A stretch of 64,000 bases of DNA from Roseivivax lentus (GTDB lineage Bacteria > Pseudomonadota > Alphaproteobacteria > Rhodobacterales > Rhodobacteraceae): the NCBI RefSeq assembly GCF_900156805.1, contig NZ_FTOQ01000008.1:1-64000 (forward strand), read 5' to 3'. The position numbers and the translations under genes are program-made. This document shows positions 1 to 64,000 of this stretch, in pieces (position 1 is the stretch's first letter; the number at the start of each line of letters is the position of its first letter). The notes beneath the pieces are model-generated. The model did no database searches. It was not told where the DNA came from and worked only from the letters and a program-made list of their open reading frames with translations.

Positions 1-95
1 ATCGCCGCCGTCAGCGTGGTCTTGCCGTGGTCGACGTGACCGATCGTGCCGATGTTGCAGTGCGGCTTCGAGCGGTCGAACTTTTCCTTTGCCAT
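1..95 (-). CDS. tuf: Elongation factor Tu, N-terminal fragment
   Basis: The 31 visible codons read [20 protein letters not shown] and continue into [11 protein letters not shown]. This is the EF-Tu start with the GTPase P-loop [10 protein letters not shown]-Tu delivers aminoacyl-tRNA to the ribosome in the cytoplasm. A GGAGGCC ribosome binding site lies just upstream of the ATG at 95. It is the last gene of the str operon behind fusA, and the rest lies beyond the left edge of the window. Confidence 0.97.
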
Positions 96-122
96 GATAT
101 GGCCTCCTGTTCTTTTGCGGAT

Positions 123-174
123 GGTGGGCTTTCGCCCACCCTACAATGGTGGGTAGGGCGGGGTTTCCCCCGCC
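123..174. terminator. Two hairpins between fusA and tuf
   Basis: Two perfect stem-loops follow each other. GGTGGGC (123-129) pairs with GCCCACC (134-140) over a TTTC loop. GGCGGGG (157-163) pairs with CCCCGCC (168-174). They lie in the 86-bp gap between the fusA stop and the tuf start. There is no U tract, so they may be mRNA-stability or partial-termination elements that separate tuf expression from the rest of the str operon. Confidence 0.55.
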
Positions 175-181
175 ACCCGGC

Positions 182-2323
182 TTATGCGTATTTCGCCTGG
201 ATCTCGTCGGAGATGTTCTGCGGAACCGGATTGTAATGGTCGAACTGCATCGTGAACTGCGCGCGGCCCGAGGACATCGAGCGCAGGTTGTTGATGTAGC
301 CGAACATGTTGGCCAGCGGCACCATCGCATGGATCGCCACGGCATTGCCGCGCGGCTCCTGCCCGGTCACCTGGCCCCGGCGGGACGTCAGGTCACCGAT
401 GATGTTGCCGGTGTAATCCTCGGGCGTCACGACCTCGACCTTCATCATCGGCTCGAGGAGCTTCGCGCCGGCCTTCTTGAGGCCTTCGCGCATGCCCATC
501 CGTGCCGCGATCTCGAACGCGAGAACCGAGGAGTCCACGTCGTGGAACTTGCCGTCGATCAGCGCGACCTTGAAGTCGATCACCGGGAAGCCCGCGAGCG
601 GACCGGAATCCATCACCGACTTGATGCCCTTTTCGACACCGGGGATGTATTCCTTCGGCACCGCGCCGCCGACGATCTTGCTCTCGAACGAGTAGCCTTC
701 GCCCGGCTCTGTCGGCGAAATCACCAGCTTGACCTCGGCGAACTGACCCGAACCACCCGACTGCTTCTTGTGGGTGTAGGTATGCTCGACCTCGTGGCCG
801 ATGGTTTCACGGTAAGCCACCTGCGGCGCGCCGATATTGGCCTCGACCTTGAACTCCCGCTTGAGGCGGTCGACGAGGATGTCGAGGTGAAGTTCACCCA
901 TGCCCTTCATGATGGTCTGGCCCGACTCGATGTCGGTCTCGACCTTGAAGGACGGGTCCTCGGCGGCAAGCCGCTGCAGACCGGCGGACATCTTCTCCTG
1001 GTCGGCCTTCGTCTTGGGCTCGACGGCGATCTCGATCACCGGATCGGGGAAGGTCATCGTCTCGAGCACGACCTGCTTCTGCGGATCGCAGAGCGTGTCG
1101 CCCGTGGTCGTGTCCTTCAGGCCCGCGATGGCGATGATGTCGCCGGAACCGGCCCAATCGATCTCTTCGCGCGAGTTCGAGTGCATCATCATCATCCGGC
1201 CGATGCGCTCTTTCTTGCCCTTCGTCGAGTTCATCACCGAACCGCCCTTCTCGAGGAGGCCCGAATAGATGCGGGTGAAGGTCAGCGAGCCGACGAACGG
1301 GTCGTTCATGATCTTGAACGCGAGGCCCGCGAAGGGCTGCTCGTCGCCGGGGCGGCGTTCGATGTTGCGCGTCTCGGTCTCGTCATCCGGTGCGAAGCCC
1401 ATGTAGGGCGGCACGTCGAGCGGACCCGGCAGATAGTCGATCACGGCGTTCAGCAGGGGCTGCACGCCCTTGTTCTTGAACGCGGAACCGGCCAGCACCG
1501 GAACGAAGGACATCGACAGCGTGCCCTTGCGGATCAGCGCCCGCAGGGTCGGCAAATCGGGCTCTTCGCCTTCGAGGTACTTCTCCATCGCGTCGTCGTC
1601 CATTTCGACGGCGAGCTCGACGAGATTGGCGCGATATTCCTCGGCCTTGTCCTTCATCTCGTCGCGGATGTCCTGGATGACCCAGGATGCACCGAGATCC
1701 TCGCCCTTCCAGACCCATTCCTTCATGGTCACGAGGTCGATGATGCCCTCGAGCTGATCCTCCGCCCCGATGGGCAGCTGGATCGGCGCCGGGGTCGCAC
1801 CGGTGCGGTCCTTGATCATGTGGACACAGTTGTAGAAGTCCGCGCCGATCTTATCCATCTTGTTGACGAAGACGATCCGCGGGACCTTGTAGCGGTCGGC
1901 CTGACGCCACACCGTTTCGGTCTGCGGCTCGACGCCCGCATTCGCGTCCAGAACGGCAACCGCACCGTCGAGCACGGCCAGCGAACGCTCGACTTCGATG
2001 GTGAAGTCCACGTGTCCGGGCGTGTCGATGATGTTGAAGCGGAACTTGGCTTCCTGCGGCGTGTCGCCGTAGATGCCGGTCGGGTTCTCGCCGTCCTCGG
2101 TACGGAACCAGAAGGTCGTGGTCGCAGCGGAGGTGATGGTGATGCCCCGCTCCTGCTCCTGCTCCATCCAGTCCATGGTCGCGGCGCCGTCATGGACTTC
2201 GCCGATCTTGTGGGACTTGCCGGTGTAGAACAGGATGCGCTCGGTGCAGGTGGTCTTGCCTGCATCGATATGCGCCATGATCCCGAAGTTCCGGTAGCGG
2301 TCGAGAGTGTATTCGCGTGCCAT
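182..2323 (-). CDS. fusA: Elongation factor G
   Basis: The 713-residue protein starts [20 protein letters not shown] and has the GTPase P-loop AHIDAGKTT near residues 17-25, the DTPGH switch motif and NKMD. It is the full length expected for bacterial EF-G, the ribosomal translocase. It sits between rpsG and tuf in standard str operon order, all on the minus strand, so it is almost certainly cotranscribed from the promoter upstream of rpsL. No anomaly is seen. Confidence 0.99.
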
Positions 2324-2351
2324 TGGGAATGGTCCTCAGGCTAGATTGTTA

Positions 2352-2822
2352 TTACCAGCGGTAGTGGCTGAACGCCTTGTTGGCATCGGCCATCTTGTGC
2401 GTGTCTTCGCGCTTCTTCACCGCGGAACCGCGGGACTGAACCGCGTCCAGAAGCTCGCCCGCGAGGCGCTCTTCCATGGTGTTCTCGTTGCGGCCGCGCG
2501 ACGCGATGATGAGCCAGCGGATGGCCAGCGCCTCACGGCGCTCGGGACGCACTTCGACGGGCACCTGGTAGGTGGCACCACCGACGCGGCGCGAGCGGAC
2601 CTCGACGGCGGGCTTGATGTTGTCGAGCGCCTCGTGGAACACCTCGACGGGTGCCCGTTTGATCTTGCCTTCGACGCGATCGAGCGCGTTGTAGACGATC
2701 CGCTCGGCGACGGATTTCTTGCCGTCGACCATCAGGTTGTTCATGAACTTGGTCAGCACCGTGTCGCCATATTTGGCGTCGGGCAGAATCTCGCGCTTTT
2801 CGGCGGAATGACGACGGGACAT
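2352..2822 (-). CDS. rpsG: 30S ribosomal protein S7
   Basis: The 156-residue protein begins [20 protein letters not shown] and ends [15 protein letters not shown], the typical S7 ends and length. S7 binds the 3' major domain of 16S rRNA and nucleates assembly of the 30S head. It lies 12 bp downstream of rpsL and 28 bp upstream of fusA. In other bacteria S7 represses translation of the str mRNA; no such site was examined here. Confidence 0.99.
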
Positions 2823-2834
2823 GGTGTAATCCTC

Positions 2835-3206
2835 TTACTTCGGACGCTTGGCGCCATATTTCGAACGGCGCTGCTTACGGTCCTTGACGCCCTGGGTATC
2901 CAGCACACCGCGCAGGATGTGGTAGCGCACACCGGGAAGGTCCTTCACACGACCGCCGCGGATGAGCACGACAGAGTGCTCCTGCAGGTTGTGGCTTTCG
3001 CCCGGAATGTAGCTGATGACCTCGTAGCCGTTGGTCAGACGCACCTTGGCCACCTTCCGCATCGCCGAGTTCGGCTTCTTCGGCGTGGTGGTGTAGACGC
3101 GCGTGCACACGCCCCGCTTCTGCGGGCACTGCTCGAGGTGCTGCGACTTCGAGCGCTTGACTTTGGGCTGCCGCGGTTTGCGGATCAGCTGCTGAATCGT
3201 TGGCAT
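2835..3206 (-). CDS. rpsL: 30S ribosomal protein S12
   Basis: The 123-residue protein begins [20 protein letters not shown], the exact family start, so the ATG at 3206 is preferred over longer readings that run upstream. It keeps the conserved loops TPKKPNSA and [14 protein letters not shown]12 sits at the decoding centre and is the classical target of streptomycin-resistance mutations. Lys is present in TPKKPNSA, the wild-type sensitive form. It is the first gene of the operon. Confidence 0.99.
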
Positions 3207-3526
3207 TCCGGATTCCCCGTATAGCTCACATATGGGTGCGCAAGGCCCGGGCCCGGCGCGGTTTCTCTGGGTCGGCATGCCCGCGCGTCCGCGGGAACAC
3301 CTGCTGTCTCGCTGAGAGGGCCTCCGGGGCGCCTGAATGGCTGCGCCGCCGTCTCCGGTCTGGTCCCCGCCATGGCCACGATAGCCCGACGCAAAAAGCC
3401 GCATTCGTTCCCTCATCTCGGGAACGACGCGGGAGATACCAGAGGATCGGGGCAACAGGGCCCGGATCATGACCGCTTCTCGTCTGTATGGTCAGACCGG
3501 ATGCCACGTGGCAGGCCGGTCAGGAT
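3207..3526 (-). other. Long 5' leader of the str operon
   Basis: About 320 nt separate the predicted transcription start (near 3526) from the rpsL ATG. I see no convincing gene here. The leader holds a perfect 7-bp hairpin, CGTTCCC (3406-3412) with GGGAACG (3420-3426). A second TATACG hexamer lies close to rpsL. The length suggests leader-based control, but no known ribosomal-protein binding structure was recognised. Confidence 0.4.
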
Positions 3527-3532
3527 GGGCGG

Positions 3533-3561
3533 CGTATATGGGGAGTCGGGTACCTTGTCAA
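3533..3561 (-). promoter_or_regulatory. Strong sigma70-type promoter of the str operon
   Basis: On the minus strand a perfect TTGACA (-35, 3556-3561) is followed by exactly 17 bp and TATACG (-10, 3533-3538). Spacing and hexamers fit a housekeeping promoter firing towards rpsL. It is the best promoter match seen in the window and is placed as expected for a ribosomal operon. The 5' leader it implies is unusually long. Confidence 0.75.
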
Positions 3562-3681
3562 CAGCCCGGGGGACACAGTTCCCGGCAGCGATTTCGCCCT
3601 GCAGGGACGGGCCTTGCCCGCATCGCCGCCCGCTGTCAGCCTGCGCCCCGAAGGCACGGTTTCGCGCGAGGCACAATCGAC

Positions 3682-4512
3682 ATGCAGGTGATCGGATTCT
3701 GCCGCTTCTCCTATCCCGCCGAGGGCGGCTTCCAGGTCGAGCATGACGACCTCGCCGCGCGCATGGCCTATCTCTACGCCCCCGCGCGGCTCGATGAAAG
3801 GTTGCGGCTCTTCGAGACGATCTGCCTGCCCTCCATCGCCGCGCAGACCGATCCCGACTTCACCTTCGTCATTCTGATCGGCGACAGCCTGCCCGAACCC
3901 GCCAAGGCGCGGCTCGAGGCGCTGGTGGCGGGCGTGCCGCAAGCGGTGATCGACGCCCGCCCGCCCGGCGCCCATCGCAAGGTCTGCCAGGACGCCATCA
4001 ACGCCGCCCGATCCGACATGGCCGCGCCCTGCCTGCAGTTCCGCCATGACGACGACGATGCCATCGCGGTGGATTTCGTGGCCGCGCTGCGGCAGGCGGC
4101 GGCGGATTGCGCGGCGCTTTGCGCGGCGCACCGGCTCGTCGGGTTCGACTGGAACCGCGGCCACCTGGTCAGCGCCGATGCGCAGGGGCTCTGCGCCGAG
4201 CCCGTGGTGCATCCCTATTGGGGGGTGGCGCAGGCCCTCCACGTGCAGGGCGGCGTGCGGCAGAGCGTGATGAATTTCGGTCATCAGAAGATCGCCCTGC
4301 ACATGCCGACGGTGACCTTCAACGCGCCCGACATGTATCTGCGCGGCCATAACGGCTTCAACGATTCGCGCCAGAAGGCGCATGTGAAGCCGCATCCCCT
4401 GCCCCGGCTCGATGCCGCGGGCGAGGACGCGATGCGCGCGCGCTTCAACGTGGACGCGGACCGGATCCGGCAGGTATTCGCGTCTGCGTCCGGACCGCGC
4501 GCCCGCGCCTGA
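3682..4512 (+). CDS. Glycosyltransferase, putative rhamnosyltransferase family
   Basis: The 276-residue cytoplasmic protein begins MQVIGFCRFSYPAEGGFQVE and resembles the family annotated as putative rhamnosyl transferases in Rhodobacterales. It has an Asp run HDDDDAIAVDF near residues 116-126, which probably serves as the metal/nucleotide-sugar binding motif. There is no signal peptide. The ATG at 3682 is chosen because similarity begins there. Its 3' end overlaps the convergent exporter gene by 68 bp. The donor and acceptor are unknown. Confidence 0.75.
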   Translation: MQVIGFCRFSYPAEGGFQVEHDDLAARMAYLYAPARLDERLRLFETICLPSIAAQTDPDFTFVILIGDSLPEPAKARLEALVAGVPQAVIDARPPGAHRKVCQDAINAARSDMAAPCLQFRHDDDDAIAVDFVAALRQAAADCAALCAAHRLVGFDWNRGHLVSADAQGLCAEPVVHPYWGVAQALHVQGGVRQSVMNFGHQKIALHMPTVTFNAPDMYLRGHNGFNDSRQKAHVKPHPLPRLDAAGEDAMRARFNVDADRIRQVFASASGPRARA

Positions 4513-5353
4513 GGGTGAAGACGCCCGCGCCGACGATGATCGCCGCACCCGCGAAGGTCAGCGGCTCGGGCCATTCGCCGAAGACCGCCCAGCCCAGCAC
4601 CAGCGCCCAGATGAGCGAGGTATAGCGGAAGGGCGCCACCGCCCCCACATCGCCCACCCGCATCGCCGCGACCGACAGGAAATAGCCCGCGGTCACGAAA
4701 AGCGCCGAGCCCAGCACCAGCCCCGACAGGCGCGGCGTCATCGGCGACCAGCCCTGCACCGCCGTCAGCCCGACCGAGAACAGCGTCACGGCGATGGCCG
4801 CCGACAGCGTCACCAGCAGCGACGGCACCGCGACCGACATCCGCCGCGTCACCAGATCGCGCAGGGTCACGAAACCCACCGCGATGAGCACGTAGACCGA
4901 GGCCAGCGTGAAATCCCCGGTGCCGGGCCGGGTGATCAGCAGCATGCCGACAAAGCCCGCCGCGATGGCCGACCAGCGCCGCCAGCCCACCGCCTCGCCA
5001 AGAAACAGCGCGGCACAGAGCGTCACGGTCAGCGGCACCGATTGCAGGATCGCGGTCACGTTGGCGATGGGCAGCGCCAGAAGCGCGGTGAGGAAGAAAT
5101 AGGCCGCGCCGATCTCGGCCGCGCAGCGCAGCGCGATCAGCCGCGCGTCGCGCGCGGGAACACGCCGCAGCGCATGGAAGCGGCGCGCGAGCAGCAACAG
5201 AACGGCGATGGCGATCACCCCGCGCAAGAGCAGGATCTGCCCCAGCGACAGGTCCGTCGCCGCCGCCTTCACGAAGACATCGTTGATGGTGAAGGCCGCC
5301 ATCGAGGCCATCATCAGACCCGCCCCGCGGCGATTGTCGGCATCCGTGCTCAT
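4445..5353 (-). CDS. DMT superfamily (EamA) membrane transporter
   Basis: A protein of about 302 residues with roughly ten hydrophobic segments arranged as two EamA repeats, starting MSTDADNRRGAGLMMASMAA. EamA proteins export or import small metabolites; the substrate cannot be told from sequence. Conserved features include the first-repeat segment ending in RRFHALRRVP and the C-terminal FGEWPEPLTFAGAAIIVGAG. The ATG at 5353 fits the family start better than an ATG 36 bp upstream. It is convergent with the glycosyltransferase and overlaps its tail. Confidence 0.85.
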   Translation of the reverse strand: MSTDADNRRGAGLMMASMAAFTINDVFVKAAATDLSLGQILLLRGVIAIAVLLLLARRFHALRRVPARDARLIALRCAAEIGAAYFFLTALLALPIANVTAILQSVPLTVTLCAALFLGEAVGWRRWSAIAAGFVGMLLITRPGTGDFTLASVYVLIAVGFVTLRDLVTRRMSVAVPSLLVTLSAAIAVTLFSVGLTAVQGWSPMTPRLSGLVLGSALFVTAGYFLSVAAMRVGDVGAVAPFRYTSLIWALVLGWAVFGEWPEPLTFAGAAIIVGAGVFTLRRGRAVRTQTRIPAGSGPRPR

Positions 5354-5609
5354 GGAGTTCGCTCTTAGACCTCCGCAAGTCCCGCGCAAGTGTTTTCAGG
5401 GCGGCGCGGAAAGGCTCGGCGCGGCGGGCTTGTCCGACCGTGGAGCCCGTGCGGCGCCCGGCCGCCCTGCCCCAAGTCCGAAAACACGGCACGACCGAAC
5501 GCCACGAGCCTCGGCGGCGCAACCCACATATAGTGACGCTTGCCCCGCCCTGCGCCAGATGGTCTAATCCCTCTTCAACCCAACCACAGAATCCGGGACC
5601 GAGCAGCGC

Positions 5610-7568
5610 ATGGCCGAAGACCTTCTCGCGGGGCACGAGCCCACCGATTACGACGCCTCCTCCATCGAGATCCTCGAAGGGCTGGAGCCCGTCCGCAAAC
5701 GCCCCGGCATGTATATCGGCGGCACCGATGAACGCGCGCTGCATCACATGGTGGCGGAAATCCTCGACAATTCCATGGACGAGGCCGTCGCGGGCCACGC
5801 CAACCGCATCGAGGTGGAGCTGCTCGCGGACGGGTCGTGCCTGATCCGCGACAACGGGCGCGGCATCCCGATCGACCCGCATCCGAAGTTTCCCGACAAG
5901 TCCGCGCTCGAGGTCATTCTCTGCACGCTGCATGCGGGCGGCAAGTTCTCGGGCAAGGCCTACGAGACCTCGGGCGGCCTGCACGGGGTCGGCGCCTCGG
6001 TCGTGAACGCCCTGTCGGACCTGATGGTGGTCGAGGTGGCGCGCAACCGCGAGGTTTACGAACAGCGCTTCTCGCGCGGTGTGCCGCAGGGTCCGGTGGC
6101 CCGGATCGGCCAGGCCCCGAACCGGCGCGGCACGACGATCACCTTCCACGCGGACCCGGAGATCTTCGGGCATCACAAGCTCAAGCCCGCGCGGCTCTTC
6201 GCGATGGTCCGCTCCAAGGCGTATCTCTTCTCGGGCGTTGAGATCCGCTGGAAAACCGCCATCGACGACGGCGAGACCCCGAAAGAGGCCACGTTCCACT
6301 TCCCCGGCGGCCTCTCGGACTACCTGACCGAAAGCCTTGGCGGTGCGGCCACCTACGCCGCCGCCCCCTTCGCGGGCACGGTCGGTTTCCAGGAACGCTT
6401 CGGCAAGCCCGGCAAGGTGGAATGGGCGATCAACTGGACGCCGTCCCGCGACGGCTTCCTGCAAAGCTACTGCAACACGGTGCCGACCCCCGAAGGCGGC
6501 ACGCACGAGGCGGGTTTTTGGGCCGCGATCCTCAAGGGCATCCGCGCCTACGGCGAACTGGCCAGCAACAAGAAGGCCGCCAACATCACCCGCGAAGACC
6601 TGGTGACGGGCGGTTGCGCGCTGGTCTCGTGCTTCATCCGCGAGCCGGAATTCGTGGGCCAGACCAAGGACCGGCTGGCCACGGTCGAGGCGGCGAAGCT
6701 CGTCGAAGGCGCGGTGCGCGACCATTTCGACAATTGGCTGGCCTCCGACACCAAGTCCGCGGGCGCGATCCTCGATTTCCTCGTGCTGCGCGCCGAGGAA
6801 CGGATGCGCCGCCGGAAAGAGAAAGAGACCGCGCGCAAATCCGCCACCAAGAAGCTGCGCCTGCCCGGCAAGCTGACGGATTGCTCGTCGAAGACCCGCG
6901 AGGGCACGGAGCTTTTCATCGTCGAGGGCGATTCCGCAGGGGGTTCGGCCAAGGGCGCGCGCTTCCGCGAGACCCAGGCGCTGCTGCCGCTCAAGGGCAA
7001 GATCCTGAACGTGCTGGGCGCGGCCTCGTCGAAGCTGGGCTCGAACGCCGAAATCTCCGATCTCTGCGAGGCGCTCGGCGTGGGTCTCGGGACCAAGTTC
7101 AACCTCGACGACCTGCGCTATGAGAAGATCATCATCATGACCGACGCGGACGTCGACGGCGCGCATATCGCCTCGCTCCTGATGACGTTCTTCTTTTCGC
7201 AGATGCGTCCGCTGATCGATAACGGGCATCTCTACCTCGCCTGCCCGCCACTCTATCGCCTGACCCAAGGCGCCAAGCGCGTCTATGTCGCCGACGACGC
7301 CGAAAAGGAGCTTTGGCTCGAAAAGGGGCTCGGCGGGAAGGGCAAGATCGACCTGCAGCGCTTCAAGGGTCTCGGAGAGATGGACGCGAAGGACCTTAAA
7401 GAGACCACGATGGACCCCGCGACGCGCAAGCTGATCCGCGTGACCATCGACGAGGACGAGCCCGGCGAGACCGGCGATCTGGTGGAGCGGCTGATGGGCA
7501 AGAAGCCCGAGCTGCGGTTCCAGTACATCCAGGAGAATGCGCGGTTCGTGGAGGAGTTGGATGTTTGA
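5610..7568 (+). CDS. parE: DNA topoisomerase IV subunit B
   Basis: The 652-residue protein has the GHKL ATPase domain at the N-terminus (EILDNSMDEA, GGLHGVGASVVNALS) and the TOPRIM domain with EGDSAGG and DADVDGAHI. It forms the ATPase half of topoisomerase IV, which decatenates daughter chromosomes. Starting with YDASSIEILEGLEPVRKRPG after a short lead is typical of ParE rather than GyrB, and the length fits ParE. No parC is nearby, which is common in this order. The start at 5610 is the first ATG before the conserved region. Confidence 0.95.
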   Translation: MAEDLLAGHEPTDYDASSIEILEGLEPVRKRPGMYIGGTDERALHHMVAEILDNSMDEAVAGHANRIEVELLADGSCLIRDNGRGIPIDPHPKFPDKSALEVILCTLHAGGKFSGKAYETSGGLHGVGASVVNALSDLMVVEVARNREVYEQRFSRGVPQGPVARIGQAPNRRGTTITFHADPEIFGHHKLKPARLFAMVRSKAYLFSGVEIRWKTAIDDGETPKEATFHFPGGLSDYLTESLGGAATYAAAPFAGTVGFQERFGKPGKVEWAINWTPSRDGFLQSYCNTVPTPEGGTHEAGFWAAILKGIRAYGELASNKKAANITREDLVTGGCALVSCFIREPEFVGQTKDRLATVEAAKLVEGAVRDHFDNWLASDTKSAGAILDFLVLRAEERMRRRKEKETARKSATKKLRLPGKLTDCSSKTREGTELFIVEGDSAGGSAKGARFRETQALLPLKGKILNVLGAASSKLGSNAEISDLCEALGVGLGTKFNLDDLRYEKIIIMTDADVDGAHIASLLMTFFFSQMRPLIDNGHLYLACPPLYRLTQGAKRVYVADDAEKELWLEKGLGGKGKIDLQRFKGLGEMDAKDLKETTMDPATRKLIRVTIDEDEPGETGDLVERLMGKKPELRFQYIQENARFVEELDV

Positions 7569-8391
7569 GACTCAATTTAGATCAGGTATCTTTACCGCGC
7601 ATCACCTACTAAATGCTGGGCGCGATTGAGCTGTGATACCTAAATATTGACAAGTCGGCAGGTATCTGGCTGAGTCGAGATAGCCCGAATCGACGGGGCA
7701 GACTGGAGCAGTCTCTTGACCAAGCTTTTGAATGTCCCTTGCCGAAGATCGAGAGCGGCAACTCGAGATGAGCGCCCAAAAGGGCTCAACTGGTAAGGTT
7801 TAAATCGCACCACGCTTTTGCCGAAGTGTGGTCCGCAACACCACGAATAAAGGCGCTTTGGCCCAACAGCGTGAAGCTCGCGGCCCCCGAGGCCCCTGGA
7901 AAAGGCTCGTAACCTCGCGGATAAGATCTTAGGCGCACCGTCTGGGCGTTCCCTGCTTGGCTCCAAGGCCCCACAAGTGTGGCAAACCCTTGAGGCTTGC
8001 AGGCGGAGAGAGACGGTGCGCCGCGCCGACATCTTCAAATAAAACAGCGCACCGTATCGAGCGCCGGTCCGGCGGGCTGGCGCTTAAACGGCTGAGGTCC
8101 GCACTTTACCTCCCCACATCATCGCGCCGCCGGAACCGCGCGCCAGCGGCCCCAAAGCGCCGGTCCGGTCGGGCCGGGCGCTTCACCGCCGCCAGACACG
8201 GAACACGCGGCGAAAATATCCCGCGCCGCAGCCCTTGCGCTGCACCCGTCGCCCTCCCCATTTCTAACGCGCAGCGCGCGTGGCGCGTCTGTCTCACCGG
8301 TGACATCGCCCTGACCTGTCAGGCAACCCTGCCCCTCTGAGCGCGACCCCGGGAGGCATTGGGCCTGCCGGAGCTACAAGGGAGACCTCCA
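7569..8391. other. Gene-poor stretch after parE
   Basis: More than 800 bp without a convincing protein gene. The first half (7569 to about 7950) is visibly richer in A+T than its surroundings and contains AGGTATC at 7584-7590 and 7660-7666 and its complement GATACCT at 7635-7641. A minus-strand open frame of 132 codons shows no recognisable domain, lacks a good ribosome site and overlaps the folded RNA candidate at 7923-8035. Downstream DNA returns to high GC and leads to a 43-codon gene. Confidence 0.5.
7923..8035 (+). ncRNA. Candidate structured ncRNA, 6S-RNA-like fold
   Basis: The segment folds into one long interrupted hairpin. From outside in: AAGAT with ATCTT; a perfect 12-bp stem GGCGCACCGTCT (7932-7943) with AGACGGTGCGCC (8011-8022); an internal bubble of about 8 nt per side; CCTGC with GCAGG; CTC(c)AAGG with CCTTGAG; and an apical CCAC-AAGT-GTGG. 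A closing stem, central bubble and terminal stem is the architecture of 6S RNA, which mimics an open promoter and binds RNA polymerase. Strand, ends and identity are inferred. No promoter or U-tract terminator was found. Confidence 0.45.
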
Positions 8392-8523
8392 ATGTCCAAG
8401 AGCAAGAACCGCGGGAACCGCGAAGCGAAAAAACCCAAGAAGGAAAAGCCGAAGGTGCTTGCGACCGCGACCAGCGCGGCCGGCAAGTCGACGACGACCA
8501 TCGCGGGCAAACCCGTCAAATAA
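8392..8523 (+). CDS. Small basic protein of unknown function
   Basis: A 43-codon gene reading MSKSKNRGNREAKKPKKEKP and continuing to PVK. It has a clear ribosome site (AGGGAGA, 8379-8385) ahead of the ATG at 8392. The N-terminal half is extremely Lys/Arg-rich and probably unstructured. Very similar short Lys/Asn/Arg-rich proteins occur widely in alphaproteobacteria as hypotheticals. No function is known; nucleic-acid binding is only a guess from the charge. Confidence 0.7.
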   Translation: MSKSKNRGNREAKKPKKEKPKVLATATSAAGKSTTTIAGKPVK

Positions 8524-8692
8524 GCCGCCTTGCGGCCGGCGCTCATGGCCTGCCCCCGGGGCGCGCGGGCCATGAGCGCACCCGGCATGATGCCATGACC
8601 CTGGCAACCAGTCCGGGGCGGTGCCGTTGCGCCCAAGAGATCACCCACCAAAACGTGAGCCGCCCCGCGCGCCGCCATGCTACGCTCACCGG

Positions 8693-9391
8693 ATGCGCCA
8701 CGTCCTCACAGCCCTCGCCCTCCTCGCCACGCCGCTTGCCGCGCAGGACACCGACCTCGAACTGGTCCTCCTCGCCGACGCCTCGGGCTCCATCGACGCC
8801 GCCGAGATCGCCTTCCAGCGCGAAGGCTACGCCCAGGCCATCACCGACCCCGAGGTGCTCGCCGCCATCGCCGACACCGCCTATGGCTCCATCGCCGTGA
8901 CCTATGTGGAATGGGCCGCGAACCAGGCCGTGGTCGCGCCCTGGACCCGCATCGCCACCCTCGAACACGCCGAACGCTTCGCTGCCGACCTGCTGTCGAA
9001 ACCGCGCCAGGCCTATGGGCGCAACGCCATCGGCTCTGCGCTTCTGGCGGGGCTCGAATTGATGGAGACCAACGATATCGACGGCTGGCGCCGCGTCATC
9101 GACTTCTCGGGCGACAGCGTCAACAACTATGCCGGCCCCTCCATCGCCGACGCCCGCGCGCAGGTGCTGGCCGCGGGCGTCACCATCAACGCCCTGCCGA
9201 TCCTCAGACCCGACGATCCGGGCCGCGCCCATGGCGGGCTCGAAGCCGCCTACGAGGCCCAGATCATCGGCGGAATGGGGGCCTTCGTGGTCACCGCCGA
9301 AAGCCGCGCAAGCTTCGCCGAGGCGGTGAAACGCAAGCTTATCCTCGAGATCTCGGGCACCCACGCCCTGCCCCGCCATGCCGAACGGTGA
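8693..9391 (+). CDS. Secreted DUF1194-type von Willebrand A protein
   Basis: A 232-residue protein with a signal peptide (MRHVLTALALLATPLAAQD). It is followed by a von Willebrand A fold whose metal-site motif DASGS (DxSxS) lies near residue 27. This matches the DUF1194 family, exported vWA proteins of unknown role in alphaproteobacteria. The start at 8693 is chosen because it begins the signal peptide; an upstream reading adds an Arg/Pro-rich lead without merit. The next gene is another exported protein 32 bp away, possibly cotranscribed. Confidence 0.8.
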   Translation: MRHVLTALALLATPLAAQDTDLELVLLADASGSIDAAEIAFQREGYAQAITDPEVLAAIADTAYGSIAVTYVEWAANQAVVAPWTRIATLEHAERFAADLLSKPRQAYGRNAIGSALLAGLELMETNDIDGWRRVIDFSGDSVNNYAGPSIADARAQVLAAGVTINALPILRPDDPGRAHGGLEAAYEAQIIGGMGAFVVTAESRASFAEAVKRKLILEISGTHALPRHAER

Positions 9392-9423
9392 CGGGCTTGC
9401 CGCGCCCGCCGCTTTGCGGTTCC

Positions 9424-10119
9424 ATGCCCGCCATGCGCCCGATCCTGTTTCTCGCCCTCGCCCTTCTCGCCACGGCCTGCGGCCGCCCGCTGACCGACAA
9501 CGAGACGGCCTTCGCCCGCGCGCTGCACGGCGACGCGATCAACCCCGCGCGCGTGCGTTTCCATGACGGGCATTTCGCGGGCTCCTACAATTACACCCGC
9601 CCGGCGCGGCCCCGCGTCACCTGCCAGGAACGCATCTTCCCGCCGCGATCGGGCGAGGTCACGGTGTCGCCCGGCGCCACCACCTTCTTCAACCGCGTGC
9701 TCTACCGCGAGGACCTCTACCGCGACGATTTCCTCGGCGAATTGCCGGAGGTGATCGACCTTTTCGACGCGATGCTCTTCGCCCACGAGATGACTCATGT
9801 CTGGCAGTGGCAGAACCGCGACCGCACCGGCTTCACGCCGTGGCGCGCGGCGCTGGAACACACGGCCTCCGCCGACCCCTATCTCTTCGAGACGGACCAG
9901 GGCGATTTTCTCGATTACGGCTATGAACAGCAGGGCTCCATCGTCGAGGAATACGTCTGCTGCCGCCTGCTCGACCCGGATGCCCCGCGCACCGCGCGGC
10001 TGCACCGGATGATCGCGGGGGCGATGGATATCTCGGCGCTCGACACGGTTCTGAACGCGCCGCGTATCCGCATTCCCTGGGCGGAGGCCGAGACGGAGAA
10101 TATCTGCCACGCGGAGTGA
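9424..10119 (+). CDS. Lipoprotein with zinc-protease-like HExxH motif
   Basis: About 231 residues. A lipoprotein signal (LFLALALLATACG) predicts lipid attachment at Cys19. The core contains AHEMTHVWQWQ, an HExxH motif in a vWA/DUF4157-like setting, followed by a Glu-rich stretch (QGSIVEEYVC) that might supply a third metal ligand. It may be an envelope metallopeptidase, but activity is unproven. A second in-frame ATG at 9433 would give a slightly shorter signal peptide and is equally possible. Confidence 0.7.
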   Translation: MPAMRPILFLALALLATACGRPLTDNETAFARALHGDAINPARVRFHDGHFAGSYNYTRPARPRVTCQERIFPPRSGEVTVSPGATTFFNRVLYREDLYRDDFLGELPEVIDLFDAMLFAHEMTHVWQWQNRDRTGFTPWRAALEHTASADPYLFETDQGDFLDYGYEQQGSIVEEYVCCRLLDPDAPRTARLHRMIAGAMDISALDTVLNAPRIRIPWAEAETENICHAE

Positions 10120-10151
10120 GGCGCGACGCGCCCCCGGCCGGGCGCGCCCGA

Positions 10152-10562
10152 TCAATCCTGCAATGTCATCAGGTAGGCCGCGATGTCCGCGATCGGCGCG
10201 GGCATCATCACCGGCTGGCCCGACGCGGTCTTCAGCGCGACCGATTGCACCCCTTCGAAAAAATCGCCGTAGACCGGCATGGGCGAGCCATGCGCGATCA
10301 GCGGATCGCGCCCGTCGATGCGCATCACGACCCGCACCAGCGGGAATTTCCCGTCCTCGGCCGCGGACAGCGCCGTGAGGTCGGTGGGCTGGATCAGGAG
10401 CGCGGGCGCCATCGGCCCGCCCCCCGTCGCATCGAGACCGTGACAGGTGGCGCAATGCCGCGTGAACAGGGCCTCGCCCGCCTCGAGGTCCTGCGCCGCC
10501 AGCGCGACAGGCCAGAGAAACGAGACGCTCAGACAGATGGACAGCACGAGCAACCGGCGCAT
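10152..10562 (-). CDS. Periplasmic monohaem cytochrome c
   Basis: A 136-residue protein with a signal peptide (MRRLLVLSICLSVSFLWPVA) and one haem site CATCHG (Cys37, Cys40, His41). Met in the SPMPVYGDFF region is a likely sixth ligand. It is a class I soluble cytochrome c of the periplasm. The ATG at 10562 is chosen because it directly starts the signal sequence. The partner is unknown. It stands alone, convergent with the HExxH lipoprotein. Confidence 0.85.
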   Translation of the reverse strand: MRRLLVLSICLSVSFLWPVALAAQDLEAGEALFTRHCATCHGLDATGGGPMAPALLIQPTDLTALSAAEDGKFPLVRVVMRIDGRDPLIAHGSPMPVYGDFFEGVQSVALKTASGQPVMMPAPIADIAAYLMTLQD

Positions 10563-10662
10563 TGGGGCATCCTTTCGTGACGGGACGCTGCAGCCTGCGG
10601 CCGAATCCGCGCCGGCGTCCTTGATCCGCGTCAAGAACCGGCGCGATGCACCGCCCGTACGG

Positions 10663-10687
10663 CAAAAAGGCGGCTCGGGGGCCGCCT
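10663..10687 (-). terminator. Intrinsic terminator after the CsbD gene
   Basis: On the minus strand AGGCGGC (10681-10687) pairs with GCCGCCT (10668-10674) over a 6-nt loop and is followed by a T run ending near 10663. It lies 30 bp past the CsbD stop, so it ends that single-gene transcript. Confidence 0.8.
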
Positions 10688-10716
10688 CTTGCAGGGATCG
10701 TCGCGATGGCGCGGGC

Positions 10717-10914
10717 TCAGAGCTTGGCGAGCCACTCGTCGAACTCACGCTCCGCCTCTTCGCGGGTCTTGCCGTACTTGGCCTGGATCTTGCCGATCAG
10801 CTGCTCGCGCTCGCCGCGGGTCTCGGCGACCTCGTCGTCGCTCAGATCGCCCCATTGCTCGCGGATATGGCCTTTCATCTCGGTGAAGCGGCCCTTCAAC
10901 TCGTCCATGTTCAT
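10717..10914 (-). CDS. CsbD family stress-response protein
   Basis: The 65-residue protein MNMDELKGRFTEMKGHIREQ carries the CsbD signature (KGxxxExxGxxxxD) and a strongly charged helical composition. CsbD proteins are small and accumulate under general stress in many bacteria; their mechanism is unknown. A CTGAAGGAGAG ribosome site precedes the ATG. It has its own terminator and is transcribed alone. Confidence 0.9.
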   Translation of the reverse strand: MNMDELKGRFTEMKGHIREQWGDLSDDEVAETRGEREQLIGKIQAKYGKTREEAEREFDEWLAKL

Positions 10915-11004
10915 GTCGTCTCTCCTTCAGTTTCCTGAAGGACCAACGGGCCGGCACGGCGCGCTGTTCCGTCTTCGCGAAAAAATACGACTCTCGGGGT
11001 AATC

Positions 11005-11484
11005 TTATTCCTCCATGTCGCCATGCACCGCGAAGGCCTCGAGCTCGGCCTCCTGCGGCTCGATCACGCGGTAGGCCTCGCGCACCCCCGCATCGGTCAG
11101 CTCGCGCGACACGGTCAGGATGGTGTTCGGATTGAAATCGGCGCACATCTCGGCCATTTCGGCGATCTCGGCCTCGGCCACCGCGCGCGCATCCTCGATC
11201 GAGGGCGCGCCGTAGATGGCGACGAAATGCTCGGCCAGCCCCTCCACGAGGCGCACGCGCTCGGCCTCCTCGATCTGGGTGACGGCGATGAAGGTCACCC
11301 GCCCGAAGGTCTCGAGCCCGAGCCAGCCATTGGCGAAGGCCTGCCGCGCCTTGCCCTCGAGGTCGCCCTCGCCCCAGTTGGAAAACTCGAAACCGCCCGA
11401 GATGCACCATTCCCCGGTGCGCGCGGGGCTGGCGAAGACACGGGTGTCGCTTTCGTCGAAATGGATCGCACGGGCGAGGTTCAT
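11005..11484 (-). CDS. Conserved protein, DUF6505-like, in the formate dehydrogenase island
   Basis: A 159-residue soluble protein (MNLARAIHFDESDTRVFASP...) with an acidic C-terminus and no signal peptide. I assign it to DUF6505 from overall resemblance only. Its start codon overlaps the upstream stop (TGATG), so it is translationally coupled to the ligase-like gene and belongs to the Mrp-ligase-like-DUF6505 operon. It presumably serves the same maturation process; its biochemistry is unknown. Confidence 0.65.
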   Translation of the reverse strand: MNLARAIHFDESDTRVFASPARTGEWCISGGFEFSNWGEGDLEGKARQAFANGWLGLETFGRVTFIAVTQIEEAERVRLVEGLAEHFVAIYGAPSIEDARAVAEAEIAEMAEMCADFNPNTILTVSRELTDAGVREAYRVIEPQEAELEAFAVHGDMEE

Positions 11485-12203
11485 CAGGGCTGCTCCATCA
11501 TGAGGGAGAGGGGAAGAAGATGCGTCGTGCCGTCCGCTTTCACAAGCGCGCCGAGCCGCTCGTCGAGGCCCAGGAAATGCCCGCTGCGGCCCGCCAGCGT
11601 GACCTCCTCGCCAAGCTGCCAGACCAGCCCGGAATATTCCCGGTGCAGCCCCGAAAGGCCGTCCGTGTCCCAGTCATGCAGCCAGTGCAGAAGGTGCCGC
11701 GCATAACTTTCGAGGACCGGCATCGGGGTCAGGTTGCCGCAGCCCTCCGCATGGAGCGTGGTCTCGTCGGGATGCATCCCGCCATCCGCGTCGCGCGGCA
11801 CGAAATGCAGATCCAGCGTCACCACCAGCCAGTCCGGCGCGGCGTCATCGGCCGAGGCCGGCGCGATCATGGCGATGCGCCCGGCGCGCCCGCCATTGAC
11901 ATGGACCGAACCGTCCCAGCCGAGATGCACCGCCACCTCCGGCGGCGCGACGCTGCCCAGCGCGTTCTGCAGCGCGACACCCGCGAGCGGCAGCATCACC
12001 GCCGCCTCTTCCCGGGGCCGGTCGGGGGCGAAGACGATGGCCGCATGCAGGTCCTCGGCCAGCGCATCATACAGGATCAGCCCGGGATCAGCCCCCGCCT
12101 CGGCGGCGCGGATCGCGGCGGCGCGCGGCGCCTCGCCCGCCACCGCCCGGCCGGTCAGCAGCGGCGGGAAATCCGGCGCGCCCCCGCCCATGCCGTCACG
12201 CAT
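11484..12203 (-). CDS. Biotin/lipoate protein ligase homologue with lost catalytic motif
   Basis: A 239-residue protein resembling the biotin/lipoate-protein ligase fold (FPPLLTGRAVAGEAP, then the VHLGWDGSVHVNGGRAGRIA segment) with a C-terminal DUF4444-type domain (LHREYSGLVWQLGEEVTLAG). In true ligases the central motif is KWPND with a catalytic Lys; here it reads GWDGS, so ordinary ligase chemistry looks impossible. The ATG at 12203 overlaps the Mrp gene stop by 8 bp, and the gene is coupled to the DUF6505 gene downstream. The family is common in Rhodobacterales. Confidence 0.65.
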   Translation of the reverse strand: MRDGMGGGAPDFPPLLTGRAVAGEAPRAAAIRAAEAGADPGLILYDALAEDLHAAIVFAPDRPREEAAVMLPLAGVALQNALGSVAPPEVAVHLGWDGSVHVNGGRAGRIAMIAPASADDAAPDWLVVTLDLHFVPRDADGGMHPDETTLHAEGCGNLTPMPVLESYARHLLHWLHDWDTDGLSGLHREYSGLVWQLGEEVTLAGRSGHFLGLDERLGALVKADGTTHLLPLSLMMEQP

Positions 12204-13260
12204 GCCCGTTCCTGATGAGGTCGCGCGCCACGGTCCGGAAGGCCTGCGCCTGCGTGCTGTCGGGCTTGGAGACGACGATCGGCGCGCCGCCATCGGACGC
12301 GGTGCGGATATCGAGATGCAGCGGGATCTCCGCCAGAAGCGGCGCCCCCAGCTTCTCGGCCTCGCGGGCGACGCCGCCATGGCCGAAGATGTGTTCCTCG
12401 TGCCCGCAATTGGAGCAGATATGCGTCGACATGTTCTCGATCATGCCGATCAGCGGCACCTTGAGCTGGGTGAACATGTCGATGCCCTTGCGCGCGTCGA
12501 TCAGCGCCACGTCCTGCGGGGTCGAGACGACGATGGCGCCGTCCACCTGGAACTTCTGGGACAACGTCATCTGCACGTCGCCGGTGCCCGGCGGCAGGTC
12601 CACGATGAGCACGTCGAGCGCGCCCCATTGCACCTGGTTCATCATCTGCTGCAGCGCGCCCATCAGCATCGGCCCGCGCCAGACGACGGCCTGGCCCTCG
12701 TTCATCATGAGACCGATGGACATCATGGTGACACCGAAATTCCTGAGCGGCAGGATGGTCTTGCCATCGGGGCTCGCGGGCCGGCCCGAGACGCCCAGCA
12801 TGCGCGGCTGCGAGGGCCCGTAGACATCCGCATCGAGCAGGCCGACGCGGCGCCCTTCGGCGGCCAGCGCACAGGCGAGGTTCGACGACACGGTCGACTT
12901 GCCCACGCCGCCCTTGCCCGAGGCCACGGCGAGGATGCGGTCGATCCCCGGCACCTTCTGCGGCCCCTTCGGCTTGGGCTTGGCGCCGGTGCCCAGGTCG
13001 GGCGGCGGCTTCGGCGCGGAATGCGCGGTCATCACCACCGAGACCTTCTCGGCCCCCAGCGCCTTGACCGCGGCCTCGGCGGCCTCGCGCACCGGCCCAT
13101 AGGCCGCGCCCTTGTCGCCCGGCACCTCGAGGACGAAGCGCACGGCGCCGGTCTCCTCGACATTCAGCGCCTTGACGCGGTTCGCACCGACGATGTCGCC
13201 GCCGGCGGGATCGGAAATGCCTTTGAGTGCGGTCAGAACCGCGTCGCGTGTCAGAGCCAC
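12196..13260 (-). CDS. mrp: Mrp/ApbC family Fe-S cluster carrier ATPase
   Basis: A 354-residue cytoplasmic protein with an N-terminal MIP18/DUF59-like domain (residues 1-80), a Pro/Lys-rich linker, then the deviant Walker A motif SGKGGVGKST near residue 115. The CxxC pair ICSNC that bridges a transferable [4Fe-4S] cluster between subunits lies in the C-terminal half. Mrp proteins load Fe-S clusters onto client enzymes. Operon: DUF6494, mrp, ligase-like, DUF6505. Next to a formate dehydrogenase with many clusters, clients in that complex are plausible. Confidence 0.92.
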   Translation of the reverse strand: MALTRDAVLTALKGISDPAGGDIVGANRVKALNVEETGAVRFVLEVPGDKGAAYGPVREAAEAAVKALGAEKVSVVMTAHSAPKPPPDLGTGAKPKPKGPQKVPGIDRILAVASGKGGVGKSTVSSNLACALAAEGRRVGLLDADVYGPSQPRMLGVSGRPASPDGKTILPLRNFGVTMMSIGLMMNEGQAVVWRGPMLMGALQQMMNQVQWGALDVLIVDLPPGTGDVQMTLSQKFQVDGAIVVSTPQDVALIDARKGIDMFTQLKVPLIGMIENMSTHICSNCGHEEHIFGHGGVAREAEKLGAPLLAEIPLHLDIRTASDGGAPIVVSKPDSTQAQAFRTVARDLIRNGHA

Positions 13261-13268
13261 TTTTGTGC

Positions 13269-13457
13269 TTATCCCTTGATTGTGCCGGTCACGGTATGGG
13301 TCAGGTCGAGCCCCTCGATCGTCAGGGTCACCCGCGCCTCGAAGCTTTCGCCCTCGATGCCGCCCTTGGCCGCGACCGCGTCCTCGATGGCCTTCTGCGA
13401 CGTGACACCCACCTGCTTCAGGAACTTCCGCATCGACATGTTCAGTTCTTCGTTCAT
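13269..13457 (-). CDS. Small conserved protein, DUF6494 type
   Basis: The 62-residue protein begins MNEELNMSMRKFLKQVGVTS and ends THTVTGTIKG. A good GGGGGAGG ribosome site precedes the ATG at 13457, which defines the start inside a longer open frame. It lies 8 bp upstream of mrp and is the first gene of that operon. The N-terminal half looks helical and the C-terminal half beta-rich. DUF6494 is my recognition from the sequence; no function is known. Confidence 0.75.
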   Translation of the reverse strand: MNEELNMSMRKFLKQVGVTSQKAIEDAVAAKGGIEGESFEARVTLTIEGLDLTHTVTGTIKG

Positions 13458-13545
13458 CGCCTGGCCTCCCCCATCAAAGCGTTGACCTCTGTAGGATAGG
13501 CCCACTAGCCTTGCAAGCCACGACACCACCGGCAGGGAGGGCCGG

Positions 13546-14280
13546 ATGCGCCTCATCACCGTTCTGTGCGCGCTCCTCGCGGGCGGCCCGGCTCTCGCCG
13601 AGGCCGACAAGCGCTTCACCCTCGCCGCGCCCGCCGCGCTGGAAGACAGCGGCCTGCTCGATTTCCTGCTGCCGCGCTTCGCGCTCAAGACCGCGACGCG
13701 GATCACCCGCGGCGCCGATCCCGCCAGCGCCGACGCGGTCTTCGGCGACGGCGGCGCCGCGGTCTTCGAAGGGCCCGACCGGGTCTGGTCGCTGGCGGTC
13801 TCGGACGACCCGGATGCGCAGGCCTTCGCGGACTGGCTCGGCTCCGATATCGGGCGCGCCACCGTGGCGGCCTTCACGCGCGACGGCCGGGCGCCCTTCT
13901 CACCCGAGTTGAAGGTTGCGGTCGCGGTCAAGGCGCTCGAATTCGACGGCGACGCCGCGACCGGTGCCGACCTCTCGCTCAGCCTCTGCGGACGCTGTCA
14001 TGTGGTGGGCGCCATCAACCGGATGAATTCCATCGGCTCGACCCCGTCCTTCGGCATGCTGCGCACCCTGCCCGACTGGTCCCGCCGCTTCGAGGGCTTC
14101 TACGCGCTCGCCCCGCACCCGGCCTTCACCCAGATCGCCGAGGTGACCCCACCCTTCGACCCGCGCCGCCCCTCGCCCATCGCGCCGGTCGAGATGACGC
14201 TGGACGAGCTCGACGATATCCTGGCCTTCGTCGCCGCGATCCCGCCCGCCGATCTCGGCGCCCCGGTGCAATCCCGCTGA
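13546..14280 (+). CDS. Periplasmic binding-protein-like/cytochrome c fusion
   Basis: A 244-residue exported protein with a signal peptide (MRLITVLCALLAGGPALAEA). Residues 20-115 (RFTLAAPAALEDSGLLDFLL...) read like half of a tungstate/molybdate-type solute-binding domain. One haem-binding CGRCH follows at Cys148-His152, with a cytochrome c-like C-terminus. It is divergent from the mrp operon and convergent with the poly-ferredoxin gene inside the formate dehydrogenase island. A role as electron acceptor or metal sensor of that system is possible but unproven. Confidence 0.65.
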   Translation: MRLITVLCALLAGGPALAEADKRFTLAAPAALEDSGLLDFLLPRFALKTATRITRGADPASADAVFGDGGAAVFEGPDRVWSLAVSDDPDAQAFADWLGSDIGRATVAAFTRDGRAPFSPELKVAVAVKALEFDGDAATGADLSLSLCGRCHVVGAINRMNSIGSTPSFGMLRTLPDWSRRFEGFYALAPHPAFTQIAEVTPPFDPRRPSPIAPVEMTLDELDDILAFVAAIPPADLGAPVQSR

Positions 14281-14409
14281 GCGCCGCAACCCCGACCGGA
14301 CCCACGCGCGCCCAGACAGGCCGAACACGCCCGGGCCATTCCGGCGTCCCGCGCCGACGCCCCGGGCGCCCCGCCCTCTCACGATCGGACCGGAAATACC
14401 TCCGGAGGT

Positions 14410-14444
14410 CTGGAGGCAGCGCCTCCAGCGCGGCCGGAGGCCGC
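14410..14444. terminator. Tandem hairpins between convergent genes
   Basis: CTGGAGGC (14410-14417) pairs with GCCTCCAG (14421-14428), and directly after it GCGGCC (14430-14435) pairs with GGCCGC (14439-14444). They sit between the stops of two convergent genes, so they probably act as a bidirectional terminator, although no U tract is present. Confidence 0.5.
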
Positions 14445-14470
14445 GATCCCCCGCGCCGCAGGCCGCGCGA

Positions 14471-16432
14471 TCAGTGATCGCGCCGCTTCGAGGGCCCCTC
14501 GGCGATGTAATCCTCCGAGGTCCGCACGCGCGGACGCTCGCCCGCGGCGAAGGGATTATTGGTCGAGTGGAACTGCGCCTTGACCCGGCAATCGTCGCAC
14601 ATCTGGATCATCCGCACCGCGTCCGGGTTCGCGAACATCGCATGGTTCCCGGCGAGCTTCTCGGTGATCCGGTCGATGGTGGATTTCACCCCGAAGAGCG
14701 ATCCGCATTCGATGCAGGCGAAGGGCTCCTCCTCGTTCAGCACGACCTGGGAGAGGGCCTGGTCGGTGACGTTCATCCTCGGGGCCAGCGTGATCGCCTT
14801 TTCCGGGCAGATGGTCGCGCAGAGCCCGCATTGCAGGCAGGCATCCTCCTGGAACAGCAGCTGCGGCTTGTCGGGATTGTCGCCGAGCGCCCCCGACGGG
14901 CAGAGCGACACGCAGGACAGGCACAGCGTGCAGGCCTCCTGATCGACGAGCACCGCGCCATAGGGCGCGCCTTCGGGCAGCGCGATGATTTCCGCCTCGG
15001 GCTGCAGCGCCTTGGCGGCGACACGGGTGACCTGCCGCCGCGTGCCGAGCGGCAAGGCCGGGGCCGCCAGCGCCGCCGCCGCCCCGCCATATAGCGCCTC
15101 GGGCAGCGCGTCGGGATCGGCGAGATCGAGCAGGCGCACCGCCTCGGTGCCGCACAGCGCGTTGGCCAGCGCCGCCTCGCCCTCGGGCGTGGCACGCTCC
15201 GTCCGCGGGCTGAGCAGGATGTCGACCCGGGCGAACCCCGCCGCCAGCGCCGCCACCATCTCCGCATGGCCGAACCGCGCGATGGCATCGGCCTCGAAGG
15301 GGATGACATCGGCGGGCAGGCCGCGTCCGAACCGCGCGGCAAGGCGGATCATCTCGCCGCCATGCGCGGCGTCATGGACCAGAAGCCGCGGCGCCCCGCC
15401 GCCCGCGGCGCGATAGGCCCGCGCCAGCACGTCGAGCCTGCGGAAGACCGTCGCGACCGGCGGCGCGTCGTAGCTGATCGCCCCCGAGGGACATAGCGCC
15501 GCGCAGGCGCCGCAGCCCGCGCAGACCATCGGATCGACGCTGACGTGATCGCCCTCGGGGCTGATCGCGCCGGTCGGGCAGATGTCGAGGCACTTCGAAC
15601 ACCCGGTCTGCCCGGCGCGCGAATGGGCGCAGAGCGCGGGTTCGGCGCGGATATAGAGCGGCTTCTCGAAGGTGCCGACCATCTGCGCCGCCTGTGACGC
15701 CGCCTCGGCCAGCGCGACGGGCCGCGCGGGATCGGCGCGCAGATACCCCTCGCGCTTCTCGGGGGCCGGAAAGAGCGGCGTACCCCCCCGGAGATCGAGG
15801 ATGATGTCGCACTCCGCCGACGCCCCGTCGCGGGGCTGGCCGAAACCGAAGGCGCCGCGCCCGCCGGGCACCAGTTCGCGGAAGCCGTCGATGCGCACGG
15901 AAAAGCCGCCCAGCGCGCCCGAGGCCCGCACGACGTGCCCGCGCACCACGTCGAAGCGCCGGTCGACCGGCGGCTCGGTCTCGTCGCCCTGCAGCACCGT
16001 GACGGCCAGCTGATCGGCCAGCGTCGCGGCGGTCTCGAAGGCCGCCGTGCCGTCGCCCAGGATGAAGCAGGTGCCCTCCGAGGTCACGTCGCGGCTGCGC
16101 GCGGGCGGAACCTCGATCAGCGCCTCGGCGGCCAGCGCGGCCTGTTTCGGCGCGGCGCGCGCGCCCTCGTCAGACCAGCCCGCCCGGTCGCGCAGATCGA
16201 CGAAGCCCGGCGCATCCACGCCCAGCTCCTCGGCCAGCATCTCGAAAAAGGCGCTTTCCTGCTGGCAGGCGATGAGCACCTCGCCCTCCGCCAGCGCCTT
16301 CGCGGTGGCCTCGGCCTCTTCCTGGCAAAGCGCGCGATGCACCCGGCCGACCTCCAGCCCGGTCGCGGTCGCAAGTGTCGCCGGGTCCAGGTGCTGCGAG
16401 CCCAGACAGTCGCAGATCAACAGGCGTTTCAC
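14471..16432 (-). CDS. Large multi-cluster ferredoxin-like protein
   Basis: A 653-residue cytoplasmic protein. The start is a GTG at 16432 (VKRLLICDCLGSQHLD) backed by a GGGGAGGG ribosome site 7 bp upstream. It carries at least four [4Fe-4S] motifs: CSKCLDIC, CAGCGACAALC, CTLCLSCVSLC and CLQCGLCATIC. Extra Cys pairs (CIECG, CDDC) follow near the C-terminus. No flavin or molybdenum domain was seen. Members of this family flank DUF3305/DUF3306 and formate dehydrogenase in alphaproteobacteria, where electron transfer or maturation is assumed. It diverges from DUF3305. Confidence 0.8.
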   Translation of the reverse strand: MKRLLICDCLGSQHLDPATLATATGLEVGRVHRALCQEEAEATAKALAEGEVLIACQQESAFFEMLAEELGVDAPGFVDLRDRAGWSDEGARAAPKQAALAAEALIEVPPARSRDVTSEGTCFILGDGTAAFETAATLADQLAVTVLQGDETEPPVDRRFDVVRGHVVRASGALGGFSVRIDGFRELVPGGRGAFGFGQPRDGASAECDIILDLRGGTPLFPAPEKREGYLRADPARPVALAEAASQAAQMVGTFEKPLYIRAEPALCAHSRAGQTGCSKCLDICPTGAISPEGDHVSVDPMVCAGCGACAALCPSGAISYDAPPVATVFRRLDVLARAYRAAGGGAPRLLVHDAAHGGEMIRLAARFGRGLPADVIPFEADAIARFGHAEMVAALAAGFARVDILLSPRTERATPEGEAALANALCGTEAVRLLDLADPDALPEALYGGAAAALAAPALPLGTRRQVTRVAAKALQPEAEIIALPEGAPYGAVLVDQEACTLCLSCVSLCPSGALGDNPDKPQLLFQEDACLQCGLCATICPEKAITLAPRMNVTDQALSQVVLNEEEPFACIECGSLFGVKSTIDRITEKLAGNHAMFANPDAVRMIQMCDDCRVKAQFHSTNNPFAAGERPRVRTSEDYIAEGPSKRRDH

Positions 16433-16569
16433 GATATTCCCTCCCCATCGTGACGCGTCCCGGCCCGCGCGCGGCGGAGCGATCCACAGGGCGGCGCGGG
16501 CTCGGGAAATTGTGATTTTCGATAGCGGCCCGATGGCGTATACACAAGACAAGGCTCAAAAAGAACGAC

Positions 16570-17166
16570 ATGACAGGGCCCATGGGAGAGACCGCTATAT
16601 CCTTCACCGACCGCAAGGCGGCGAGCGTCCCCGTCGGGGTGATCGTCGAACGACGCCCCGGGGTCACCCGCTGGGTGCGCGAAATCTGGCAGCCCAAGGC
16701 GCTGTTGCCGCAGGCGCCGCCGGCCGATTGGCGCGAGCTGCGCCGCGATGGCGGGCGCATCGAATACCATGCCGCGACCGTGCCGCTCACGCTCTATCGC
16801 GGCGAGGCGGAGGCCTATCGCGTGGCGCTCAGCGAACCGGTACCCGCGGCCTACGTGGTGCTGCGTCCCTCGGCGCGCGAGGGCTTTCCGTGGTATGTCC
16901 ATCTGGTGACCGCGTCGCCGCACGAGGCCGCCCTGTTCCAGCAATCCGGCGACGAGATCGTGGAAAAGGTGGCGCTGCCCGATGACCTCGTCGGATGGGC
17001 CGGGCGCTGGGTCGAGGCGCATTACCACGAGGAGCCCTTCGTGAAACGCAAGCGCCGCCGCGCGGAAGGCCCCGAGGCCGACAGCCCGCTCGGCGATCCG
17101 CGCATCTCCAAGCCCACCGACATCTACCGCGCGCCCACCGAACGGCGTCACGGGGGCGGATCATGA
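16570..17166 (+). CDS. DUF3305 protein, formate dehydrogenase accessory
   Basis: A 198-residue soluble protein (MTGPMGETAISFTDRKAASV...) with the DUF3305 core (VIVERRPGVTRWVREIWQPK...) and a basic tail. The family co-occurs with DUF3306, TorD and formate dehydrogenase and has no known biochemistry. It opens the fdh operon. Its stop overlaps the DUF3306 start (ATGA), so translation is coupled. The start is the first ATG; a second at 16582 is possible. Confidence 0.85.
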   Translation: MTGPMGETAISFTDRKAASVPVGVIVERRPGVTRWVREIWQPKALLPQAPPADWRELRRDGGRIEYHAATVPLTLYRGEAEAYRVALSEPVPAAYVVLRPSAREGFPWYVHLVTASPHEAALFQQSGDEIVEKVALPDDLVGWAGRWVEAHYHEEPFVKRKRRRAEGPEADSPLGDPRISKPTDIYRAPTERRHGGGS

Positions 17167-17849
17167 GCCGCCCGCGCGATTTCTGGTCCCGCCGCAAGGC
17201 CCGGGTCGAGGCCGAAGCGGCCGAGGACGCCCGCAGGGCGGAGGAGGTGCGCGCCGACGCCGTGGCGGGCGAGCTGGCCGAGAAGACCGACGCCGAGATC
17301 CTTGCCGAATACGGCCTGCCCGACCCCGACGAGCTGGTGCCGGGCGACGGCATCGCGGGGTTCATGCGCCGCGAGATCCCCGAACGCCTGCGCCGCCGCG
17401 CGCTGCGTACGCTGTGGCGCTCGAACCCGGTTCTGGCCTGTGTCGACGGGCTCAACGATTACGACGGCGATTACACCAATGCCGCGACCGACATGCCCGG
17501 CGTGAAGACCGCCTACCAGATCGGCAAGGGCATGAAGGCCCATGTCGAGGCGCTGGCCGCCCAGGAGGAGGCCAAGGCCGCCGCGCTGCAGCCGCGCCCC
17601 GAGGCGCCGTCCGCCGAAGATGCGCCCGCCCCGGCGGAGACCGCCGAACCGACGCCCGTCCGCACGGCCGCCCGGACCGGCGTCGCGGAGCAGGCCGACG
17701 CGCCCGAACCCATTGATGCTGCAGCCGCATCTGCGACCAAAGTCGCAGAGGCGACCCATGGGAAGGTCGCAGTACCATCGTATACAGATGACGGGGAACC
17801 GCCCCTCCGGCCACGCCGGATGCGATTCCGTTTCGAGGAGATTGGATGA
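17163..17849 (+). CDS. DUF3306 protein, formate dehydrogenase accessory
   Basis: A 228-residue protein starting MSRPRDFWSRRKARVEAEAA, the family hallmark. A conserved middle domain (IPERLRRRALRTLWRSNPVL, LNDYDGDYT) is followed by a long Ala/Pro/Glu-rich disordered tail and a short basic end (RPRRMRFRFEEIG). It overlaps both neighbours by 4 bp. The conserved ends around a disordered linker suggest a tethering or scaffolding role, which is inference only. Confidence 0.85.
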   Translation: MSRPRDFWSRRKARVEAEAAEDARRAEEVRADAVAGELAEKTDAEILAEYGLPDPDELVPGDGIAGFMRREIPERLRRRALRTLWRSNPVLACVDGLNDYDGDYTNAATDMPGVKTAYQIGKGMKAHVEALAAQEEAKAAALQPRPEAPSAEDAPAPAETAEPTPVRTAARTGVAEQADAPEPIDAAAASATKVAEATHGKVAVPSYTDDGEPPLRPRRMRFRFEEIG

Positions 17850-18457
17850 CCCACGCTTCCAAGGCCGATATCACCGTGAGCGAAGAGGACCGCCTGCGCG
17901 CGGATCTCTACAATTTCATCGGCCTGCTTCTGGCTGGCGCGCCGGACGAGCTGTTGCTCGCGCAGGTCGCGGGCCTTTCCGGTGATGACAGCGATCTCGG
18001 CCAGGCCATCACCCGGCTGGCGGAATGCGCCCGCACCTCGAAGCCGAAGGATCTCGAGCGCGAGTTCAACGCGCTCTTCATCGGTCTCGGCCGGGGCGAG
18101 CTTCTGCCCTATGCCAGCTACTACCTGACGGGCTTTCTCAACGAAAAGCCGCTGGCGACGCTGCGCCAGGACCTGCGCGCCCGCGGCGTGACCCGCGCGC
18201 CCAACGTGTTCGAGCCCGAGGACAACATGGCCTCGCTGATGGAGGTGATGGCGGCACTCATCGTCGGCCGTTTCGGCCCGCCCGCCACGCTGGCCGACCA
18301 GAAGACCTTCTTCAACCGTCACATCGGCCCCTGGGCCGGGCACTTCTTCGCGGATCTCGAGAACGCGAAATCGGCGATGCTGTATGCCGCCGTGGGCTCG
18401 GTCGGACGGGCCTTCATGGAAATCGAGCGCGAAGCGTTCCGATTGTCGCCGGAGTGA
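17846..18457 (+). CDS. TorD/DmsD-type molybdoenzyme chaperone
   Basis: A 203-residue helical protein (MTHASKADITVSEEDRLRADLYNFIGLLL...) with the TorD-family motif EREFNALFIGLGRGELLPYASYYLTGF near residues 72-98. TorD-like chaperones bind Tat signal peptides of molybdoenzymes and hold export until the cofactor is inserted. The 4-bp overlap with DUF3306 and its position ahead of fdhA make the FdhA Tat signal the probable client. Confidence 0.9.
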   Translation: MTHASKADITVSEEDRLRADLYNFIGLLLAGAPDELLLAQVAGLSGDDSDLGQAITRLAECARTSKPKDLEREFNALFIGLGRGELLPYASYYLTGFLNEKPLATLRQDLRARGVTRAPNVFEPEDNMASLMEVMAALIVGRFGPPATLADQKTFFNRHIGPWAGHFFADLENAKSAMLYAAVGSVGRAFMEIEREAFRLSPE

Positions 18458-18582
18458 TCCGGCCCGGGTCCGGCGCATCCGCGCCCGGGCCACAGCGCTC
18501 CGACGGTCCCGGGAGCAGAACGATCGGGATCGCACAGCCCGGACCGTACGCGGTCCGAATGACACCGAAGGGAGACATTGGG

Positions 18583-18777
18583 ATGTCGACAGACGAGAAG
18601 GCGGACAAGGGCCGCCGGGACTTCCTGAAACTGGCCGGGACCTCGGCGCCTGCCGCGCTCGCGGCGGTCGCGATCAGCGGCACGGAAGCGCAAGCGGCAG
18701 ACCTCGCGGAGACCGGGAAATCCGGCATGCAGGACACCGCGCATACCCGCGCCTATTTCGACAGCGCCCGTTTCTGA
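18583..18777 (+). CDS. Formate-dehydrogenase-region Tat-signal microprotein
   Basis: The 64-residue protein MSTDEKADKGRRDFLKLAGT carries a twin-arginine motif (RRDFLK) and hydrophobic stretch, ending DTAHTRAYFDSARF. It matches the short Tat-target family found next to formate dehydrogenase genes (TIGR02811 type). Its body is only about 25 residues once the signal is removed, so it may act as a small subunit or a chaperone decoy. An upstream in-frame ATG at 18559 is possible, but the ATG at 18583 has the better ribosome site. Confidence 0.88.
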   Translation: MSTDEKADKGRRDFLKLAGTSAPAALAAVAISGTEAQAADLAETGKSGMQDTAHTRAYFDSARF

Positions 18778-18874
18778 CGGACGGTTTTGTTTGATAACCG
18801 GTGACAGGGCAGCCGCCCGAACGCCGGATCCTGGCCCGAGGTCACAAAGACCCGGGCACATAGCGGAGGGAACA

Positions 18875-21850
18875 ATGCTCAGGAAAAAGACCACCGGGGT
18901 CGCGCGCCGATCCCAGAGAACCGGCCTTCTGTCGGAAATGGCGGGCAAGTCCGTCGACCGCCGCAGCTTCCTGCGCGGCTCGGGCCTCGCCATCGGGGGG
19001 CTCGCCGCGATCAGCGCGACCGCCGGTTCCGTCACCCAGGCCTCGGCCCAGCAGGCCGTGAACGACGCGGTCCAGACCGTGAAGTCGGTCTGCACCCATT
19101 GCTCGGTCGGCTGCACCGTCATCGCCGAAGTGCGCGACGGCGTCTGGACGGGCCAGGAGCCCGGCTGGGACAGCCCCTTCAACCTCGGTGCGCATTGCGC
19201 CAAGGGTGCCGCCGTGCGCGAGCACACCCATGGTGAGCGCCGCCTGAAATACCCGATGAAGAAGGTCGACGGCGAGTGGACCAAGATCTCCTGGGAACAG
19301 GCGATCAACGAGATCGGCGACGAGATGCTGCGCATCCGCGACGAGAGCGGCCCTGATTCGGTCTATTGGCTGGGCTCGGCCAAGCACAACAACGAACAGG
19401 CCTACCTGTTCCGCAAGTTCGCCGCCTATTGGGGCACCAACAACGTCGATCACCAGGCACGGATCTGCCACTCGACGACGGTGGCCGGCGTGGCGAACAC
19501 ATGGGGCTACGGCGCCATGACCAACAGCTACAACGACATCCACAATTCGCGCGCGATCTTCCTGATCGGCGGCAACCCCGCCGAGGCGCACCCGGTGTCG
19601 CTCCTGCACATGCTGAAGGCCAAGGAGCAGAACAACGCCCCCTTCATCGTCTGCGACCCGCGCTTCACACGCACGGCATCCCATGCGGACGAATACGTCC
19701 GCTTCCGTCCGGGCACCGACGTGGCGCTCGTCTGGGGCATTCTCTGGCACATCTTCGAGAACAAGTGGGAGGATGAGGAATTCATCCGCACCCGCGTCTG
19801 GGGCATGGACCAGATCAAGGAAGAGGTCGCCCGCTGGACCCCCGAAGAGGTCGAGCGCGTCACCGGCGCCCCGGGCGCCCAGCTCGAGCGCGTCGCGCGC
19901 ACGCTCGCCAACAACCGTCCCGGCACCGTGATCTGGTGCATGGGCGGCACCCAGCACACCAACGGCAACAACAACACCCGTGCCTACTGCATCCTGCAGC
20001 TGGCACTCGGCAACATGGGTGCGGCCGGTGGCGGCACCAACATCTTCCGCGGCCATGACAACGTGCAGGGCGCCACGGACCTCGGCGTTCTCGCGGACAC
20101 GCTGCCGGGCTATTACGGCCTGTCGGCGGGCTCCTGGGCCCACTGGGCGCGCGTCTGGGACGAGGATCTCGACTGGCTCAAGAGCCGCTTCGACGTCATG
20201 CCGGGCGCCGGTGCGGACGGTGCCGACCGGATGATGATGAACGAGACCGGTATCCCGGTGTCGCGCTGGATCGACGGCGTTCTCGAAGAGGCCGCCGATA
20301 TCGACCAGCCCGACAATACCAAGGCGATGGTGTTCTGGGGTCACGCGCCGAACTCGCAGACCCGTCTGCCCGAGATGAAGACGGCGATGGAAAAGCTCGA
20401 CCTGCTGGTCGTGATCGATCCCTACCCGACGGTCTCGGCGGTGATGAACGACCGCACCGACGGCGTCTACCTGCTGCCGGCGGCAACGCAGTTCGAGACC
20501 TACGGCTCGGTCACGGCGTCCAACCGCTCGCTCCAGTGGCGCGAGAAGGTCACCGATCCGATCTTCGAATCGCTTCCCGATCACACGATCATGAAGATGT
20601 TCGCGGACAAGTTCGGCTTCTCCGACCGGCTCTTCCGGAACATCGAGGTGAACGGCGACGAGCCCCTGATCGAGGACCTCACCCGCGAGTTCAACCGTGG
20701 CATGTGGACGATCGGCTATACCGGCCAGTCGCCCGAGCGCATGCGGCTGCACATGGAGAACCAGCACACCTTCGACCGCACCACGCTCAAGGCGGTCGGC
20801 GGCCCTGCCGATGGCGACTATTACGGTCTGCCCTGGCCGAGCTGGGGCACGCCCGAGATGAATCACCCGGGCTCGCCGAACCTCTACGACATCTCCAAGC
20901 CCGTCGCCGATGGCGGCATGGGGTTCCGGGCACGCTTCGGCGTCGAGCGGGACGGCGACAACCTTCTGGCGGAAGGTGTGGCACCCGTGGGCTCCGAGAT
21001 CATGGACGGCTACCCCGAGTTCACCATGCAGATGCTCATCGACCTCGGTTGGGACAGCGATCTGACCGACGAGGAGCGCGCCACGATCGAGATGGTCGCG
21101 GGCTACATCAAGGAAGACATGCCCGAGACCGGCGAGCAGAGCCAGACCGGCCCCTTCCCGTCGGATTACGCCGAGAAGGTGGGTGGCGTGAACTGGAAGA
21201 CCGACCTCTCGGGCGGTATCCAGCGCGTCGCGATCAAGCATGGCTGCGCGCCCTACGGCAACGCCAAGGCCCGTGCCGTCGTGTGGACCTTCCCGGATCC
21301 GGTGCCGGTCCATCGCGAGCCGCTCTACACGCCGCGTTACGACCTGGTCGCGGATTATCCGACCTACGAGGACAAGAAGTTCTGGCGGGTGCCGACGCTC
21401 TACGCGTCGATCCAGAAGGACGATTACTCGAAGGACTTCCCGCTCATCCTCACCTCCGGCCGTCTGGTCGAATACGAGGGCGGCGGGGACGAGACACGGT
21501 CGAACCCGTGGCTTGCGGAACTGCAGCAGGACATGTTCATCGAGATCAACCCGCGCGATGCCAACAACCTGGCCATCCGCGACGGGTCCGACGTCTGGGT
21601 CTACGGCCCGAACGGCGGCAAGGTGAAGGTGATGGCGATGGTGACCCCGCGGGTCGCCGAGGGGGTGACCTTCATGCCCTTCCACTTCGGCGGTTTCTGG
21701 CAGGGCGAGGATCGCCGCAGCCACTACCCCGAGGGCGCCGATCCCTATGTCCTGGGTGAGAGCACCAACACTGCGCAGACCTACGGCTACGACTCGGTCA
21801 CGCAGATGCAGGAAACCAAAGCCACGCTTGTTCGCGTCGAAGCCGCGTAA
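18875..21850 (+). CDS. fdhA: Formate dehydrogenase catalytic (alpha) subunit
   Basis: A 991-residue periplasmic molybdoenzyme. The Tat motif DRRSFLRG is near residues 28-35. The N-terminal [4Fe-4S] ligands are Cys73, Cys76, Cys80 and Cys108. The active-site region reads ARICHSTTVA, so the metal ligand is Cys198 (codon TGC at 19466) where E. coli FDH-N uses selenocysteine. The bis-MGD binding core and C-terminal domain (YEGGGDETRSNPWLAELQQD) follow. GGAGGG precedes the ATG at 18875. It oxidises formate to CO2; Mo or W cannot be decided from sequence. Confidence 0.96.
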   Translation: MLRKKTTGVARRSQRTGLLSEMAGKSVDRRSFLRGSGLAIGGLAAISATAGSVTQASAQQAVNDAVQTVKSVCTHCSVGCTVIAEVRDGVWTGQEPGWDSPFNLGAHCAKGAAVREHTHGERRLKYPMKKVDGEWTKISWEQAINEIGDEMLRIRDESGPDSVYWLGSAKHNNEQAYLFRKFAAYWGTNNVDHQARICHSTTVAGVANTWGYGAMTNSYNDIHNSRAIFLIGGNPAEAHPVSLLHMLKAKEQNNAPFIVCDPRFTRTASHADEYVRFRPGTDVALVWGILWHIFENKWEDEEFIRTRVWGMDQIKEEVARWTPEEVERVTGAPGAQLERVARTLANNRPGTVIWCMGGTQHTNGNNNTRAYCILQLALGNMGAAGGGTNIFRGHDNVQGATDLGVLADTLPGYYGLSAGSWAHWARVWDEDLDWLKSRFDVMPGAGADGADRMMMNETGIPVSRWIDGVLEEAADIDQPDNTKAMVFWGHAPNSQTRLPEMKTAMEKLDLLVVIDPYPTVSAVMNDRTDGVYLLPAATQFETYGSVTASNRSLQWREKVTDPIFESLPDHTIMKMFADKFGFSDRLFRNIEVNGDEPLIEDLTREFNRGMWTIGYTGQSPERMRLHMENQHTFDRTTLKAVGGPADGDYYGLPWPSWGTPEMNHPGSPNLYDISKPVADGGMGFRARFGVERDGDNLLAEGVAPVGSEIMDGYPEFTMQMLIDLGWDSDLTDEERATIEMVAGYIKEDMPETGEQSQTGPFPSDYAEKVGGVNWKTDLSGGIQRVAIKHGCAPYGNAKARAVVWTFPDPVPVHREPLYTPRYDLVADYPTYEDKKFWRVPTLYASIQKDDYSKDFPLILTSGRLVEYEGGGDETRSNPWLAELQQDMFIEINPRDANNLAIRDGSDVWVYGPNGGKVKVMAMVTPRVAEGVTFMPFHFGGFWQGEDRRSHYPEGADPYVLGESTNTAQTYGYDSVTQMQETKATLVRVEAA

Positions 21851-21865
21851 GGAGGACCAAGAATA

Positions 21866-22459
21866 ATGGCACGCGCAAAATTTCTCTGCGACGCCGAACG
21901 CTGCATCGAATGCAATGCCTGCGTCACGGCCTGTAAAAACGAGCACGAGGTGCCGTGGGGCATCAACCGTCGGCGGGTGGTGACCATCCAGGACGGCCAG
22001 CCGGGCGAACGCTCGATCTCGGTCGCCTGCATGCACTGCTCGGACGCGCCCTGCATGGCCGTCTGCCCGGTGGACTGCTTCTACGAGACCTCCGACGGCG
22101 TGGTCCTGCACTCCAAGGACCTCTGCATCGGCTGCGGTTACTGCTTCTATGCCTGCCCCTTCGGCGCGCCGCAGTACCCGCAGGCGGGCAACTTCGGCAG
22201 CCGCGGCAAGATGGACAAGTGCACCTTCTGCGCCGGCGGCCCCGAAGAGGACACGTCCCAGGCCGAGTTCCAGAAGTACGGCCGCAACCGGATCGCCGAG
22301 GGCAAGCTGCCCATCTGCGCCGAGATGTGCGCCACCAAGGCCCTGCTCGCCGGTGACGGCGACGTGGTCTCGGGCATCTACCGCGAGCGCGTCGTCGCCC
22401 GCGGCTTCGGCTCGGGCGCCTGGGGTTGGGGCACCGCCTACGACCAGAAGAGCCAGTAA
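21866..22459 (+). CDS. fdhB: Formate dehydrogenase iron-sulfur (beta) subunit
   Basis: A 197-residue protein with four [4Fe-4S] motifs: CIECNACVTAC (with Cys8 nearby), CMHCSDAPCMAVCP, CIGCGYCFYACP, and the split CTFC/CAEMC set. It passes electrons from FdhA to the membrane subunit. It has no signal peptide and so is probably exported with FdhA by hitchhiking on its Tat signal. It is shorter than E. coli FdnH because the C-terminal membrane anchor is absent. GGAGG lies 15 bp after the fdhA stop. Confidence 0.95.
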   Translation: MARAKFLCDAERCIECNACVTACKNEHEVPWGINRRRVVTIQDGQPGERSISVACMHCSDAPCMAVCPVDCFYETSDGVVLHSKDLCIGCGYCFYACPFGAPQYPQAGNFGSRGKMDKCTFCAGGPEEDTSQAEFQKYGRNRIAEGKLPICAEMCATKALLAGDGDVVSGIYRERVVARGFGSGAWGWGTAYDQKSQ

Positions 22460-22476
22460 GCGTCTTCACGAACGGG

Positions 22477-22508
22477 CGGGGGCCAGCCACAGCGCTGGCC
22501 CCCGTTTT
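22477..22508 (+). terminator. Intrinsic terminator inside the fdh operon
   Basis: CGGGGGCCAG (22477-22486) pairs with CTGGCCCCCG (22495-22504) over an 8-nt loop and is followed by TTTT. This is a good rho-independent terminator placed between fdhB and fdhC, in the largest gap of the operon. It suggests that only part of the transcripts reach the membrane subunit, or that fdhC has its own promoter in 22509-22632. Confidence 0.75.
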
Positions 22509-22632
22509 CCATCCCGACCGGCGCCCGTTCCCGCGGGTGCGGCGGACAGACCCGAGCGGCGCATCCCGATCCCGCGCCGTTCCGGTTTATCCGCGACACA
22601 TCACACACGATAAGGTTCATGGGGGCACCGCG

Positions 22633-23871
22633 ATGACCATCCTGAGATCTCTTCTCCTGACGCTTGCGCTGCTCGGCGTGGCCCTGCCGCAGGACAGCGC
22701 GGCACAGGCCGTCGATCCGACCGTCACAAAAGCCGCGCCCGACCAGGCCACCACGACGCTGGAGGATATCCTCCGCCGTCAGCAGGGCCTGAAATCGGAC
22801 GACACCGAGGCCCGCCGCGCGCTGGTGGGCGACGCGCTCGAGCCCGGCGCCGAGACCGGCACGACGCTCGGCACGCAGGGCGCCTCGTCCGATTCCGATC
22901 TCTGGCGCGCCTTCCGCTTCGACGAACGCGACATCACCACGGTCACCCGCGGCCCCGCTACGAACGTCATCATGCAGGGCGGCGGCCAGTGGTGGCTCGA
23001 CCTGCGGCAGGGGCCGGTCATGGTCTATGGCGGCTACCTGCTGCTGGGCACGATCGGCCTTCTGGCGATCTTCTTCCTCGCCCGGGGACGCATCCGCATC
23101 GACGGCGAGAAGACGGGCCGCACCCTCACCCGCTTCACCGGGATCGAGCGCTTCGGCCATTGGCTGCTGGCGGGCTCCTTCCTCATCCTCGGGATCACCG
23201 GCCTTCTGTCGCTGATGGGCCGCACCTTCCTGATCCCGCTGCTGGGTCACGAGGCCTTCGCCACCATCGCGCAGGCCTCCAAATGGCTGCACAACAACGT
23301 CTCGTGGGCGTTCATGATCGCGCTGGTGATGGTCTTCGTGATGTGGGTGATCCACAACATCCCCGACCGCACCGACATCAACTGGATCCTCAAGGGCGGC
23401 GGCATCTTCACCAAGGGCCACCCGCCCGCGAAGAAGTTCAATGCCGGGCAGAAGATGATCTTCTGGGTGGTGATCCTGTTCGGCGCGTCGGTTTCCGCCT
23501 CGGGGCTCGCGCTGCTCTTCCCGTTCCAGATCACGCTGTTCGAGCCGACCTTCGCGATGCTCAATTCCTGGGGCGTGCCGTCCCTGATCGGGATGGAGGC
23601 CTTCCCCACCGGCATGGAGCCGCAGGAAGAGATGCAATACGCGCAGCTCTGGCACGCCATCGTCTCCTTCGTGATGATGGCCGTGATCCTCGCTCACATC
23701 TATATCGGCTCGGTCGGGATGGAGGGCGCCTACGACGCCATGGGCTCCGGCGAGGTCGAGGAGCAATGGGCCAAGGAGCACCATTCGATCTGGGCCGAGG
23801 AGGAGATCGCCAAGCGCGGCAGGACCTCCGCCAAACCGGCCTCCGGCGCATCGGCCACGCCGGCGGAGTGA
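22633..23871 (+). CDS. fdhC: Formate dehydrogenase gamma subunit, cytochrome b
   Basis: A 412-residue membrane protein. A signal peptide (MTILRSLLLTLALLGVALPQ) and a periplasmic N-domain of about 110 residues are followed by five hydrophobic spans. His residues in RFGHWLLAG, KWLHNN and HAIVSFVMMAVILAHIYIG are likely haem b ligands. It anchors the enzyme and passes electrons to quinone. The ATG at 22633 directly starts the signal peptide. Terminal Ala/Pro-rich residues are disordered. It is followed after 7 bp by the propeller-cytochrome gene. Confidence 0.93.
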   Translation: MTILRSLLLTLALLGVALPQDSAAQAVDPTVTKAAPDQATTTLEDILRRQQGLKSDDTEARRALVGDALEPGAETGTTLGTQGASSDSDLWRAFRFDERDITTVTRGPATNVIMQGGGQWWLDLRQGPVMVYGGYLLLGTIGLLAIFFLARGRIRIDGEKTGRTLTRFTGIERFGHWLLAGSFLILGITGLLSLMGRTFLIPLLGHEAFATIAQASKWLHNNVSWAFMIALVMVFVMWVIHNIPDRTDINWILKGGGIFTKGHPPAKKFNAGQKMIFWVVILFGASVSASGLALLFPFQITLFEPTFAMLNSWGVPSLIGMEAFPTGMEPQEEMQYAQLWHAIVSFVMMAVILAHIYIGSVGMEGAYDAMGSGEVEEQWAKEHHSIWAEEEIAKRGRTSAKPASGASATPAE

Positions 23872-23878
23872 ACCCTCC

Positions 23879-25177
23879 ATGCGCGGCGCTGCCCTCGTGA
23901 CCTGCCTCGCGCTCGCCGCCCTCCCGGCGGCGGCGCAGGAATACTACACGCTGGAGGGACATGGCGGTCCGGTCATGGACGTGACCGTGGGCCCCGACGG
24001 GCGCGTCGCCACGGCGAGCTTCGACAATGCGGTGGGTCTCTGGGCCGACGCCGCGCCGCGCTGGCTCGACGGGCACGCGGCGGCGGTGAACGCGGTGCTG
24101 TTCCTGTCGGACAGCGAGGCGGTGTCCGGCGCCGACGATTTCGACCTGATCCGCTGGGATCTGCAGACCGGAAGCGCCACCCGCATGCCGGGCCACAAGG
24201 GCAAGGTCATGGCGCTCGATGCCGCGGGCTCATGGATCGCCTCGGCGAGCTGGGACGGGACGATCGGCCTCTGGCCGCGCGATGGTGGGCCCGTGCGCTT
24301 TCTCGACGGCCATGACGGCCCGGTCAACGACGTGGCCTTCGTTGCCGGCGGCGCGCGGCTCTACTCGGCCTCCGCCGATGGCACGCTCTGCCTCTGGGAC
24401 GTGGAAACCGGCGATCTGATCGCGCTCGTCGTGGAACACGGCTTCGGCCTGAACGAGATCGTCCTCGACGAGGCGGCGGGCTGGCTGGCCTACGGCGCGG
24501 TCGACGGGGTGACCCGGGTCATCGACATGGCCACCGGCGACAGCCTCGCCGATCTGACCCTCGACCGCCGCCCGATCCTTGCACTGACCCGCTCCGCCGA
24601 TGGCGGGCAGATCGCCATCGGCGACGGCGAGGGTTATATCTCGGTGATCTCGACCGGCGACTGGCGCATCCTGCAGGATTTCCGCGCCACCACGCGCGGG
24701 CCGATCTGGGCGCTGGCCTTCTCGCCCTCGGGCGAGAACCTGCACGCGGCGGGGCTCGACAGCCGGGTGCATTCCTGGCCCGTCGCCCGGCTGGGCGAGG
24801 ATGGCCGGATGGACACCGCGGGCAGCGCCTTTCTGGCCGACCCGGACTCGATGCCCAACGGAGAGCGGCAGTTCAAACGCAAATGTTCGATCTGCCATAC
24901 GCTGACACCCGGCTCGGCACGCCGGGCGGGCCCATCGCTTTACGACCTGTTCGGGCGCGTGGCGGGCACGGTCGAGGATTACGCCTATTCCGACGCCCTG
25001 AACGGCCGCGACCTCGTCTGGACCGAAGAGACCGTCGATGCCCTCTTCGATATCGGACCGGAACACTATATCCCCGGCACCAAGATGCCGATGCAACGGA
25101 TCACCGGCGCGCAGGACCGCGCCGACCTGATCGCCTATCTGCGCCGGGAAACCGCGCCAAAGGAGACAACCGAATGA
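23879..25177 (+). CDS. WD40-like beta-propeller/cytochrome c fusion
   Basis: A 432-residue exported protein (signal MRGAALVTCLALAALPAAAQ). Residues 25-310 hold about seven WD40-like repeats (LEGHGGPVMDVTVGPDGRVA, ASASWDGTIGLW, SASADGTLCLWD). They are followed by a class I cytochrome c with haem site CSICH at residue 336 and a GTKMPM axial Met. It follows fdhC closely and overlaps the next gene by 4 bp, so it is part of the fdh operon. The propeller probably docks a partner and the haem accepts electrons; this is inference. Confidence 0.88.
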   Translation: MRGAALVTCLALAALPAAAQEYYTLEGHGGPVMDVTVGPDGRVATASFDNAVGLWADAAPRWLDGHAAAVNAVLFLSDSEAVSGADDFDLIRWDLQTGSATRMPGHKGKVMALDAAGSWIASASWDGTIGLWPRDGGPVRFLDGHDGPVNDVAFVAGGARLYSASADGTLCLWDVETGDLIALVVEHGFGLNEIVLDEAAGWLAYGAVDGVTRVIDMATGDSLADLTLDRRPILALTRSADGGQIAIGDGEGYISVISTGDWRILQDFRATTRGPIWALAFSPSGENLHAAGLDSRVHSWPVARLGEDGRMDTAGSAFLADPDSMPNGERQFKRKCSICHTLTPGSARRAGPSLYDLFGRVAGTVEDYAYSDALNGRDLVWTEETVDALFDIGPEHYIPGTKMPMQRITGAQDRADLIAYLRRETAPKETTE

Positions 25178-25341
25178 AAGCCATGATCCTCGGATTCGCC
25201 GCGATTGCCGTCATTTCCGTCGGCGCGTGGTACGGGCTGAACGTCTGGGGCTTTTCTGCCGCCGATACCACGTCCAGCCCCTCGGCCGTCCGCGTCGGCG
25301 ATGCCGGACCGAGCAACCCAACCCTCCGGCTGTCCGACTGA
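25174..25341 (+). CDS. Single-span membrane peptide, end of fdh operon
   Basis: The 55-residue protein MKAMILGFAAIAVISVGAWY has one hydrophobic segment and a short Ser/Pro-rich periplasmic tail ending NPTLRLSD. The ATG at 25174 overlaps the propeller-cytochrome stop (ATGA), which strongly supports it as a real coupled gene. The family is not recognised. It might anchor or stabilise the propeller-cytochrome at the membrane. Confidence 0.75.
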   Translation: MKAMILGFAAIAVISVGAWYGLNVWGFSAADTTSSPSAVRVGDAGPSNPTLRLSD

Positions 25342-25397
25342 GACCCGCCGACCGCGCCGCCCCATAGGGACGGGCGCGCTTGCCCGGCGCGTGGCGT

Positions 25398-26651
25398 CTA
25401 TTCCTTCGTCGCGGCGGGCACCTCGTCCTCGCCCGCAAGCACCGCCGTTTCCGGCGTCATCGCCCGGGTCGAGGGCGCCGCCTTGAAGGCGGTCTTGTCC
25501 TCCTGCGGGACGGGCGCGCGGGTGCGGATGCGCAGAAGCGCGAAGAGGATCAGCAGCACATGCGCCGATCCGGTGACCCAGAACAGCGCCGACGTGCCGA
25601 GCCCGGTCATCGCGAAACCCGCAATCGTCGGCCCGACGATGGAGCCCACCCCGAAGACCAGCAGCAGCCCGCCCGAGACCTGCAACGAGGTTCCCGGCGC
25701 CGCGTGATCGTTGGCATGCGCCACGATCAGCGGATACATCGCGTAGACCGACGCGCCGAACACCGCGGCCACCGCGAGGGTCAGCGTCACCCCCTCGAGC
25801 CCCGCGAAGATGAAGATCAGGTCGGCGCAGAGCCCCAGCAGCGCCACCCCCACCAGCACCACCCGCCGGTCGAGCCGGTCCGACAGCGCGCCCACCGGCA
25901 CCTGCGCGAGCGCCCCCGCGAGGACCGGCACGCTCGCGAAGAGCGCGACATCCGACAGGGTGAGCCCGATCCGCGCGGCATAGACCGCCGAGAGCGATCC
26001 GAAGGCCGCGTTCGAGACCCCCACCATGAGCACCGAGAACACCGCGATGGGCGAGTTGCGCCACAGCCTCTTGAGGTCGAGCTTCACGCTGACCAGCGCG
26101 GTCGGAGTGGTCGTTGCGGACATCGCCGTTGGCAGCAAGGCCGTGCAATAGATCATCGCCGCCAACACGAAGAACAGGTATCCCGACGGATCGCCCAGCG
26201 TGATGACCAGCTGGCCTGCCGTCGTGGCCCCGAGATTGACCATTGTGTAGATCCCGAAGATGCGCCCGCGCGACTTGTTGTCGGCCTTGTCGTTGAGCCA
26301 GCTCTCCACCACCATCGCGGCCCCGGCGAAGCAGAACCCGCAAAGCCCGCGCAGCGGGATCCACACCCAGGGTGTCAGGAACAGCAGCGAGGCGAGCACG
26401 GTGATGGCGGCGATGGCGCACATCGCGCCGAAGGCCCGGATATGGCCCACCCGCTTCACCAGCCAAGGCGTGAACAGGCAGCCCATCACGTAGCCCAGCG
26501 CCCAGCCGGTGCCCAGAAGACCCAGCGAGGCGGCGGTGAAACCCTCGATCTCGCCGCGGATGGGCAGGATCAGCCCGTTGAGACCGCCCGCGAACAGCAG
26601 AAAGGCCGAGCCCATGAGCAGGGCTCCGAGAGGCAGGAGGTTTCGGATCAC
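25398..26651 (-). CDS. MFS transporter
   Basis: A 417-residue protein with about 12 hydrophobic segments and the MFS loop WLVKRVGHIRAFGAMCA after the second span. It belongs to the drug/sugar-type MFS group often annotated as YfkF/UMF-like in alphaproteobacteria. The substrate is unknown. The start is a GTG at 26651; the first in-frame ATG lies 13 codons inside the first span. It is convergent with the fdh operon and divergent from the FAD oxidoreductase. The C-terminal tail is charged and Ala-rich. Confidence 0.88.
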   Translation of the reverse strand: MIRNLLPLGALLMGSAFLLFAGGLNGLILPIRGEIEGFTAASLGLLGTGWALGYVMGCLFTPWLVKRVGHIRAFGAMCAIAAITVLASLLFLTPWVWIPLRGLCGFCFAGAAMVVESWLNDKADNKSRGRIFGIYTMVNLGATTAGQLVITLGDPSGYLFFVLAAMIYCTALLPTAMSATTTPTALVSVKLDLKRLWRNSPIAVFSVLMVGVSNAAFGSLSAVYAARIGLTLSDVALFASVPVLAGALAQVPVGALSDRLDRRVVLVGVALLGLCADLIFIFAGLEGVTLTLAVAAVFGASVYAMYPLIVAHANDHAAPGTSLQVSGGLLLVFGVGSIVGPTIAGFAMTGLGTSALFWVTGSAHVLLILFALLRIRTRAPVPQEDKTAFKAAPSTRAMTPETAVLAGEDEVPAATKE

Positions 26652-27045
26652 GCGTTATCCCCGGTCTGGTCTGATGCGGAAAGGCTAGCGATGCCGCCCT
26701 TGCGTGGCAATCTCACTGCAGCCGCCGGGGTGCAAGCCCCGGCACCGTTCGCGTGATGCTGGCAGGCACCGCCTTGCCGAGCATGCGAAGGGCGCGGCGC
26801 CGCTCCGCCATGTGCGAACATGGCAGGCGATCCGGGAAAGGGGGCGCTCCCAAGCCTGCGGATCGGAAGCAAACTGCGGCAGCCTGGATCGTCCCGATCT
26901 CACCGGCGATCCGACATGGCCCGCCGTCAGCCGCCCATCGGCGACCGCGATCAATCGACTTCGGTCGTCCGGCGCGGTGCTGTATAGCGAACAGCATGGG
27001 CGGCATCGGCCCCGGCCCGCACGAACGATCTACCGGAGAAGACCC
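26652..27045. other. Divergent intergenic region
   Basis: About 390 bp without a convincing gene between the MFS and FAD oxidoreductase starts. It contains a perfect hairpin, GCCGGGG (26724-26730) with CCCCGGC (26737-26743). The frame of the downstream gene is open through the whole region, but the residues are Arg/Pro/His-rich, as expected for non-coding GC-rich DNA. No promoter match was good enough to annotate. Confidence 0.5.
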
Positions 27046-28413
27046 ATCGCCACCCAGACCATTTCAGAACCCGCACGCCAAACGCCCGTGGTTCACGCGA
27101 CAGATGTGCTCGTCGTCGGATCGGGCCCGGGCGGTCTGTCCGCCGCATTGGCCGCCGCGAGATGCGGCGTTCAAGTGACCTTGCTGGAGCGTTTCGGCTG
27201 TTTCGGCGGCAATATCACCGTGGTCGGCGTCGAGGGGTTCGCATGGTACCGCCACGAGGCCACGGTCGAGGCAGGCGGCATCGGGCGGGAATTCGAGGAG
27301 CGCGCCAAGGAGATGGGCGCGGCGGTTCCCGAAAGCCAGTCCCTCAGCTACGAGCTCGACAGCGAAGGGTTCAAGATCGTCGCGGACACGCTGGTCCGGG
27401 AGGCGGGCATCCACCCTTTGCTGCACCGCCAATTCGTGGCACCGATCATGGACGGCCGCGAGATCATCGGCGTGATCGTCGAATCCAAGGCCGGGCGCGA
27501 AGCCATCCTCGCCAAGCGCGTGATCGACGCCACCGGGGATGCGGATGTGGCCCATCGCGCAGGCGCGCCGACGCGAAAGACACCTATCGAAGAGATGCAG
27601 GCGGCAAGCGTGATGTTCCATCTGGCCGGTGTCGACAAGGCGGCCTTTCTGGCGGGCGTGAGAGACGATCCGCAATCCTACAGGGACTGGTCTTCCGGCG
27701 AGTGGGAGGTCGAGACCGATGGCAAGGAAGACGACATGTTCTCGCCTTTCCTCGGGAAACCCTTCGCACAGGCGATCAGGGACGGCGTCATTCCGGCCCA
27801 TCTCAATACCATCGGCGGCACCTGGGGGGCGATGCATGACAGCGGTGAGCTCACCTACATGAACGTGCTGCATCTCGCCGGCTGCGACGGCACCGATCCG
27901 GACAGCATGACGAGGTCCGAGATGGAGGGCCGCCGCCAGGCGATGCACGCCATCGACGCGCTGCGCCGATACACGCCCGGTTGCGGCGCGGCGCGGTTGC
28001 GCAATTTCGGAATGTCGATCGGCATTCGCGACACGCGCAAGATCAACGCCCTCTACAACATGACCGAGACCGACGTGCGCGGCGAGGCGCGGTTCGAGGA
28101 TTCGATCGGGATCTATCCCGAATTCATCGACGGCTACGGTATCCTGGTCATCCCGACGACCGGCCGTTACATGCATATTCCCTATCGGTCGATGCTTCCC
28201 AAGAATGTCGAAAACCTGCTCGTCGCAGGACGCGCCATCGGCGGCGACAGGATCGCCCATGCGGCGACGCGTAACATGGCCTGTTGCGCCGTCGCGGGAC
28301 AAGGCGCGGGGGTCGCGGCGGCTTTGTCGGTGAAGACCGACTGCGCGCTTGCCGCTCTCGACGTGGCCGCCCTGCAGAAGGTTCTGCTGTCGCAAGGTGT
28401 CAGGATCGCCTGA
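27046..28413 (+). CDS. FAD-dependent oxidoreductase, possible ATC start
   Basis: About 455 residues with the dinucleotide-binding motif VVGSGPGGLSAALAAARCGV and the second motif LLERFGCFGGN, then a C-terminal FAD contact (NLLVAGRAIGGDRIAHAATR). This is the FAD_oxidored (PF12831-like) family, whose substrates are mostly unknown. No ATG, GTG or TTG fits the family start. The best site is ATC at 27046 (IATQTISEPARQTPVV) five bases after GGAGAAG. A GTG at 27088 is the nearest ordinary alternative. It stands alone. Confidence 0.85.
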   Translation: MATQTISEPARQTPVVHATDVLVVGSGPGGLSAALAAARCGVQVTLLERFGCFGGNITVVGVEGFAWYRHEATVEAGGIGREFEERAKEMGAAVPESQSLSYELDSEGFKIVADTLVREAGIHPLLHRQFVAPIMDGREIIGVIVESKAGREAILAKRVIDATGDADVAHRAGAPTRKTPIEEMQAASVMFHLAGVDKAAFLAGVRDDPQSYRDWSSGEWEVETDGKEDDMFSPFLGKPFAQAIRDGVIPAHLNTIGGTWGAMHDSGELTYMNVLHLAGCDGTDPDSMTRSEMEGRRQAMHAIDALRRYTPGCGAARLRNFGMSIGIRDTRKINALYNMTETDVRGEARFEDSIGIYPEFIDGYGILVIPTTGRYMHIPYRSMLPKNVENLLVAGRAIGGDRIAHAATRNMACCAVAGQGAGVAAALSVKTDCALAALDVAALQKVLLSQGVRIA

Positions 28414-28573
28414 AAGAAACGGCGGGCGCTTTACACGATTTGTAGCGAGCGGCGGCTTACCCCGCCTCCTGCGCGACGCGCCGAACGGCTTAAACGGCCC
28501 GCAGCGGGCATCCACTTGAGGCTGCGGTTTTCGCGCCGATGGCGGACATCCGCTTCAAGCGCACAGTTGCTCT

Positions 28574-28624
28574 GCCGTTCCAGAATAGCCTGCTGCGCCT
28601 TGCTGCAGGCTATTCTGGAACGGC
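28574..28624. repeat. Perfect 20-bp inverted repeat at a gene end
   Basis: GCCGTTCCAGAATAGCCTGC (28574-28593) pairs perfectly with its complement at 28605-28624 across an 11-nt spacer. The right arm contains the last codons and stop (28610-28612) of the minus-strand membrane protein gene. It can form a very stable hairpin but lacks U tracts on either side. It may be a bidirectional terminator or the product of an inverted duplication of the gene end. Confidence 0.8.
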
Positions 28625-29335
28625 ACTGGTTCGGTGACGGCTTTGCCTGATCAGGTAACTCAAAGACGAAACATGCAAGAATACGGCCCCCGCAACCGCC
28701 ACAGAGGCGATCCAGACGGTCGGGAAATAGAGGCCGACCAGGACATCCGGCTTTGTCTGGTACCCACCGAGCAGGGCCCTCAACGGCGTGGGGCTGGAAA
28801 GTGCGACGATTGCAATGATGTTCACCAGCATCGCCAACCCCAACGCATTGAAGGCGAAGGCAATCAGGCGTGGCCGGATGTCCCGTGCAATCACGACCGC
28901 AGCGGGTATCGCAAGCAGGCCTGTGATGACGTCCAGGTTGTCTCCGCGCCACGTCATCTGCTCTGGCATGAAACCGGCCCCGTTCCATTGGATCAGCACG
29001 TATTCCAAAGGCAGCCGGAACACATGGATCGCGGCCAACCATGCCAGACCGTTCGCCGCGACAACACGGTGACCAGGCTTGGTCAAGCCAAGGAGAACAA
29101 CGAGGACCAGGGTGAGGGCAAATGACGGGAACTGCCCGGCCGGACCAAGATCGAGCCACACGAAAAGAAACGGCAGCGCCCCGGTCAGCGCAAGCCACGT
29201 GACCATGACCAAAGCGGACGCTACGGGTCCCCATTGCATGGCCCGGGCCATGATCGCCGCCAAAGCGGCCGATAACCCGGCAATGACCAGCACGAATAGC
29301 GTCAGGGGGACCGGGGCGATCATATTGCCGCTCAC
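28610..29335 (-). CDS. Multi-span membrane protein next to HxlR regulator
   Basis: A 241-residue protein, mostly hydrophobic, with about seven membrane segments (MSGNMIAPVPLTLFVLVIAG...). No signal peptide or catalytic motif stands out, and the family is not recognised; proteins of this kind near HxlR regulators are usually hypothetical. It is divergently transcribed from the HxlR gene across a 66-bp gap that contains a perfect inverted repeat, so it is probably the regulated target. Confidence 0.75.
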   Translation of the reverse strand: MSGNMIAPVPLTLFVLVIAGLSAALAAIMARAMQWGPVASALVMVTWLALTGALPFLFVWLDLGPAGQFPSFALTLVLVVLLGLTKPGHRVVAANGLAWLAAIHVFRLPLEYVLIQWNGAGFMPEQMTWRGDNLDVITGLLAIPAAVVIARDIRPRLIAFAFNALGLAMLVNIIAIVALSSPTPLRALLGGYQTKPDVLVGLYFPTVWIASVAVAGAVFLHVSSLSYLIRQSRHRTSAVPE

Positions 29336-29394
29336 TTTACTTTCTAATAGCGTTCGCCAGGCATCATTCGCCAGTGACTATCAAAAAGTAAAGT
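29334..29394. promoter_or_regulatory. Putative HxlR operator region
   Basis: ACTTTACTTT (29334-29343) and its exact complement AAAGTAAAGT (29385-29394) face each other across 41 bp in the divergent gap. Between them TTCGCCAG occurs twice in direct orientation 14 bp apart (from 29353 and 29367). HxlR-type regulators commonly bind A+T-rich TACTTT/AAAGTA palindromes, so autoregulation and control of the membrane protein are likely. Confidence 0.6.
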
Positions 29395-29401
29395 AGAAAA
29401 C

Positions 29402-30010
29402 GTGAAGACCTACAATCAGTTCTGTGGCACGGCATATGCGCTGGATGTTCTGGGCGAACGCTGGACTCTGTTGATCTTGCGCGATCTTCTTGCCGGGCCA
29501 CGGCGTTACGGCGACCTGTTGGAAGGTCTTCCCGGGATCACGACAAACCTGTTGGCCAAGCGCCTCGCCCATCTGACCGACGCGCAGCTGATCGCGAAGT
29601 GCACGGGCGGATACGAACTGACCGAGCGTGGCCGCAAGGTAGAGCCAATCGTGTTGGCACTGGCAGATTTCGGCAGCCAGTCTCTCCGCCTGCCGCCAAG
29701 GCATGATGAAACAGTTTCGCGTCGCGCATTGGTTTTGAACCTGAAACGCCGGTACAGGGGCGGTTGTGACTGCACGATTGGCCTTGTATTCGAGACGGCC
29801 AGCTTCTTGCTGACGATCACCGAAACCTCCCTTGATATCGGTCCGCTGAACATCGTCCCGGACGCAACCCTGACGCATTCAAATGGGGGCCTTGCGCGCT
29901 GGATCATCGCGGGCGACCCGATCGATGACCTCATCAAGACGGGTGACGTCACGGTGGAAGGTCGTGCGGATTGCGTTCGCGCGTTCGATGCACGGCTTGA
30001 CCGGCCCTGA
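29402..30010 (+). CDS. HxlR family transcriptional regulator
   Basis: A 202-residue protein starting at a GTG (29402). The winged-helix HxlR domain (CGTAYALDVLGERWTLLILR, then RRYGDLLEGLPGITTNLLAKRL) covers residues 1-95. A C-terminal SCP2-like domain (residues 100-200), found in one HxlR subgroup, may bind a hydrophobic ligand. It is divergent from the membrane protein, with an inverted repeat between them as the probable operator. GC content is slightly lower than in the neighbours. Confidence 0.9.
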   Translation: MKTYNQFCGTAYALDVLGERWTLLILRDLLAGPRRYGDLLEGLPGITTNLLAKRLAHLTDAQLIAKCTGGYELTERGRKVEPIVLALADFGSQSLRLPPRHDETVSRRALVLNLKRRYRGGCDCTIGLVFETASFLLTITETSLDIGPLNIVPDATLTHSNGGLARWIIAGDPIDDLIKTGDVTVEGRADCVRAFDARLDRP

Positions 30011-30332
30011 TTGGTCTCAGCTGTCGCCGGCCCCTCCCCCCCGACGTTCCCGGCAAACACCCCGGCGAACCCCGCGCAGGTGACGCATGCATGGCTCGGC
30101 AGCCGTCTCGAAACAAAAAAAAGGCAAGATGCGCGGACAAGGACATTCGGATCGATTGAAACCGTGCTCGGGCCTCACAAGAAGGCGGCGCTCGTCGTCC
30201 CGCCAAGACGTTTTCCGTGACTGCGCGAGGCATGTTCTGTCGCGGAGGTTTCCGAAGAAAAAATTCACAAAGTGAAACTTCGTGCGGTCAGTGTCCGTGG
30301 CTCCGTTACGCAACGTAAATGGGAGATCACAG
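30011..30332. other. Intergenic region before a small secreted protein
   Basis: About 320 bp with no convincing gene. It contains an A-rich run near 30110-30121 and two short palindromes just upstream of the next gene: TTCACaaaGTGAA (around 30263-30275) and TTACGcaaCGTAA (around 30306-30318). These may be regulatory sites, but no factor can be named. Confidence 0.4.
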
Positions 30333-30563
30333 ATGACACTGACCAGCAAGCTCACCGTTCTGACTTTGACGGCCGCCCTCGCCGCGGGTTCGGCTATCGC
30401 CAAGGGCCACGATCAGGGGGCCGGGCCCAACGGATCGCCCGAGACCCCGGCGGGTCAGAATGCCGGTGCAGAAACGGCCAGCGCCGCGCAAACCCTTGGC
30501 AAGGGCAAGAGCACCGATGGCGGCCCGAGCGGTAAATCCGGCGACGCCAACGCCCAGGACTGA
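30333..30563 (+). CDS. Small secreted Gly/Ala/Ser-rich protein
   Basis: A 76-residue protein with a signal peptide (MTLTSKLTVLTLTAALAAGS, cleavage probably after AIA). The remainder is low-complexity and hydrophilic (KGHDQGAGPNGSPETPAGQN...). A GGGAGA site 10 bp upstream supports the ATG at 30333. The family is not recognised. The mature part is probably disordered in the periplasm. It is transcribed alone. Confidence 0.6.
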   Translation: MTLTSKLTVLTLTAALAAGSAIAKGHDQGAGPNGSPETPAGQNAGAETASAAQTLGKGKSTDGGPSGKSGDANAQD

Positions 30564-30950
30564 GCTTGGCTCATCACGCGATCAAGGGAGGTCCGGCCGC
30601 ACAGGTCGGACCTCGCTCGTCACTGGACGCCGGTTCCTGGACACAAGCGGGTTCACGCGACCGCCACGCTTCGGCCAGCGAGAACGGCCGGGCGGCGCGC
30701 GCCCCGCGCCCTGCCCCTCACCGATTTTGTTTTCCGGCGGCCAAGCGGCTGACCCGCGAGGCACGGGCGGCCCGCTTGAAAAACTTTCATCCCGGCAATG
30801 CCCTGTGCAGCCTTGGCCGATTTCTGCCCCGAGCTGGCCATGTCGCTCTTCGCGGCCAAGCCCGGCCTGACCCACGCGACGGAGTTTCCGGTGGACGGAC
30901 AAGGGTCGGCTGCTAAGCTCGCCGGGTCTTGCTCGGAGGGAACGAAGGTC
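30564..30950. other. Intergenic region, no gene seen
   Basis: About 390 bp between the small secreted protein and the SnoaL-like gene. Open frames exist on both strands, but they are Arg/Pro-rich, lack ribosome sites and show no family resemblance. The only clear signal is the GGAGGG ribosome site of the next gene at its right end. Confidence 0.4.
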
Positions 30951-31376
30951 ATGCATCCGACTGAAAAGGTCGTTCGGCAATTTCACGAATCCTGGGATTT
31001 GCGCGATCCTGACCGTGGGGCGGAGGTTATTGCCGAAGATTGTGCTTTCGAGGATATCGCCCGCGGCGAAACGCTTCCCGGGAAGGAAGCCTACAAATCC
31101 GACTACCATCGCTGGCGCGAGGCGTTCCCGGACGGTCTTTGCAAGGTCGAGAACGTCATCGTCAGCCAGGACGGGCAATGGGCGACTGTGGAGTTTCGCA
31201 ACACCGGCACACATACTGGGGTTCTGCGCTCAAGCCTTGGGGATTTCCCGCCCACCGGCAAGAGGGCCGAAGTCCGGTATTGTTCGGTGATGCGCGTCGA
31301 AGACGGCATGGTTGTCGAGGGCCGGGATTACTACGACAGCGCCACCATCCTCCGACAGCTGGGACTGATCGGCTGA
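30951..31376 (+). CDS. SnoaL-like (NTF2 fold) protein
   Basis: A 141-residue protein (MHPTEKVVRQFHESWDLRDP...) with the SnoaL/ester-cyclase pattern: an N-terminal helix, FEDIARGETLPGKEAY, then FPDGLCKVENVIVSQDGQWA and a final beta region. Members are small polyketide cyclases, limonene-epoxide-hydrolase-like enzymes or ligand binders; substrates vary and none can be assigned. The ATG at 30951 follows GGAGGGAACGAAGGTC. It is transcribed alone. Confidence 0.8.
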   Translation: MHPTEKVVRQFHESWDLRDPDRGAEVIAEDCAFEDIARGETLPGKEAYKSDYHRWREAFPDGLCKVENVIVSQDGQWATVEFRNTGTHTGVLRSSLGDFPPTGKRAEVRYCSVMRVEDGMVVEGRDYYDSATILRQLGLIG

Positions 31377-31609
31377 TCGCACGAATGTGCTGACCCCGCC
31401 GTGTTTCAGACGCACCATGACGCGCAGGCGCGAAGCCCGCTGCCGTCCGCGCAGCAGAATGCGGGGCCACCCGCAGCCATCGACCGCGCCCCGCAAGCAG
31501 CAGCCAATCACAGCCGTCGCAACCGGAAACCGCCTTGCACCAAAGTGAGATTCGCCGCGACGCCCCGCAGCGGACGCCTCCTCCCTCGGACATGACAAAG
31601 AAAAAAGGC

Positions 31610-31638
31610 TTGTCATGGGGCCGTTACAAAACTTTCAT
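31610..31638 (+). promoter_or_regulatory. Three Pho-box-like repeats upstream of phnD
   Basis: TTGTCAT (31610-31616), CCGTTAC (31621-31627) and CTTTCAT (31632-31638) follow each other at exactly 11-nt steps, the PhoB box geometry (CTGTCAT-like heptamers separated by 4 nt). The outer copies match well and the middle one poorly. They lie about 60 bp upstream of phnD, as expected for phosphate-starvation activation of the transporter. Confidence 0.65.
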
Positions 31639-31695
31639 GTAACCGAAGCAGTCCGGCCTTAGGCGTCCGGCCATCCCTTCCAAGCAGGACATGAC

Positions 31696-32646
31696 ATGAA
31701 GACCTTGACCACACTCGCAGCCGCCGCAGCCCTCGCATCGGCAACCCAGGCCCACGCGGAGTTCCAACTCGGCGATCGCTACGTCGACAATGACGGCGAC
31801 CTGATCGCCGACATCCCGACCGACCCCGCGGAGCTGCTCGATCCCGACACGCTCATCTTCGCCTACACGCCCGTCGAAGACCCGGCCGTCTATGCCGAGG
31901 TTTGGCAGGGTTTCCTCGACCACATGTCCGAGGTCACCGGCAAGAACGTCCAGTTCTTCCCGGTCCAGTCCAACGCGGCACAGATCGAGGCGATGCGCGC
32001 GGGGCGTCTGCATATCGCAGGGTTCAACACCGGCTCGAACCCGCTTGCGGTCGCCTGTGCGGGCTTCCGCCCCTTCGCCATGATGGCTGCGGAAGACGGC
32101 TCTTTCGGCTACGAGATGGAAATCATCACCTATCCCGGTTCGGGCATCGAAAGCGTCGAGGACCTGAAGGGGCAGTCGCTGGCGTTCACCTCCGAGACCT
32201 CGAATTCCGGCTTCAAGGCGCCGTCGGCGATCCTCAAGGCCGAGTTCGGCCTCGAAGCGGGCACCGATTTCGAAGCCGCCTTCTCGGGCGCGCATGACAG
32301 CTCGATCCTCGGCGTTGCCAACAAGGATTACATCGCCGCCTCGATCGCGAATTCGGTGAAGAGCCGCATGCTCGACCGCGAAGTGGTGACCGAAGACCAG
32401 CTCGTGACCGTCTACACGTCCCAGACCTTCCCGACGACCGGCTACGGCACCGTGTACAACCTGACGCCCGAGCTTCAGGAGAACATCCGCGAGGCCTTCT
32501 TCAGCTTCGACTGGGACGGCACCGCCCTCGCCGAGGAATTCGGTCGCAACGGCGAAGACCAGTTCATCGAGATCAGCTTCAAGGACGACTGGTCGGTCAT
32601 CCGCACGATCGACGAAGCCAACGGCGTCGTCTACGAGTGCAACTGA
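31696..32646 (+). CDS. phnD: Phosphonate ABC transporter substrate-binding protein
   Basis: A 316-residue exported protein (signal MKTLTTLAAAAALASATQAH). The PhnD fold is shown by LIFAYTPVEDPAVYAEVWQG, the LHIAGFNTGSNPLAVACAGF region and the ligand loop FTSETSNSGFKAPSAILKAE. It captures phosphonates, or in some relatives phosphite or phosphate esters, in the periplasm. It is the first gene of phnD-phnC-phnE1-phnE2-HAD. A stable stem-loop after it may raise its level over the membrane subunits. Confidence 0.93.
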   Translation: MKTLTTLAAAAALASATQAHAEFQLGDRYVDNDGDLIADIPTDPAELLDPDTLIFAYTPVEDPAVYAEVWQGFLDHMSEVTGKNVQFFPVQSNAAQIEAMRAGRLHIAGFNTGSNPLAVACAGFRPFAMMAAEDGSFGYEMEIITYPGSGIESVEDLKGQSLAFTSETSNSGFKAPSAILKAEFGLEAGTDFEAAFSGAHDSSILGVANKDYIAASIANSVKSRMLDREVVTEDQLVTVYTSQTFPTTGYGTVYNLTPELQENIREAFFSFDWDGTALAEEFGRNGEDQFIEISFKDDWSVIRTIDEANGVVYECN

Positions 32647-32659
32647 CGTAGACAGACGA

Positions 32660-32711
32660 CCGGAACCCAAGGGATGCGGGTGGCAGCGATGCCGCCCGCA
32701 TTCCGTTCCGG
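32660..32711 (+). promoter_or_regulatory. Stable stem-loop between phnD and phnC
   Basis: CCGGAAC (32660-32666) pairs with GTTCCGG (32705-32711), and inside it ATGCGGGTGGCA (32674-32685) pairs with TGCCGCCCGCAT (32690-32701; one G-U) over a GCGA tetraloop. No U tract follows. Such hairpins after binding-protein genes commonly block 3' exonuclease and enrich that part of the mRNA. Confidence 0.7.
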
Positions 32712-32729
32712 TTTCAGGGGGGGGCAGAC

Positions 32730-33551
32730 ATGCTGAAACTCGAGGGGCTATCCAAGACCTACAAGACCGGCGACGCGGCGCTGAGCGACGTCACACTGAC
32801 CATTCCCAAGGGTCAGATCGTCGGCCTGATCGGTCCGTCGGGTGCGGGCAAGTCCACCCTGATCCGCTGTATCAACCGGCTGGTGGAGCCCACCGCCGGA
32901 AAGGTGCTTCTGGGCGATATCAACCTTGCGCGCCTGGGCAAGACCGAGCTGCGCCGCCAGCGCCGCCGGATCGGCATGATCTTCCAGGAATACGCGCTGG
33001 TGGAGCGTCTGACGGTGATGGAAAACGTCCTGTCGGGCCGCCTGGGCTACGTGCCGTTCTGGCGCAGTTTCCTGCGCCGCTATCCCGGGCGCGACGTACA
33101 GCAAGCCTACCGCCTGCTGGACCGGGTGGGATTGATGCACCAGGCCGACAAGCGCGCCGATGCGCTGTCGGGCGGCCAGCGGCAGCGCGTGGGCATCGCC
33201 CGCGCCCTGGCCCAGGAGCCCGAATTGCTGCTCGTCGACGAACCGACGGCAAGCCTCGACCCCAAGACCTCGCGCCAGATCATGCGGCTTCTGACCGAGG
33301 TCTGCGCGGAACGCGATCTTCCGGCAATCGTCAACATCCACGACGTGCCGCTTGCGCAGCAGTTCATGCAGCGCATCATCGGTCTGCGCGCGGGTTCGGT
33401 CGTGTTCGACGGCGCGCCGTCGGAGCTGACCGAAAGCGTGCTGACCACGATCTACGGCGCGGAGGATTGGCACGCCATGCGCCGGGGCGACGAGGAACAA
33501 TCCGAGGCCGAAGCCGACGCGCGCGACCGGATGGCGGCGCTGGCAGAATGA
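32730..33551 (+). CDS. phnC: Phosphonate ABC transporter ATP-binding protein
   Basis: A 273-residue ATPase with Walker [10 protein letters not shown] (about residues 34-42), signature [15 protein letters not shown] and Walker [13 protein letters not shown], plus the PhnC-type insertion ([20 protein letters not shown]). It powers phosphonate uptake with PhnE1/PhnE2. Its stop overlaps the phnE1 start by 4 bp. Confidence 0.95.
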
Positions 33552-34354
33552 GCGACAAGACCTATCCCACGACGTGGCGGCGCCCGCCGCAGATCGTCGC
33601 CGACCGCCGCTGGCGCATCGCGCTGCAACTGGGCATCCTGGCCTACCTCGTCCTCGCCATGGGCTCGGTCGAAGTGGACTGGCAGCGCGTTTCGGTCGGG
33701 CTTGAACGCGGCCAGCGCTTCATCATGGGCTTCCTGCAGCCGGACTTCACCAGCCGCTGGAACGACATCTCCCGCGGGCTGGTCGAAAGCCTGACCATGA
33801 CGCTGACCTCCACGGTGGTGGGCGTGCTGGTCTCGGTGCCCATCGGCATCGGCGCGGCGCGCAACCTCGCCCCGGCCTGGATCTACTATATCTGCCGCTC
33901 GATCATCGCGGTCAGCCGGGCGCTGCAGGAAGTGATCATCGCGATCTTTCTGGTAGCCATGTTCGGCTTCGGCCCCTTCGCGGGCTTCCTGACGCTGAGC
34001 TTCGCGACAATCGGCTTTCTGGCGAAGCTCTTGGCCGACGATATCGAAGAGATCGACGAGGCGCAGGCCGAAGCCATCCGCGCGACCGGCGCGTCCTGGT
34101 GGCAACTCGTGAACTACGCGGTGCAGCCGCAGGTCATGCCGCGGCTGATCGGTCTGTCGCTCTACCGCCTCGACATCAATTTCCGCGAAAGCGCGGTGAT
34201 CGGCATCGTCGGCGCGGGCGGGATCGGCGCGACGCTGAACACCGCCATCGACCGCTACGAATACGACAGCGCCGGGGCGATCCTGCTGATCATCATCGGC
34301 ATCGTGATGATCGCCGAATACGGCTCCAGCTACCTGCGGAAGTTCCTGCAATGA
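33548..34354 (+). CDS. phnE: Phosphonate ABC transporter permease, first copy
   Basis: A 268-residue membrane protein starting [20 protein letters not shown] with about six spans. The EAA-like cytoplasmic loop [20 protein letters not shown] is near residues 169-188. The ATG overlaps the phnC stop (ATGA), which fixes the start. It forms the transmembrane channel, probably as a heterodimer with the second PhnE. Confidence 0.93.
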
Positions 34355-35163
34355 CCGAGATCACGCATTACAGACAGACCTGGACGCACCGCACGCCGCG
34401 TGCGCGCCTTCTGCTCTGGACCGGCTGGGCAGCGCTGGTCGCGCTGTTCCTCTGGTGCTGGCAGGTGATGACCGAAAACACGATCTGGGCTTTCGTGTGG
34501 GATGCGCCGCGCCAGGCCGCCGATATCGGGTCGCGAATGATGCCGCCCCGTCTGTCCTACCTTCCGGAACTGATGGTGCCGCTTTGGGACACGCTTAACA
34601 TCGCGACGCTCGGCACGATTGCCGGCGTCATCATGGCCGTCCCGGTGGCGTTTCTGGCCGCGCGCAACACGACCCCGTCGACGCGTCTCCTGCGGCCCAT
34701 CGCCTTGTTCATCATCGTAGCCTCCCGGTCGATCAACTCGTTGATCTGGGCGCTGCTGCTCGTCGCGATCATCGGGCCCGGCCTGCTTGCGGGCATCGTG
34801 GCCATCGCGCTGCGCTCCATCGGTTTCGTCGGCAAGCTGCTCTATGAAGCGATCGAGGAGACCGACGCGCGGCAGATCGAGGCGATCGAGGCGACGGGCG
34901 CCAGCGCCACGCAGGTGCTGAGCTACGGCATCGTGCCGCAGATCATGCCGGCCTTCTGGGGGATCTCGGTCTTCCGTTGGGACATCAACATCCGCGAGAG
35001 CACCATCCTCGGCCTCGTCGGGGCGGGCGGCATCGGGTTGAAGCTGCAGGCGTCGCTCAACGTCCTGGCCTGGCCGCAGGTGACCGTGATCCTGCTTCTG
35101 ATCCTCGGGACCGTCGTCGTCAGCGAATGGGTCTCCGCATCGGTGCGGAAGGCGATCATTTGA
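34351..35163 (+). CDS. phnE: Phosphonate ABC transporter permease, second copy
   Basis: A 270-residue membrane protein ([20 protein letters not shown]...) with the loop ETDARQIEAIEATGASATQV and the paired motif GGIGLKLQASL. It is clearly homologous to the first PhnE but diverged, consistent with a heterodimeric channel. It overlaps phnE1 by 4 bp, and its stop overlaps the start of the HAD gene. Confidence 0.93.
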   Translation: MTEITHYRQTWTHRTPRARLLLWTGWAALVALFLWCWQVMTENTIWAFVWDAPRQAADIGSRMMPPRLSYLPELMVPLWDTLNIATLGTIAGVIMAVPVAFLAARNTTPSTRLLRPIALFIIVASRSINSLIWALLLVAIIGPGLLAGIVAIALRSIGFVGKLLYEAIEETDARQIEAIEATGASATQVLSYGIVPQIMPAFWGISVFRWDINIRESTILGLVGAGGIGLKLQASLNVLAWPQVTVILLLILGTVVVSEWVSASVRKAII

Positions 35164-36053
35164 CCCCGTCCGAGGCCTTCGCAGCCTACGAGGCCGTGCG
35201 CCACCGACTGCCGCCCGCTGCCGAAGGCGGCGCGGCGGAGCCCGTGGACACGCTGGATGACCTCGCGGACCGGTTCGATGTCTTCCTGCTCGATGCGTTC
35301 GGGGTCCTGAACATCGGCGAGGCGGCAATTCCTGGTGTCGTGGATCGCATCGCGGGCCTGCAGGCGATGGGCAAGCGGTGCATCGTGGTGACCAACGCGG
35401 CAGGCTACCCGCATGCCATGCTCATGGCGCGGTACGAAAAGCTGGGCTACAGCTTCGCCCCCGAGGACGTCATCTCGAGCCGCAAGACGCTTCTGGCCGC
35501 CCTCCGCGAGGCCCCTTCCCGACATTGGGGCATGATGGCCACGAAACGGTTCGGCACCGAAGACCTCGAAGGGCTGGACGTCACCTTCCTCGGCGAAGAC
35601 CCGGCGGATTACGACGCCGCCGACGCCTTCCTGCTTCTGGGCTCTGCCGAATGGACCGATGCGCGGCAGTCGCTTCTGGAGCACGCCCTGCGCGCCCGCC
35701 CGCGTCCCGTCTGGGTCGGCAATCCCGATATCGTCGCCCCGCGCGAGCAGGGTTTCTCGATCGAGCCCGGGCATTTCGCGCATCGTCTCGCGGAGGCGTC
35801 CGGCGTGGCGCCGGAGTTTTTCGGAAAACCCTTCGGCAACATCTACGATCTTGCCTTCGCTCGTCTCGGCGCGGTCGACAGATCACGCATCCTGATGGTC
35901 GGCGACAGTCTCCACACGGATGTCTTGGGCGCGCATACCGCCGGGATCGCATCGGCGCTCGTGACGGAGCACGGGTTTTTCGCGGCATCCGATGCAAAGA
36001 GCGCCTTGCAGGCGGCGGGCATCTCTCCCGATTTCCTGCTGGCGCGGCCATGA
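35160..36053 (+). CDS. HAD-IIA family hydrolase, phn operon
   Basis: About 297 residues. The HAD nucleophile motif DVFLLDAFGVLN lies near residues 38-49 and the C-terminal motif MVGDSLHTDVLGA near 246-258, with a C2 cap between, as in the NagD/TIGR01459 group. The proposed start is a TTG (35160) that overlaps the phnE2 stop as TTGA; no ATG fits. As last gene of a phosphonate-type uptake operon it may dephosphorylate the imported compound in the cytoplasm. The substrate is unknown. Confidence 0.82.
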   Translation: MTPSEAFAAYEAVRHRLPPAAEGGAAEPVDTLDDLADRFDVFLLDAFGVLNIGEAAIPGVVDRIAGLQAMGKRCIVVTNAAGYPHAMLMARYEKLGYSFAPEDVISSRKTLLAALREAPSRHWGMMATKRFGTEDLEGLDVTFLGEDPADYDAADAFLLLGSAEWTDARQSLLEHALRARPRPVWVGNPDIVAPREQGFSIEPGHFAHRLAEASGVAPEFFGKPFGNIYDLAFARLGAVDRSRILMVGDSLHTDVLGAHTAGIASALVTEHGFFAASDAKSALQAAGISPDFLLARP

Positions 36054-36264
36054 CCGGAATTGCGCTTCGAAGAACGGGGTCCGGCACGAGAACGGCATAG
36101 CGGCGTGCCAAGGCCGCTTGGCTATGCGGGAAGATGACAGGGGCCCTGAGCGATCATTCGTGAGCGTCGCGGCGCCCGAATATCCAAGCCCGGACTGACG
36201 CATGCTGCAGGCGTCGCGAATAGCCGCTATCTTGAAGACCGGGCTTTTCAAACGGACCCACCGA

Positions 36265-36819
36265 ATGCCGAACAACGTGTCGATATCTCAGGCAGCCAAT
36301 GTGCTGCAATCGGCGAACCGCGTGCTCGTCGTCGGCTGTTCGGGAGGCGGAAAGAGCACGCTTTCCATCAAGATATCGGAACGATTTGGCTTGGATTACT
36401 TGTCCTATGATCGGGACGTCCGCTGGCTGCCGGGCTGGCAGGTTCGTGACCGCCAAGAGCAGCGCCTGATTGTTGCCGATCTGGTGAAAAGGGATCGATG
36501 GATCATGGACGGCACTACCGTGTCAACATTCGACTTGCGTCTGCCGCGCGCCGACCTGTTGATTTGGGTTCGCGTGCCGAGACGTGTCGCACTGACCGGG
36601 ATCGCGCGAAGAGTTCTGGCAAACTACGGAAAAGTCAGGACTGACATGGCGGAAGGATGTCCTGAGAAATTGCCTGATTGTGAGTTCCTGACCTTCATCT
36701 GGACATTCGAGACCCGGATGGCGCCGCGCATATCAAGTGGCATTGATCGCCATGGTCCTGAGGTTCCGGTGGTGACACTACGGTCCCATCGCGAGTTCGC
36801 GGAATTGCTCGATGCCTAA
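36265..36819 (+). CDS. P-loop kinase-like protein (adenylate-kinase related)
   Basis: A 184-residue protein (MPNNVSISQAANVLQSANRV...) with P-loop GCSGGGKSTL near residues 27-36, then YDRDVRWLPGW and an Arg-rich lid (RVPRRVALTGIARRVLANYG). It resembles the small AAA/topology-modulation (FlaR-like) kinase family, whose substrates are unknown. The ATG at 36265 fits the family; an upstream ATG would add 21 residues. Codon use is less GC-rich than its neighbours, which hints at acquisition. Not an obvious part of any operon. Confidence 0.75.
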   Translation: MPNNVSISQAANVLQSANRVLVVGCSGGGKSTLSIKISERFGLDYLSYDRDVRWLPGWQVRDRQEQRLIVADLVKRDRWIMDGTTVSTFDLRLPRADLLIWVRVPRRVALTGIARRVLANYGKVRTDMAEGCPEKLPDCEFLTFIWTFETRMAPRISSGIDRHGPEVPVVTLRSHREFAELLDA

Positions 36820-37224
36820 GAATTGCACCGACCGGCGAAATGGAGGTTCGGCAGTAACACATCACGACCGCGCCGTCCGCCGTGCAGACCTTCGTGTTAC
36901 CCGTAGCGACGTGCCGCAATTGATCCAAAGCAGTCGATGCCGGAGGCGGGCCCGGACGGGATCCGCCCCCTCCAGGTCGCAGCCCGCATGATCGCGATCC
37001 GGGCACGGGCCCGCGCGACCCCCGGTGTCATCCCAAGCTGCCATTATGCCATGCCGCGCGGGACATTCCCCGCGCGTTCCGGCAAGCTGCGCCATCGCTT
37101 TCGCGAACCCGTGCCGACCAAGGCATTCCCGAGACCCAGACCCGCGAATTTGCCGACAGGCCGCGGGAGGACATCGTTCGAACCGACGACGAGTTGTCGA
37201 AACAAACCGCGAGGAGTGCAGCAA
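36820..37224. other. Intergenic region, no gene seen
   Basis: About 400 bp between the kinase-like gene and the CrtA-like gene. The downstream frame stays open through much of it, but the residues look random (Arg/Pro-rich), and the ribosome site GAGGAG at 37211-37216 marks the real start downstream. No hairpin with a U tract or strong promoter was recognised. Confidence 0.4.
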
Positions 37225-37947
37225 ATGGCCCCCCTGTCCGCAGTGACCGTGATCGCAGCGCGGTTCAGCCGCCCCCTGAGCAGGGGGGAAGACGCCTCGG
37301 CGCGGCCGGAAGGGGCCACGCTTGCCACCGCCGGCACCGAAACCAGTTGGGACACCGCAGACGGCTATCCAAGACGCGAACGCAGCGTGCGCATCTGGAT
37401 GGCGATCTGGCCCGATCCCGGCGCCGCGGAGGCTCACCTGTCCGGTCGCGCCGACCACCTGCCGATCCTGGCGGAGGCGTCGGAGACGATCGCGCTTCTC
37501 GGCATCCCGTTCTCTTGCCACGGCAACCTCAACTGGAGCGCGGATGGCGACGTATCCTCGCTCTACCCCCATCTCGGAAAGCGCCCCGGGCAGACGCAGC
37601 CGATCCTCGTCATGACGAGCCTTGGCATCGGCGACCCCGAAGACGGGCTGGTGGAATTCGGGCAGGGCGTGAAGGCCGTGCGCGATGCCTTTGCGAAAAA
37701 CCCCTCCGTGCTTCTCGACATGAACATGCTTCCGGACCTGCCCGTGATCGACGGCCCGACCCTCACGCTCTGGCGGTCCGAGCGTGAGATCATCCACGGC
37801 GCCTATCGCAGCGACCCGCACAAGACGGCCATGACGCTGCGCAACGGCGCCACGGCGCGTGCGTCCTTCACGCGGATGGCCGTCGTTTCGGCAGAGGGCG
37901 TCTGGAATGGAACGGATCTGGGAAAGGCCCTTGCGGCCGCTGGATGA
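37225..37947 (+). CDS. Spheroidene-monooxygenase-like (CrtA-like) protein
   Basis: A 240-residue soluble protein. Its second half lines up with CrtA: PILVMTSLGIG, NPSVLLDMNMLPDLPVIDG, LTLWRSEREIIHGAYRSDPH, and the final FTRMAVVSAEGVWNGTDL; the VRIWMAIWPD block matches the middle. CrtA is a haem-dependent carotenoid oxygenase of purple bacteria. No other carotenoid gene is in view, so this may be a paralogue with another job. GAGGAG precedes the ATG at 37225. It is convergent with the LysR gene. Confidence 0.55.
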   Translation: MAPLSAVTVIAARFSRPLSRGEDASARPEGATLATAGTETSWDTADGYPRRERSVRIWMAIWPDPGAAEAHLSGRADHLPILAEASETIALLGIPFSCHGNLNWSADGDVSSLYPHLGKRPGQTQPILVMTSLGIGDPEDGLVEFGQGVKAVRDAFAKNPSVLLDMNMLPDLPVIDGPTLTLWRSEREIIHGAYRSDPHKTAMTLRNGATARASFTRMAVVSAEGVWNGTDLGKALAAAG

Positions 37948-38113
37948 CCGGGCTGGTCCGGTCCCGCGCCATCAACCATCATACGCTTCGCACCCGTGCG
38001 GCGGTGACGCGAGGGCCGGTCTGTACACACCCTGTGCCCCCGGTCGCTTGACGCCTGACCGCAGCACGACGCGATCTTGCGCCTGCGCCCACCTGCTGGG
38101 TTTCCCTCACGGC

Positions 38114-39058
38114 CTAGCCAAGCGCCTGCTCGACCAGATGGTCCGCCTCGGCATGGCGTGCGGCATAGGCCGTCAGGACGATCTCGCGGATCCATTTCGA
38201 GGCCGGATCGCTGGCGAGGCGCGACGACCAGAAAAACCGTGTGCGGAACATCGCCGGCGTGATCTGTGGAACGACCGGGCGCAACCCGTAGGTCTGCATG
38301 TCCCAGGCCATCATGATCCTCGGAAAGGTGCCGATCAGGTCGCTTTCCGCCAGAAGCGGACCGAGGCTCGAGAATTCCGAGATCAGCGCACCGATGGTCC
38401 TGTCGGGTGGCGTGCCGTCGGCGGGGTTGTCGAGCGGACTGCGCGCATCGTTCGCGATGTTGACCTGGACATGCGGATAGCGTGACCAGGCCTCGGGCCC
38501 CCAATCCGCGAGCGCGGGATGACCGTCGCGAAGGAAACTGGTCCACCGGAAAGGCGCCACCTCGACCGCGTCGAGGCCATCGGGCAGCCGGGTTTCGCCA
38601 CCGAGATGCGCGATATCGACCAATCCCTCGGCCACCGCATCGTAAACCTGCCGCGGGGCGGACAGCCATTCGAGCTTGACGCCCGGGGCCTCGGCCCGGA
38701 TCCGTCGCATGACGTCCGACAGGACCTTCCCGCTGATCGGGCAGGCCACGCGGAACACACGGTCGCTGGTGGCCGGATCGAAGGCCTCGGGCACCGCGAG
38801 GACCCGCTTGATGCTGCGCAGGATCGGGCGGACGTCCTCGATCAGCACGAGCGCGAAGGGGCTTGGCTGCATACGCCCGCCGACCCGGACCATGAGCGGG
38901 TCCCCCACCTGCTCGCGCAGACGCGCCAGCGCATGGCTGATCGCCGAAGGCGTCTTTGCAAGCGTCTCCGCCGCCCCCGCCACGCTTCCTTCGGACATCA
39001 GCGCCTCGAACACGACGAGGAGGTTCAGGTCGATCCGGTGAAGCTGAATCTCCTTCAT
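38114..39058 (-). CDS. LysR family transcriptional regulator
   Basis: A 314-residue protein with the N-terminal winged helix (MKEIQLHRIDLNLLVVFEAL, then AAETLAKTPSAISHALARLR) and a C-terminal effector domain (FRVACPISGKVLSDVMRRIR...). The start at 39058 is the family start. It is divergent from the sulfotransferase gene across 98 bp, so that gene is the most likely target besides itself. The effector is unknown. Confidence 0.92.
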   Translation of the reverse strand: MKEIQLHRIDLNLLVVFEALMSEGSVAGAAETLAKTPSAISHALARLREQVGDPLMVRVGGRMQPSPFALVLIEDVRPILRSIKRVLAVPEAFDPATSDRVFRVACPISGKVLSDVMRRIRAEAPGVKLEWLSAPRQVYDAVAEGLVDIAHLGGETRLPDGLDAVEVAPFRWTSFLRDGHPALADWGPEAWSRYPHVQVNIANDARSPLDNPADGTPPDRTIGALISEFSSLGPLLAESDLIGTFPRIMMAWDMQTYGLRPVVPQITPAMFRTRFFWSSRLASDPASKWIREIVLTAYAARHAEADHLVEQALG

Positions 39059-39156
39059 GACCGCTGAAAACCATTCGTTTGAGTGACGCCGAAGCTTGGC
39101 GCAATCTGAGCGCACTTCACAAGCACAGACTGGCAGCAAGGAAAGGACCCATTCCC

Positions 39157-39792
39157 ATGGGACTGAAAATCATTGGCTCCGGGTTCGGCCGGACCGGCAC
39201 GATGTCGACCAAGATGGCCCTCGAACAACTGGGCTTCGGCCCGTGCCATCACATGGTCGAAGTCATGCAGAACCCCGCGCAGCCCGCGCATTGGCATGCC
39301 CTTGCCCGAGGGGCGGAGCCCGACTGGGCCGAGGTCTTCGACGGCTATTCCGCGCAGGTGGATTTTCCCGGTGCCGCGGTCTGGCACGCGCTTGCGATCG
39401 CCTTCCCCGAAGCAAAGGTCATCCATACCGAACGCCCCGAGGAAGATTGGTGGGCCAGCTATTCGGCCACGATCGGCAAGTTCTTCCGGCATCGCGAAAG
39501 CCTGCCTCTGCCCCCGCCCGTGGCCGCCGTCTTCGCGACCATGGACAAGCTTCTGATCGAGGGCGTGATGGGCGGGCATGACAAGGACAGCGCCATCGCA
39601 GCCTATCGGCGCAACAACGAAAAGGTCCGCGACACGATCCCGAAAGACCGCCTGCTGGTCTTCACGCCGTCGGACGGATGGGAGCCGCTCTGCGATTTCC
39701 TCGGCGTCGATGCGCCGGAGGGCGCTTTCCCCAGAAGCAACGCCCGCGAAGAATTCTGGGCCCTCTTCGGCGGCGAACCCGCATTCGCCTGA
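39157..39792 (+). CDS. Sulfotransferase family protein
   Basis: A 211-residue protein whose N-terminus MGLKIIGSGFGRTGTMSTKM contains the 5'-phosphosulfate-binding loop GFGRTGTMS. EAKVIHTERPEEDWWASYSA supplies the 3'-phosphate site. This is the short Sulfotransfer_4-like family widespread in marine bacteria. It transfers sulfate from PAPS to an unknown acceptor, and no signal peptide is seen. It is divergent from a LysR regulator and followed by a strong hairpin, hence monocistronic. Confidence 0.85.
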   Translation: MGLKIIGSGFGRTGTMSTKMALEQLGFGPCHHMVEVMQNPAQPAHWHALARGAEPDWAEVFDGYSAQVDFPGAAVWHALAIAFPEAKVIHTERPEEDWWASYSATIGKFFRHRESLPLPPPVAAVFATMDKLLIEGVMGGHDKDSAIAAYRRNNEKVRDTIPKDRLLVFTPSDGWEPLCDFLGVDAPEGAFPRSNAREEFWALFGGEPAFA

Positions 39793-39819
39793 GATGCCGG
39801 GGAATTGGCAAGACGGAGC

Positions 39820-39854
39820 ACCTGCCGTTCGGCGCACCTCGCCGAACGGCAGGT
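39820..39854. terminator. Hairpin after the sulfotransferase gene
   Basis: ACCTGCCGTTCGGCG (39820-39834) pairs perfectly with CGCCGAACGGCAGGT (39840-39854) over a CACCT loop. The 15-bp stem stands between the convergent sulfotransferase and dctM genes. No U tract is present, but the position and stability suggest a bidirectional terminator. Confidence 0.65.
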
Positions 39855-40033
39855 TCGTCGGCTGAACCCACATTCTTCATTGGCAGCGCATCGTCCCTGT
39901 GCCCGGGCTGGCGCACGTCCCCAGATCGACCTTCGCGAAGTGTCGACCAACCCGTGCAAAAAAGCACCGGCGCCGTCACGACGCCTGCGACAAACCCCGC
40001 CAGCCCGGGCGTGCTGGCGGGTCTCAACGAGCC

Positions 40034-41353
40034 TCACCGCCCGGTGACACCCGGGAAAGCGATCAGCACGGCAAGGGCCAGGACCTGCAGCGCGATGAAC
40101 GGCAGCAGCGCGCGGAAGATCTCGCCCAAGCTGATATCGGGCGGGGCCACCGATTTCAGGTAGAACGCGGCCGGGCCGAAGGGCGGCGAGAGGAAGCTCA
40201 CCTGCATGTTCATGCAGAACAGCACCCCGAACCACACCGGATCGTAGCCGAGATCGGTGATGATCGGCACGAAGATCGGCATTGCCAGAAGCGCGATCCC
40301 CACCCAGTCGAGGAACATGCCCAGAAGGAACAGGATCCCCATCATGAAGAGCAGCACGTAGAGCCGGTCCTCCGAGATGCCGGTGATCAGCGAGGAGACG
40401 AAATCGATCCCGCCCATGAGGTTGAACACCCCCACGAGGGCCGAGGCGCCGATGCCGATCCAGACGATCATGCCGACGGTCTGCAGCGTCTGAAGCGCCG
40501 CGTCGCGCAAGAGCGCGAGGGTGAACTCGCCGCGCAGGATGGTCGAGAGGATCACGCCCAGGACACCCACCGCCGACGCTTCGGTGACCGAGGCGATGCC
40601 GCCGTAGATCGACCCCAGCACGCCGATCACCACGAGAATCGGCAGGATCAGCCCCTTGAGCAGCTTCAGCCGCTCGCCGACCGGCGTCTTGTCCTCCTCT
40701 TCGAGGATCGGCGCCATGGCCGGGTTGAGGTAGGACCGGACCAGCACGTAGGTCACGTAGAACCCCGCCAGCATCAGGCCGGGCAGGAAGGACGCGGTGA
40801 ACAGCTCTCCGATTGAGACATTCGCGGTCAGCCCGTAGATGATGAGCACGATCGAGGGCGGTACCATCGTGCCCAGCGCGCCGCCTGCGCAGACCACGCC
40901 GATGGCGAGCTTGCGATCATAGCCGAGGCGCAGCATCTGCGGCAGCGCGATGAGGCCCAGAAGGACGATCTCGCCGCCGATGATGCCGGACATGGCGGCA
41001 AGGATGACCGCGACGAAAATGGTCTGGATCGCCACACCGCCGCGCAACCGTCCGCCGACTAGCTTCATCGCGTCGAAGAGATCGCGCGCGATGCCCGACC
41101 GGTCGAGGATCGCCGCCATCAGCACGAACATCGGCACCGAGACGAAGACGAAGGACGACACGAAGGAATAGACCCGGCTCGTGATCAGCGGAACCGCCAT
41201 CGGGCCGAACCAGCCCAGCGCGAAGATCAGCGCGACGAGCAGCGTCACGAAGGCCAGCGGGATGCCCGTGACGAGAAGCAGCAGCAACATCCCGAACATG
41301 AGATAGGTCGCGGTCTCGACGCCGAGCCCCTGGAGCGATCCGAAGATTTCCAT
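40034..41353 (-). CDS. dctM: TRAP transporter large permease
   Basis: A 439-residue membrane protein with about 12 hydrophobic segments and the DctM patterns GGAIGTMVPPSIVLIIYG-like (here GGALGTMVPPSIVLIIYGL) and FLGMFLDWVGIALLAMPIFV. It forms the sodium-driven channel of a tripartite TRAP importer. It follows dctQ after 1 bp. With gluconokinase at the head of the operon, a sugar acid such as gluconate is the likely substrate. Confidence 0.93.
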   Translation of the reverse strand: MEIFGSLQGLGVETATYLMFGMLLLLLVTGIPLAFVTLLVALIFALGWFGPMAVPLITSRVYSFVSSFVFVSVPMFVLMAAILDRSGIARDLFDAMKLVGGRLRGGVAIQTIFVAVILAAMSGIIGGEIVLLGLIALPQMLRLGYDRKLAIGVVCAGGALGTMVPPSIVLIIYGLTANVSIGELFTASFLPGLMLAGFYVTYVLVRSYLNPAMAPILEEEDKTPVGERLKLLKGLILPILVVIGVLGSIYGGIASVTEASAVGVLGVILSTILRGEFTLALLRDAALQTLQTVGMIVWIGIGASALVGVFNLMGGIDFVSSLITGISEDRLYVLLFMMGILFLLGMFLDWVGIALLAMPIFVPIITDLGYDPVWFGVLFCMNMQVSFLSPPFGPAAFYLKSVAPPDISLGEIFRALLPFIALQVLALAVLIAFPGVTGR

Positions 41354-41354
41354 G

Positions 41355-41912
41355 TCAGCGTCTCCCGCGGGCGTAGTTGAACGCCAGGATGAGGAATTGC
41401 AGCGCCATCACGGCGAGAACCGCCAGAAGGAAGACCTTCATCAGGCCCGGATAGACGGGATCCCAGGCACTGCCCGACCGCTCGAGGCGGAACGCCCCCG
41501 ACGGCGTGAAGGCGGCGCGCTGGACCATCAGCCAGGCGGCATAGGTGAACATCATCGAGGCGGCGGCGCAGACGAGCGAGATGGTCACGTCGAACACCTT
41601 GCGCCAGCGCGGCGACAGCGCGTCGTAGATCAGCACGACACGGATGTGACGGTCGCGGGCGGCGCAATAGAGCCCGCCATAGATGAAGGCGACGCCGCAG
41701 AGAAAGATCGTCGTCTCGTGGGCCCATGTCGTCGGCGCGTTGAAGAAGTAGCGCAGCACGACCTCCTGGATCAGGATCAGCATCGCCAGCACGATGCCGG
41801 CGGCAAAGATCAGCCCCGCTTTCGAGATCGCGCGCCCGAGAAGACCCGCCTCCGGGATCGGCCCCGCAGGTGCCTCGCGGGCCGTCTCGTCCGTGGCCTG
41901 GTGATCGCTCAT
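41355..41912 (-). CDS. dctQ: TRAP transporter small permease
   Basis: A 185-residue membrane protein (MSDHQATDETAREAPAGPIP...) with four spans and the DctQ motif RYFFNAPTTWAHETTIFLCG near residues 61-80. It joins DctM in the membrane domain. The ATG at 41912 is preceded by a GGGGAGGGG ribosome site; a start 12 codons upstream would run into the terminator. An intrinsic terminator separates it from dctP. Confidence 0.92.
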   Translation of the reverse strand: MSDHQATDETAREAPAGPIPEAGLLGRAISKAGLIFAAGIVLAMLILIQEVVLRYFFNAPTTWAHETTIFLCGVAFIYGGLYCAARDRHIRVVLIYDALSPRWRKVFDVTISLVCAAASMMFTYAAWLMVQRAAFTPSGAFRLERSGSAWDPVYPGLMKVFLLAVLAVMALQFLILAFNYARGRR

Positions 41913-41929
41913 TGTCCCCTCCCCTATCG

Positions 41930-41959
41930 AAAAAACGGGCCGGCGCATGTGCCGGCCCG
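41930..41959 (-). terminator. Intrinsic terminator between dctP and dctQ
   Basis: On the minus strand CGGGCCGGC (41951-41959) pairs with GCCGGCCCG (41936-41944) and is followed by six Ts (41930-41935). It lies right after dctP and before dctQ, the common arrangement that keeps the binding protein in excess over the permease subunits. Confidence 0.85.
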
Positions 41960-41983
41960 CTGTCTGATCGCGGATCGCGCCGC

Positions 41984-42988
41984 TTACATCAGCCCGGCTT
42001 CGGTCAGGTAGGACGTCAGCGCGTCATAGACCTTCTGGGCGTTCTCGGACCGTGCCGCGACCTTCTCCCATTCGCCCTGGGCGATCTGGCGGAACTTGGC
42101 GCGCTCCTCGGCGGACCAGTCATGCACGGTGATGTCGCCGGCGGCCTTGGCCGCTTCGACGGCCTCCTGATCGGCCTCGCGCAGCGTCGACACCTGCAGT
42201 TGCGCGAACTCTTCCACCGATTCCTCGAGCGCAGCCTGCTGTTCGGCGGTCAGGCTGTCCCACTTGGCCTTGTTCATCGAGATCTCGACCAGCGGCATGG
42301 AGTGGAAGCCGGGATAGACCGGGTGCTTGGCCACGTCGTGCAGGCCCTGCGCCTGGTTGGTGGAGAAGACGGTGTAATCGGCCGCGTCGATCACCCCCTT
42401 GTCGAGCGAGGTGAAGACCTCGGAGCCCGGCAGGTTGACCGGGGCCGCGCCCGCCGCCGCGAAGACCTGCTGCACGAGGCCCTCGGGCGCGCGCATCTTC
42501 AGACCCTGAAGGTCGTCGACCCCCTCCAGCGGCACCTTCGAGACGAAGGCCTCGAGGCCCGGCGTGGTCGCGCCGATGAATTGCAGGCCATACGGCTGCA
42601 CGAGCTCGTTCATCAGCTCCTTGCCGCCGCCTTCGTTCATGAAGTCGAACATTTCCTGCGGGTCGGAATAGGCACCGACCGGGTTCGCGATCAGGCCGAA
42701 GGCCGGGTCCTTGCCCGAGAAATACGACGTGTCGGTCACGTGTCCGTCGAGGATGCCCGCCGCGATGGCGTCCTGCGTCTCGTTATGGGCGACGATCGAC
42801 TCGACCGGCAGCAGGTTGATCTCGATGGTTCCGCCGGTCTTCTCCGACACGCTTTCCGCCCATTGCTGCTGAAGCTGGAAATTCGGATTGCCCGCCGGGT
42901 CGGACGACTGGAAGCGCAGGGTGATGTCCTGTGCGAAGGCGGTGCCTGCGACGCTGGCCAGAAGGGCTGCGATTGTAAGATGTTTCAT
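41984..42988 (-). CDS. dctP: TRAP transporter substrate-binding protein
   Basis: A 334-residue exported protein (signal MKHLTIAALLASVAGTAFAQ). The DctP fold carries LQGLKMRAPEGLVQQVFAAAGAAPV, with the conserved Arg that binds a carboxylate ligand, and FTSLDKGVIDAADYTVFSTN. It belongs to the branch with long signal and C-terminal helices. It follows gluconokinase within about 40 bp. A carboxylate ligand is expected; gluconate is inferred from context only. Confidence 0.92.
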   Translation of the reverse strand: MKHLTIAALLASVAGTAFAQDITLRFQSSDPAGNPNFQLQQQWAESVSEKTGGTIEINLLPVESIVAHNETQDAIAAGILDGHVTDTSYFSGKDPAFGLIANPVGAYSDPQEMFDFMNEGGGKELMNELVQPYGLQFIGATTPGLEAFVSKVPLEGVDDLQGLKMRAPEGLVQQVFAAAGAAPVNLPGSEVFTSLDKGVIDAADYTVFSTNQAQGLHDVAKHPVYPGFHSMPLVEISMNKAKWDSLTAEQQAALEESVEEFAQLQVSTLREADQEAVEAAKAAGDITVHDWSAEERAKFRQIAQGEWEKVAARSENAQKVYDALTSYLTEAGLM

Positions 42989-43025
42989 GTGATGGGTCCT
43001 CTTCCCTTGGTGAAATGAAAGCCGG

Positions 43026-43526
43026 TCACGCCAAAGGGCGTGTCCGGGTCGCGAAAGTCTCGGCGGCGTCCACGATCTCCTGGACCGGACGGGCGATATC
43101 GATGGTCAGGACATCCTCCCCGTCCGGGGCCTCCAGAAGCGCGAACTGGCTGTCGATCAGGCTGGCTGGCATGAAGTGATCCTTGCGCCCGGCCATCCGT
43201 TCGGCAACGAGCGACCGGGAGCCCGACAGATGCACGATCCGGAGGTCTTCCAGCGCCGCCGCCAGCCGGTCACGGTAGGATCGCTTCAGCGCGGAGCAGG
43301 CGATGACCGTGTCCCCGCCCGCCTCTCGGGCCGCCTCCGCGATCCGGTCGAGCCAGCTCCAGCGATCCGCATCGGTCAGCGGCTCGCCCCGGCTCATCCG
43401 CGCGACGGCCGAGGCGGAATGATAGCTGTCGGCCTCGATGAACTGCGTGCCCAGACGGTCGGCCAGGCGGCTGGCGACGGACGACTTGCCCGTTCCGCAC
43501 ACTCCCATGACCAGCACATGTGTCAC
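43026..43526 (-). CDS. gntK: Gluconokinase
   Basis: A 166-residue protein with P-loop GVCGTGKSSV (residues 8-17), GTQFIEADSYHSASAVARMS, CSALKRSYRDRL and the lid LVAERMAGRKDHFMPASLIDSQ, all hallmarks of GntK. It phosphorylates gluconate to 6-phosphogluconate for the Entner-Doudoroff or pentose phosphate route. The start is a GTG (43526) after GGGAGGGG. It heads the gntK-dctP-dctQ-dctM operon, divergent from the LacI-family gene with operators between. Confidence 0.93.
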   Translation of the reverse strand: MTHVLVMGVCGTGKSSVASRLADRLGTQFIEADSYHSASAVARMSRGEPLTDADRWSWLDRIAEAAREAGGDTVIACSALKRSYRDRLAAALEDLRIVHLSGSRSLVAERMAGRKDHFMPASLIDSQFALLEAPDGEDVLTIDIARPVQEIVDAAETFATRTRPLA

Positions 43527-43560
43527 GCAATCCCCTCCCGAAATGCGGCTGTTCGCCGAA

Positions 43561-43593
43561 TGACAGCGCTATCATTAGTTGACAGCGCTGTCA
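43561..43593. promoter_or_regulatory. Twin palindromic operators of the gluconate regulator
   Basis: TGACAGCGCTATCA (43561-43574, one mismatch) and TGACAGCGCTGTCA (43580-43593, perfect 14-bp palindrome) stand 19 bp apart in the gntK/regulator divergent gap. The central GC and symmetric arms are typical of LacI-family sites. The second overlaps a TTGACA -35 hexamer (43579-43584) facing the regulator gene, so repression of both promoters is expected. Confidence 0.8.
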
Positions 43594-43626
43594 TCGGTCA
43601 AGGATAGACTCCGTAAGGAGCCAAAA

Positions 43627-44661
43627 ATGACCAAAGCCCCGGAAAAAGCCCCGCATCGCGTGACCTTGGAGGATGTGGCACGCCGTGCGCAGACCTCGTC
43701 GATCACCGTCAGCCGGGCGCTGCGCCGTCCCGAAATGGTGTCGGAGAAGCTGCGCGCGCGAATCGCCGAGGCCGTGACCGAGCTCGGATACGTGCCCGAT
43801 CCCGCGGCGAGCGCGCTGGCCTCGCGGCGCTCCAACGTGATCGGCGTGCTGATCCCGTCGGTCACCAACTCCGTCTTCGCGGATGTCCTCGCGGGGCTTT
43901 ACGACACGATCGCGGGCCAGCCGTTCAACGCGCAGCTGGGCAATACGCGCTATGCCCCCGGGATCGAGGATGCGCTGATCCGCGTCTTCCTCGGCCAGCG
44001 GCCCGCGGGACTGATCGTGACCGGGGTGGACCAGTCCCCCGTCTCCCGCGCCCTGCTCGAGGCCGCCGATTGCCCGATCGTGCAGATCATGGATCTCGGC
44101 AATGCGCCGATCGACATGATGGTCGGCTTCTCGCACCGGGATGCGGCCCGAACTGCGACGGAGCACCTGATCGCGCGGGGCTACAGCTGCCCGGCCTTCA
44201 TCGGCGCGCGCATGGACCCCCGGTCGGAGCGGCGTCTGCAAGGCTTCCGCGACGCCCTCGCGGCGGCAGGCATCACCGAGGGCGCCCGGGTCGTGACCAC
44301 GACCACGCCGTCGAGCGTGGCCCTGGGCGAGACCCTTCTGGCGCAGCTTCTGGCGCAGGCGCCCGAGACCGACGCCATTCTCTGCAACAACGACGATCTG
44401 GCCCTTGGCGTGCAATTCGCCGCCCTGCGACGGGGCATCGCCATCGGTCCGGAGCTTGGCCTTTGCGGGTTCAACGACCTCGAGGTCATGGCGGCCGCGC
44501 ACCCGTCCATCACCAGCGTGCGCACCTTCCGGCGGGAGATGGGCAAGCTGGCCATCGAAATGCTTCTTGCGCGCATCGAAGGCCGCGACCCGGACGCAAA
44601 GGTCCGCGACCTCGGCTACGCGTTGATGCCCCGCGACAGCACCCGACGGGACCGCGCGTAG
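43627..44661 (+). CDS. LacI family transcriptional repressor (GntR-like)
   Basis: A 344-residue protein. The N-terminal helix-turn-helix (HRVTLEDVARRAQTSSITVS with hinge YVPDPAASALASRRSN) is followed by a periplasmic-binding-like effector domain (IGVLIPSVTNSVFADVLAGL, CGFNDLEVMAAAHPSITSVR). It resembles the gluconate repressor GntR group. It is divergent from gntK, with twin palindromes between. The ATG at 43627 fits the family start. It probably binds gluconate or its phosphate. Confidence 0.9.
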   Translation: MTKAPEKAPHRVTLEDVARRAQTSSITVSRALRRPEMVSEKLRARIAEAVTELGYVPDPAASALASRRSNVIGVLIPSVTNSVFADVLAGLYDTIAGQPFNAQLGNTRYAPGIEDALIRVFLGQRPAGLIVTGVDQSPVSRALLEAADCPIVQIMDLGNAPIDMMVGFSHRDAARTATEHLIARGYSCPAFIGARMDPRSERRLQGFRDALAAAGITEGARVVTTTTPSSVALGETLLAQLLAQAPETDAILCNNDDLALGVQFAALRRGIAIGPELGLCGFNDLEVMAAAHPSITSVRTFRREMGKLAIEMLLARIEGRDPDAKVRDLGYALMPRDSTRRDRA

Positions 44662-44747
44662 GTCATGCGACAAAGGGAATAGCGTCGCGACCCGGACTGA
44701 GCATCGCCCGCACGGCGCGCCTCCCGGCCCTTGGCAAACGTCTGAAA

Positions 44748-44824
44748 TGGCGATCCCTGAAGGACTCGAACCCTCAACCTGCTGATTAGAAGTCAGCTGC
44801 TCTATCCAGTTGAGCTAAGGGACC
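44748..44824 (-). tRNA. tRNA-Arg (anticodon UCU)
   Basis: Read on the minus strand from 44824: acceptor GGTCCCT pairs with AGGGATC (one G-U) before G and an encoded CCA (44748-44750). The anticodon stem GCTGA/TCAGC frames the loop CTTCTAA, giving UCU, which reads AGA/AGG. The T arm contains GGTTCGAGTCC. All four arms fold without mismatch apart from the G-U. Confidence 0.95.
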
Positions 44825-44865
44825 GCTGGCGCCGTTCTAGAACGTCCCCGGCGGGACGGACAAGC

Positions 44866-45177
44866 TCAATGCGTCCAGACCGACCGGCGCGTATAGGAGA
44901 AGTTCTCGGCATAGCCCTTGGGCCGCACGTTGTGCTTGCGCCGCTTGGGCTCGAAGACCTGCGCGTCGATGCCGTGATCCTCGGCGTATTCGACCGCGGC
45001 TTCCTTGGTGTCGAACTGCATCTTCACCTGCGCCTGCGTGTCCGAGGACGAGGTCCACCCCATAAGCGGATCGACCGAGCGCGCCGTCTCGGGCACGAAT
45101 TCCAGAACCCAGCTCTTGGTCTTGGCGAAGCCCGAAGACATGGCCGTCTTGGCGGGCTGGTAGATGCGTGCGCGCAT
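44866..45177 (-). CDS. NADH dehydrogenase accessory subunit, NDUFS4 type
   Basis: A 103-residue protein (MRARIYQPAKTAMSSGFAKT...) with the ETC_C1_NDUFA4/NDUFS4 pattern WVLEFVPE, DPLMGWTSSSD, VKMQFDTKEAAVEYAEDHGI and the basic end KRRKHNVRPKGYAENF. It is an accessory subunit of respiratory complex I in alphaproteobacteria and mitochondria, facing the cytoplasm. It is transcribed alone, next to a tRNA gene on the same strand. Confidence 0.93.
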   Translation of the reverse strand: MRARIYQPAKTAMSSGFAKTKSWVLEFVPETARSVDPLMGWTSSSDTQAQVKMQFDTKEAAVEYAEDHGIDAQVFEPKRRKHNVRPKGYAENFSYTRRSVWTH

Positions 45178-45339
45178 GGTGACCTCCGTCGATCTCTGCG
45201 CCGCTTATCGTCAAAATCCCGCCTCTTGGCAAGGCATCCGCCCGCACGGGGCCGCGCACGGACCGGCCACGCATTCGTGACGCAATGTCACACCAAAATG
45301 CGTAGGCTGGGGGCAGGACATTCAGGACGGGAGGACGCG

Positions 45340-45795
45340 ATGAGACGATGGACAGGGGCCGCTTTCATGGCGGTATCGGCCACGATGGCCCAGGCCGAGG
45401 GCGGCACGCCGATCACCGTGGAGGGCGAGATCATCGACACCTGGTGCTACTTCTCGGGCGTCATGGGCGGGCCCGACGCGGTCGTGGGCTCGGCGCATCA
45501 CACCTGCGCGCTCTGGTGTTCGGCGGGCGGCATCCCGGTGGGGCTGCTGACCCCCGACGGCACCGTCTACATGGTCCTGAAGCTGCCGGGCACCGATCAG
45601 CTGGCGGGCGGCGACACGGCGCTGACGCTGGCGTCGCACACCGTGCGCGCCGAGGGCCTGCATTACCAGCGCGACGGGCTGAATTACATCATGGTCGAGG
45701 ACGTCGTCTCGGACATGGACATCACCAATCTCAATCACGAGGATTACGGCGTCACGCCGGGCTTCGCGATCCCCGATGATGCATTGGAGAACTGA
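45340..45795 (+). CDS. Exported protein of unknown function, Sco operon
   Basis: A 151-residue protein with a signal peptide (MRRWTGAAFMAVSATMAQAE). The mature part contains IIDTWCYFSGVMG and HHTCALWCSAGGIPVGLL, three Cys plus a His pair that could bind metal or form disulfides. The family is not recognised with confidence. It is the first of three exported genes that end with a Sco protein, so a role in copper or cytochrome oxidase assembly is a guess. GGAGGACGCG precedes the ATG. Confidence 0.65.
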   Translation: MRRWTGAAFMAVSATMAQAEGGTPITVEGEIIDTWCYFSGVMGGPDAVVGSAHHTCALWCSAGGIPVGLLTPDGTVYMVLKLPGTDQLAGGDTALTLASHTVRAEGLHYQRDGLNYIMVEDVVSDMDITNLNHEDYGVTPGFAIPDDALEN

Positions 45796-45796
45796 G

Positions 45797-46375
45797 ATGC
45801 GCCGCATGTTCCCCGCACTGGCGCTGGCCGCCAGCCTCGCCGCCCCTGCCGCAGCGCAGGATTTCTCCGCCGGATCGGAGGCCAATGAATGGGGCCTCTG
45901 GGGCGAACAGAAGGCCCGCTTCGAGGCCGAGGTCGTCGATCCGATCTGCGTGCTCTCGGGCCAATGCGACGATGCCTGCGCGCCGGGGCGCCAATCGGCC
46001 CTGCTGCGCAGCGCCGACGACGCGCTGATCATGCCGCTGAAGAACAACCAGCCCATCTTCACCGGGGCCGCGGCCGATCTCGCGCCCTATTGCGGCCAGA
46101 CGGTCGAGGTCGACGGCCTGATGATCGAGAACCCCGAGAACGGCGCGACCCATGTCTACCAGGTCCAGCGCATCCGTGCCCTGCCCGATGGCGAGTGGAC
46201 ACCCACCAACCGCTTCACCGACGAGTGGGCCAAGGCCAATCCCGAGGCCGCGGGCGACGGGCCATGGTTCCGCCGCGACCCGCGCATCCGCGCCGAGATC
46301 GCCGCCGAAGGTTATCTGGGTCTCGGCGTGGCCGAGGAAGAGGCGTTCCTCAAGGACTGGCTCGGCATCGAATGA
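45797..46375 (+). CDS. Exported protein of unknown function, Sco operon
   Basis: A 192-residue protein with a signal peptide (MRRMFPALALAASLAAPAAA). Cys residues lie in DPICVLSGQCDDACAPGRQS and APYCGQTVEVDG. The ATG at 45797 begins 1 bp after the previous stop and the gene overlaps the Sco gene by 4 bp, so all three are coupled. No family is assigned. The Cys spacing might fit metal binding in the periplasm. Confidence 0.65.
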   Translation: MRRMFPALALAASLAAPAAAQDFSAGSEANEWGLWGEQKARFEAEVVDPICVLSGQCDDACAPGRQSALLRSADDALIMPLKNNQPIFTGAAADLAPYCGQTVEVDGLMIENPENGATHVYQVQRIRALPDGEWTPTNRFTDEWAKANPEAAGDGPWFRRDPRIRAEIAAEGYLGLGVAEEEAFLKDWLGIE

Positions 46376-46941
46376 GGCGGCTGGCGCCCCTTCTCGCGCT
46401 CTGCCTCGCGGCGGGCGGCGCGGCGTCCGAGACGCCCGCGCCGGCGCCCTTTCCCATCGCGCTCGGCGGGCCCTTTACCCTGACCGACCAGTCGGGCGCG
46501 CCCCGGACCGAGGCCGCGCCGGGGGCCGATCTGCAGCTCGTCTTCTTCGGCTACGCCAATTGCCGCTCGATCTGCGCGGTGGCGCTGCCCACCATGGCCG
46601 CCGCCGCCGATACGCTGGCCGCGGGCGGCATCGATGCGCGCCCGGTGATGATCACCGTCGATCCCGACCATGATACGGTCGCGACGATCGGCCCGCCGCT
46701 CGCGCGCTTTCACCCCGCCTTCGAGGGGCTGACCGGCAGCGCGGCCGACCTCAAGCCGGTCTACGACCTCTTCGCGGTCGAGCACGAGGTGCTTTTCACC
46801 GACCCGTCGGGCCAGCCCGTCTACGCCCATGGCAGCCATATCTACCTGCTCGACGGGGACGGCGCCTTCCTGACGCTCCTGCCCCCGATCCTCGGGCTCG
46901 ACCGCATCGCCGAGATTGCCAAGGGTTACGTCCGGCGCTGA
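46372..46941 (+). CDS. SCO1/SenC family copper chaperone-like protein
   Basis: A 189-residue exported protein (signal MRRLAPLLALCLAAGGAASE). It has a thioredoxin fold with the copper-binding CRSIC motif (Cys64, Cys68) and a conserved His in AHGSHIYLLD. Sco proteins deliver copper to the CuA site of cytochrome oxidase or act as thiol reductants. The conserved block FFGYANCRSICAVALPTMAA fits. It is the last gene of the three-gene operon. Confidence 0.88.
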   Translation: MRRLAPLLALCLAAGGAASETPAPAPFPIALGGPFTLTDQSGAPRTEAAPGADLQLVFFGYANCRSICAVALPTMAAAADTLAAGGIDARPVMITVDPDHDTVATIGPPLARFHPAFEGLTGSAADLKPVYDLFAVEHEVLFTDPSGQPVYAHGSHIYLLDGDGAFLTLLPPILGLDRIAEIAKGYVRR

Positions 46942-46943
46942 CC

Positions 46944-47621
46944 TCAGCCCATGCTGGCCGGGTTGTGCCGCCGTCGCGCGCGCTGGCGGTCGTCATGCCA
47001 GCTCCAGACCGACGCGGCGCCCCAGCTTGCGCAGTAAACCACGCCCAGCGCCAGCACGACCCAGCCCGGCAGGGGGCCGATCGCGGCGCGCCCGGAGAAA
47101 TCCGCGAGGCTCTCCACCGGCGTGGGATGCACCACGAGCTTGCCGGTATAGGCCGAGCTCTGGATCAGCAGGATCCAGAAATAATTGCGCCGGATCCGCC
47201 GCCCCAGCGCCACCCACATCGACACGTGATAACGCGGCGCCCAGTAATCCTCGGCCAGCGTCTTCTGCCAGCCATCCTCCATGTGCAGATCGCCGTCATG
47301 CAGCATCGGCGCGAAGAAATGCGTCTCCATCCAGCGGCAGCGCGCGCGCCAGACGTTGAAATAGCGATAGCGCCGCGCCTCGAGCGTGAGGAAGAAGCAG
47401 ATGAGGATACCCACGAGGATCAGCGGCAACGCCGAGGCCGCGGGCGAGGAATAGGAGATCGACAGCGCGATCCCCAGCGTCACCACCGCCCAGTTCGTCG
47501 TGGTGTCGAGCCGCGTGCGCCACAGCGTCGACCGGTAGACCTCGCCGCGATAGAGATGCGCCAGCGCGCCGATCTCTGCGGCATCCAGCGTCTTGCGTGC
47601 GTCGCCTACGGCCCTGTCCAT
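46944..47621 (-). CDS. DUF2270 membrane protein
   Basis: A 225-residue protein ([20 protein letters not shown]...) with two adjacent hydrophobic hairpin spans ([40 protein letters not shown]) and further spans near residues 135-150 and 185-205. [20 protein letters not shown] and [16 protein letters not shown] are DUF2270 signatures. The function is unknown. It is convergent with the Sco operon (2 bp apart) and divergent from uvrB. Confidence 0.88.
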
Positions 47622-47767
47622 GCGGCGCCTCCCCCGGGGCAAGCTTGGCATGGGCAGGCTTTTGCGGGCAAGCAAAACCGCGCGGCGGGCCTCTGCGCGG
47701 TTTTCCGGCCCCCTTGAAACCCCGCTGGCAGGGCGCAAGTGTAGCAGGCCAGAAGGAAGCCCGCCCG

Positions 47768-49969
<2,202 letters not shown>

Positions 49970-50035
49970 CCCGGCTTTACAGCGCGCCGTCTTTGCGCCG
50001 AAACTCGCCGCGATGACCCCGATCCGGCCCGATCC

Positions 50036-50797
50036 GTGCTGAGCCTCGCGCGCGCCTCGGCGCTCGCCCTGACCTGCGCCGCGCCGTTCGCGGCGCAGCC
50101 GCTGAGTTGCGCGTCGGCCCCCTTCACCGATCTGCCCGGGGTGACCCAGGCGCTCGATGCGCTCGCCCCCGCGCTCGACGAATATGCGGCCCTGCGCCGC
50201 ACGCTCGACGACACGGTCGCGGCGATCTGCCTGCGGGACGGCCCGGGCGAGGCGCAGGGCTATTTCGAACCCGAGACGCGCCGGATCGTCCTCTCGGACG
50301 GGCTCGAGACGCCGCTGATGATGGCGGTGCTGGTGCATGAGCTGCGCCACGCCGCGCAATACGAAAGCGCGGTCTGTCCCGACCGCGCGCTGGCGATGGG
50401 CGATTACGCGCAGGCCGTGGCGGCGATGGAGGCCGATGCCTCCGTCACCAGCCTCGTGATCGCGGATGCCCTTGCGCGGGCGGGTGCGCCGGCGATGTGG
50501 CAGGCGCTGGCCGATTGGCCGATGCAGGCCGATATCGCCGCGGCCTTTGCCGAGGCGCGGGCGGCGGGCGCGGATCTCGCCGGCGCCGCATCCCTTGCCT
50601 TCGATGCCTGGTATCTCGCACCCGACCGGGTCTCGACCTATTACGTCGCGGCCTGTTCGGATTACCTCGACGCCGCCGACCGCGACCATCTCCTGCCGCG
50701 CTACGGCAGCCTGTCCGAGGGGTATTTCACGGCCCTCTGCCACCTGCCGGACGGCACGCGCTACAGCTGCGCGCCGCCTTCTGCGCCTGAGCGCTGA
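50036..50797 (+). CDS. Exported HExxH protein, DUF6782-like
   Basis: A 253-residue protein starting at GTG 50036. The signal peptide is MLSLARASALALTCAAPFAA. The conserved core has VLVHELRHAAQYE, an HExxH-type zinc motif, and YGSLSEGYFTALCHL, with several Cys for disulfides. It resembles the DUF6782 putative metallopeptidases. Activity is unproven. The ribosome site is weak. It is convergent with the small membrane protein gene. Confidence 0.65.
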   Translation: MLSLARASALALTCAAPFAAQPLSCASAPFTDLPGVTQALDALAPALDEYAALRRTLDDTVAAICLRDGPGEAQGYFEPETRRIVLSDGLETPLMMAVLVHELRHAAQYESAVCPDRALAMGDYAQAVAAMEADASVTSLVIADALARAGAPAMWQALADWPMQADIAAAFAEARAAGADLAGAASLAFDAWYLAPDRVSTYYVAACSDYLDAADRDHLLPRYGSLSEGYFTALCHLPDGTRYSCAPPSAPER

Positions 50798-50807
50798 CCT
50801 CCGGGCC

Positions 50808-51077
50808 CTAGCGTTCGAGCATGCGGGCCAGCGCCAGCACGATGACCGCGCCGATCAGCGCCGCGATGAGAATCGCGATCAGCCCGCCCGCGGCGAGGAT
50901 ACCGACACCGAGCGCGGCGAGAAGGAAGGGCAGCGCCACGGCGCCCACCACGCCCAGCACGATGTAGCGGACGCGGTGCCCGCCCGCGATGACGCTGGCG
51001 ATCCAGCCCGACAACAGGCCGATCAGCACCAGAAGTGTCAGCGACACGGCCCCCAGCACATCCAGAAACGCTTCCAT
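50808..51077 (-). CDS. Small membrane protein, GlsB/YeaQ-like
   Basis: An 89-residue protein (MEAFLDVLGAVSLTLLVLIG...) with three hydrophobic spans and the pattern GWIASVIAGG..RYIVLGVVGA seen in GlsB/YeaQ/YmgE (transglycosylase-associated) proteins. ATG 51077 is preferred over GTG 51083 because GGAGGTGACG gives good spacing. The role in stress or the envelope is unknown. Confidence 0.65.
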   Translation of the reverse strand: MEAFLDVLGAVSLTLLVLIGLLSGWIASVIAGGHRVRYIVLGVVGAVALPFLLAALGVGILAAGGLIAILIAALIGAVIVLALARMLER

Positions 51078-51149
51078 CGTCACCTCCGTTCGTCACGCAG
51101 ACATTCGGCGCGCCCGCCGCTCTTCAAGTCCCCAAGCACGGGGCCGAAA

Positions 51150-51770
51150 TCAGGACCCGCCCGCCACGGTCAGGCCCAGCAGACGCCAGCCTTGCATGCC
51201 CCAGCGATAATAGCTGATCTTTTCGGCCGGAAAGCCCGCCTCGATGATGCGCCGGATCGCGGTCGGCGATTGTCCGCACCAGGGCCCGTTGCAGAACAGC
51301 ACGATGGCGCCGACGTCCGGACCGCATTCGAACCCGTCGAAATCGGGCTCGCAGCCCAATTCGTGCAGGCGGTCGGGCATTTCGGTATAGGGCATGGAGA
51401 TGGCCCCCGGGATCGTGCCCGTTTCCCAATCCGGGCGGACGCGGCTGTCGATCACGGTCACCTCCGGGTCCTGCAGGGCCGCCAGCAATTCCAGCTCGCC
51501 GATCGTGGTGACGCCCGGGGCGGGCTGCATCGGCTGGATGCAGAAATCCGGACAGGGCCGCGAGGTGCGCGCGAAGGCGCCGGTCAGCACGTTGTCCACG
51601 TCCTGAATGCGCTTGATCTCGACCGCGCCGCCGCCGGTCTCGACGGTGACCGAGGGCAGATCCCGCGTGATGTTCACCGCCTCCTCGGCCTCCGCCCCGT
51701 TCGGGCTGAGCCCACCGATGGCCATGCCGAGCACCAGCGCCAGCGCTCCGATCCGTCGCGTTTCCGTCAT
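51150..51770 (-). CDS. Exported rhodanese-like protein
   Basis: A 206-residue protein with a signal peptide (MTETRRIGALALVLGMAIGG). The rhodanese domain (residues 90-200) includes VTVIDSRVRPDWETGTIPGA and the active-site loop LFCNGPWCGQSP, whose first Cys would carry the persulfide. Periplasmic location suggests sulfur transfer outside the cytoplasm. The start at 51770 begins the signal peptide. It is divergent from a PLDc_N-type small protein. Confidence 0.85.
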   Translation of the reverse strand: MTETRRIGALALVLGMAIGGLSPNGAEAEEAVNITRDLPSVTVETGGGAVEIKRIQDVDNVLTGAFARTSRPCPDFCIQPMQPAPGVTTIGELELLAALQDPEVTVIDSRVRPDWETGTIPGAISMPYTEMPDRLHELGCEPDFDGFECGPDVGAIVLFCNGPWCGQSPTAIRRIIEAGFPAEKISYYRWGMQGWRLLGLTVAGGS

Positions 51771-51868
51771 CTCGTGATCCTCCCTGTGCTTCGATCCACC
51801 TTTCGGGCGGAACCATTCCCTCACGGTTTCGTTAACCTGTATATTGATTGCAACTTTGGAGCATGACA

Positions 51869-52054
51869 ATGGAATACGGCCTTCTCGGACTGATCATCCT
51901 CGTTCTGGATATCTACGCGATCTACCAGACCCTGACCTCCGGCGCCTCGACGCTGGCGAAAATTCTCTGGACGCTGGCGATCCTGATCCTGCCGGTGCTG
52001 GGCTTCCTCGCCTGGCTCGTCGCGGGCCCGCGCGGCGCCGCCGTTCGGACCTGA
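51869..52054 (+). CDS. Small two-span membrane protein, PLDc_N-like
   Basis: A 61-residue protein (MEYGLLGLIILVLDIYAIYQ, then LAKILWTLAILILPVLGFLA) made of two membrane spans. This matches the phospholipase D N-terminal (PLDc_N) family of short membrane proteins. The ATG at 51869 lies 7 bp after GGAG. No enzymatic domain follows. Divergent from the rhodanese gene. Confidence 0.75.
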   Translation: MEYGLLGLIILVLDIYAIYQTLTSGASTLAKILWTLAILILPVLGFLAWLVAGPRGAAVRT

Positions 52055-52141
52055 CAGGCGCGCCGTCGGCCCATGCCGAAGGCCGATCGCCCTCAAAAAC
52101 CACCGGGGCGCGTTGGGGCGCGCCCCGGCCTCCAGCGCGGG

Positions 52142-52549
52142 TCAGCGGATGACATGCACCCCGCAAGGCGCATGCCGCACCACCCGGCCCGCGGTCGAGC
52201 CCAGAAACCAATCGCTCATATCCGGCTTGTGCGACCGCACCACCACCAGGTCCGCCCCCACATCCTTGATCTTGTCGAGGATCAGCGTCGGTGCATGGCC
52301 GTGCACCACCTGAAGCGTCACGTCCGCCTCGTCCTTCAGCGCCGTTTTCAGCGCCTCTTCCGCCTCGTCCTGCGCCTGTTCGAAGATCACCGCGGGCACT
52401 TCGGCGGCGATGTAAAGCGGCACCGCCTCGATCACCGACACCACGGTGATCTTGGCCCCGTCCGCGGCCAGCGCCCGGGCAACCGAAAGCTGTTCGGACA
52501 GCCGTTCGGGATGGTCGGGGGCCACGGGAATGAGAATGTTGTGATACAT
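52142..52549 (-). CDS. Universal stress protein UspA family
   Basis: A 135-residue cytoplasmic protein (MYHNILIPVAPDHPERLSEQ...) with the Usp fold and the ATP-binding signature GSTAGRVVRHAPCGVHVIR at the C-terminus. Single-domain UspA proteins support survival under stress. The start at 52549 is the family start, with AGGA just upstream. It is transcribed alone. Confidence 0.92.
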   Translation of the reverse strand: MYHNILIPVAPDHPERLSEQLSVARALAADGAKITVVSVIEAVPLYIAAEVPAVIFEQAQDEAEEALKTALKDEADVTLQVVHGHAPTLILDKIKDVGADLVVVRSHKPDMSDWFLGSTAGRVVRHAPCGVHVIR

Positions 52550-52625
52550 GAAGGGTCCTCCTTTTCCGCCTGAGTGACACGCGCGGACGGACGGCGCCTT
52601 GATCTGGATCACCCCCCGTCGCGGA

Positions 52626-52946
52626 TCACCCGCAGAAAAGCTCGCGCACCGCGCCGGTCTCGTCGGTCCGCACGTTCAGCCGGTCGGGGTGGTAATCCAT
52701 CGTCATCATCGCGCCCGGCGGCAGATAACGCACGGTCCGGTCCGGGTCGGGCTCCTGCCCCTCAGGCAGCCGCTGCAGAACGCCGCCCTCCGCCGTCGGC
52801 AGACAGACATGTCGGTCGGGATCGAGATCCGCTTCGGTCCGCCCGGTCTCCGTCTCCGGCGCGCAGCCGACCAGCAGCGCGGCGGCCAGGCCCACACGCG
52901 CCCCCTCCGCACAGAACATCCGTCGCGCCTTCTGCATGACCCGCAT
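52626..52946 (-). CDS. Lipoprotein with I78-type protease inhibitor domain
   Basis: A 106-residue protein. The N-terminal segment GLAAALLVGCAPETE is a lipobox. The C-terminal domain RYLPPGAMMTMDYHPDRLNV followed by VRELFCG matches the peptidase inhibitor I78 family, which inhibits serine proteases by mimicry. Members are common in proteobacterial periplasms. Start choice between 52946 and 52937 is uncertain. Divergent from another lipoprotein gene. Confidence 0.75.
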   Translation of the reverse strand: MRVMQKARRMFCAEGARVGLAAALLVGCAPETETGRTEADLDPDRHVCLPTAEGGVLQRLPEGQEPDPDRTVRYLPPGAMMTMDYHPDRLNVRTDETGAVRELFCG

Positions 52947-53030
52947 CTTTCCCACCTTTCCGCATCGTTCTCGCAAGACTATGATGGATCGACACGTCCC
53001 GCCAGACCGGCCCCTGTCCGAGAGCCCCCG

Positions 53031-53423
53031 ATGCGTCTTCCGCGCCCCCTCTTCCTCCTGCCGTCCTGCCTGCTGCTTGCGGCTTGCCTCAGCCCGCTGG
53101 AGCGGTGCGTGGAACAGGCCAATCGCAGCCTCTGGGCCGCCGAGGAGGAGTTGCGCGAGATCGAGGCGACGCTGGCCCGCGGCTACGCGCTCGAGACGGT
53201 GGAGACCACCGTGCCGTTCTACACGACCTGCTACGATTCATCGCTCGACCGGCGCGTGCCCTGTTTCGAGGACCTGACCCGCACCCGCACGATCCGGGTC
53301 GAGGTCGATGAAGCAGAGTTGCGCCGCCGCCGCGACGAGCTTGCCGCGCAGATCGTGGTGCTGCGCCCGGGAGCCGAGGCCGCCGCCGCCGAATGCCGCG
53401 CCCGCATCCCCGAAGACGCCTGA
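53031..53423 (+). CDS. Small coiled-coil lipoprotein
   Basis: A 130-residue protein with lipobox LLLAAC (Cys19) and two probable helices (SLWAAEEELREIEATLARGY, VEVDEAELRRRRDELAAQIV) that could form a coiled coil, joined by a loop with Cys (FYTTCYD, VPCFED). The family is not recognised. The ATG at 53031 starts the signal peptide. It probably sits in the periplasm attached to a membrane. Confidence 0.7.
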   Translation: MRLPRPLFLLPSCLLLAACLSPLERCVEQANRSLWAAEEELREIEATLARGYALETVETTVPFYTTCYDSSLDRRVPCFEDLTRTRTIRVEVDEAELRRRRDELAAQIVVLRPGAEAAAAECRARIPEDA

Positions 53424-53549
53424 GCGCGGCCCGGCAGCCCGCGCCCCGACACCGCGCGGACACAGATCGCCCCCTTCCGGTACGGCGCCCCTTTACCGGC
53501 TGCGCCCGCAGGCCCTACCCTGCCCAAAAGACAAGAGCAGTGAGCCGCC

Positions 53550-54554
53550 ATGAAGATCGCCGCCCTCACCATGGTCTATCGCGACCACTGGTACCTGCGC
53601 CAGTGGCTCCGGCATTACGATGCCCAGATCGGACGCGAGAATTGCGTGATCCTCAGCCATGGCGACGAGCCCGAAATCCGCGAGATCGCGCAGGGCGCCC
53701 GCATCATCGCCTATCCGCGCGACGATCTCGCCAATTTCGACGATGCGCGCTGGCACGAGTTGAACACCCGGCAGGCGGAGCTGCACGAGACCTATGATTG
53801 CGTCATCACCGGCGATGTCGACGAACTGGTCTTCGCCAGCGACGTGGACCGGCCGCTGGATCAGGTGCTCGCGCAATGGCGCGACCGGCCCTGCGTCTTC
53901 GCGTCGGGCTTCGACCTGGTGGAGCATCCCGACCTCGACGCGCCCTTCGACGATTCCGCGCCGATCTGGACGCAGCGGCGCTACGGCCTCTGGGCCTCGG
54001 GCTACACGAAGCCCGCGGTGAGCTTCCGCCCGGTCTTCTATCGTCCGGGCGGGCACCGGGCGCTCGACGTGGAGTATTACGTCGCGCCGGGCCTGCACCT
54101 CGCGCATCTGCATTACGCCGACAGCCGGCAATTGACCGCCCGCCGCGCGATCCAGACCGAGGTCGCGGCGCATTGGCCGGACCGCGCGCGCTTCACCAAT
54201 CACTGGAAGGAAGGGGTGGAGCGCGATGTCTCGCTTGGCCCCGAGGAGGCGGCGATCTCGAGCTACGAGGAAAGCTTCATCGCCTTTCACGACCTCGTCC
54301 GCGACGGCTTCCGCGGACGCGGGCGCGGCGTGGGGGCGCCGCGCACCCAGACCCGCCTGCCCTTCCGCCTGCCCGCGACCTTCGCGCGGATCGCCACGGC
54401 GCCCGCGCGGCCTTCTCCCAAGGCGGCTTCGAAGGCGAAGACCGCCGCCAAGTCGGGGACGCGGACCGCCACCTCGAAGAAAAGCACTACCGCGCGCAAG
54501 AAGGCCCCTGCGAAGACGGCCTCGCGCAAGACCACCTCCGCGACTGCAAGCTGA
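53550..54554 (+). CDS. Family 2-like glycosyltransferase with basic tail
   Basis: A 334-residue protein. The N-terminal domain resembles family 2 glycosyltransferases (MKIAALTMVYRDHWYLRQWL, with metal-site ITGDVDELVF near residues 87-96). The last 55 residues or so form a Lys/Ala/Thr/Ser-rich tail (KAASKAKTAAKSGTRTATSK...) like histone H1 or AlgP tails. Acceptor unknown. The tail has no counterpart in the family and may bind nucleic acid or acidic polysaccharide; this is a guess. Confidence 0.75.
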   Translation: MKIAALTMVYRDHWYLRQWLRHYDAQIGRENCVILSHGDEPEIREIAQGARIIAYPRDDLANFDDARWHELNTRQAELHETYDCVITGDVDELVFASDVDRPLDQVLAQWRDRPCVFASGFDLVEHPDLDAPFDDSAPIWTQRRYGLWASGYTKPAVSFRPVFYRPGGHRALDVEYYVAPGLHLAHLHYADSRQLTARRAIQTEVAAHWPDRARFTNHWKEGVERDVSLGPEEAAISSYEESFIAFHDLVRDGFRGRGRGVGAPRTQTRLPFRLPATFARIATAPARPSPKAASKAKTAAKSGTRTATSKKSTTARKKAPAKTASRKTTSATAS

Positions 54555-54601
54555 CCGGGCCCGCCCGCGCGTCCCTGTGGGCGAGCCCGCAGGCGCGGCG
54601 C

Positions 54602-54634
54602 AAAAAGAAAGGCGCGGGTCTGGCAACCCGCGCC
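54602..54634 (-). terminator. Intrinsic terminator after htrA
   Basis: On the minus strand GGCGCGGGT (54626-54634) pairs with ACCCGCGCC (54611-54619) over a 6-nt loop, followed by TTTCTTTTTG ending near 54602. It lies about 55 bp past the stop of the HtrA gene and between convergent genes. Confidence 0.8.
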
Positions 54635-54688
54635 TTCCCGCCGCCCCGGCAGGGTTCGTCTTGGGGCCGCCCGCCGGGGCGTGCCCGA

Positions 54689-55834
54689 TCAGGCGTCGAT
54701 GTTCGACCGGTCGCCCAGCGTCACCGTCACCTGGGTTTCCTCGCCGCGGCGCAGATAGGTGATGTCCACCTCGGCACCGGGGCGCAGCGTGGCGATCGCC
54801 CGGGTCAGATCGCGCGGGGTCTCGACGCCCTCGCCGTTCACCGACAGGACGATGTCGCCCTTCCTGAAGCCCGCTGCCTCGGCGGGGGTGTCCGCGGTCA
54901 CGTCCTCGATCATCACGCCGGTGCCCTCGTCGAAGCCCAGCGCCATGGCGACATCGTCGCTGACGGGCGCGATGCGCACGCCGAGCCAGCCGCGCTCCAC
55001 CGTGCCGTCATCGGACAGGTCCTCGACGATGGCCGAGGCCAGTTCGGACGGCACCGAGAAGCCGATCCCGACCGAACCGCCGGTGGGCGAGATGATCGCG
55101 GTGTTCACGCCGATGACCTGGCCCATCTCGTTGAAGAGCGGCCCGCCGGAATTGCCCCGGTTGATCGCGGCGTCAGTCTGGATGAAGTCGTCGAAGGGCC
55201 CGGCATTGATGTTGCGGCCCAGTGCCGACACGATGCCCGTGGTCACGGTGGTGCCCAGCCCGAAGGGGTTGCCGACGGCGATCACGTTCTGGCCGACCTG
55301 CAGCGTGGTGCTGTCCCCGAAGGAGACGAAGGGCAGGCCCTCGGCCTCGATGTCGAGCACGGCGATGTCCGTCGCGGGATCCGCGCCCACCACCTCGGCG
55401 GTGAATTCGCGACCATCCTCGAAGGTCACGGTGACCTCGTCGGCGCCGTCGATGACATGGGCGTTGGTGACGATGCGACCGTCTTCGGAGATCACGAAGC
55501 CGGTGCCCGCCCCCTTCATCTCGCCGCCGGGACGGCCCGGCTGACCGGGCATGCCAGGCATCGGCATGCCGAAGCGCTTCTGGAATTCCTCCATGAAATC
55601 GCGCTGCTCCTGCGGCATCTCCGCCGAGGCGGTGCGGGCAAGCTGGGTCACCTCGATGGTGACGACCGCCGGGGTCAGTTCCGCGACGAGGTCGACGTAA
55701 TCGGTGCCCATCGCGGGCGCTGCGGTCGCGGGCGTGGCGCCGGGTGCGACGCTCAGCACGCCGCCGGTGGCAACCAGCGCGGCCAGCGCAACGCCGGTCA
55801 GGTAGGTCTTCGCGGGTCCAGTGGTTCTTGTCAT
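54689..55834 (-). CDS. Periplasmic serine protease, DegP/HtrA family
   Basis: A 381-residue exported protein (signal TYLTGVALAALVATGGVLSV). The trypsin-like domain has His126 (TNAHVID), Asp156 (DIAVLDI) and Ser229 (GNSGGPL), followed by a single PDZ domain (VMIEDVTADTPAEAAGFRKG). DegP has two PDZ domains; one is the DegS-like or short form. A Met/Pro/Gly-rich insert lies near residues 90-105. It degrades or senses misfolded periplasmic proteins. The divergent two-component pair suggests shared envelope-stress control. Confidence 0.93.
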   Translation of the reverse strand: MTRTTGPAKTYLTGVALAALVATGGVLSVAPGATPATAAPAMGTDYVDLVAELTPAVVTIEVTQLARTASAEMPQEQRDFMEEFQKRFGMPMPGMPGQPGRPGGEMKGAGTGFVISEDGRIVTNAHVIDGADEVTVTFEDGREFTAEVVGADPATDIAVLDIEAEGLPFVSFGDSTTLQVGQNVIAVGNPFGLGTTVTTGIVSALGRNINAGPFDDFIQTDAAINRGNSGGPLFNEMGQVIGVNTAIISPTGGSVGIGFSVPSELASAIVEDLSDDGTVERGWLGVRIAPVSDDVAMALGFDEGTGVMIEDVTADTPAEAAGFRKGDIVLSVNGEGVETPRDLTRAIATLRPGAEVDITYLRRGEETQVTVTLGDRSNIDA

Positions 55835-56076
55835 GTCTGTTCTCTCCCGGTGATCCGGATTGATCTCATATCCGACCGCGGGGCGCGCGCCGCCCCCGGT
55901 TCCCTGCAACAGATTGAACACCAAGATTGCAGCCGCACAGGCCCCGGGATTACAATTTCGCAAGGTTTCTCACAGGCGCGCCAGAGACCGTATATGGCGG
56001 GCGCCGGGCCTTGAAACGGCGACGCGCGCGTCCCTTGTCTCACGGGCCGGTTGAGACCATTCCGAGGGCCATGCCC

Positions 56077-56751
56077 ATGAAGATACTTGTCATCGAGGAC
56101 GACGCCACCACGGCGGACTTCATCACCCGCGGCCTGACCGAAGAGGGACACGCGGTCGATCACATGACTTCGGGCCGCGAGGCGCTGAGCCTGGCCATGT
56201 CGCATCCCTACGATGTGATCGTGGTGGACCGGATGCTGCCCGATCTCGACGGGCTGTCGCTGGTCAAGGCGCTGCGCTCCGCCAAGGTCACGACACCCGC
56301 GATCTTCCTGACCGCCATGGGCGGGCTCGACGACCGGATCGAGGGGCTCTCGGCGGGCGGCGACGATTACCTCGTGAAGCCCTTCGCCTTCGGCGAGCTC
56401 TCGGCGCGCATCGCCGCACTCGGCCGCCGGCTGCCGATGTCGGATGCCGCCGAGACGGTGCTGCGCGCGGGCGACCTGGAGATGGACGTGGTGCGCCGCA
56501 CGGTCACGCGCGGCGGTCAGCCGCTGGACCTCCTGCCGCGCGAGTTCGCCCTGCTCGAACACCTGCTGCGCCGCAAGGGCCGGGTGCAGACCCGCACGAT
56601 GCTGCTCGAAGGCGTCTGGAACATCCATTTCGATCCGCAGACCAACGTGGTCGAGACGCATATCTCGCGGCTGCGCGCCAAGGTCGACAAACCGTTCGAA
56701 CGCGATCTGATCGTCACCGTGCGCGGGGCGGGCTACAAGATCACCGAATGA
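56077..56751 (+). CDS. OmpR-family response regulator
   Basis: A 224-residue protein. The receiver domain has the acidic pair EDD (residues 7-9), phosphorylation site Asp51 (VVVDRMLPD) and Lys in LVKPF. The C-terminal winged helix (LLPREFALLEHLLRRKGRVQ) is OmpR type. ATG 56077 gives better spacing to GAGGG than 56071. Its stop overlaps the kinase gene by 4 bp. Divergent from htrA, which is a likely target. Confidence 0.93.
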   Translation: MKILVIEDDATTADFITRGLTEEGHAVDHMTSGREALSLAMSHPYDVIVVDRMLPDLDGLSLVKALRSAKVTTPAIFLTAMGGLDDRIEGLSAGGDDYLVKPFAFGELSARIAALGRRLPMSDAAETVLRAGDLEMDVVRRTVTRGGQPLDLLPREFALLEHLLRRKGRVQTRTMLLEGVWNIHFDPQTNVVETHISRLRAKVDKPFERDLIVTVRGAGYKITE

Positions 56752-58106
56752 ACACGCCCCGCGCCAGCCTGTCGAACATCATCCGCTCCACCCCGGTGCG
56801 GATCGCGCTCTGGCTGGTGCTGGTCTTCGCGTCGGTGAATCTCGTGACGCTGGGCGGGGCCTACGTGACCCTGAAGGCCCAGGCCGAGGCCGCGATCCGC
56901 GCCGATCTGACCGCCGAGATCGCGGGCCTCGACATCACCGCGACGCCCAATGCGCTGCGCCGCCTCGTCGAGGTGCGCGCCCGTGCCTCCGACCCGCGCG
57001 ACCGGGTCTACCTCTTTATCGGCGACGATGGCCTGCGCGCGGGCAATGCCGATGCGCGGCTGTCGGAGGGCAACGTGATCCTCAGCGCCTCGGACGGGCG
57101 GGCGCTGTCCCATACCGGCTACCTGCAGGAGGTGCGGCGGCTGTCCTCGGGTATCCTGGTGATCGCGCAAAGCCTCGAACGGGTGGAGGATCTGCGCCGC
57201 ACCTTCTTGTGGCTGCTGGCGCTGTCGCTCCTGCCCACGGTGGTGCTGTCGCTCGGCCTCGGCACGCTGATCGCCCGGCGCTCGGCGCGCCGGGTGGAAC
57301 GGATCGAGGCGACGCTGGGCCGGATCGCGGCGGGCGACCTCACGGCGCGCTACGATCCCGGCGCGGCGGGCGAGGACGACCTGACCCGCATCGGGCGCGG
57401 CGTCAATCGCATGGCCGCGCGGCAGGAAGCGGCGACCGAGGCCCTGCGCCAGGTCAGCGCCGACATCGCCCATGACCTGCGCACGCCGCTGCAGCGGATC
57501 GCGGTGCTGCTGGACGAATTGCAGTCGAAGACCACCGAGGACGACCCCCGCGCTCCGCTGGCCGACCGCGCCCGCGCCGAGGCGGATCGCGCCGTGCAGG
57601 TCTTCCACGCGCTGCTGCAGATCGCCCAGATCGAAGGCGCGGGCGCCCGGGCCGATGCCGCCCCGGTGGACCTGACCGAGATCGCCCGCGAGATGGCCGA
57701 GCTCTACGAACCCGCCGCCGAGGAGGCCGGCGTGACGCTCGGCACCGATCTGCCCGAGACCCCCGTCCCGGTGACCGGCGACCGCGCGCTGCTGGGCCAG
57801 GCGCTGGCCAACCTGCTGGAGAACGCACTGCGCCACGGCGGCGGCACGCCGATCACCGTGTCGGTGGCCCGGAACCCGGACGGCCCGGTGCTCTGCGTGT
57901 CGGATCGCGGCCCCGGCATTCCCGAGGCGGAACGCGACCTTGTCACCCGCCGCCTCTACCGGCTGGAGCGCAGCCGCACGACGCCCGGCAACGGGCTTGG
58001 CCTCGCGCTCGTGGCGGCGATCGCGCAGGCCCATCGCGCCACCCTCTCGCTCGGCGACAACGGCCCCGGCCTCAGCGCGCGGCTGCATTTCCCGTCGGTC
58101 GACTAG
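56748..58106 (+). CDS. Sensor histidine kinase
   Basis: A 452-residue inner-membrane kinase with spans near residues 20-40 and 150-175, a periplasmic sensor of about 110 residues between them, a HAMP region, the H box DIAHDLRTPLQRI (His near 242) and an ATPase with NLLENALRHGGG, DRGPGIPE and NGLGLALV. It phosphorylates the adjacent regulator (4-bp overlap). The signal is unknown; the divergent htrA gene suggests envelope stress. Confidence 0.93.
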   Translation: MNTPRASLSNIIRSTPVRIALWLVLVFASVNLVTLGGAYVTLKAQAEAAIRADLTAEIAGLDITATPNALRRLVEVRARASDPRDRVYLFIGDDGLRAGNADARLSEGNVILSASDGRALSHTGYLQEVRRLSSGILVIAQSLERVEDLRRTFLWLLALSLLPTVVLSLGLGTLIARRSARRVERIEATLGRIAAGDLTARYDPGAAGEDDLTRIGRGVNRMAARQEAATEALRQVSADIAHDLRTPLQRIAVLLDELQSKTTEDDPRAPLADRARAEADRAVQVFHALLQIAQIEGAGARADAAPVDLTEIAREMAELYEPAAEEAGVTLGTDLPETPVPVTGDRALLGQALANLLENALRHGGGTPITVSVARNPDGPVLCVSDRGPGIPEAERDLVTRRLYRLERSRTTPGNGLGLALVAAIAQAHRATLSLGDNGPGLSARLHFPSVD

Positions 58107-58124
58107 GCCGGGCGCAGCGGCCCG

Positions 58125-58688
58125 TCAGTGCAGGCCCTGCGGTCCGTTCTTCAGGATCACCGGCACGATCAGCTCTTCCTCGTCGTTGAGATGCCGGTCG
58201 AGCAGCGCCTCGAAGGACAGCAGTTCCTCGCGGAAGCGCCCGGTTTCGGTCTTGCCCTGCAACACGCCGTTGGCATGCTCGGCAAAGCGCGCGAGAAGGC
58301 CGTCCATGTCGTCGTGATCCGCCTCGAGGATATCGAAGCCGCGCGCCACCCGGCTGTCGAGGCCGACGAGCTTTGGGAAGTAATGGTGGTCCTCGATCTG
58401 GTGATGGCCGTGCAGCTCATTCAGCAGCATGCCGCCATAGCGCGACAGGCGCTGATTGCGCATCCGCGGGTCGAGCTTGCCGTCCATCTCGGCCTCGGCA
58501 TCCTCGCGCAGCGCCGCGCAGATCTGCCGGAACATGCCGTGCCGCCCGAGCCAGAATTCGACGAGACCGGTGAAATGCGCATGCGCCTCCCAGCCGGTGC
58601 GGGGATATTCCTTCACCAGAACCCGGAGCGCGTCGGGCAGTCCCGTCCGCGTGCCGAGCCGCAGATCGTCGGAGATCCTGATTGCCAT
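58125..58688 (-). CDS. Hemerythrin HHE domain protein
   Basis: A 187-residue protein (MAIRISDDLRLGTRTGLPDA...) with helical His/Asp/Glu motifs: HAHFTGLVEFWLGRHGMFRQ, HGHHQIEDHHYFPK, DILEADHDDMDGLL and DRHLNDEEELIVP. These fit a di-iron hemerythrin-like four-helix bundle that may bind oxygen or NO. It lies between the kinase (convergent) and the PBP4 gene (same strand, 41 bp downstream of it). Confidence 0.87.
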   Translation of the reverse strand: MAIRISDDLRLGTRTGLPDALRVLVKEYPRTGWEAHAHFTGLVEFWLGRHGMFRQICAALREDAEAEMDGKLDPRMRNQRLSRYGGMLLNELHGHHQIEDHHYFPKLVGLDSRVARGFDILEADHDDMDGLLARFAEHANGVLQGKTETGRFREELLSFEALLDRHLNDEEELIVPVILKNGPQGLH

Positions 58689-58729
58689 CTCTGTCCTTCC
58701 TGTCTCTGCGCGCCCGGGACTACCGGCTC

Positions 58730-60235
58730 TCAGACCGGCCCGTATACCGCGCGCCAGCGGCGCAGCAAGGCGTGTTGCAGGCGTTTCGCGCCGCCATTCC
58801 AGGTCCGTCCGCCCGGCGGGCGTTCGCGTTCGGCCTCGCTCAGCGCCGCGCGCCGCCCCAGATCGGCCGAGAAGATCGCGAAGGCCAGTTCGGTCCCGTC
58901 GGGCAGGGTCTGGAACCCCGCGAGCCCCGACACGAAATTGAGCGTCCCGGTCTTGGCGCGGATCTCGACACCCGCATCGGGCAGCGGCGTGCGGGTCTCG
59001 TCCTCGAGCGGGATTTCCTTCAGGATCGGTTTCAGCGTGCCGCGCGCCCTGAGCCGCACCAGCGCATGGACCATGTCCACCGCCGAGATGCGGCTGGCAT
59101 CGCCCAGGCCCGAATGATCGACGAAGGCGATCCGTTCGAGCTCCAGCACCTCGCGCCCCCAGCTGTTCATCGCCTCGGCCGAGGCGGCGAGGCTTTCGGG
59201 CACCGCGCCCGTCCGCGCCGCACTGGCGGCAAGGCCCACGATCTCGGCGGTGATGTTGGTCGAATAGCGCAGCATGTCCTCGAGGATCCCGGGCAGGTCC
59301 TCGCTTTCGACCCGGGCCACCTCGATCGTGCTCTCGGGCAGCGTCTCCAGCAGCTCGGGCGCTTTCAGCCGCGTGCCCTGCGCGCCCGCCATGGTCTGGA
59401 AGACCTCGCCCGCGTAAAGCTCGGGCTGGCGCACCGGCAGCCAGCGCGCGCCGCCATTGCCCAGCGCGGATTTGGCGACGGTCCAGTCGTCGCGCCCGCC
59501 CGTATCGCGGTAGGTGTAGATCGGCGCGCGGCGCGCGACGACGACCATGCGGGCCATCGACACTTCCGGCCGGTACCTGGCCGACCGTCCGTCCATGGTG
59601 ATGCTGTAATCGGCGCCCGCCCTGCGCCATTCGAAATGCACTCGGTTGAAATTGAGGTTCAGCCCCGAGATCGCGGGGTTGTAGCCCACATGATCGGGCT
59701 GCAACGCGTCGATCCCGTCGAGCCGCGGCAGCGCGCCGCCCCAGACGAGGAAGCGCCCGCGCACCTCGCGCAGGCCCGCGGCCTTCATCGCCGCGGCGAG
59801 TTCCGCCATCCTATCGGTATCGAGCGTCGGATCGCCCCCGCCCGCGAGGATCAGATCGCCGTCGAGGATGCCGTCCGGCGACACCTCGGCGGTAGCGAGA
59901 AGCCGCGTGACGAAGCGATGCTCCGGGCCCAGCGCCTCCAGCGCATAGGCGGCGGTCAGCGCCTTGGCGACGCTGGCGGGCGGCAGGCTCAGCGTGCCGG
60001 CATAATCCTCGAGGATCTGGTCCGAAGCCACATGCGCCACCGCCACGCTGGTCGCGCCGCCAAGCCGCGCCCCGGCCACCAGCTCCTGCAGCGAAGGCAC
60101 GGTCTTGACGAGGAAATCCGGCGCGCGCGCCAACGGGCGCAGCGAAGTCTCGGGCGCCGCGGCAAGCGACGGCCCCGCGGCGAGTCCCGCCGCCATTCCG
60201 GCCAGAAGCCGTCTTCGGGAAAGCATACGCGTCAT
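58730..60235 (-). CDS. dacB: D-alanyl-D-alanine carboxypeptidase/endopeptidase (PBP4)
   Basis: A 501-residue exported protein of the S13 family. The active-site motifs are SVAK (Ser88, Lys91), YSTN and KTG (AKTGTLN). The signal MTRMLSRRRLLAGMAAGLAA contains SRRRLL, a Tat-like twin-arginine pattern rather than a plain Sec signal. It trims peptidoglycan cross-links and pentapeptides. It is followed on the same strand by the hemerythrin gene and preceded by the remains of an EamA gene. Confidence 0.92.
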   Translation of the reverse strand: MTRMLSRRRLLAGMAAGLAAGPSLAAAPETSLRPLARAPDFLVKTVPSLQELVAGARLGGATSVAVAHVASDQILEDYAGTLSLPPASVAKALTAAYALEALGPEHRFVTRLLATAEVSPDGILDGDLILAGGGDPTLDTDRMAELAAAMKAAGLREVRGRFLVWGGALPRLDGIDALQPDHVGYNPAISGLNLNFNRVHFEWRRAGADYSITMDGRSARYRPEVSMARMVVVARRAPIYTYRDTGGRDDWTVAKSALGNGGARWLPVRQPELYAGEVFQTMAGAQGTRLKAPELLETLPESTIEVARVESEDLPGILEDMLRYSTNITAEIVGLAASAARTGAVPESLAASAEAMNSWGREVLELERIAFVDHSGLGDASRISAVDMVHALVRLRARGTLKPILKEIPLEDETRTPLPDAGVEIRAKTGTLNFVSGLAGFQTLPDGTELAFAIFSADLGRRAALSEAERERPPGGRTWNGGAKRLQHALLRRWRAVYGPV

Positions 60236-60322
60236 GCCCCGGAGTTAATACACCCGCCTTGGGCAGAACAAGGACGCCCGCGGGGCTTTTCGGCGATCCC
60301 GCGCGGTGGTAGCGCAATTGTC

Positions 60323-60573
60323 ATGTGGCGGGCCCTTCTCCTGATGGCGCTGGCGATGCCATGCATCCCCGCAGGCGATAGGGCGGCAAAGTTTCTGGTG
60401 ACCGTACAAGCCTCGCGCCGCTGTTCACGGGCTGAGCGGTCTTCGGCGATCTGCCCGATACGCCGACCTGGGCGGGGCTCGCCGTCATCATCGGCGCGGA
60501 CGTGATCTTGGTCCGGCTCGGATGGCGGTCTTTCGCGCTACCCGCCCGCCCGGGCAGTGCGCAGCGCGGTTGA
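60323..60573 (+). pseudogene. Remnant of an EamA/DMT transporter gene
   Basis: The first part (from 60323) reads MWRALLLMALAMPCIPAGDR and AAKFLV, like an EamA first span. From 60421 another frame reads PLFTG-stop-AVFGDLPDTPTWAGLAVIIGA, the family C-terminus. The middle 200 or so residues are missing, the two parts are in different frames, and a TGA lies at 60433-60435. A once-complete transporter gene has thus been reduced to its ends. Its 3' part overlaps the nadD end on the other strand. Confidence 0.75.
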
Positions 60574-61167
60574 GCTGAGCGGGCTCATCGGCATGTTCAG
60601 AAAACACCAGGCAGGTGCCTCGGCGCTCGGCAGGGCTCGCGCCGCATGGGCGGGCAGACGCGCCTCCGCGAGGCACCGCGAAGCCTTCGCGTTAAGCGCG
60701 GCCATCCGCGATCCGGGCCGCGCGAGAATGCCCATCGGCACGCGGTGGGCGATCTCGCGCCAGCGGTCCCAGCGATGGAATTGCACGAGGTTGTCCGCCC
60801 CCATCAGCCAGGTGAAGGCGACCCGCGGATAAAGCGCCTGCAGCGCCGCGATCGTGTCGGCGGTGTAGCGCGTCCCGAGCCGCGCCTCGATATCCGACAC
60901 CTCGATGCGCGGATGGCCGGTCAGGGCGCGCGCCGCCGCCAGTCGCTCCGAAAGCGGCGCGGGTCCTTCGGCCTTCAGCGGATTGCCCGGCGAGACGAGC
61001 CAGATCACCCGCGCCAGCCCGAACCGCTTCAGCGCCTCGCGGCTCAGATGCACGTGACCCGCATGGGGCGGATCGAAGGAGCCGCCCAAAAGCCCGATCC
61101 GGACGCCATCCGGCAGGGACAGGCCATGATCGCCGCGTTGCATGCTGTTCGGACCCGCTTCATTCAT
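60538..61167 (-). CDS. nadD: Nicotinate-nucleotide adenylyltransferase
   Basis: A 209-residue cytoplasmic enzyme with the nucleotidyltransferase motif [20 protein letters not shown] and the substrate-binding block [14 protein letters not shown], ending in SSTALR. It makes deamido-NAD from nicotinate mononucleotide and ATP in NAD synthesis. ATG 61167 and ATG 61143 are both possible; neither has a strong ribosome site. Divergent from ettA. Confidence 0.93.
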
Positions 61168-61320
61168 TGGACGCGGTGAAACACCGGATCGCGGCGAAAG
61201 GCAATCATCGCGCCGCCGCGGGGCCATTGCGCCGGACCACATGCCGCCCCTTCCAGTGTCGCGCCAAATCCCGTAGAGAGCCGGCAACACGTCACATGCG
61301 CGAACAAAGGGGGGCCGGAC

Positions 61321-62976
61321 ATGGCAGCCTATCAATACGTCTACCACATGGATGGCGTCTCCAAGACCTATCCGGGCGGCAAGACCTGCTTCGAGAATAT
61401 CAAGCTCAACTTCCTGCCCGGCGTGAAGATCGGCGTCGTCGGCGTCAACGGCGCGGGCAAGTCCACGCTGCTCAAGATCATGGCCGGGATGGACAAGGAC
61501 TTCCAGGGCGAGGCCTGGGCCGCGGAAGGCGCCAAGGTCGGCTACCTGCCGCAGGAGCCCGAGCTCGATCCGGCCCTCGACGTGCGCGGCAACGTGATGC
61601 TGGGCGTGGCCGCCAAGAAGGCCAAGCTCGACCGTTTCAACGAGCTGGCGATGAACTATTCGGACGAGACCGCCGACGAGATGGCGCAGCTGCAGGACGA
61701 GATCGACGGTGAGAACCTCTGGGATCTCGACAGTCAGATCGACGTCGCCATGGAGGCGCTGCGCTGCCCCGCCGACGACGCGGATGTCACCACGCTTTCG
61801 GGCGGCGAGAAGCGCCGCGTCGCGCTCTGCAAGCTGCTGCTCGAAGCGCCGGACATGCTGCTTCTCGACGAACCGACCAACCACCTCGACGCGGAAACCA
61901 TCGCCTGGCTGCAGCAGCACCTGATCGACTACAAGGGCACGATCCTGATCGTCACCCATGACCGCTACTTCCTCGATTCGATCACCGGCTGGATCCTCGA
62001 GCTCGATCGCGGGCGCGGCATTCCCTACGAGGGGAATTATTCCTCGTGGCTGGAGCAGAAGGCCAAGCGGCTCGAGCAGGAGGCGCGCGAGGACAAGGCC
62101 AAGCAGCGCACGCTGTCGCGCGAACTGGAATGGATGCGGCAGGGCCAGAAGGCGCGGCAGGCCAAGTCCAAGGCGCGGATCCAGGCCTATGAGCAGATGG
62201 CGAGCCAGTCCGAGCGCGAGCGCGTCGGCAAGGCCCAGATCGTCATCCCGCACGGTCAGCGCCTCGGCAACAAGGTGATCGAGGTCGCCAACCTGAACAA
62301 GGCGATGGGCGACAAGCTCCTGATCGAGGATCTGACCTTCTCGCTGCCGCCGGGCGGCATCGTGGGCGTGATCGGCCCGAACGGCGCGGGCAAGTCGACG
62401 CTGTTCAAGATGCTGACCGGCAACGAAACCCCCGACGGCGGCACGATCGAGTTCGGCGATACGGTGGACCTGTCCTACGTGGACCAGAGCCGCGACGACC
62501 TCAATCCGACCGACACGGTCTGGCAGGCGATCTCGGGCGGGGCGGAAGTCATCAAGCTCGGCGATGCGGAAGTTAACAGCCGCAAGTATTGCGGGGCGTT
62601 CAACTTCAAGGGTGGCGACCAGCAGAAGGTGGTGGGCCAGCTCTCGGGCGGCGAGCGCAACCGGGTGCACATGGCGCGGCTGCTGAAATCCGGCGGCAAC
62701 GTGCTGCTGCTCGACGAGCCGACCAACGATCTCGATGTCGAGACGCTGCGCGCGCTCGAGGATGCGCTGACGGATTTCGCGGGCTGCGCGGTGGTGATTT
62801 CGCACGACCGTTTCTTCCTCGACCGGATCTGCACGCATATCCTGGCCTTCGAGGGCGAGGCCCATGTGGAATGGTTCGAGGGCAATTTCGAGGATTACGA
62901 GGAAGACAAGAAGCGCCGCCTCGGCGCCGACGCGCTGGAGCCCAAGCGGATCAAGCACAAGAAATTCGCGCGGTAA
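61321..62976 (+). CDS. ettA: Energy-dependent translational throttle protein EttA
   Basis: A 551-residue ABC-F protein with two ATPase cassettes: Walker [10 protein letters not shown] and GPNGAGKST, signature LSGGEKRR and LSGGERNR, and Walker [12 protein letters not shown] and [11 protein letters not shown]. The charged linker and the N-terminus [20 protein letters not shown] match EttA. It binds the ribosomal E site and gates translation by ATP level. It is followed by an intrinsic terminator. Confidence 0.96.
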
Positions 62977-63020
62977 TCCTCGCGCGGCGTGCCCCGCGCG
63001 ACCCCGCCCGATCCTCATGC

Positions 63021-63048
63021 GCCCCTCGCCTCGCGGCGGGGGGCTTTT
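63021..63048 (+). terminator. Intrinsic terminator after ettA
   Basis: GCCCCTCGCC (63021-63030) pairs with GGCGGGGGGC (63035-63044; one G-U) over a TCGC loop and is followed by TTTT. It lies 45 bp past the ettA stop. Confidence 0.8.
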
Positions 63049-63057
63049 CGTCTCGGG

Positions 63058-63633
63058 CTACGCCTGCGCGAACAACGACGCCTGTGCGGGCTGCGCGGGT
63101 GGAAGAGGCCGCGCGGCGGCGGCAGCGCCGCCCAAGTGGCCGGCCAGCCGCCGGTCGCGGTGCAGCGACGAGTACGGCCAGTCCTCGGCCCGCCTGGCGA
63201 GCTTGTGGAAGACCGGCGCCTCGTGGCAGGCGGCCACCGCGGCGCGATAATCCTCGGCATCCTGGATCACGCGGCGGGTGAAGCCCTGGGCCCAGATGCC
63301 CACCTCGCCGCGGCGGGCAGCCTTGGCCGACAACCGCCCCGGCGGCGGATCGGGCGCCCGGCCCGCGCGGCGCAGATGGCGCGAGAAATGCACCTTCACG
63401 CTGCCCCAGCGTTCCGAGTAGTTCGGATCGCCCTCGGGTAGCGTCCAGACCGCGTGCAGCCCGTCCGGCAGCACCACGAAGGCATCGATATGGAACGGCC
63501 GCTTGCGCAGAACGTCCCGCACCGCGGCGCGCAGGAGATCGATCTCGTCGACCAGAAGCGAGGTGCCGGGGCGCGCCAGCGCAACCGCAAAATAGAGTGT
63601 CACGCCAGTGACGAAGGGATGTACGAAAGCCAT
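63058..63633 (-). CDS. REP-associated tyrosine transposase (RAYT), likely inactive
   Basis: A 191-residue protein with the Y1_Tnp/RAYT layout: VTLYFAVALARPGTSLLVDE, LRAAVRDVLRKRPFHIDAFV, VVLPDGLHAVWTLPEGDPNY, and the tail CHEAPVFHKLARRAEDWPYS. In active members the core reads LPDHLH (HUH) and a catalytic Tyr precedes the last motif. Here the first His is Gly58 and Ala stands where Tyr is expected, so it is probably catalytically dead and possibly domesticated. No REP array was seen nearby. Confidence 0.75.
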   Translation of the reverse strand: MAFVHPFVTGVTLYFAVALARPGTSLLVDEIDLLRAAVRDVLRKRPFHIDAFVVLPDGLHAVWTLPEGDPNYSERWGSVKVHFSRHLRRAGRAPDPPPGRLSAKAARRGEVGIWAQGFTRRVIQDAEDYRAAVAACHEAPVFHKLARRAEDWPYSSLHRDRRLAGHLGGAAAAARPLPPAQPAQASLFAQA

Positions 63634-63856
63634 GCCCCGAAGCCTGGACCGCCACGGTTAAGATCCCGTGAACAAAGGCCGGCGCCCCGATTATCCTTGC
63701 CAGACGGCCCGGCACCTGTCATACGGCCCCTGCTAACGATCTTCTCTGTCGACCCTGCTGTTCTCTTCAAACCGGCACTCAGGTCTCTCGATCCAGACGT
63801 GACTTCGCCGGGCTGCCGCACTTCAGCGGGCAGCGACAACAGCAAGGAATGCTATC

Positions 63857-64000
63857 ATGGCAACTGGCACCGTTAAGTGGTTCAACACCACCAAAGGCTT
63901 CGGCTTCATCGCACCCGAATCGGGCGGCAAGGACGTGTTCGTGCACATCTCCGCCGTCGAGCGTTCGGGCCTCACCGGTCTTTCCGACGATCAGAAGGTC
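63857..64000 (+). CDS. Cold-shock protein, N-terminal part
   Basis: The 48 visible codons begin [20 protein letters not shown] and contain the RNA-binding motifs KGFGFI and DVFVHIS of the cold-shock domain. These proteins melt RNA structures. The gene continues past the right edge. About 220 bp of non-coding DNA precede it, as expected for the long, structured 5' leader typical of cspA-type genes. Confidence 0.95.

Follow-up and report, generated by a model that had tools for sequence, protein, structure and literature searches.

Accessory genes that occur with a predicted periplasmic formate dehydrogenase in Roseivivax lentus and its relatives

Genes for a biotin-ligase-like protein (LigL), a DUF6505 protein, an Mrp paralogue, a poly-ferredoxin and a TupA lobe-cytochrome c fusion (cytX) occur with one type of formate dehydrogenase (FDH) in Roseivivax lentus and its relatives. 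The unstudied genes of this island probably help to build or wire the enzyme. An earlier note on the window (the whole 64,000-nucleotide stretch of DNA that was analysed) had inferred that these genes form one system, which is partly supported: the five just named track the FDH, DUF6494 is only partly linked, and the cytochromes are optional.

Results

Profile matches to Pfam and NCBIfam together with the reading of open reading frames recovered every gene named earlier at 11005-25341 (Table 1). DUF3305, DUF3306, TorD and Tat-microprotein genes do surround fdhABC, the microprotein with a score below cut-off, and the 653-residue poly-ferredoxin, the Mrp ATPase and the DUF6494- and DUF6505-like proteins were confirmed by Pfam and by their coordinates.

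Table 1. Genes of the formate dehydrogenase island in the window
Product	Position	Strand	Evidence
DUF6505 protein, 159 aa	11005..11484	-	PF20115 264 bits
LigL, biotin-protein-ligase-like presumed pseudoenzyme, DUF4444 C-terminus	11484..12203	-	PF16917 (BPL_LplA_LipB_2) 211 bits + PF14563
Mrp/ApbC-type P-loop Fe-S carrier, FDH-linked paralogue	12196..13260	-	PF10609 (Mrp/NUBPL) 332 bits
DUF6494 small protein, 62 aa	13269..13457	-	PF20104 98 bits
cytX: TupA lobe A-like domain and monohaem cytochrome c after a signal peptide (by eye)	13546..14280	+	hhalign, AlphaFold/Foldseek, PDB profile search
Poly-ferredoxin, 653 aa	14471..16432	-	Fer4 matches, Cys census
DUF3305	16570..17166	+	PF11749 126 bits
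DUF3306	17163..17849	+	PF11748 68 bits
TorD/DmsD-family chaperone	17846..18457	+	PF02613 108 bits
FDH-region Tat microprotein, 64 aa	18583..18777	+	TIGR02811-like, 40.4 bits
FdhA, predicted Tat-signalled Mo/W-bisPGD catalytic subunit	18875..21850	+	PF00384, PF01568, PF04879
FdhB, 4Fe-4S subunit	21866..22459	+	Fer4_11 and others; four CxxC sets
FdhC, cytochrome b561-type membrane subunit	22633..23871	+	PF01292 79.8 bits
WD40 beta-propeller-cytochrome c fusion	23879..25177	+	WD40 105.8 bits, Cytochrom_C 34.4 bits
One-span peptide, conserved VRLD-like C-terminus	25174..25341	+	weak but aligned homologues

The tight overlaps thought to tie most genes into three operons are present along with short gaps: 1 nt at DUF6505/LigL, 8 nt at LigL/Mrp and 4 nt at DUF3305/DUF3306, DUF3306/TorD and WD40-cytochrome/peptide, while Mrp and DUF6494 are separated by an 8-nt gap rather than overlapping. 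The operon picture needs correction in that cytX converges on the poly-ferredoxin gene and that 97 nt with a terminator-like hairpin separate fdhA from the preceding gene. We read the start codons of LigL, DUF6494 and FdhC at 12203, 13457 and 22633, and that of the poly-ferredoxin as GTG at 16432. All island reading frames but two pass a simple GC3 screen; the exceptions, the Tat microprotein and one-span peptide, are gene calls that rest on conservation. Among 39 family loci, hand-picked from 106 DUF3305 genomes and spread over genera, the microprotein's own profile matches in 38 (its TIGR02811 score lies below the cut-off of 48.45), and the peptide, which has no Pfam match, has weak but aligned homologues in 23. 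The poly-ferredoxin/DUF3305 intergenic region gave no usable conserved regulatory motif; its recurrent k-mers resemble poly-ferredoxin coding sequence.

FdhA carries Molybdopterin, Molydop_binding and Fe4S4 domains (Pfam), and contains DRRSFLRG and ICHS, which we take to be a twin-arginine signal and the Cys-His active site respectively. FdhABC is best read as a Tat-exported, FDH-N-like CISM enzyme, a predicted periplasmic Mo/W formate dehydrogenase, and DUF3305 was used as the marker gene for FDH of this type. The chaperone belongs to the PF02613 superfamily and, at 51.8 bits, stays below the NCBIfam TorD equivalog cut-off of 132. The poly-ferredoxin has four CxxC...C 4Fe-4S motif sets and two extra CxxC near its C-terminus.

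Linkage was assessed across the window's order (196 genomes), in 241 alphaproteobacteria and in sets of loci, all of them draws or picks, with the draws made at a completeness of at least 90%. At the order level DUF3305 was present in 106 genomes, DUF6505 in 105 and both in 104 (Fisher p 1e-52, kinship ignored), the two lying within 8 kb of each other in 101 of those 104. At the class level DUF3305 was found in 34 of the 241 genomes, and every one of the 23 genomes with a strong LigL also had it; this LigL count is a lower bound, the remaining weak PF16917 matches not having been inspected. DUF6505 at 100 bits or more fell in DUF3305 genomes in 21 of 22 cases, and was seen apart from DUF3305 in G236 and, as a weaker match with an internal stop, in G101. 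Since 11 of the 34 DUF3305 genomes have no strong LigL, LigL is not needed by every FDH of this type.

The family loci gave the same association at close range, with poly-ferredoxin in all 39, LigL and Mrp in 37 each and DUF6505 in 36, always within 1.5 kb of LigL. LigL, Mrp and DUF6505 are all missing from the surroundings of two loci (L112, L127), where DUF6505 lies 336 kb off or on another contig, and a divergent second type of cluster within the family (L105, L108, L117, L128, L130) retains all three. Twenty FDH-negative relatives have no DUF6505 yet keep FdhA-like proteins, whose best matches show 32-36% partial identity. The idea of one system would suffer if its genes were as common without fdhA; this was not so for LigL, DUF6505, Mrp, poly-ferredoxin and cytX, but was partly so for DUF6494. 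Of 36 class-level genomes with DUF6494, 24 have DUF3305 and 12 do not, and in five fetched loci the gene adjoins an sdhB-like gene. DUF6494 is thus only partly FDH-linked, and we rejected it as an FDH-specific gene.

The window's Mrp matches FeS_assembly_P and has an intact Walker A motif (GKGGVGKS) and C-terminal CxxC (CSNC); it scores 342.3 bits against an NCBIfam ApbC equivalog cut-off of 348. A full Mrp copy lies within 8 kb of DUF3305 in all 18 FDH genomes tested, 15 of which keep a second full copy elsewhere, and among 20 FDH-negative genomes 18 have just one full copy. In the tree, which includes two fragments (L036_fdh, L037_fdh), 18 of the 20 copies sampled away from FDH form a supported group (97/99), and the window copy groups with the FDH-linked copies. 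The island Mrp is a separate FDH-linked paralogue. Elsewhere in the tree the third copy of G248 (L145) falls with divergent FDH-linked rows, and a very long branch carries L150, which is the second Mrp-like copy of G274 and also lies within 8 kb of that genome's DUF3305.

LigL is a BirA paralogue whose DUF4444 part aligns to the C-terminal part of BirA. Its description as a ligase homologue lacking the catalytic motif proved right: the GRGRxGR biotinoyl-AMP loop is missing from the window protein and from 60/60 LigL rows, and in place of KWPND, with its catalytic lysine, the window protein reads LGWDG, KWP occurring in 0/60 rows. The six BirA rows compared have the loop by definition, as it was used to split LigL from BirA, which the LigL profile had drawn in during iteration; rows below 190 aa were left out of the LigL tree. 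With loop and lysine lost, an active lipoate or biotin ligase was rejected, and we regard LigL as a presumed pseudoenzyme, a biotin-ligase fold without catalysis. Its relative PDB 3bfm (E 1.4e-66) is a solved structure annotated "of unknown function". A PF16917 match in G072 (114.7 bits) was not counted as LigL because L054 carries the BirA loop, and five weaker matches fetched with long flanks (L055-L059) are also BirA. The AlphaFold model of DUF6505 is confident (pLDDT 93), and a Foldseek search of the PDB gave no fold relative at E 0.001 (best E 0.27).

Both expected cytochrome c fusions are there, with the correction that the second (cytX) joins a TupA lobe to cytochrome c. Residues 24-123 of its 244 match both ends of TupA, which make up lobe A (hhalign, Foldseek), while the TTTS motif is replaced and the middle part of TupA is absent (hhalign). 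Also missing are the oxyanion residues of lobe B, given for D. alaskensis TupA as R118, T124 and D170 in the part of PMC5517513 used here. Because the TupA set for hhalign had been gathered by a profile iterated from cytX, independent checks were made by Foldseek and by a PDB profile search. With the AlphaFold model, Foldseek placed 5my5 (E 3.8e-3, prob 1.00), 3muq, 3kn3 and 3lr1 at ranks 1-4, none reaching E 0.001, and the sequence profile found 3muq at E 2.2e-5 and 3lr1 at E 0.0034; among Pfam families only an unrelated one matched, below threshold. As judged from alignment and model, cytX consists of cytochrome c joined to one TupA lobe, the binding site being gone. The haem site is CGRCH at 148, with C148, C151 and H152 unchanged across the 23 rows chosen for C..CH; on the distal side these rows have no invariant Met, and H191 is invariant.

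Among the best 80 of 480 cytX relatives, 63 loci are fully flanked and 62 of these have fdhA within 10 kb, the genome of the 63rd having FdhA elsewhere; of the 80, six gave no FdhA match, namely L175 and five loci whose flanks are cut. Neighbours were scored for 57 of the 63, and in 48 of these cytX sits between DUF6494 and the poly-ferredoxin. Yet roughly half of the 39 family loci lack cytX, the WD40-cytochrome profile matches in 20 and 12 have neither, and so the cytochrome fusions, for all the closeness of cytX to fdhA, are optional parts.

That 19 of the 39 family loci also contain tupA-like genes suggests tungsten as a metal of this FDH. These genes are matches of the cytX-iterated profile without CxxCH, checked with Pfam for L100 and L161 only. 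They appear in just 9 of the best 80 of 480 cytX loci, where flanks stop near fdhC; the tupBCA genes of the window's genome are some 126 kb past the island.

Discussion

We consider it rather likely that the island combines periplasmic cytochromes with a module dedicated to assembling its Mo/W formate dehydrogenase. In the cytoplasm, FdhA/FdhB would receive their [4Fe-4S] clusters, as well as low-potential electrons, from the Mrp paralogue and the poly-ferredoxin ahead of export, with the apoenzyme held by TorD, DUF3305/DUF3306 and the Tat microprotein. LigL, its catalysis presumably lost, and its fixed neighbour DUF6505 may work as a pair when the cofactor or clusters are loaded, either as a scaffold or in handover. 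On the periplasmic side, cytX and the WD40-cytochrome could accept electrons from FDH, adding to the quinone route through FdhC, or bind to the enzyme, and the one-span peptide may be a small accessory membrane subunit. A bolder and doubtful version is a tungsten-FDH assembly line. In it FdhA/FdhB would receive the W/Mo-bispterin, or an intermediate of cluster loading, from Mrp and poly-ferredoxin, with LigL and DUF6505 as its carrier or gate, and cytX would recognise FDH or TupB with the face that once docked to the transporter, and would report or carry electrons.

The island could instead serve mainly electron transfer, poly-ferredoxin, cytX and the WD40-cytochrome joining FDH to ferredoxin pools of the cytoplasm or to oxidases of the periplasm, and Mrp, LigL and DUF6505 maturing these carriers rather than FDH. 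The poly-ferredoxin in every family locus, the two cytochrome fusions and the usual position of cytX beside the poly-ferredoxin fit such a role, but the 12 family loci without either cytochrome stand against the 37 of 39 that have LigL and Mrp, and the module genes carry no signal peptide (by eye); we think this unlikely. A general W/Mo or Fe-S homeostasis module, travelling with FDH as a horizontally moved block, is distinctly improbable: tupA-like genes and an HTH-PBP regulator near several clusters, DUF6494 next to sdhB-like genes and divergent cluster types within one family would agree with it, whereas the 20 FDH-negative relatives have FdhA-like oxidoreductases but no DUF6505, and a second full Mrp is lacking in 18 of these. 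That the island Mrp is merely a housekeeping copy relocated beside fdh draws on its being the sole full Mrp found in the window's genome, as also in G264; the tree grouping and the second full copies of other FDH genomes led us to reject this, and we hold it very improbable.

The preferred reading, assembly of the FDH, gives a testable context to families that lack a function, PF16917/DUF4444 (with 3bfm solved), DUF6505, DUF6494 and DUF6352, ties an Fe-S carrier paralogue to a single molybdo/tungstoenzyme, and adds in cytX a half-lobe tungstate-binding protein converted to a cytochrome, reported here. In the portion of PMC13396061 consulted, maturation of the alpha-subunit is held to limit heterologous production of a tungsten formate dehydrogenase, and missing assembly factors are therefore of practical interest.

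Several known systems invite comparison. LigL belongs to the family of BirA and PDB 3bfm along its length, and differs by the missing AMP loop and KWP. The island Mrp shares FeS_assembly_P, the P-loop, Walker A and CxxC with the Mrp/ApbC carrier, differing as a separate FDH-linked paralogue. With TupA (PDB 5my5, 3lr1) cytX shares lobe A, but it has no lobe B or TTTS and adds cytochrome c. Methylorubrum extorquens FDH1 has a MoeA1-MobB-FdhD tungsten pathway (PMC13197769) and shows that a dedicated tungsten assembly route for an alphaproteobacterial FDH exists; it is a different FDH, and that text names TupA three times and Mrp not at all. In its neighbours the island resembles the DUF3305-DUF3306-TorD/DmsD-fdhGHI clusters of an earlier survey (PMC4464133), which lists FDH subunits, a TorD/DmsD-type chaperone, a Tat microprotein, a ferredoxin and DUF3305/DUF3306 as neighbours, the same core as in the island, while the part of the survey text at hand makes no mention of LigL, DUF6505, DUF6494, DUF6352, Mrp or the cytochrome fusions.

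Results

The earlier note had described the island as fdhABC, the genes of a formate dehydrogenase (FDH), together with a set of accessory genes, and this gene list was borne out, every named gene being present in the stretch. The window corresponds to C21:1-64000 in a genome of 4.44 Mb. Pfam and NCBIfam assign to it FdhA, FdhB, FdhC, DUF3305, DUF3306, a TorD-family chaperone, a poly-ferredoxin, Mrp/NUBPL, DUF6505, DUF6494, a WD40-cytochrome c fusion (WD40-cyt) and the BirA-like ligase relative LigL (BPL_LplA_LipB_2 plus DUF4444); the Tat microprotein scores under its NCBIfam cut-off. FdhA carries the Tat motif DRRSFLRG, the cluster motif CTHCSVGC and the active site ICHS, and Mrp carries GKGGVGKS and CSNC. 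The hairpin listed in the table may be an attenuator or terminator; hairpin/T-tail sites in 10600-26800 number 10 versus a mean of 7.0 in shuffles. The small cytochrome c near the island is left out of the neighbourhood counts, and the putative transposase gave no Pfam match at E 0.001.

Features of the window and its contig
Feature	Position	Strand	Remarks
FDH island	window 11005-25341		fdhABC and accessory genes
Small cytochrome c	window 10152-10562	-	probably secreted; Cytochrom_C 35.7 bits
Hairpin with T-rich tail	window 18768-18784		overlaps Tat microprotein stop, ahead of 97-nt gap to fdhA
REP-associated (IS200-type) transposase, presumed	window 63058-63633	-	reads so by motif
tupB-tupC-tupA with HTH_17/PBP_like (HTH-PBP) regulator	G000:C21:151-154 kb (fetched locus L161, 53-3369)		window's contig, ~126 kb beyond island

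Across 241 alphaproteobacterial genomes (class level), DUF3305, the marker of this FDH, was found in 34, strong LigL in 23 (one BirA having been dropped), DUF6505 at 100 bits or more in 22 (any match in 25) and DUF6494 in 36. DUF3305 accompanied LigL in 23/23, DUF6505 in 21/22 and DUF6494 in 24/36, and strong LigL was missing from 11 of the 34 DUF3305 genomes. Among 196 genomes of the window's order, 106 had DUF3305, 105 had DUF6505 and 104 had both; these 104 pairs shared a contig in 102 cases and lay within 8 kb in 101 (median 5.3 kb). Fisher tests, in which kinship is ignored, gave p = 1e-52 for DUF3305/DUF6505 at order level and 4e-24 for LigL at class level. Three genera (g4, g194, g196) hold both DUF3305 and DUF6505 in some species and neither in another. 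Genome G402 has DUF6505 and lacks DUF3305; its fetched stretch holds Mrp, poly-ferredoxin and DUF6494 and gave no match to LigL, and the same contig encodes an FdhA (59-65% identity) ~30 kb off. G257 and G260, with DUF3305 and no DUF6505, both have FdhA at 75%, and the G257 locus includes LigL and DUF6352. Since other FdhA-like proteins are retained in 20 FDH-negative relatives (top matches at 32-36% partial identity), the accessory module is tied to this FDH and not to FdhA-like enzymes generally. Two DUF6505 matches with one internal TGA (G411:C12, G359:C31) are possibly decaying copies or sequence errors.

Neighbourhoods were compared in 39 of the 106 order-level DUF3305 loci, hand-picked for genus spread, plus G402. 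Profile matches to poly-ferredoxin, DUF3305, DUF3306 and FdhB occurred in 39/39, to FdhA, FdhC, TorD and the Tat microprotein in 38, to LigL and Mrp in 37, to DUF6505 in 36 and to DUF6494 in 28, followed by the one-span peptide encoded after WD40-cyt (23), WD40-cyt (20), cytX, a 244-residue TupA-lobe/cytochrome c fusion (19), and DUF6352 (6). The locus without an FdhA match, L103, begins past its fdhA, which the genome search found. LigL and DUF6505 are within 1.5 kb in all 36 loci having both, and LigL and Mrp within 2 kb in 31/37. Five loci (L105, L108, L117, L128, L130) have a different gene order and divergent proteins yet keep Mrp, LigL and DUF6505; L112 and L127 are without all three, and the DUF6505 of these genomes is 336 kb off in one case and on a different contig in the other case. 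Both cytX and WD40-cyt are optional, with 12 loci having both and 12 neither. The same genes recur in other class-level loci, and DUF6352 (PF19879, from one member scanned) is alongside in 12 fetched loci (L036, L037, L039, L042-L044, L046-L050, L095), near LigL, DUF6505 or DUF6494, L095 being without LigL; it may replace or assist DUF6505.

We searched PF10609 in 39 hand-picked genomes (18 with DUF3305, G402 and 20 without DUF3305 or DUF6505). A full-length Mrp (> 290 bits) lies within 8 kb of DUF3305 in 18/18 and a second full copy elsewhere in 15 of these; G274 carries an additional, odd copy close by, and the linked Mrp is the sole copy in G264 and the window's genome. G402 has one Mrp, adjoining its DUF6505; a single full Mrp is seen in 18 of the 20 negative genomes and a pair in the other 2. 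The tree sets the linked copies apart from a supported group (97/99) that takes in 18 of the 20 copies fetched elsewhere, L145 and L150 being the exceptions. From copy numbers and tree grouping, the linked Mrp is a separate paralogue; the single Mrp of the window's genome probably does both the linked and the general job.

Aligned with BirA copies of class relatives, LigL is without the entire GRGRxGR stretch and the KWPND lysine, both kept in BirA, and DUF4444 aligns onto the C-terminal part of BirA. Loop or KWP is found in 0/60 LigL rows, the 6 BirA rows having both by definition of the split, and one branch (96/87) parts the two groups. As judged from these alignments, LigL has lost its catalytic parts. 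The BirA copies of L055-L059 have neighbours that matched the poly-ferredoxin and FdhA profiles weakly and that we read as nuo genes. A solved relative, PDB 3bfm, is titled a biotin protein ligase-like protein of unknown function; no mention of it was found in open-licence literature.

By hhalign, the profile of a ~100-residue cytX domain matches TupA at either end and lacks its middle part (probability 97.7; E 7.7e-12 from a single comparison). As an independent check, its AlphaFold model has a mean pLDDT of at least 90 at residues 21-120, and Foldseek placed Desulfovibrio alaskensis TupA 5my5 on top (E 3.8e-3, prob 1.00), then 3muq, 3kn3 and 3lr1; every hit was weaker than E 0.001, with low TM-scores, which we attribute to half of the target missing from the query. 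A profile search of PDB sequences gave 3muq (2.2e-5) and 3lr1 (0.0034). The available portion of PMC5517513 regards 3muq and 3kn3 as TupA-type proteins, assigns residues 2-76 and 201-251 of TupA to lobe A and 91-200 to lobe B, and has R118, T124 and D170 facing the TTTS motif from the opposite side. These limits and matches show that the domain is of TupA origin: cytX retains lobe A alone and, unlike TupA, is without lobe B and the TTTS motif. C148, C151, H152 and H191 are invariant (23 rows). Among the best 80 of 480 relatives in the GTDB species collection, the closest named are from Puniceibacterium, Marivita and other Rhodobacteraceae; 63 of these loci have full flanks, with Mrp, LigL and DUF6505 in 63/63 and FdhA within 10 kb in 62, the remaining genome (L175) having FdhA at 90% identity elsewhere.

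Genes resembling tupA lie 0.6-7.8 kb (by ORF starts) from a module gene in 19/39 family loci, the one scanned (L100) being PF12849 by Pfam, and in 9 of the best 80 of 480 cytX loci, where flanks often stop near fdhC. Together with the tup genes of the window's genome, these hint that tungsten may be a metal of this FDH. In L077 (G236, without DUF3305) a TupA-like gene directly adjoins DUF6505.

Discussion

The earlier proposal of one maturation or electron-transfer system stands as to linkage of the accessory genes; it gives way where DUF6494 is partly FDH-free, LigL is not universal, and cytX and WD40-cyt are optional. DUF6494 occurs without DUF3305 in 12/36 class-level genomes, and an sdhB-like gene adjoins it in five fetched loci (L080, L081, L085, L092, L097), three of which also have mdh-like and sucC-like genes nearby, all named by reading sequences. 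Two of these genomes have DUF3305 (G168, G072) and three do not (G014, G071, G214), and together this suggests a role wider than FDH.

Gene linkage, a separate Mrp paralogue, a LigL stripped of catalytic parts and a cytX domain derived from TupA are what the comparisons establish. Mrp, poly-ferredoxin, LigL and DUF6505 would have an assembly role, cytX and WD40-cyt might serve in electron transfer or docking, and the one-span peptide could be a small membrane partner.

No mention of DUF6505, DUF6494, DUF6352 or DUF4444 was found in open-licence literature. In the available portions of that literature, BPL_LplA_LipB_2 was found only in work on Wolbachia genomes, and nothing was found tying FDH to Mrp/ApbC or a TupA-cytochrome c fusion to FDH. 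Molybdoprotein domain fusions of other kinds are reported in the accessible part of PMC6147048, a fusion like cytX not being among them there. The fdhGHI loci, as described in the available portion of PMC4464133, carry DUF3305, DUF3306, a ferredoxin and a Tat microprotein, all of which the island shares.
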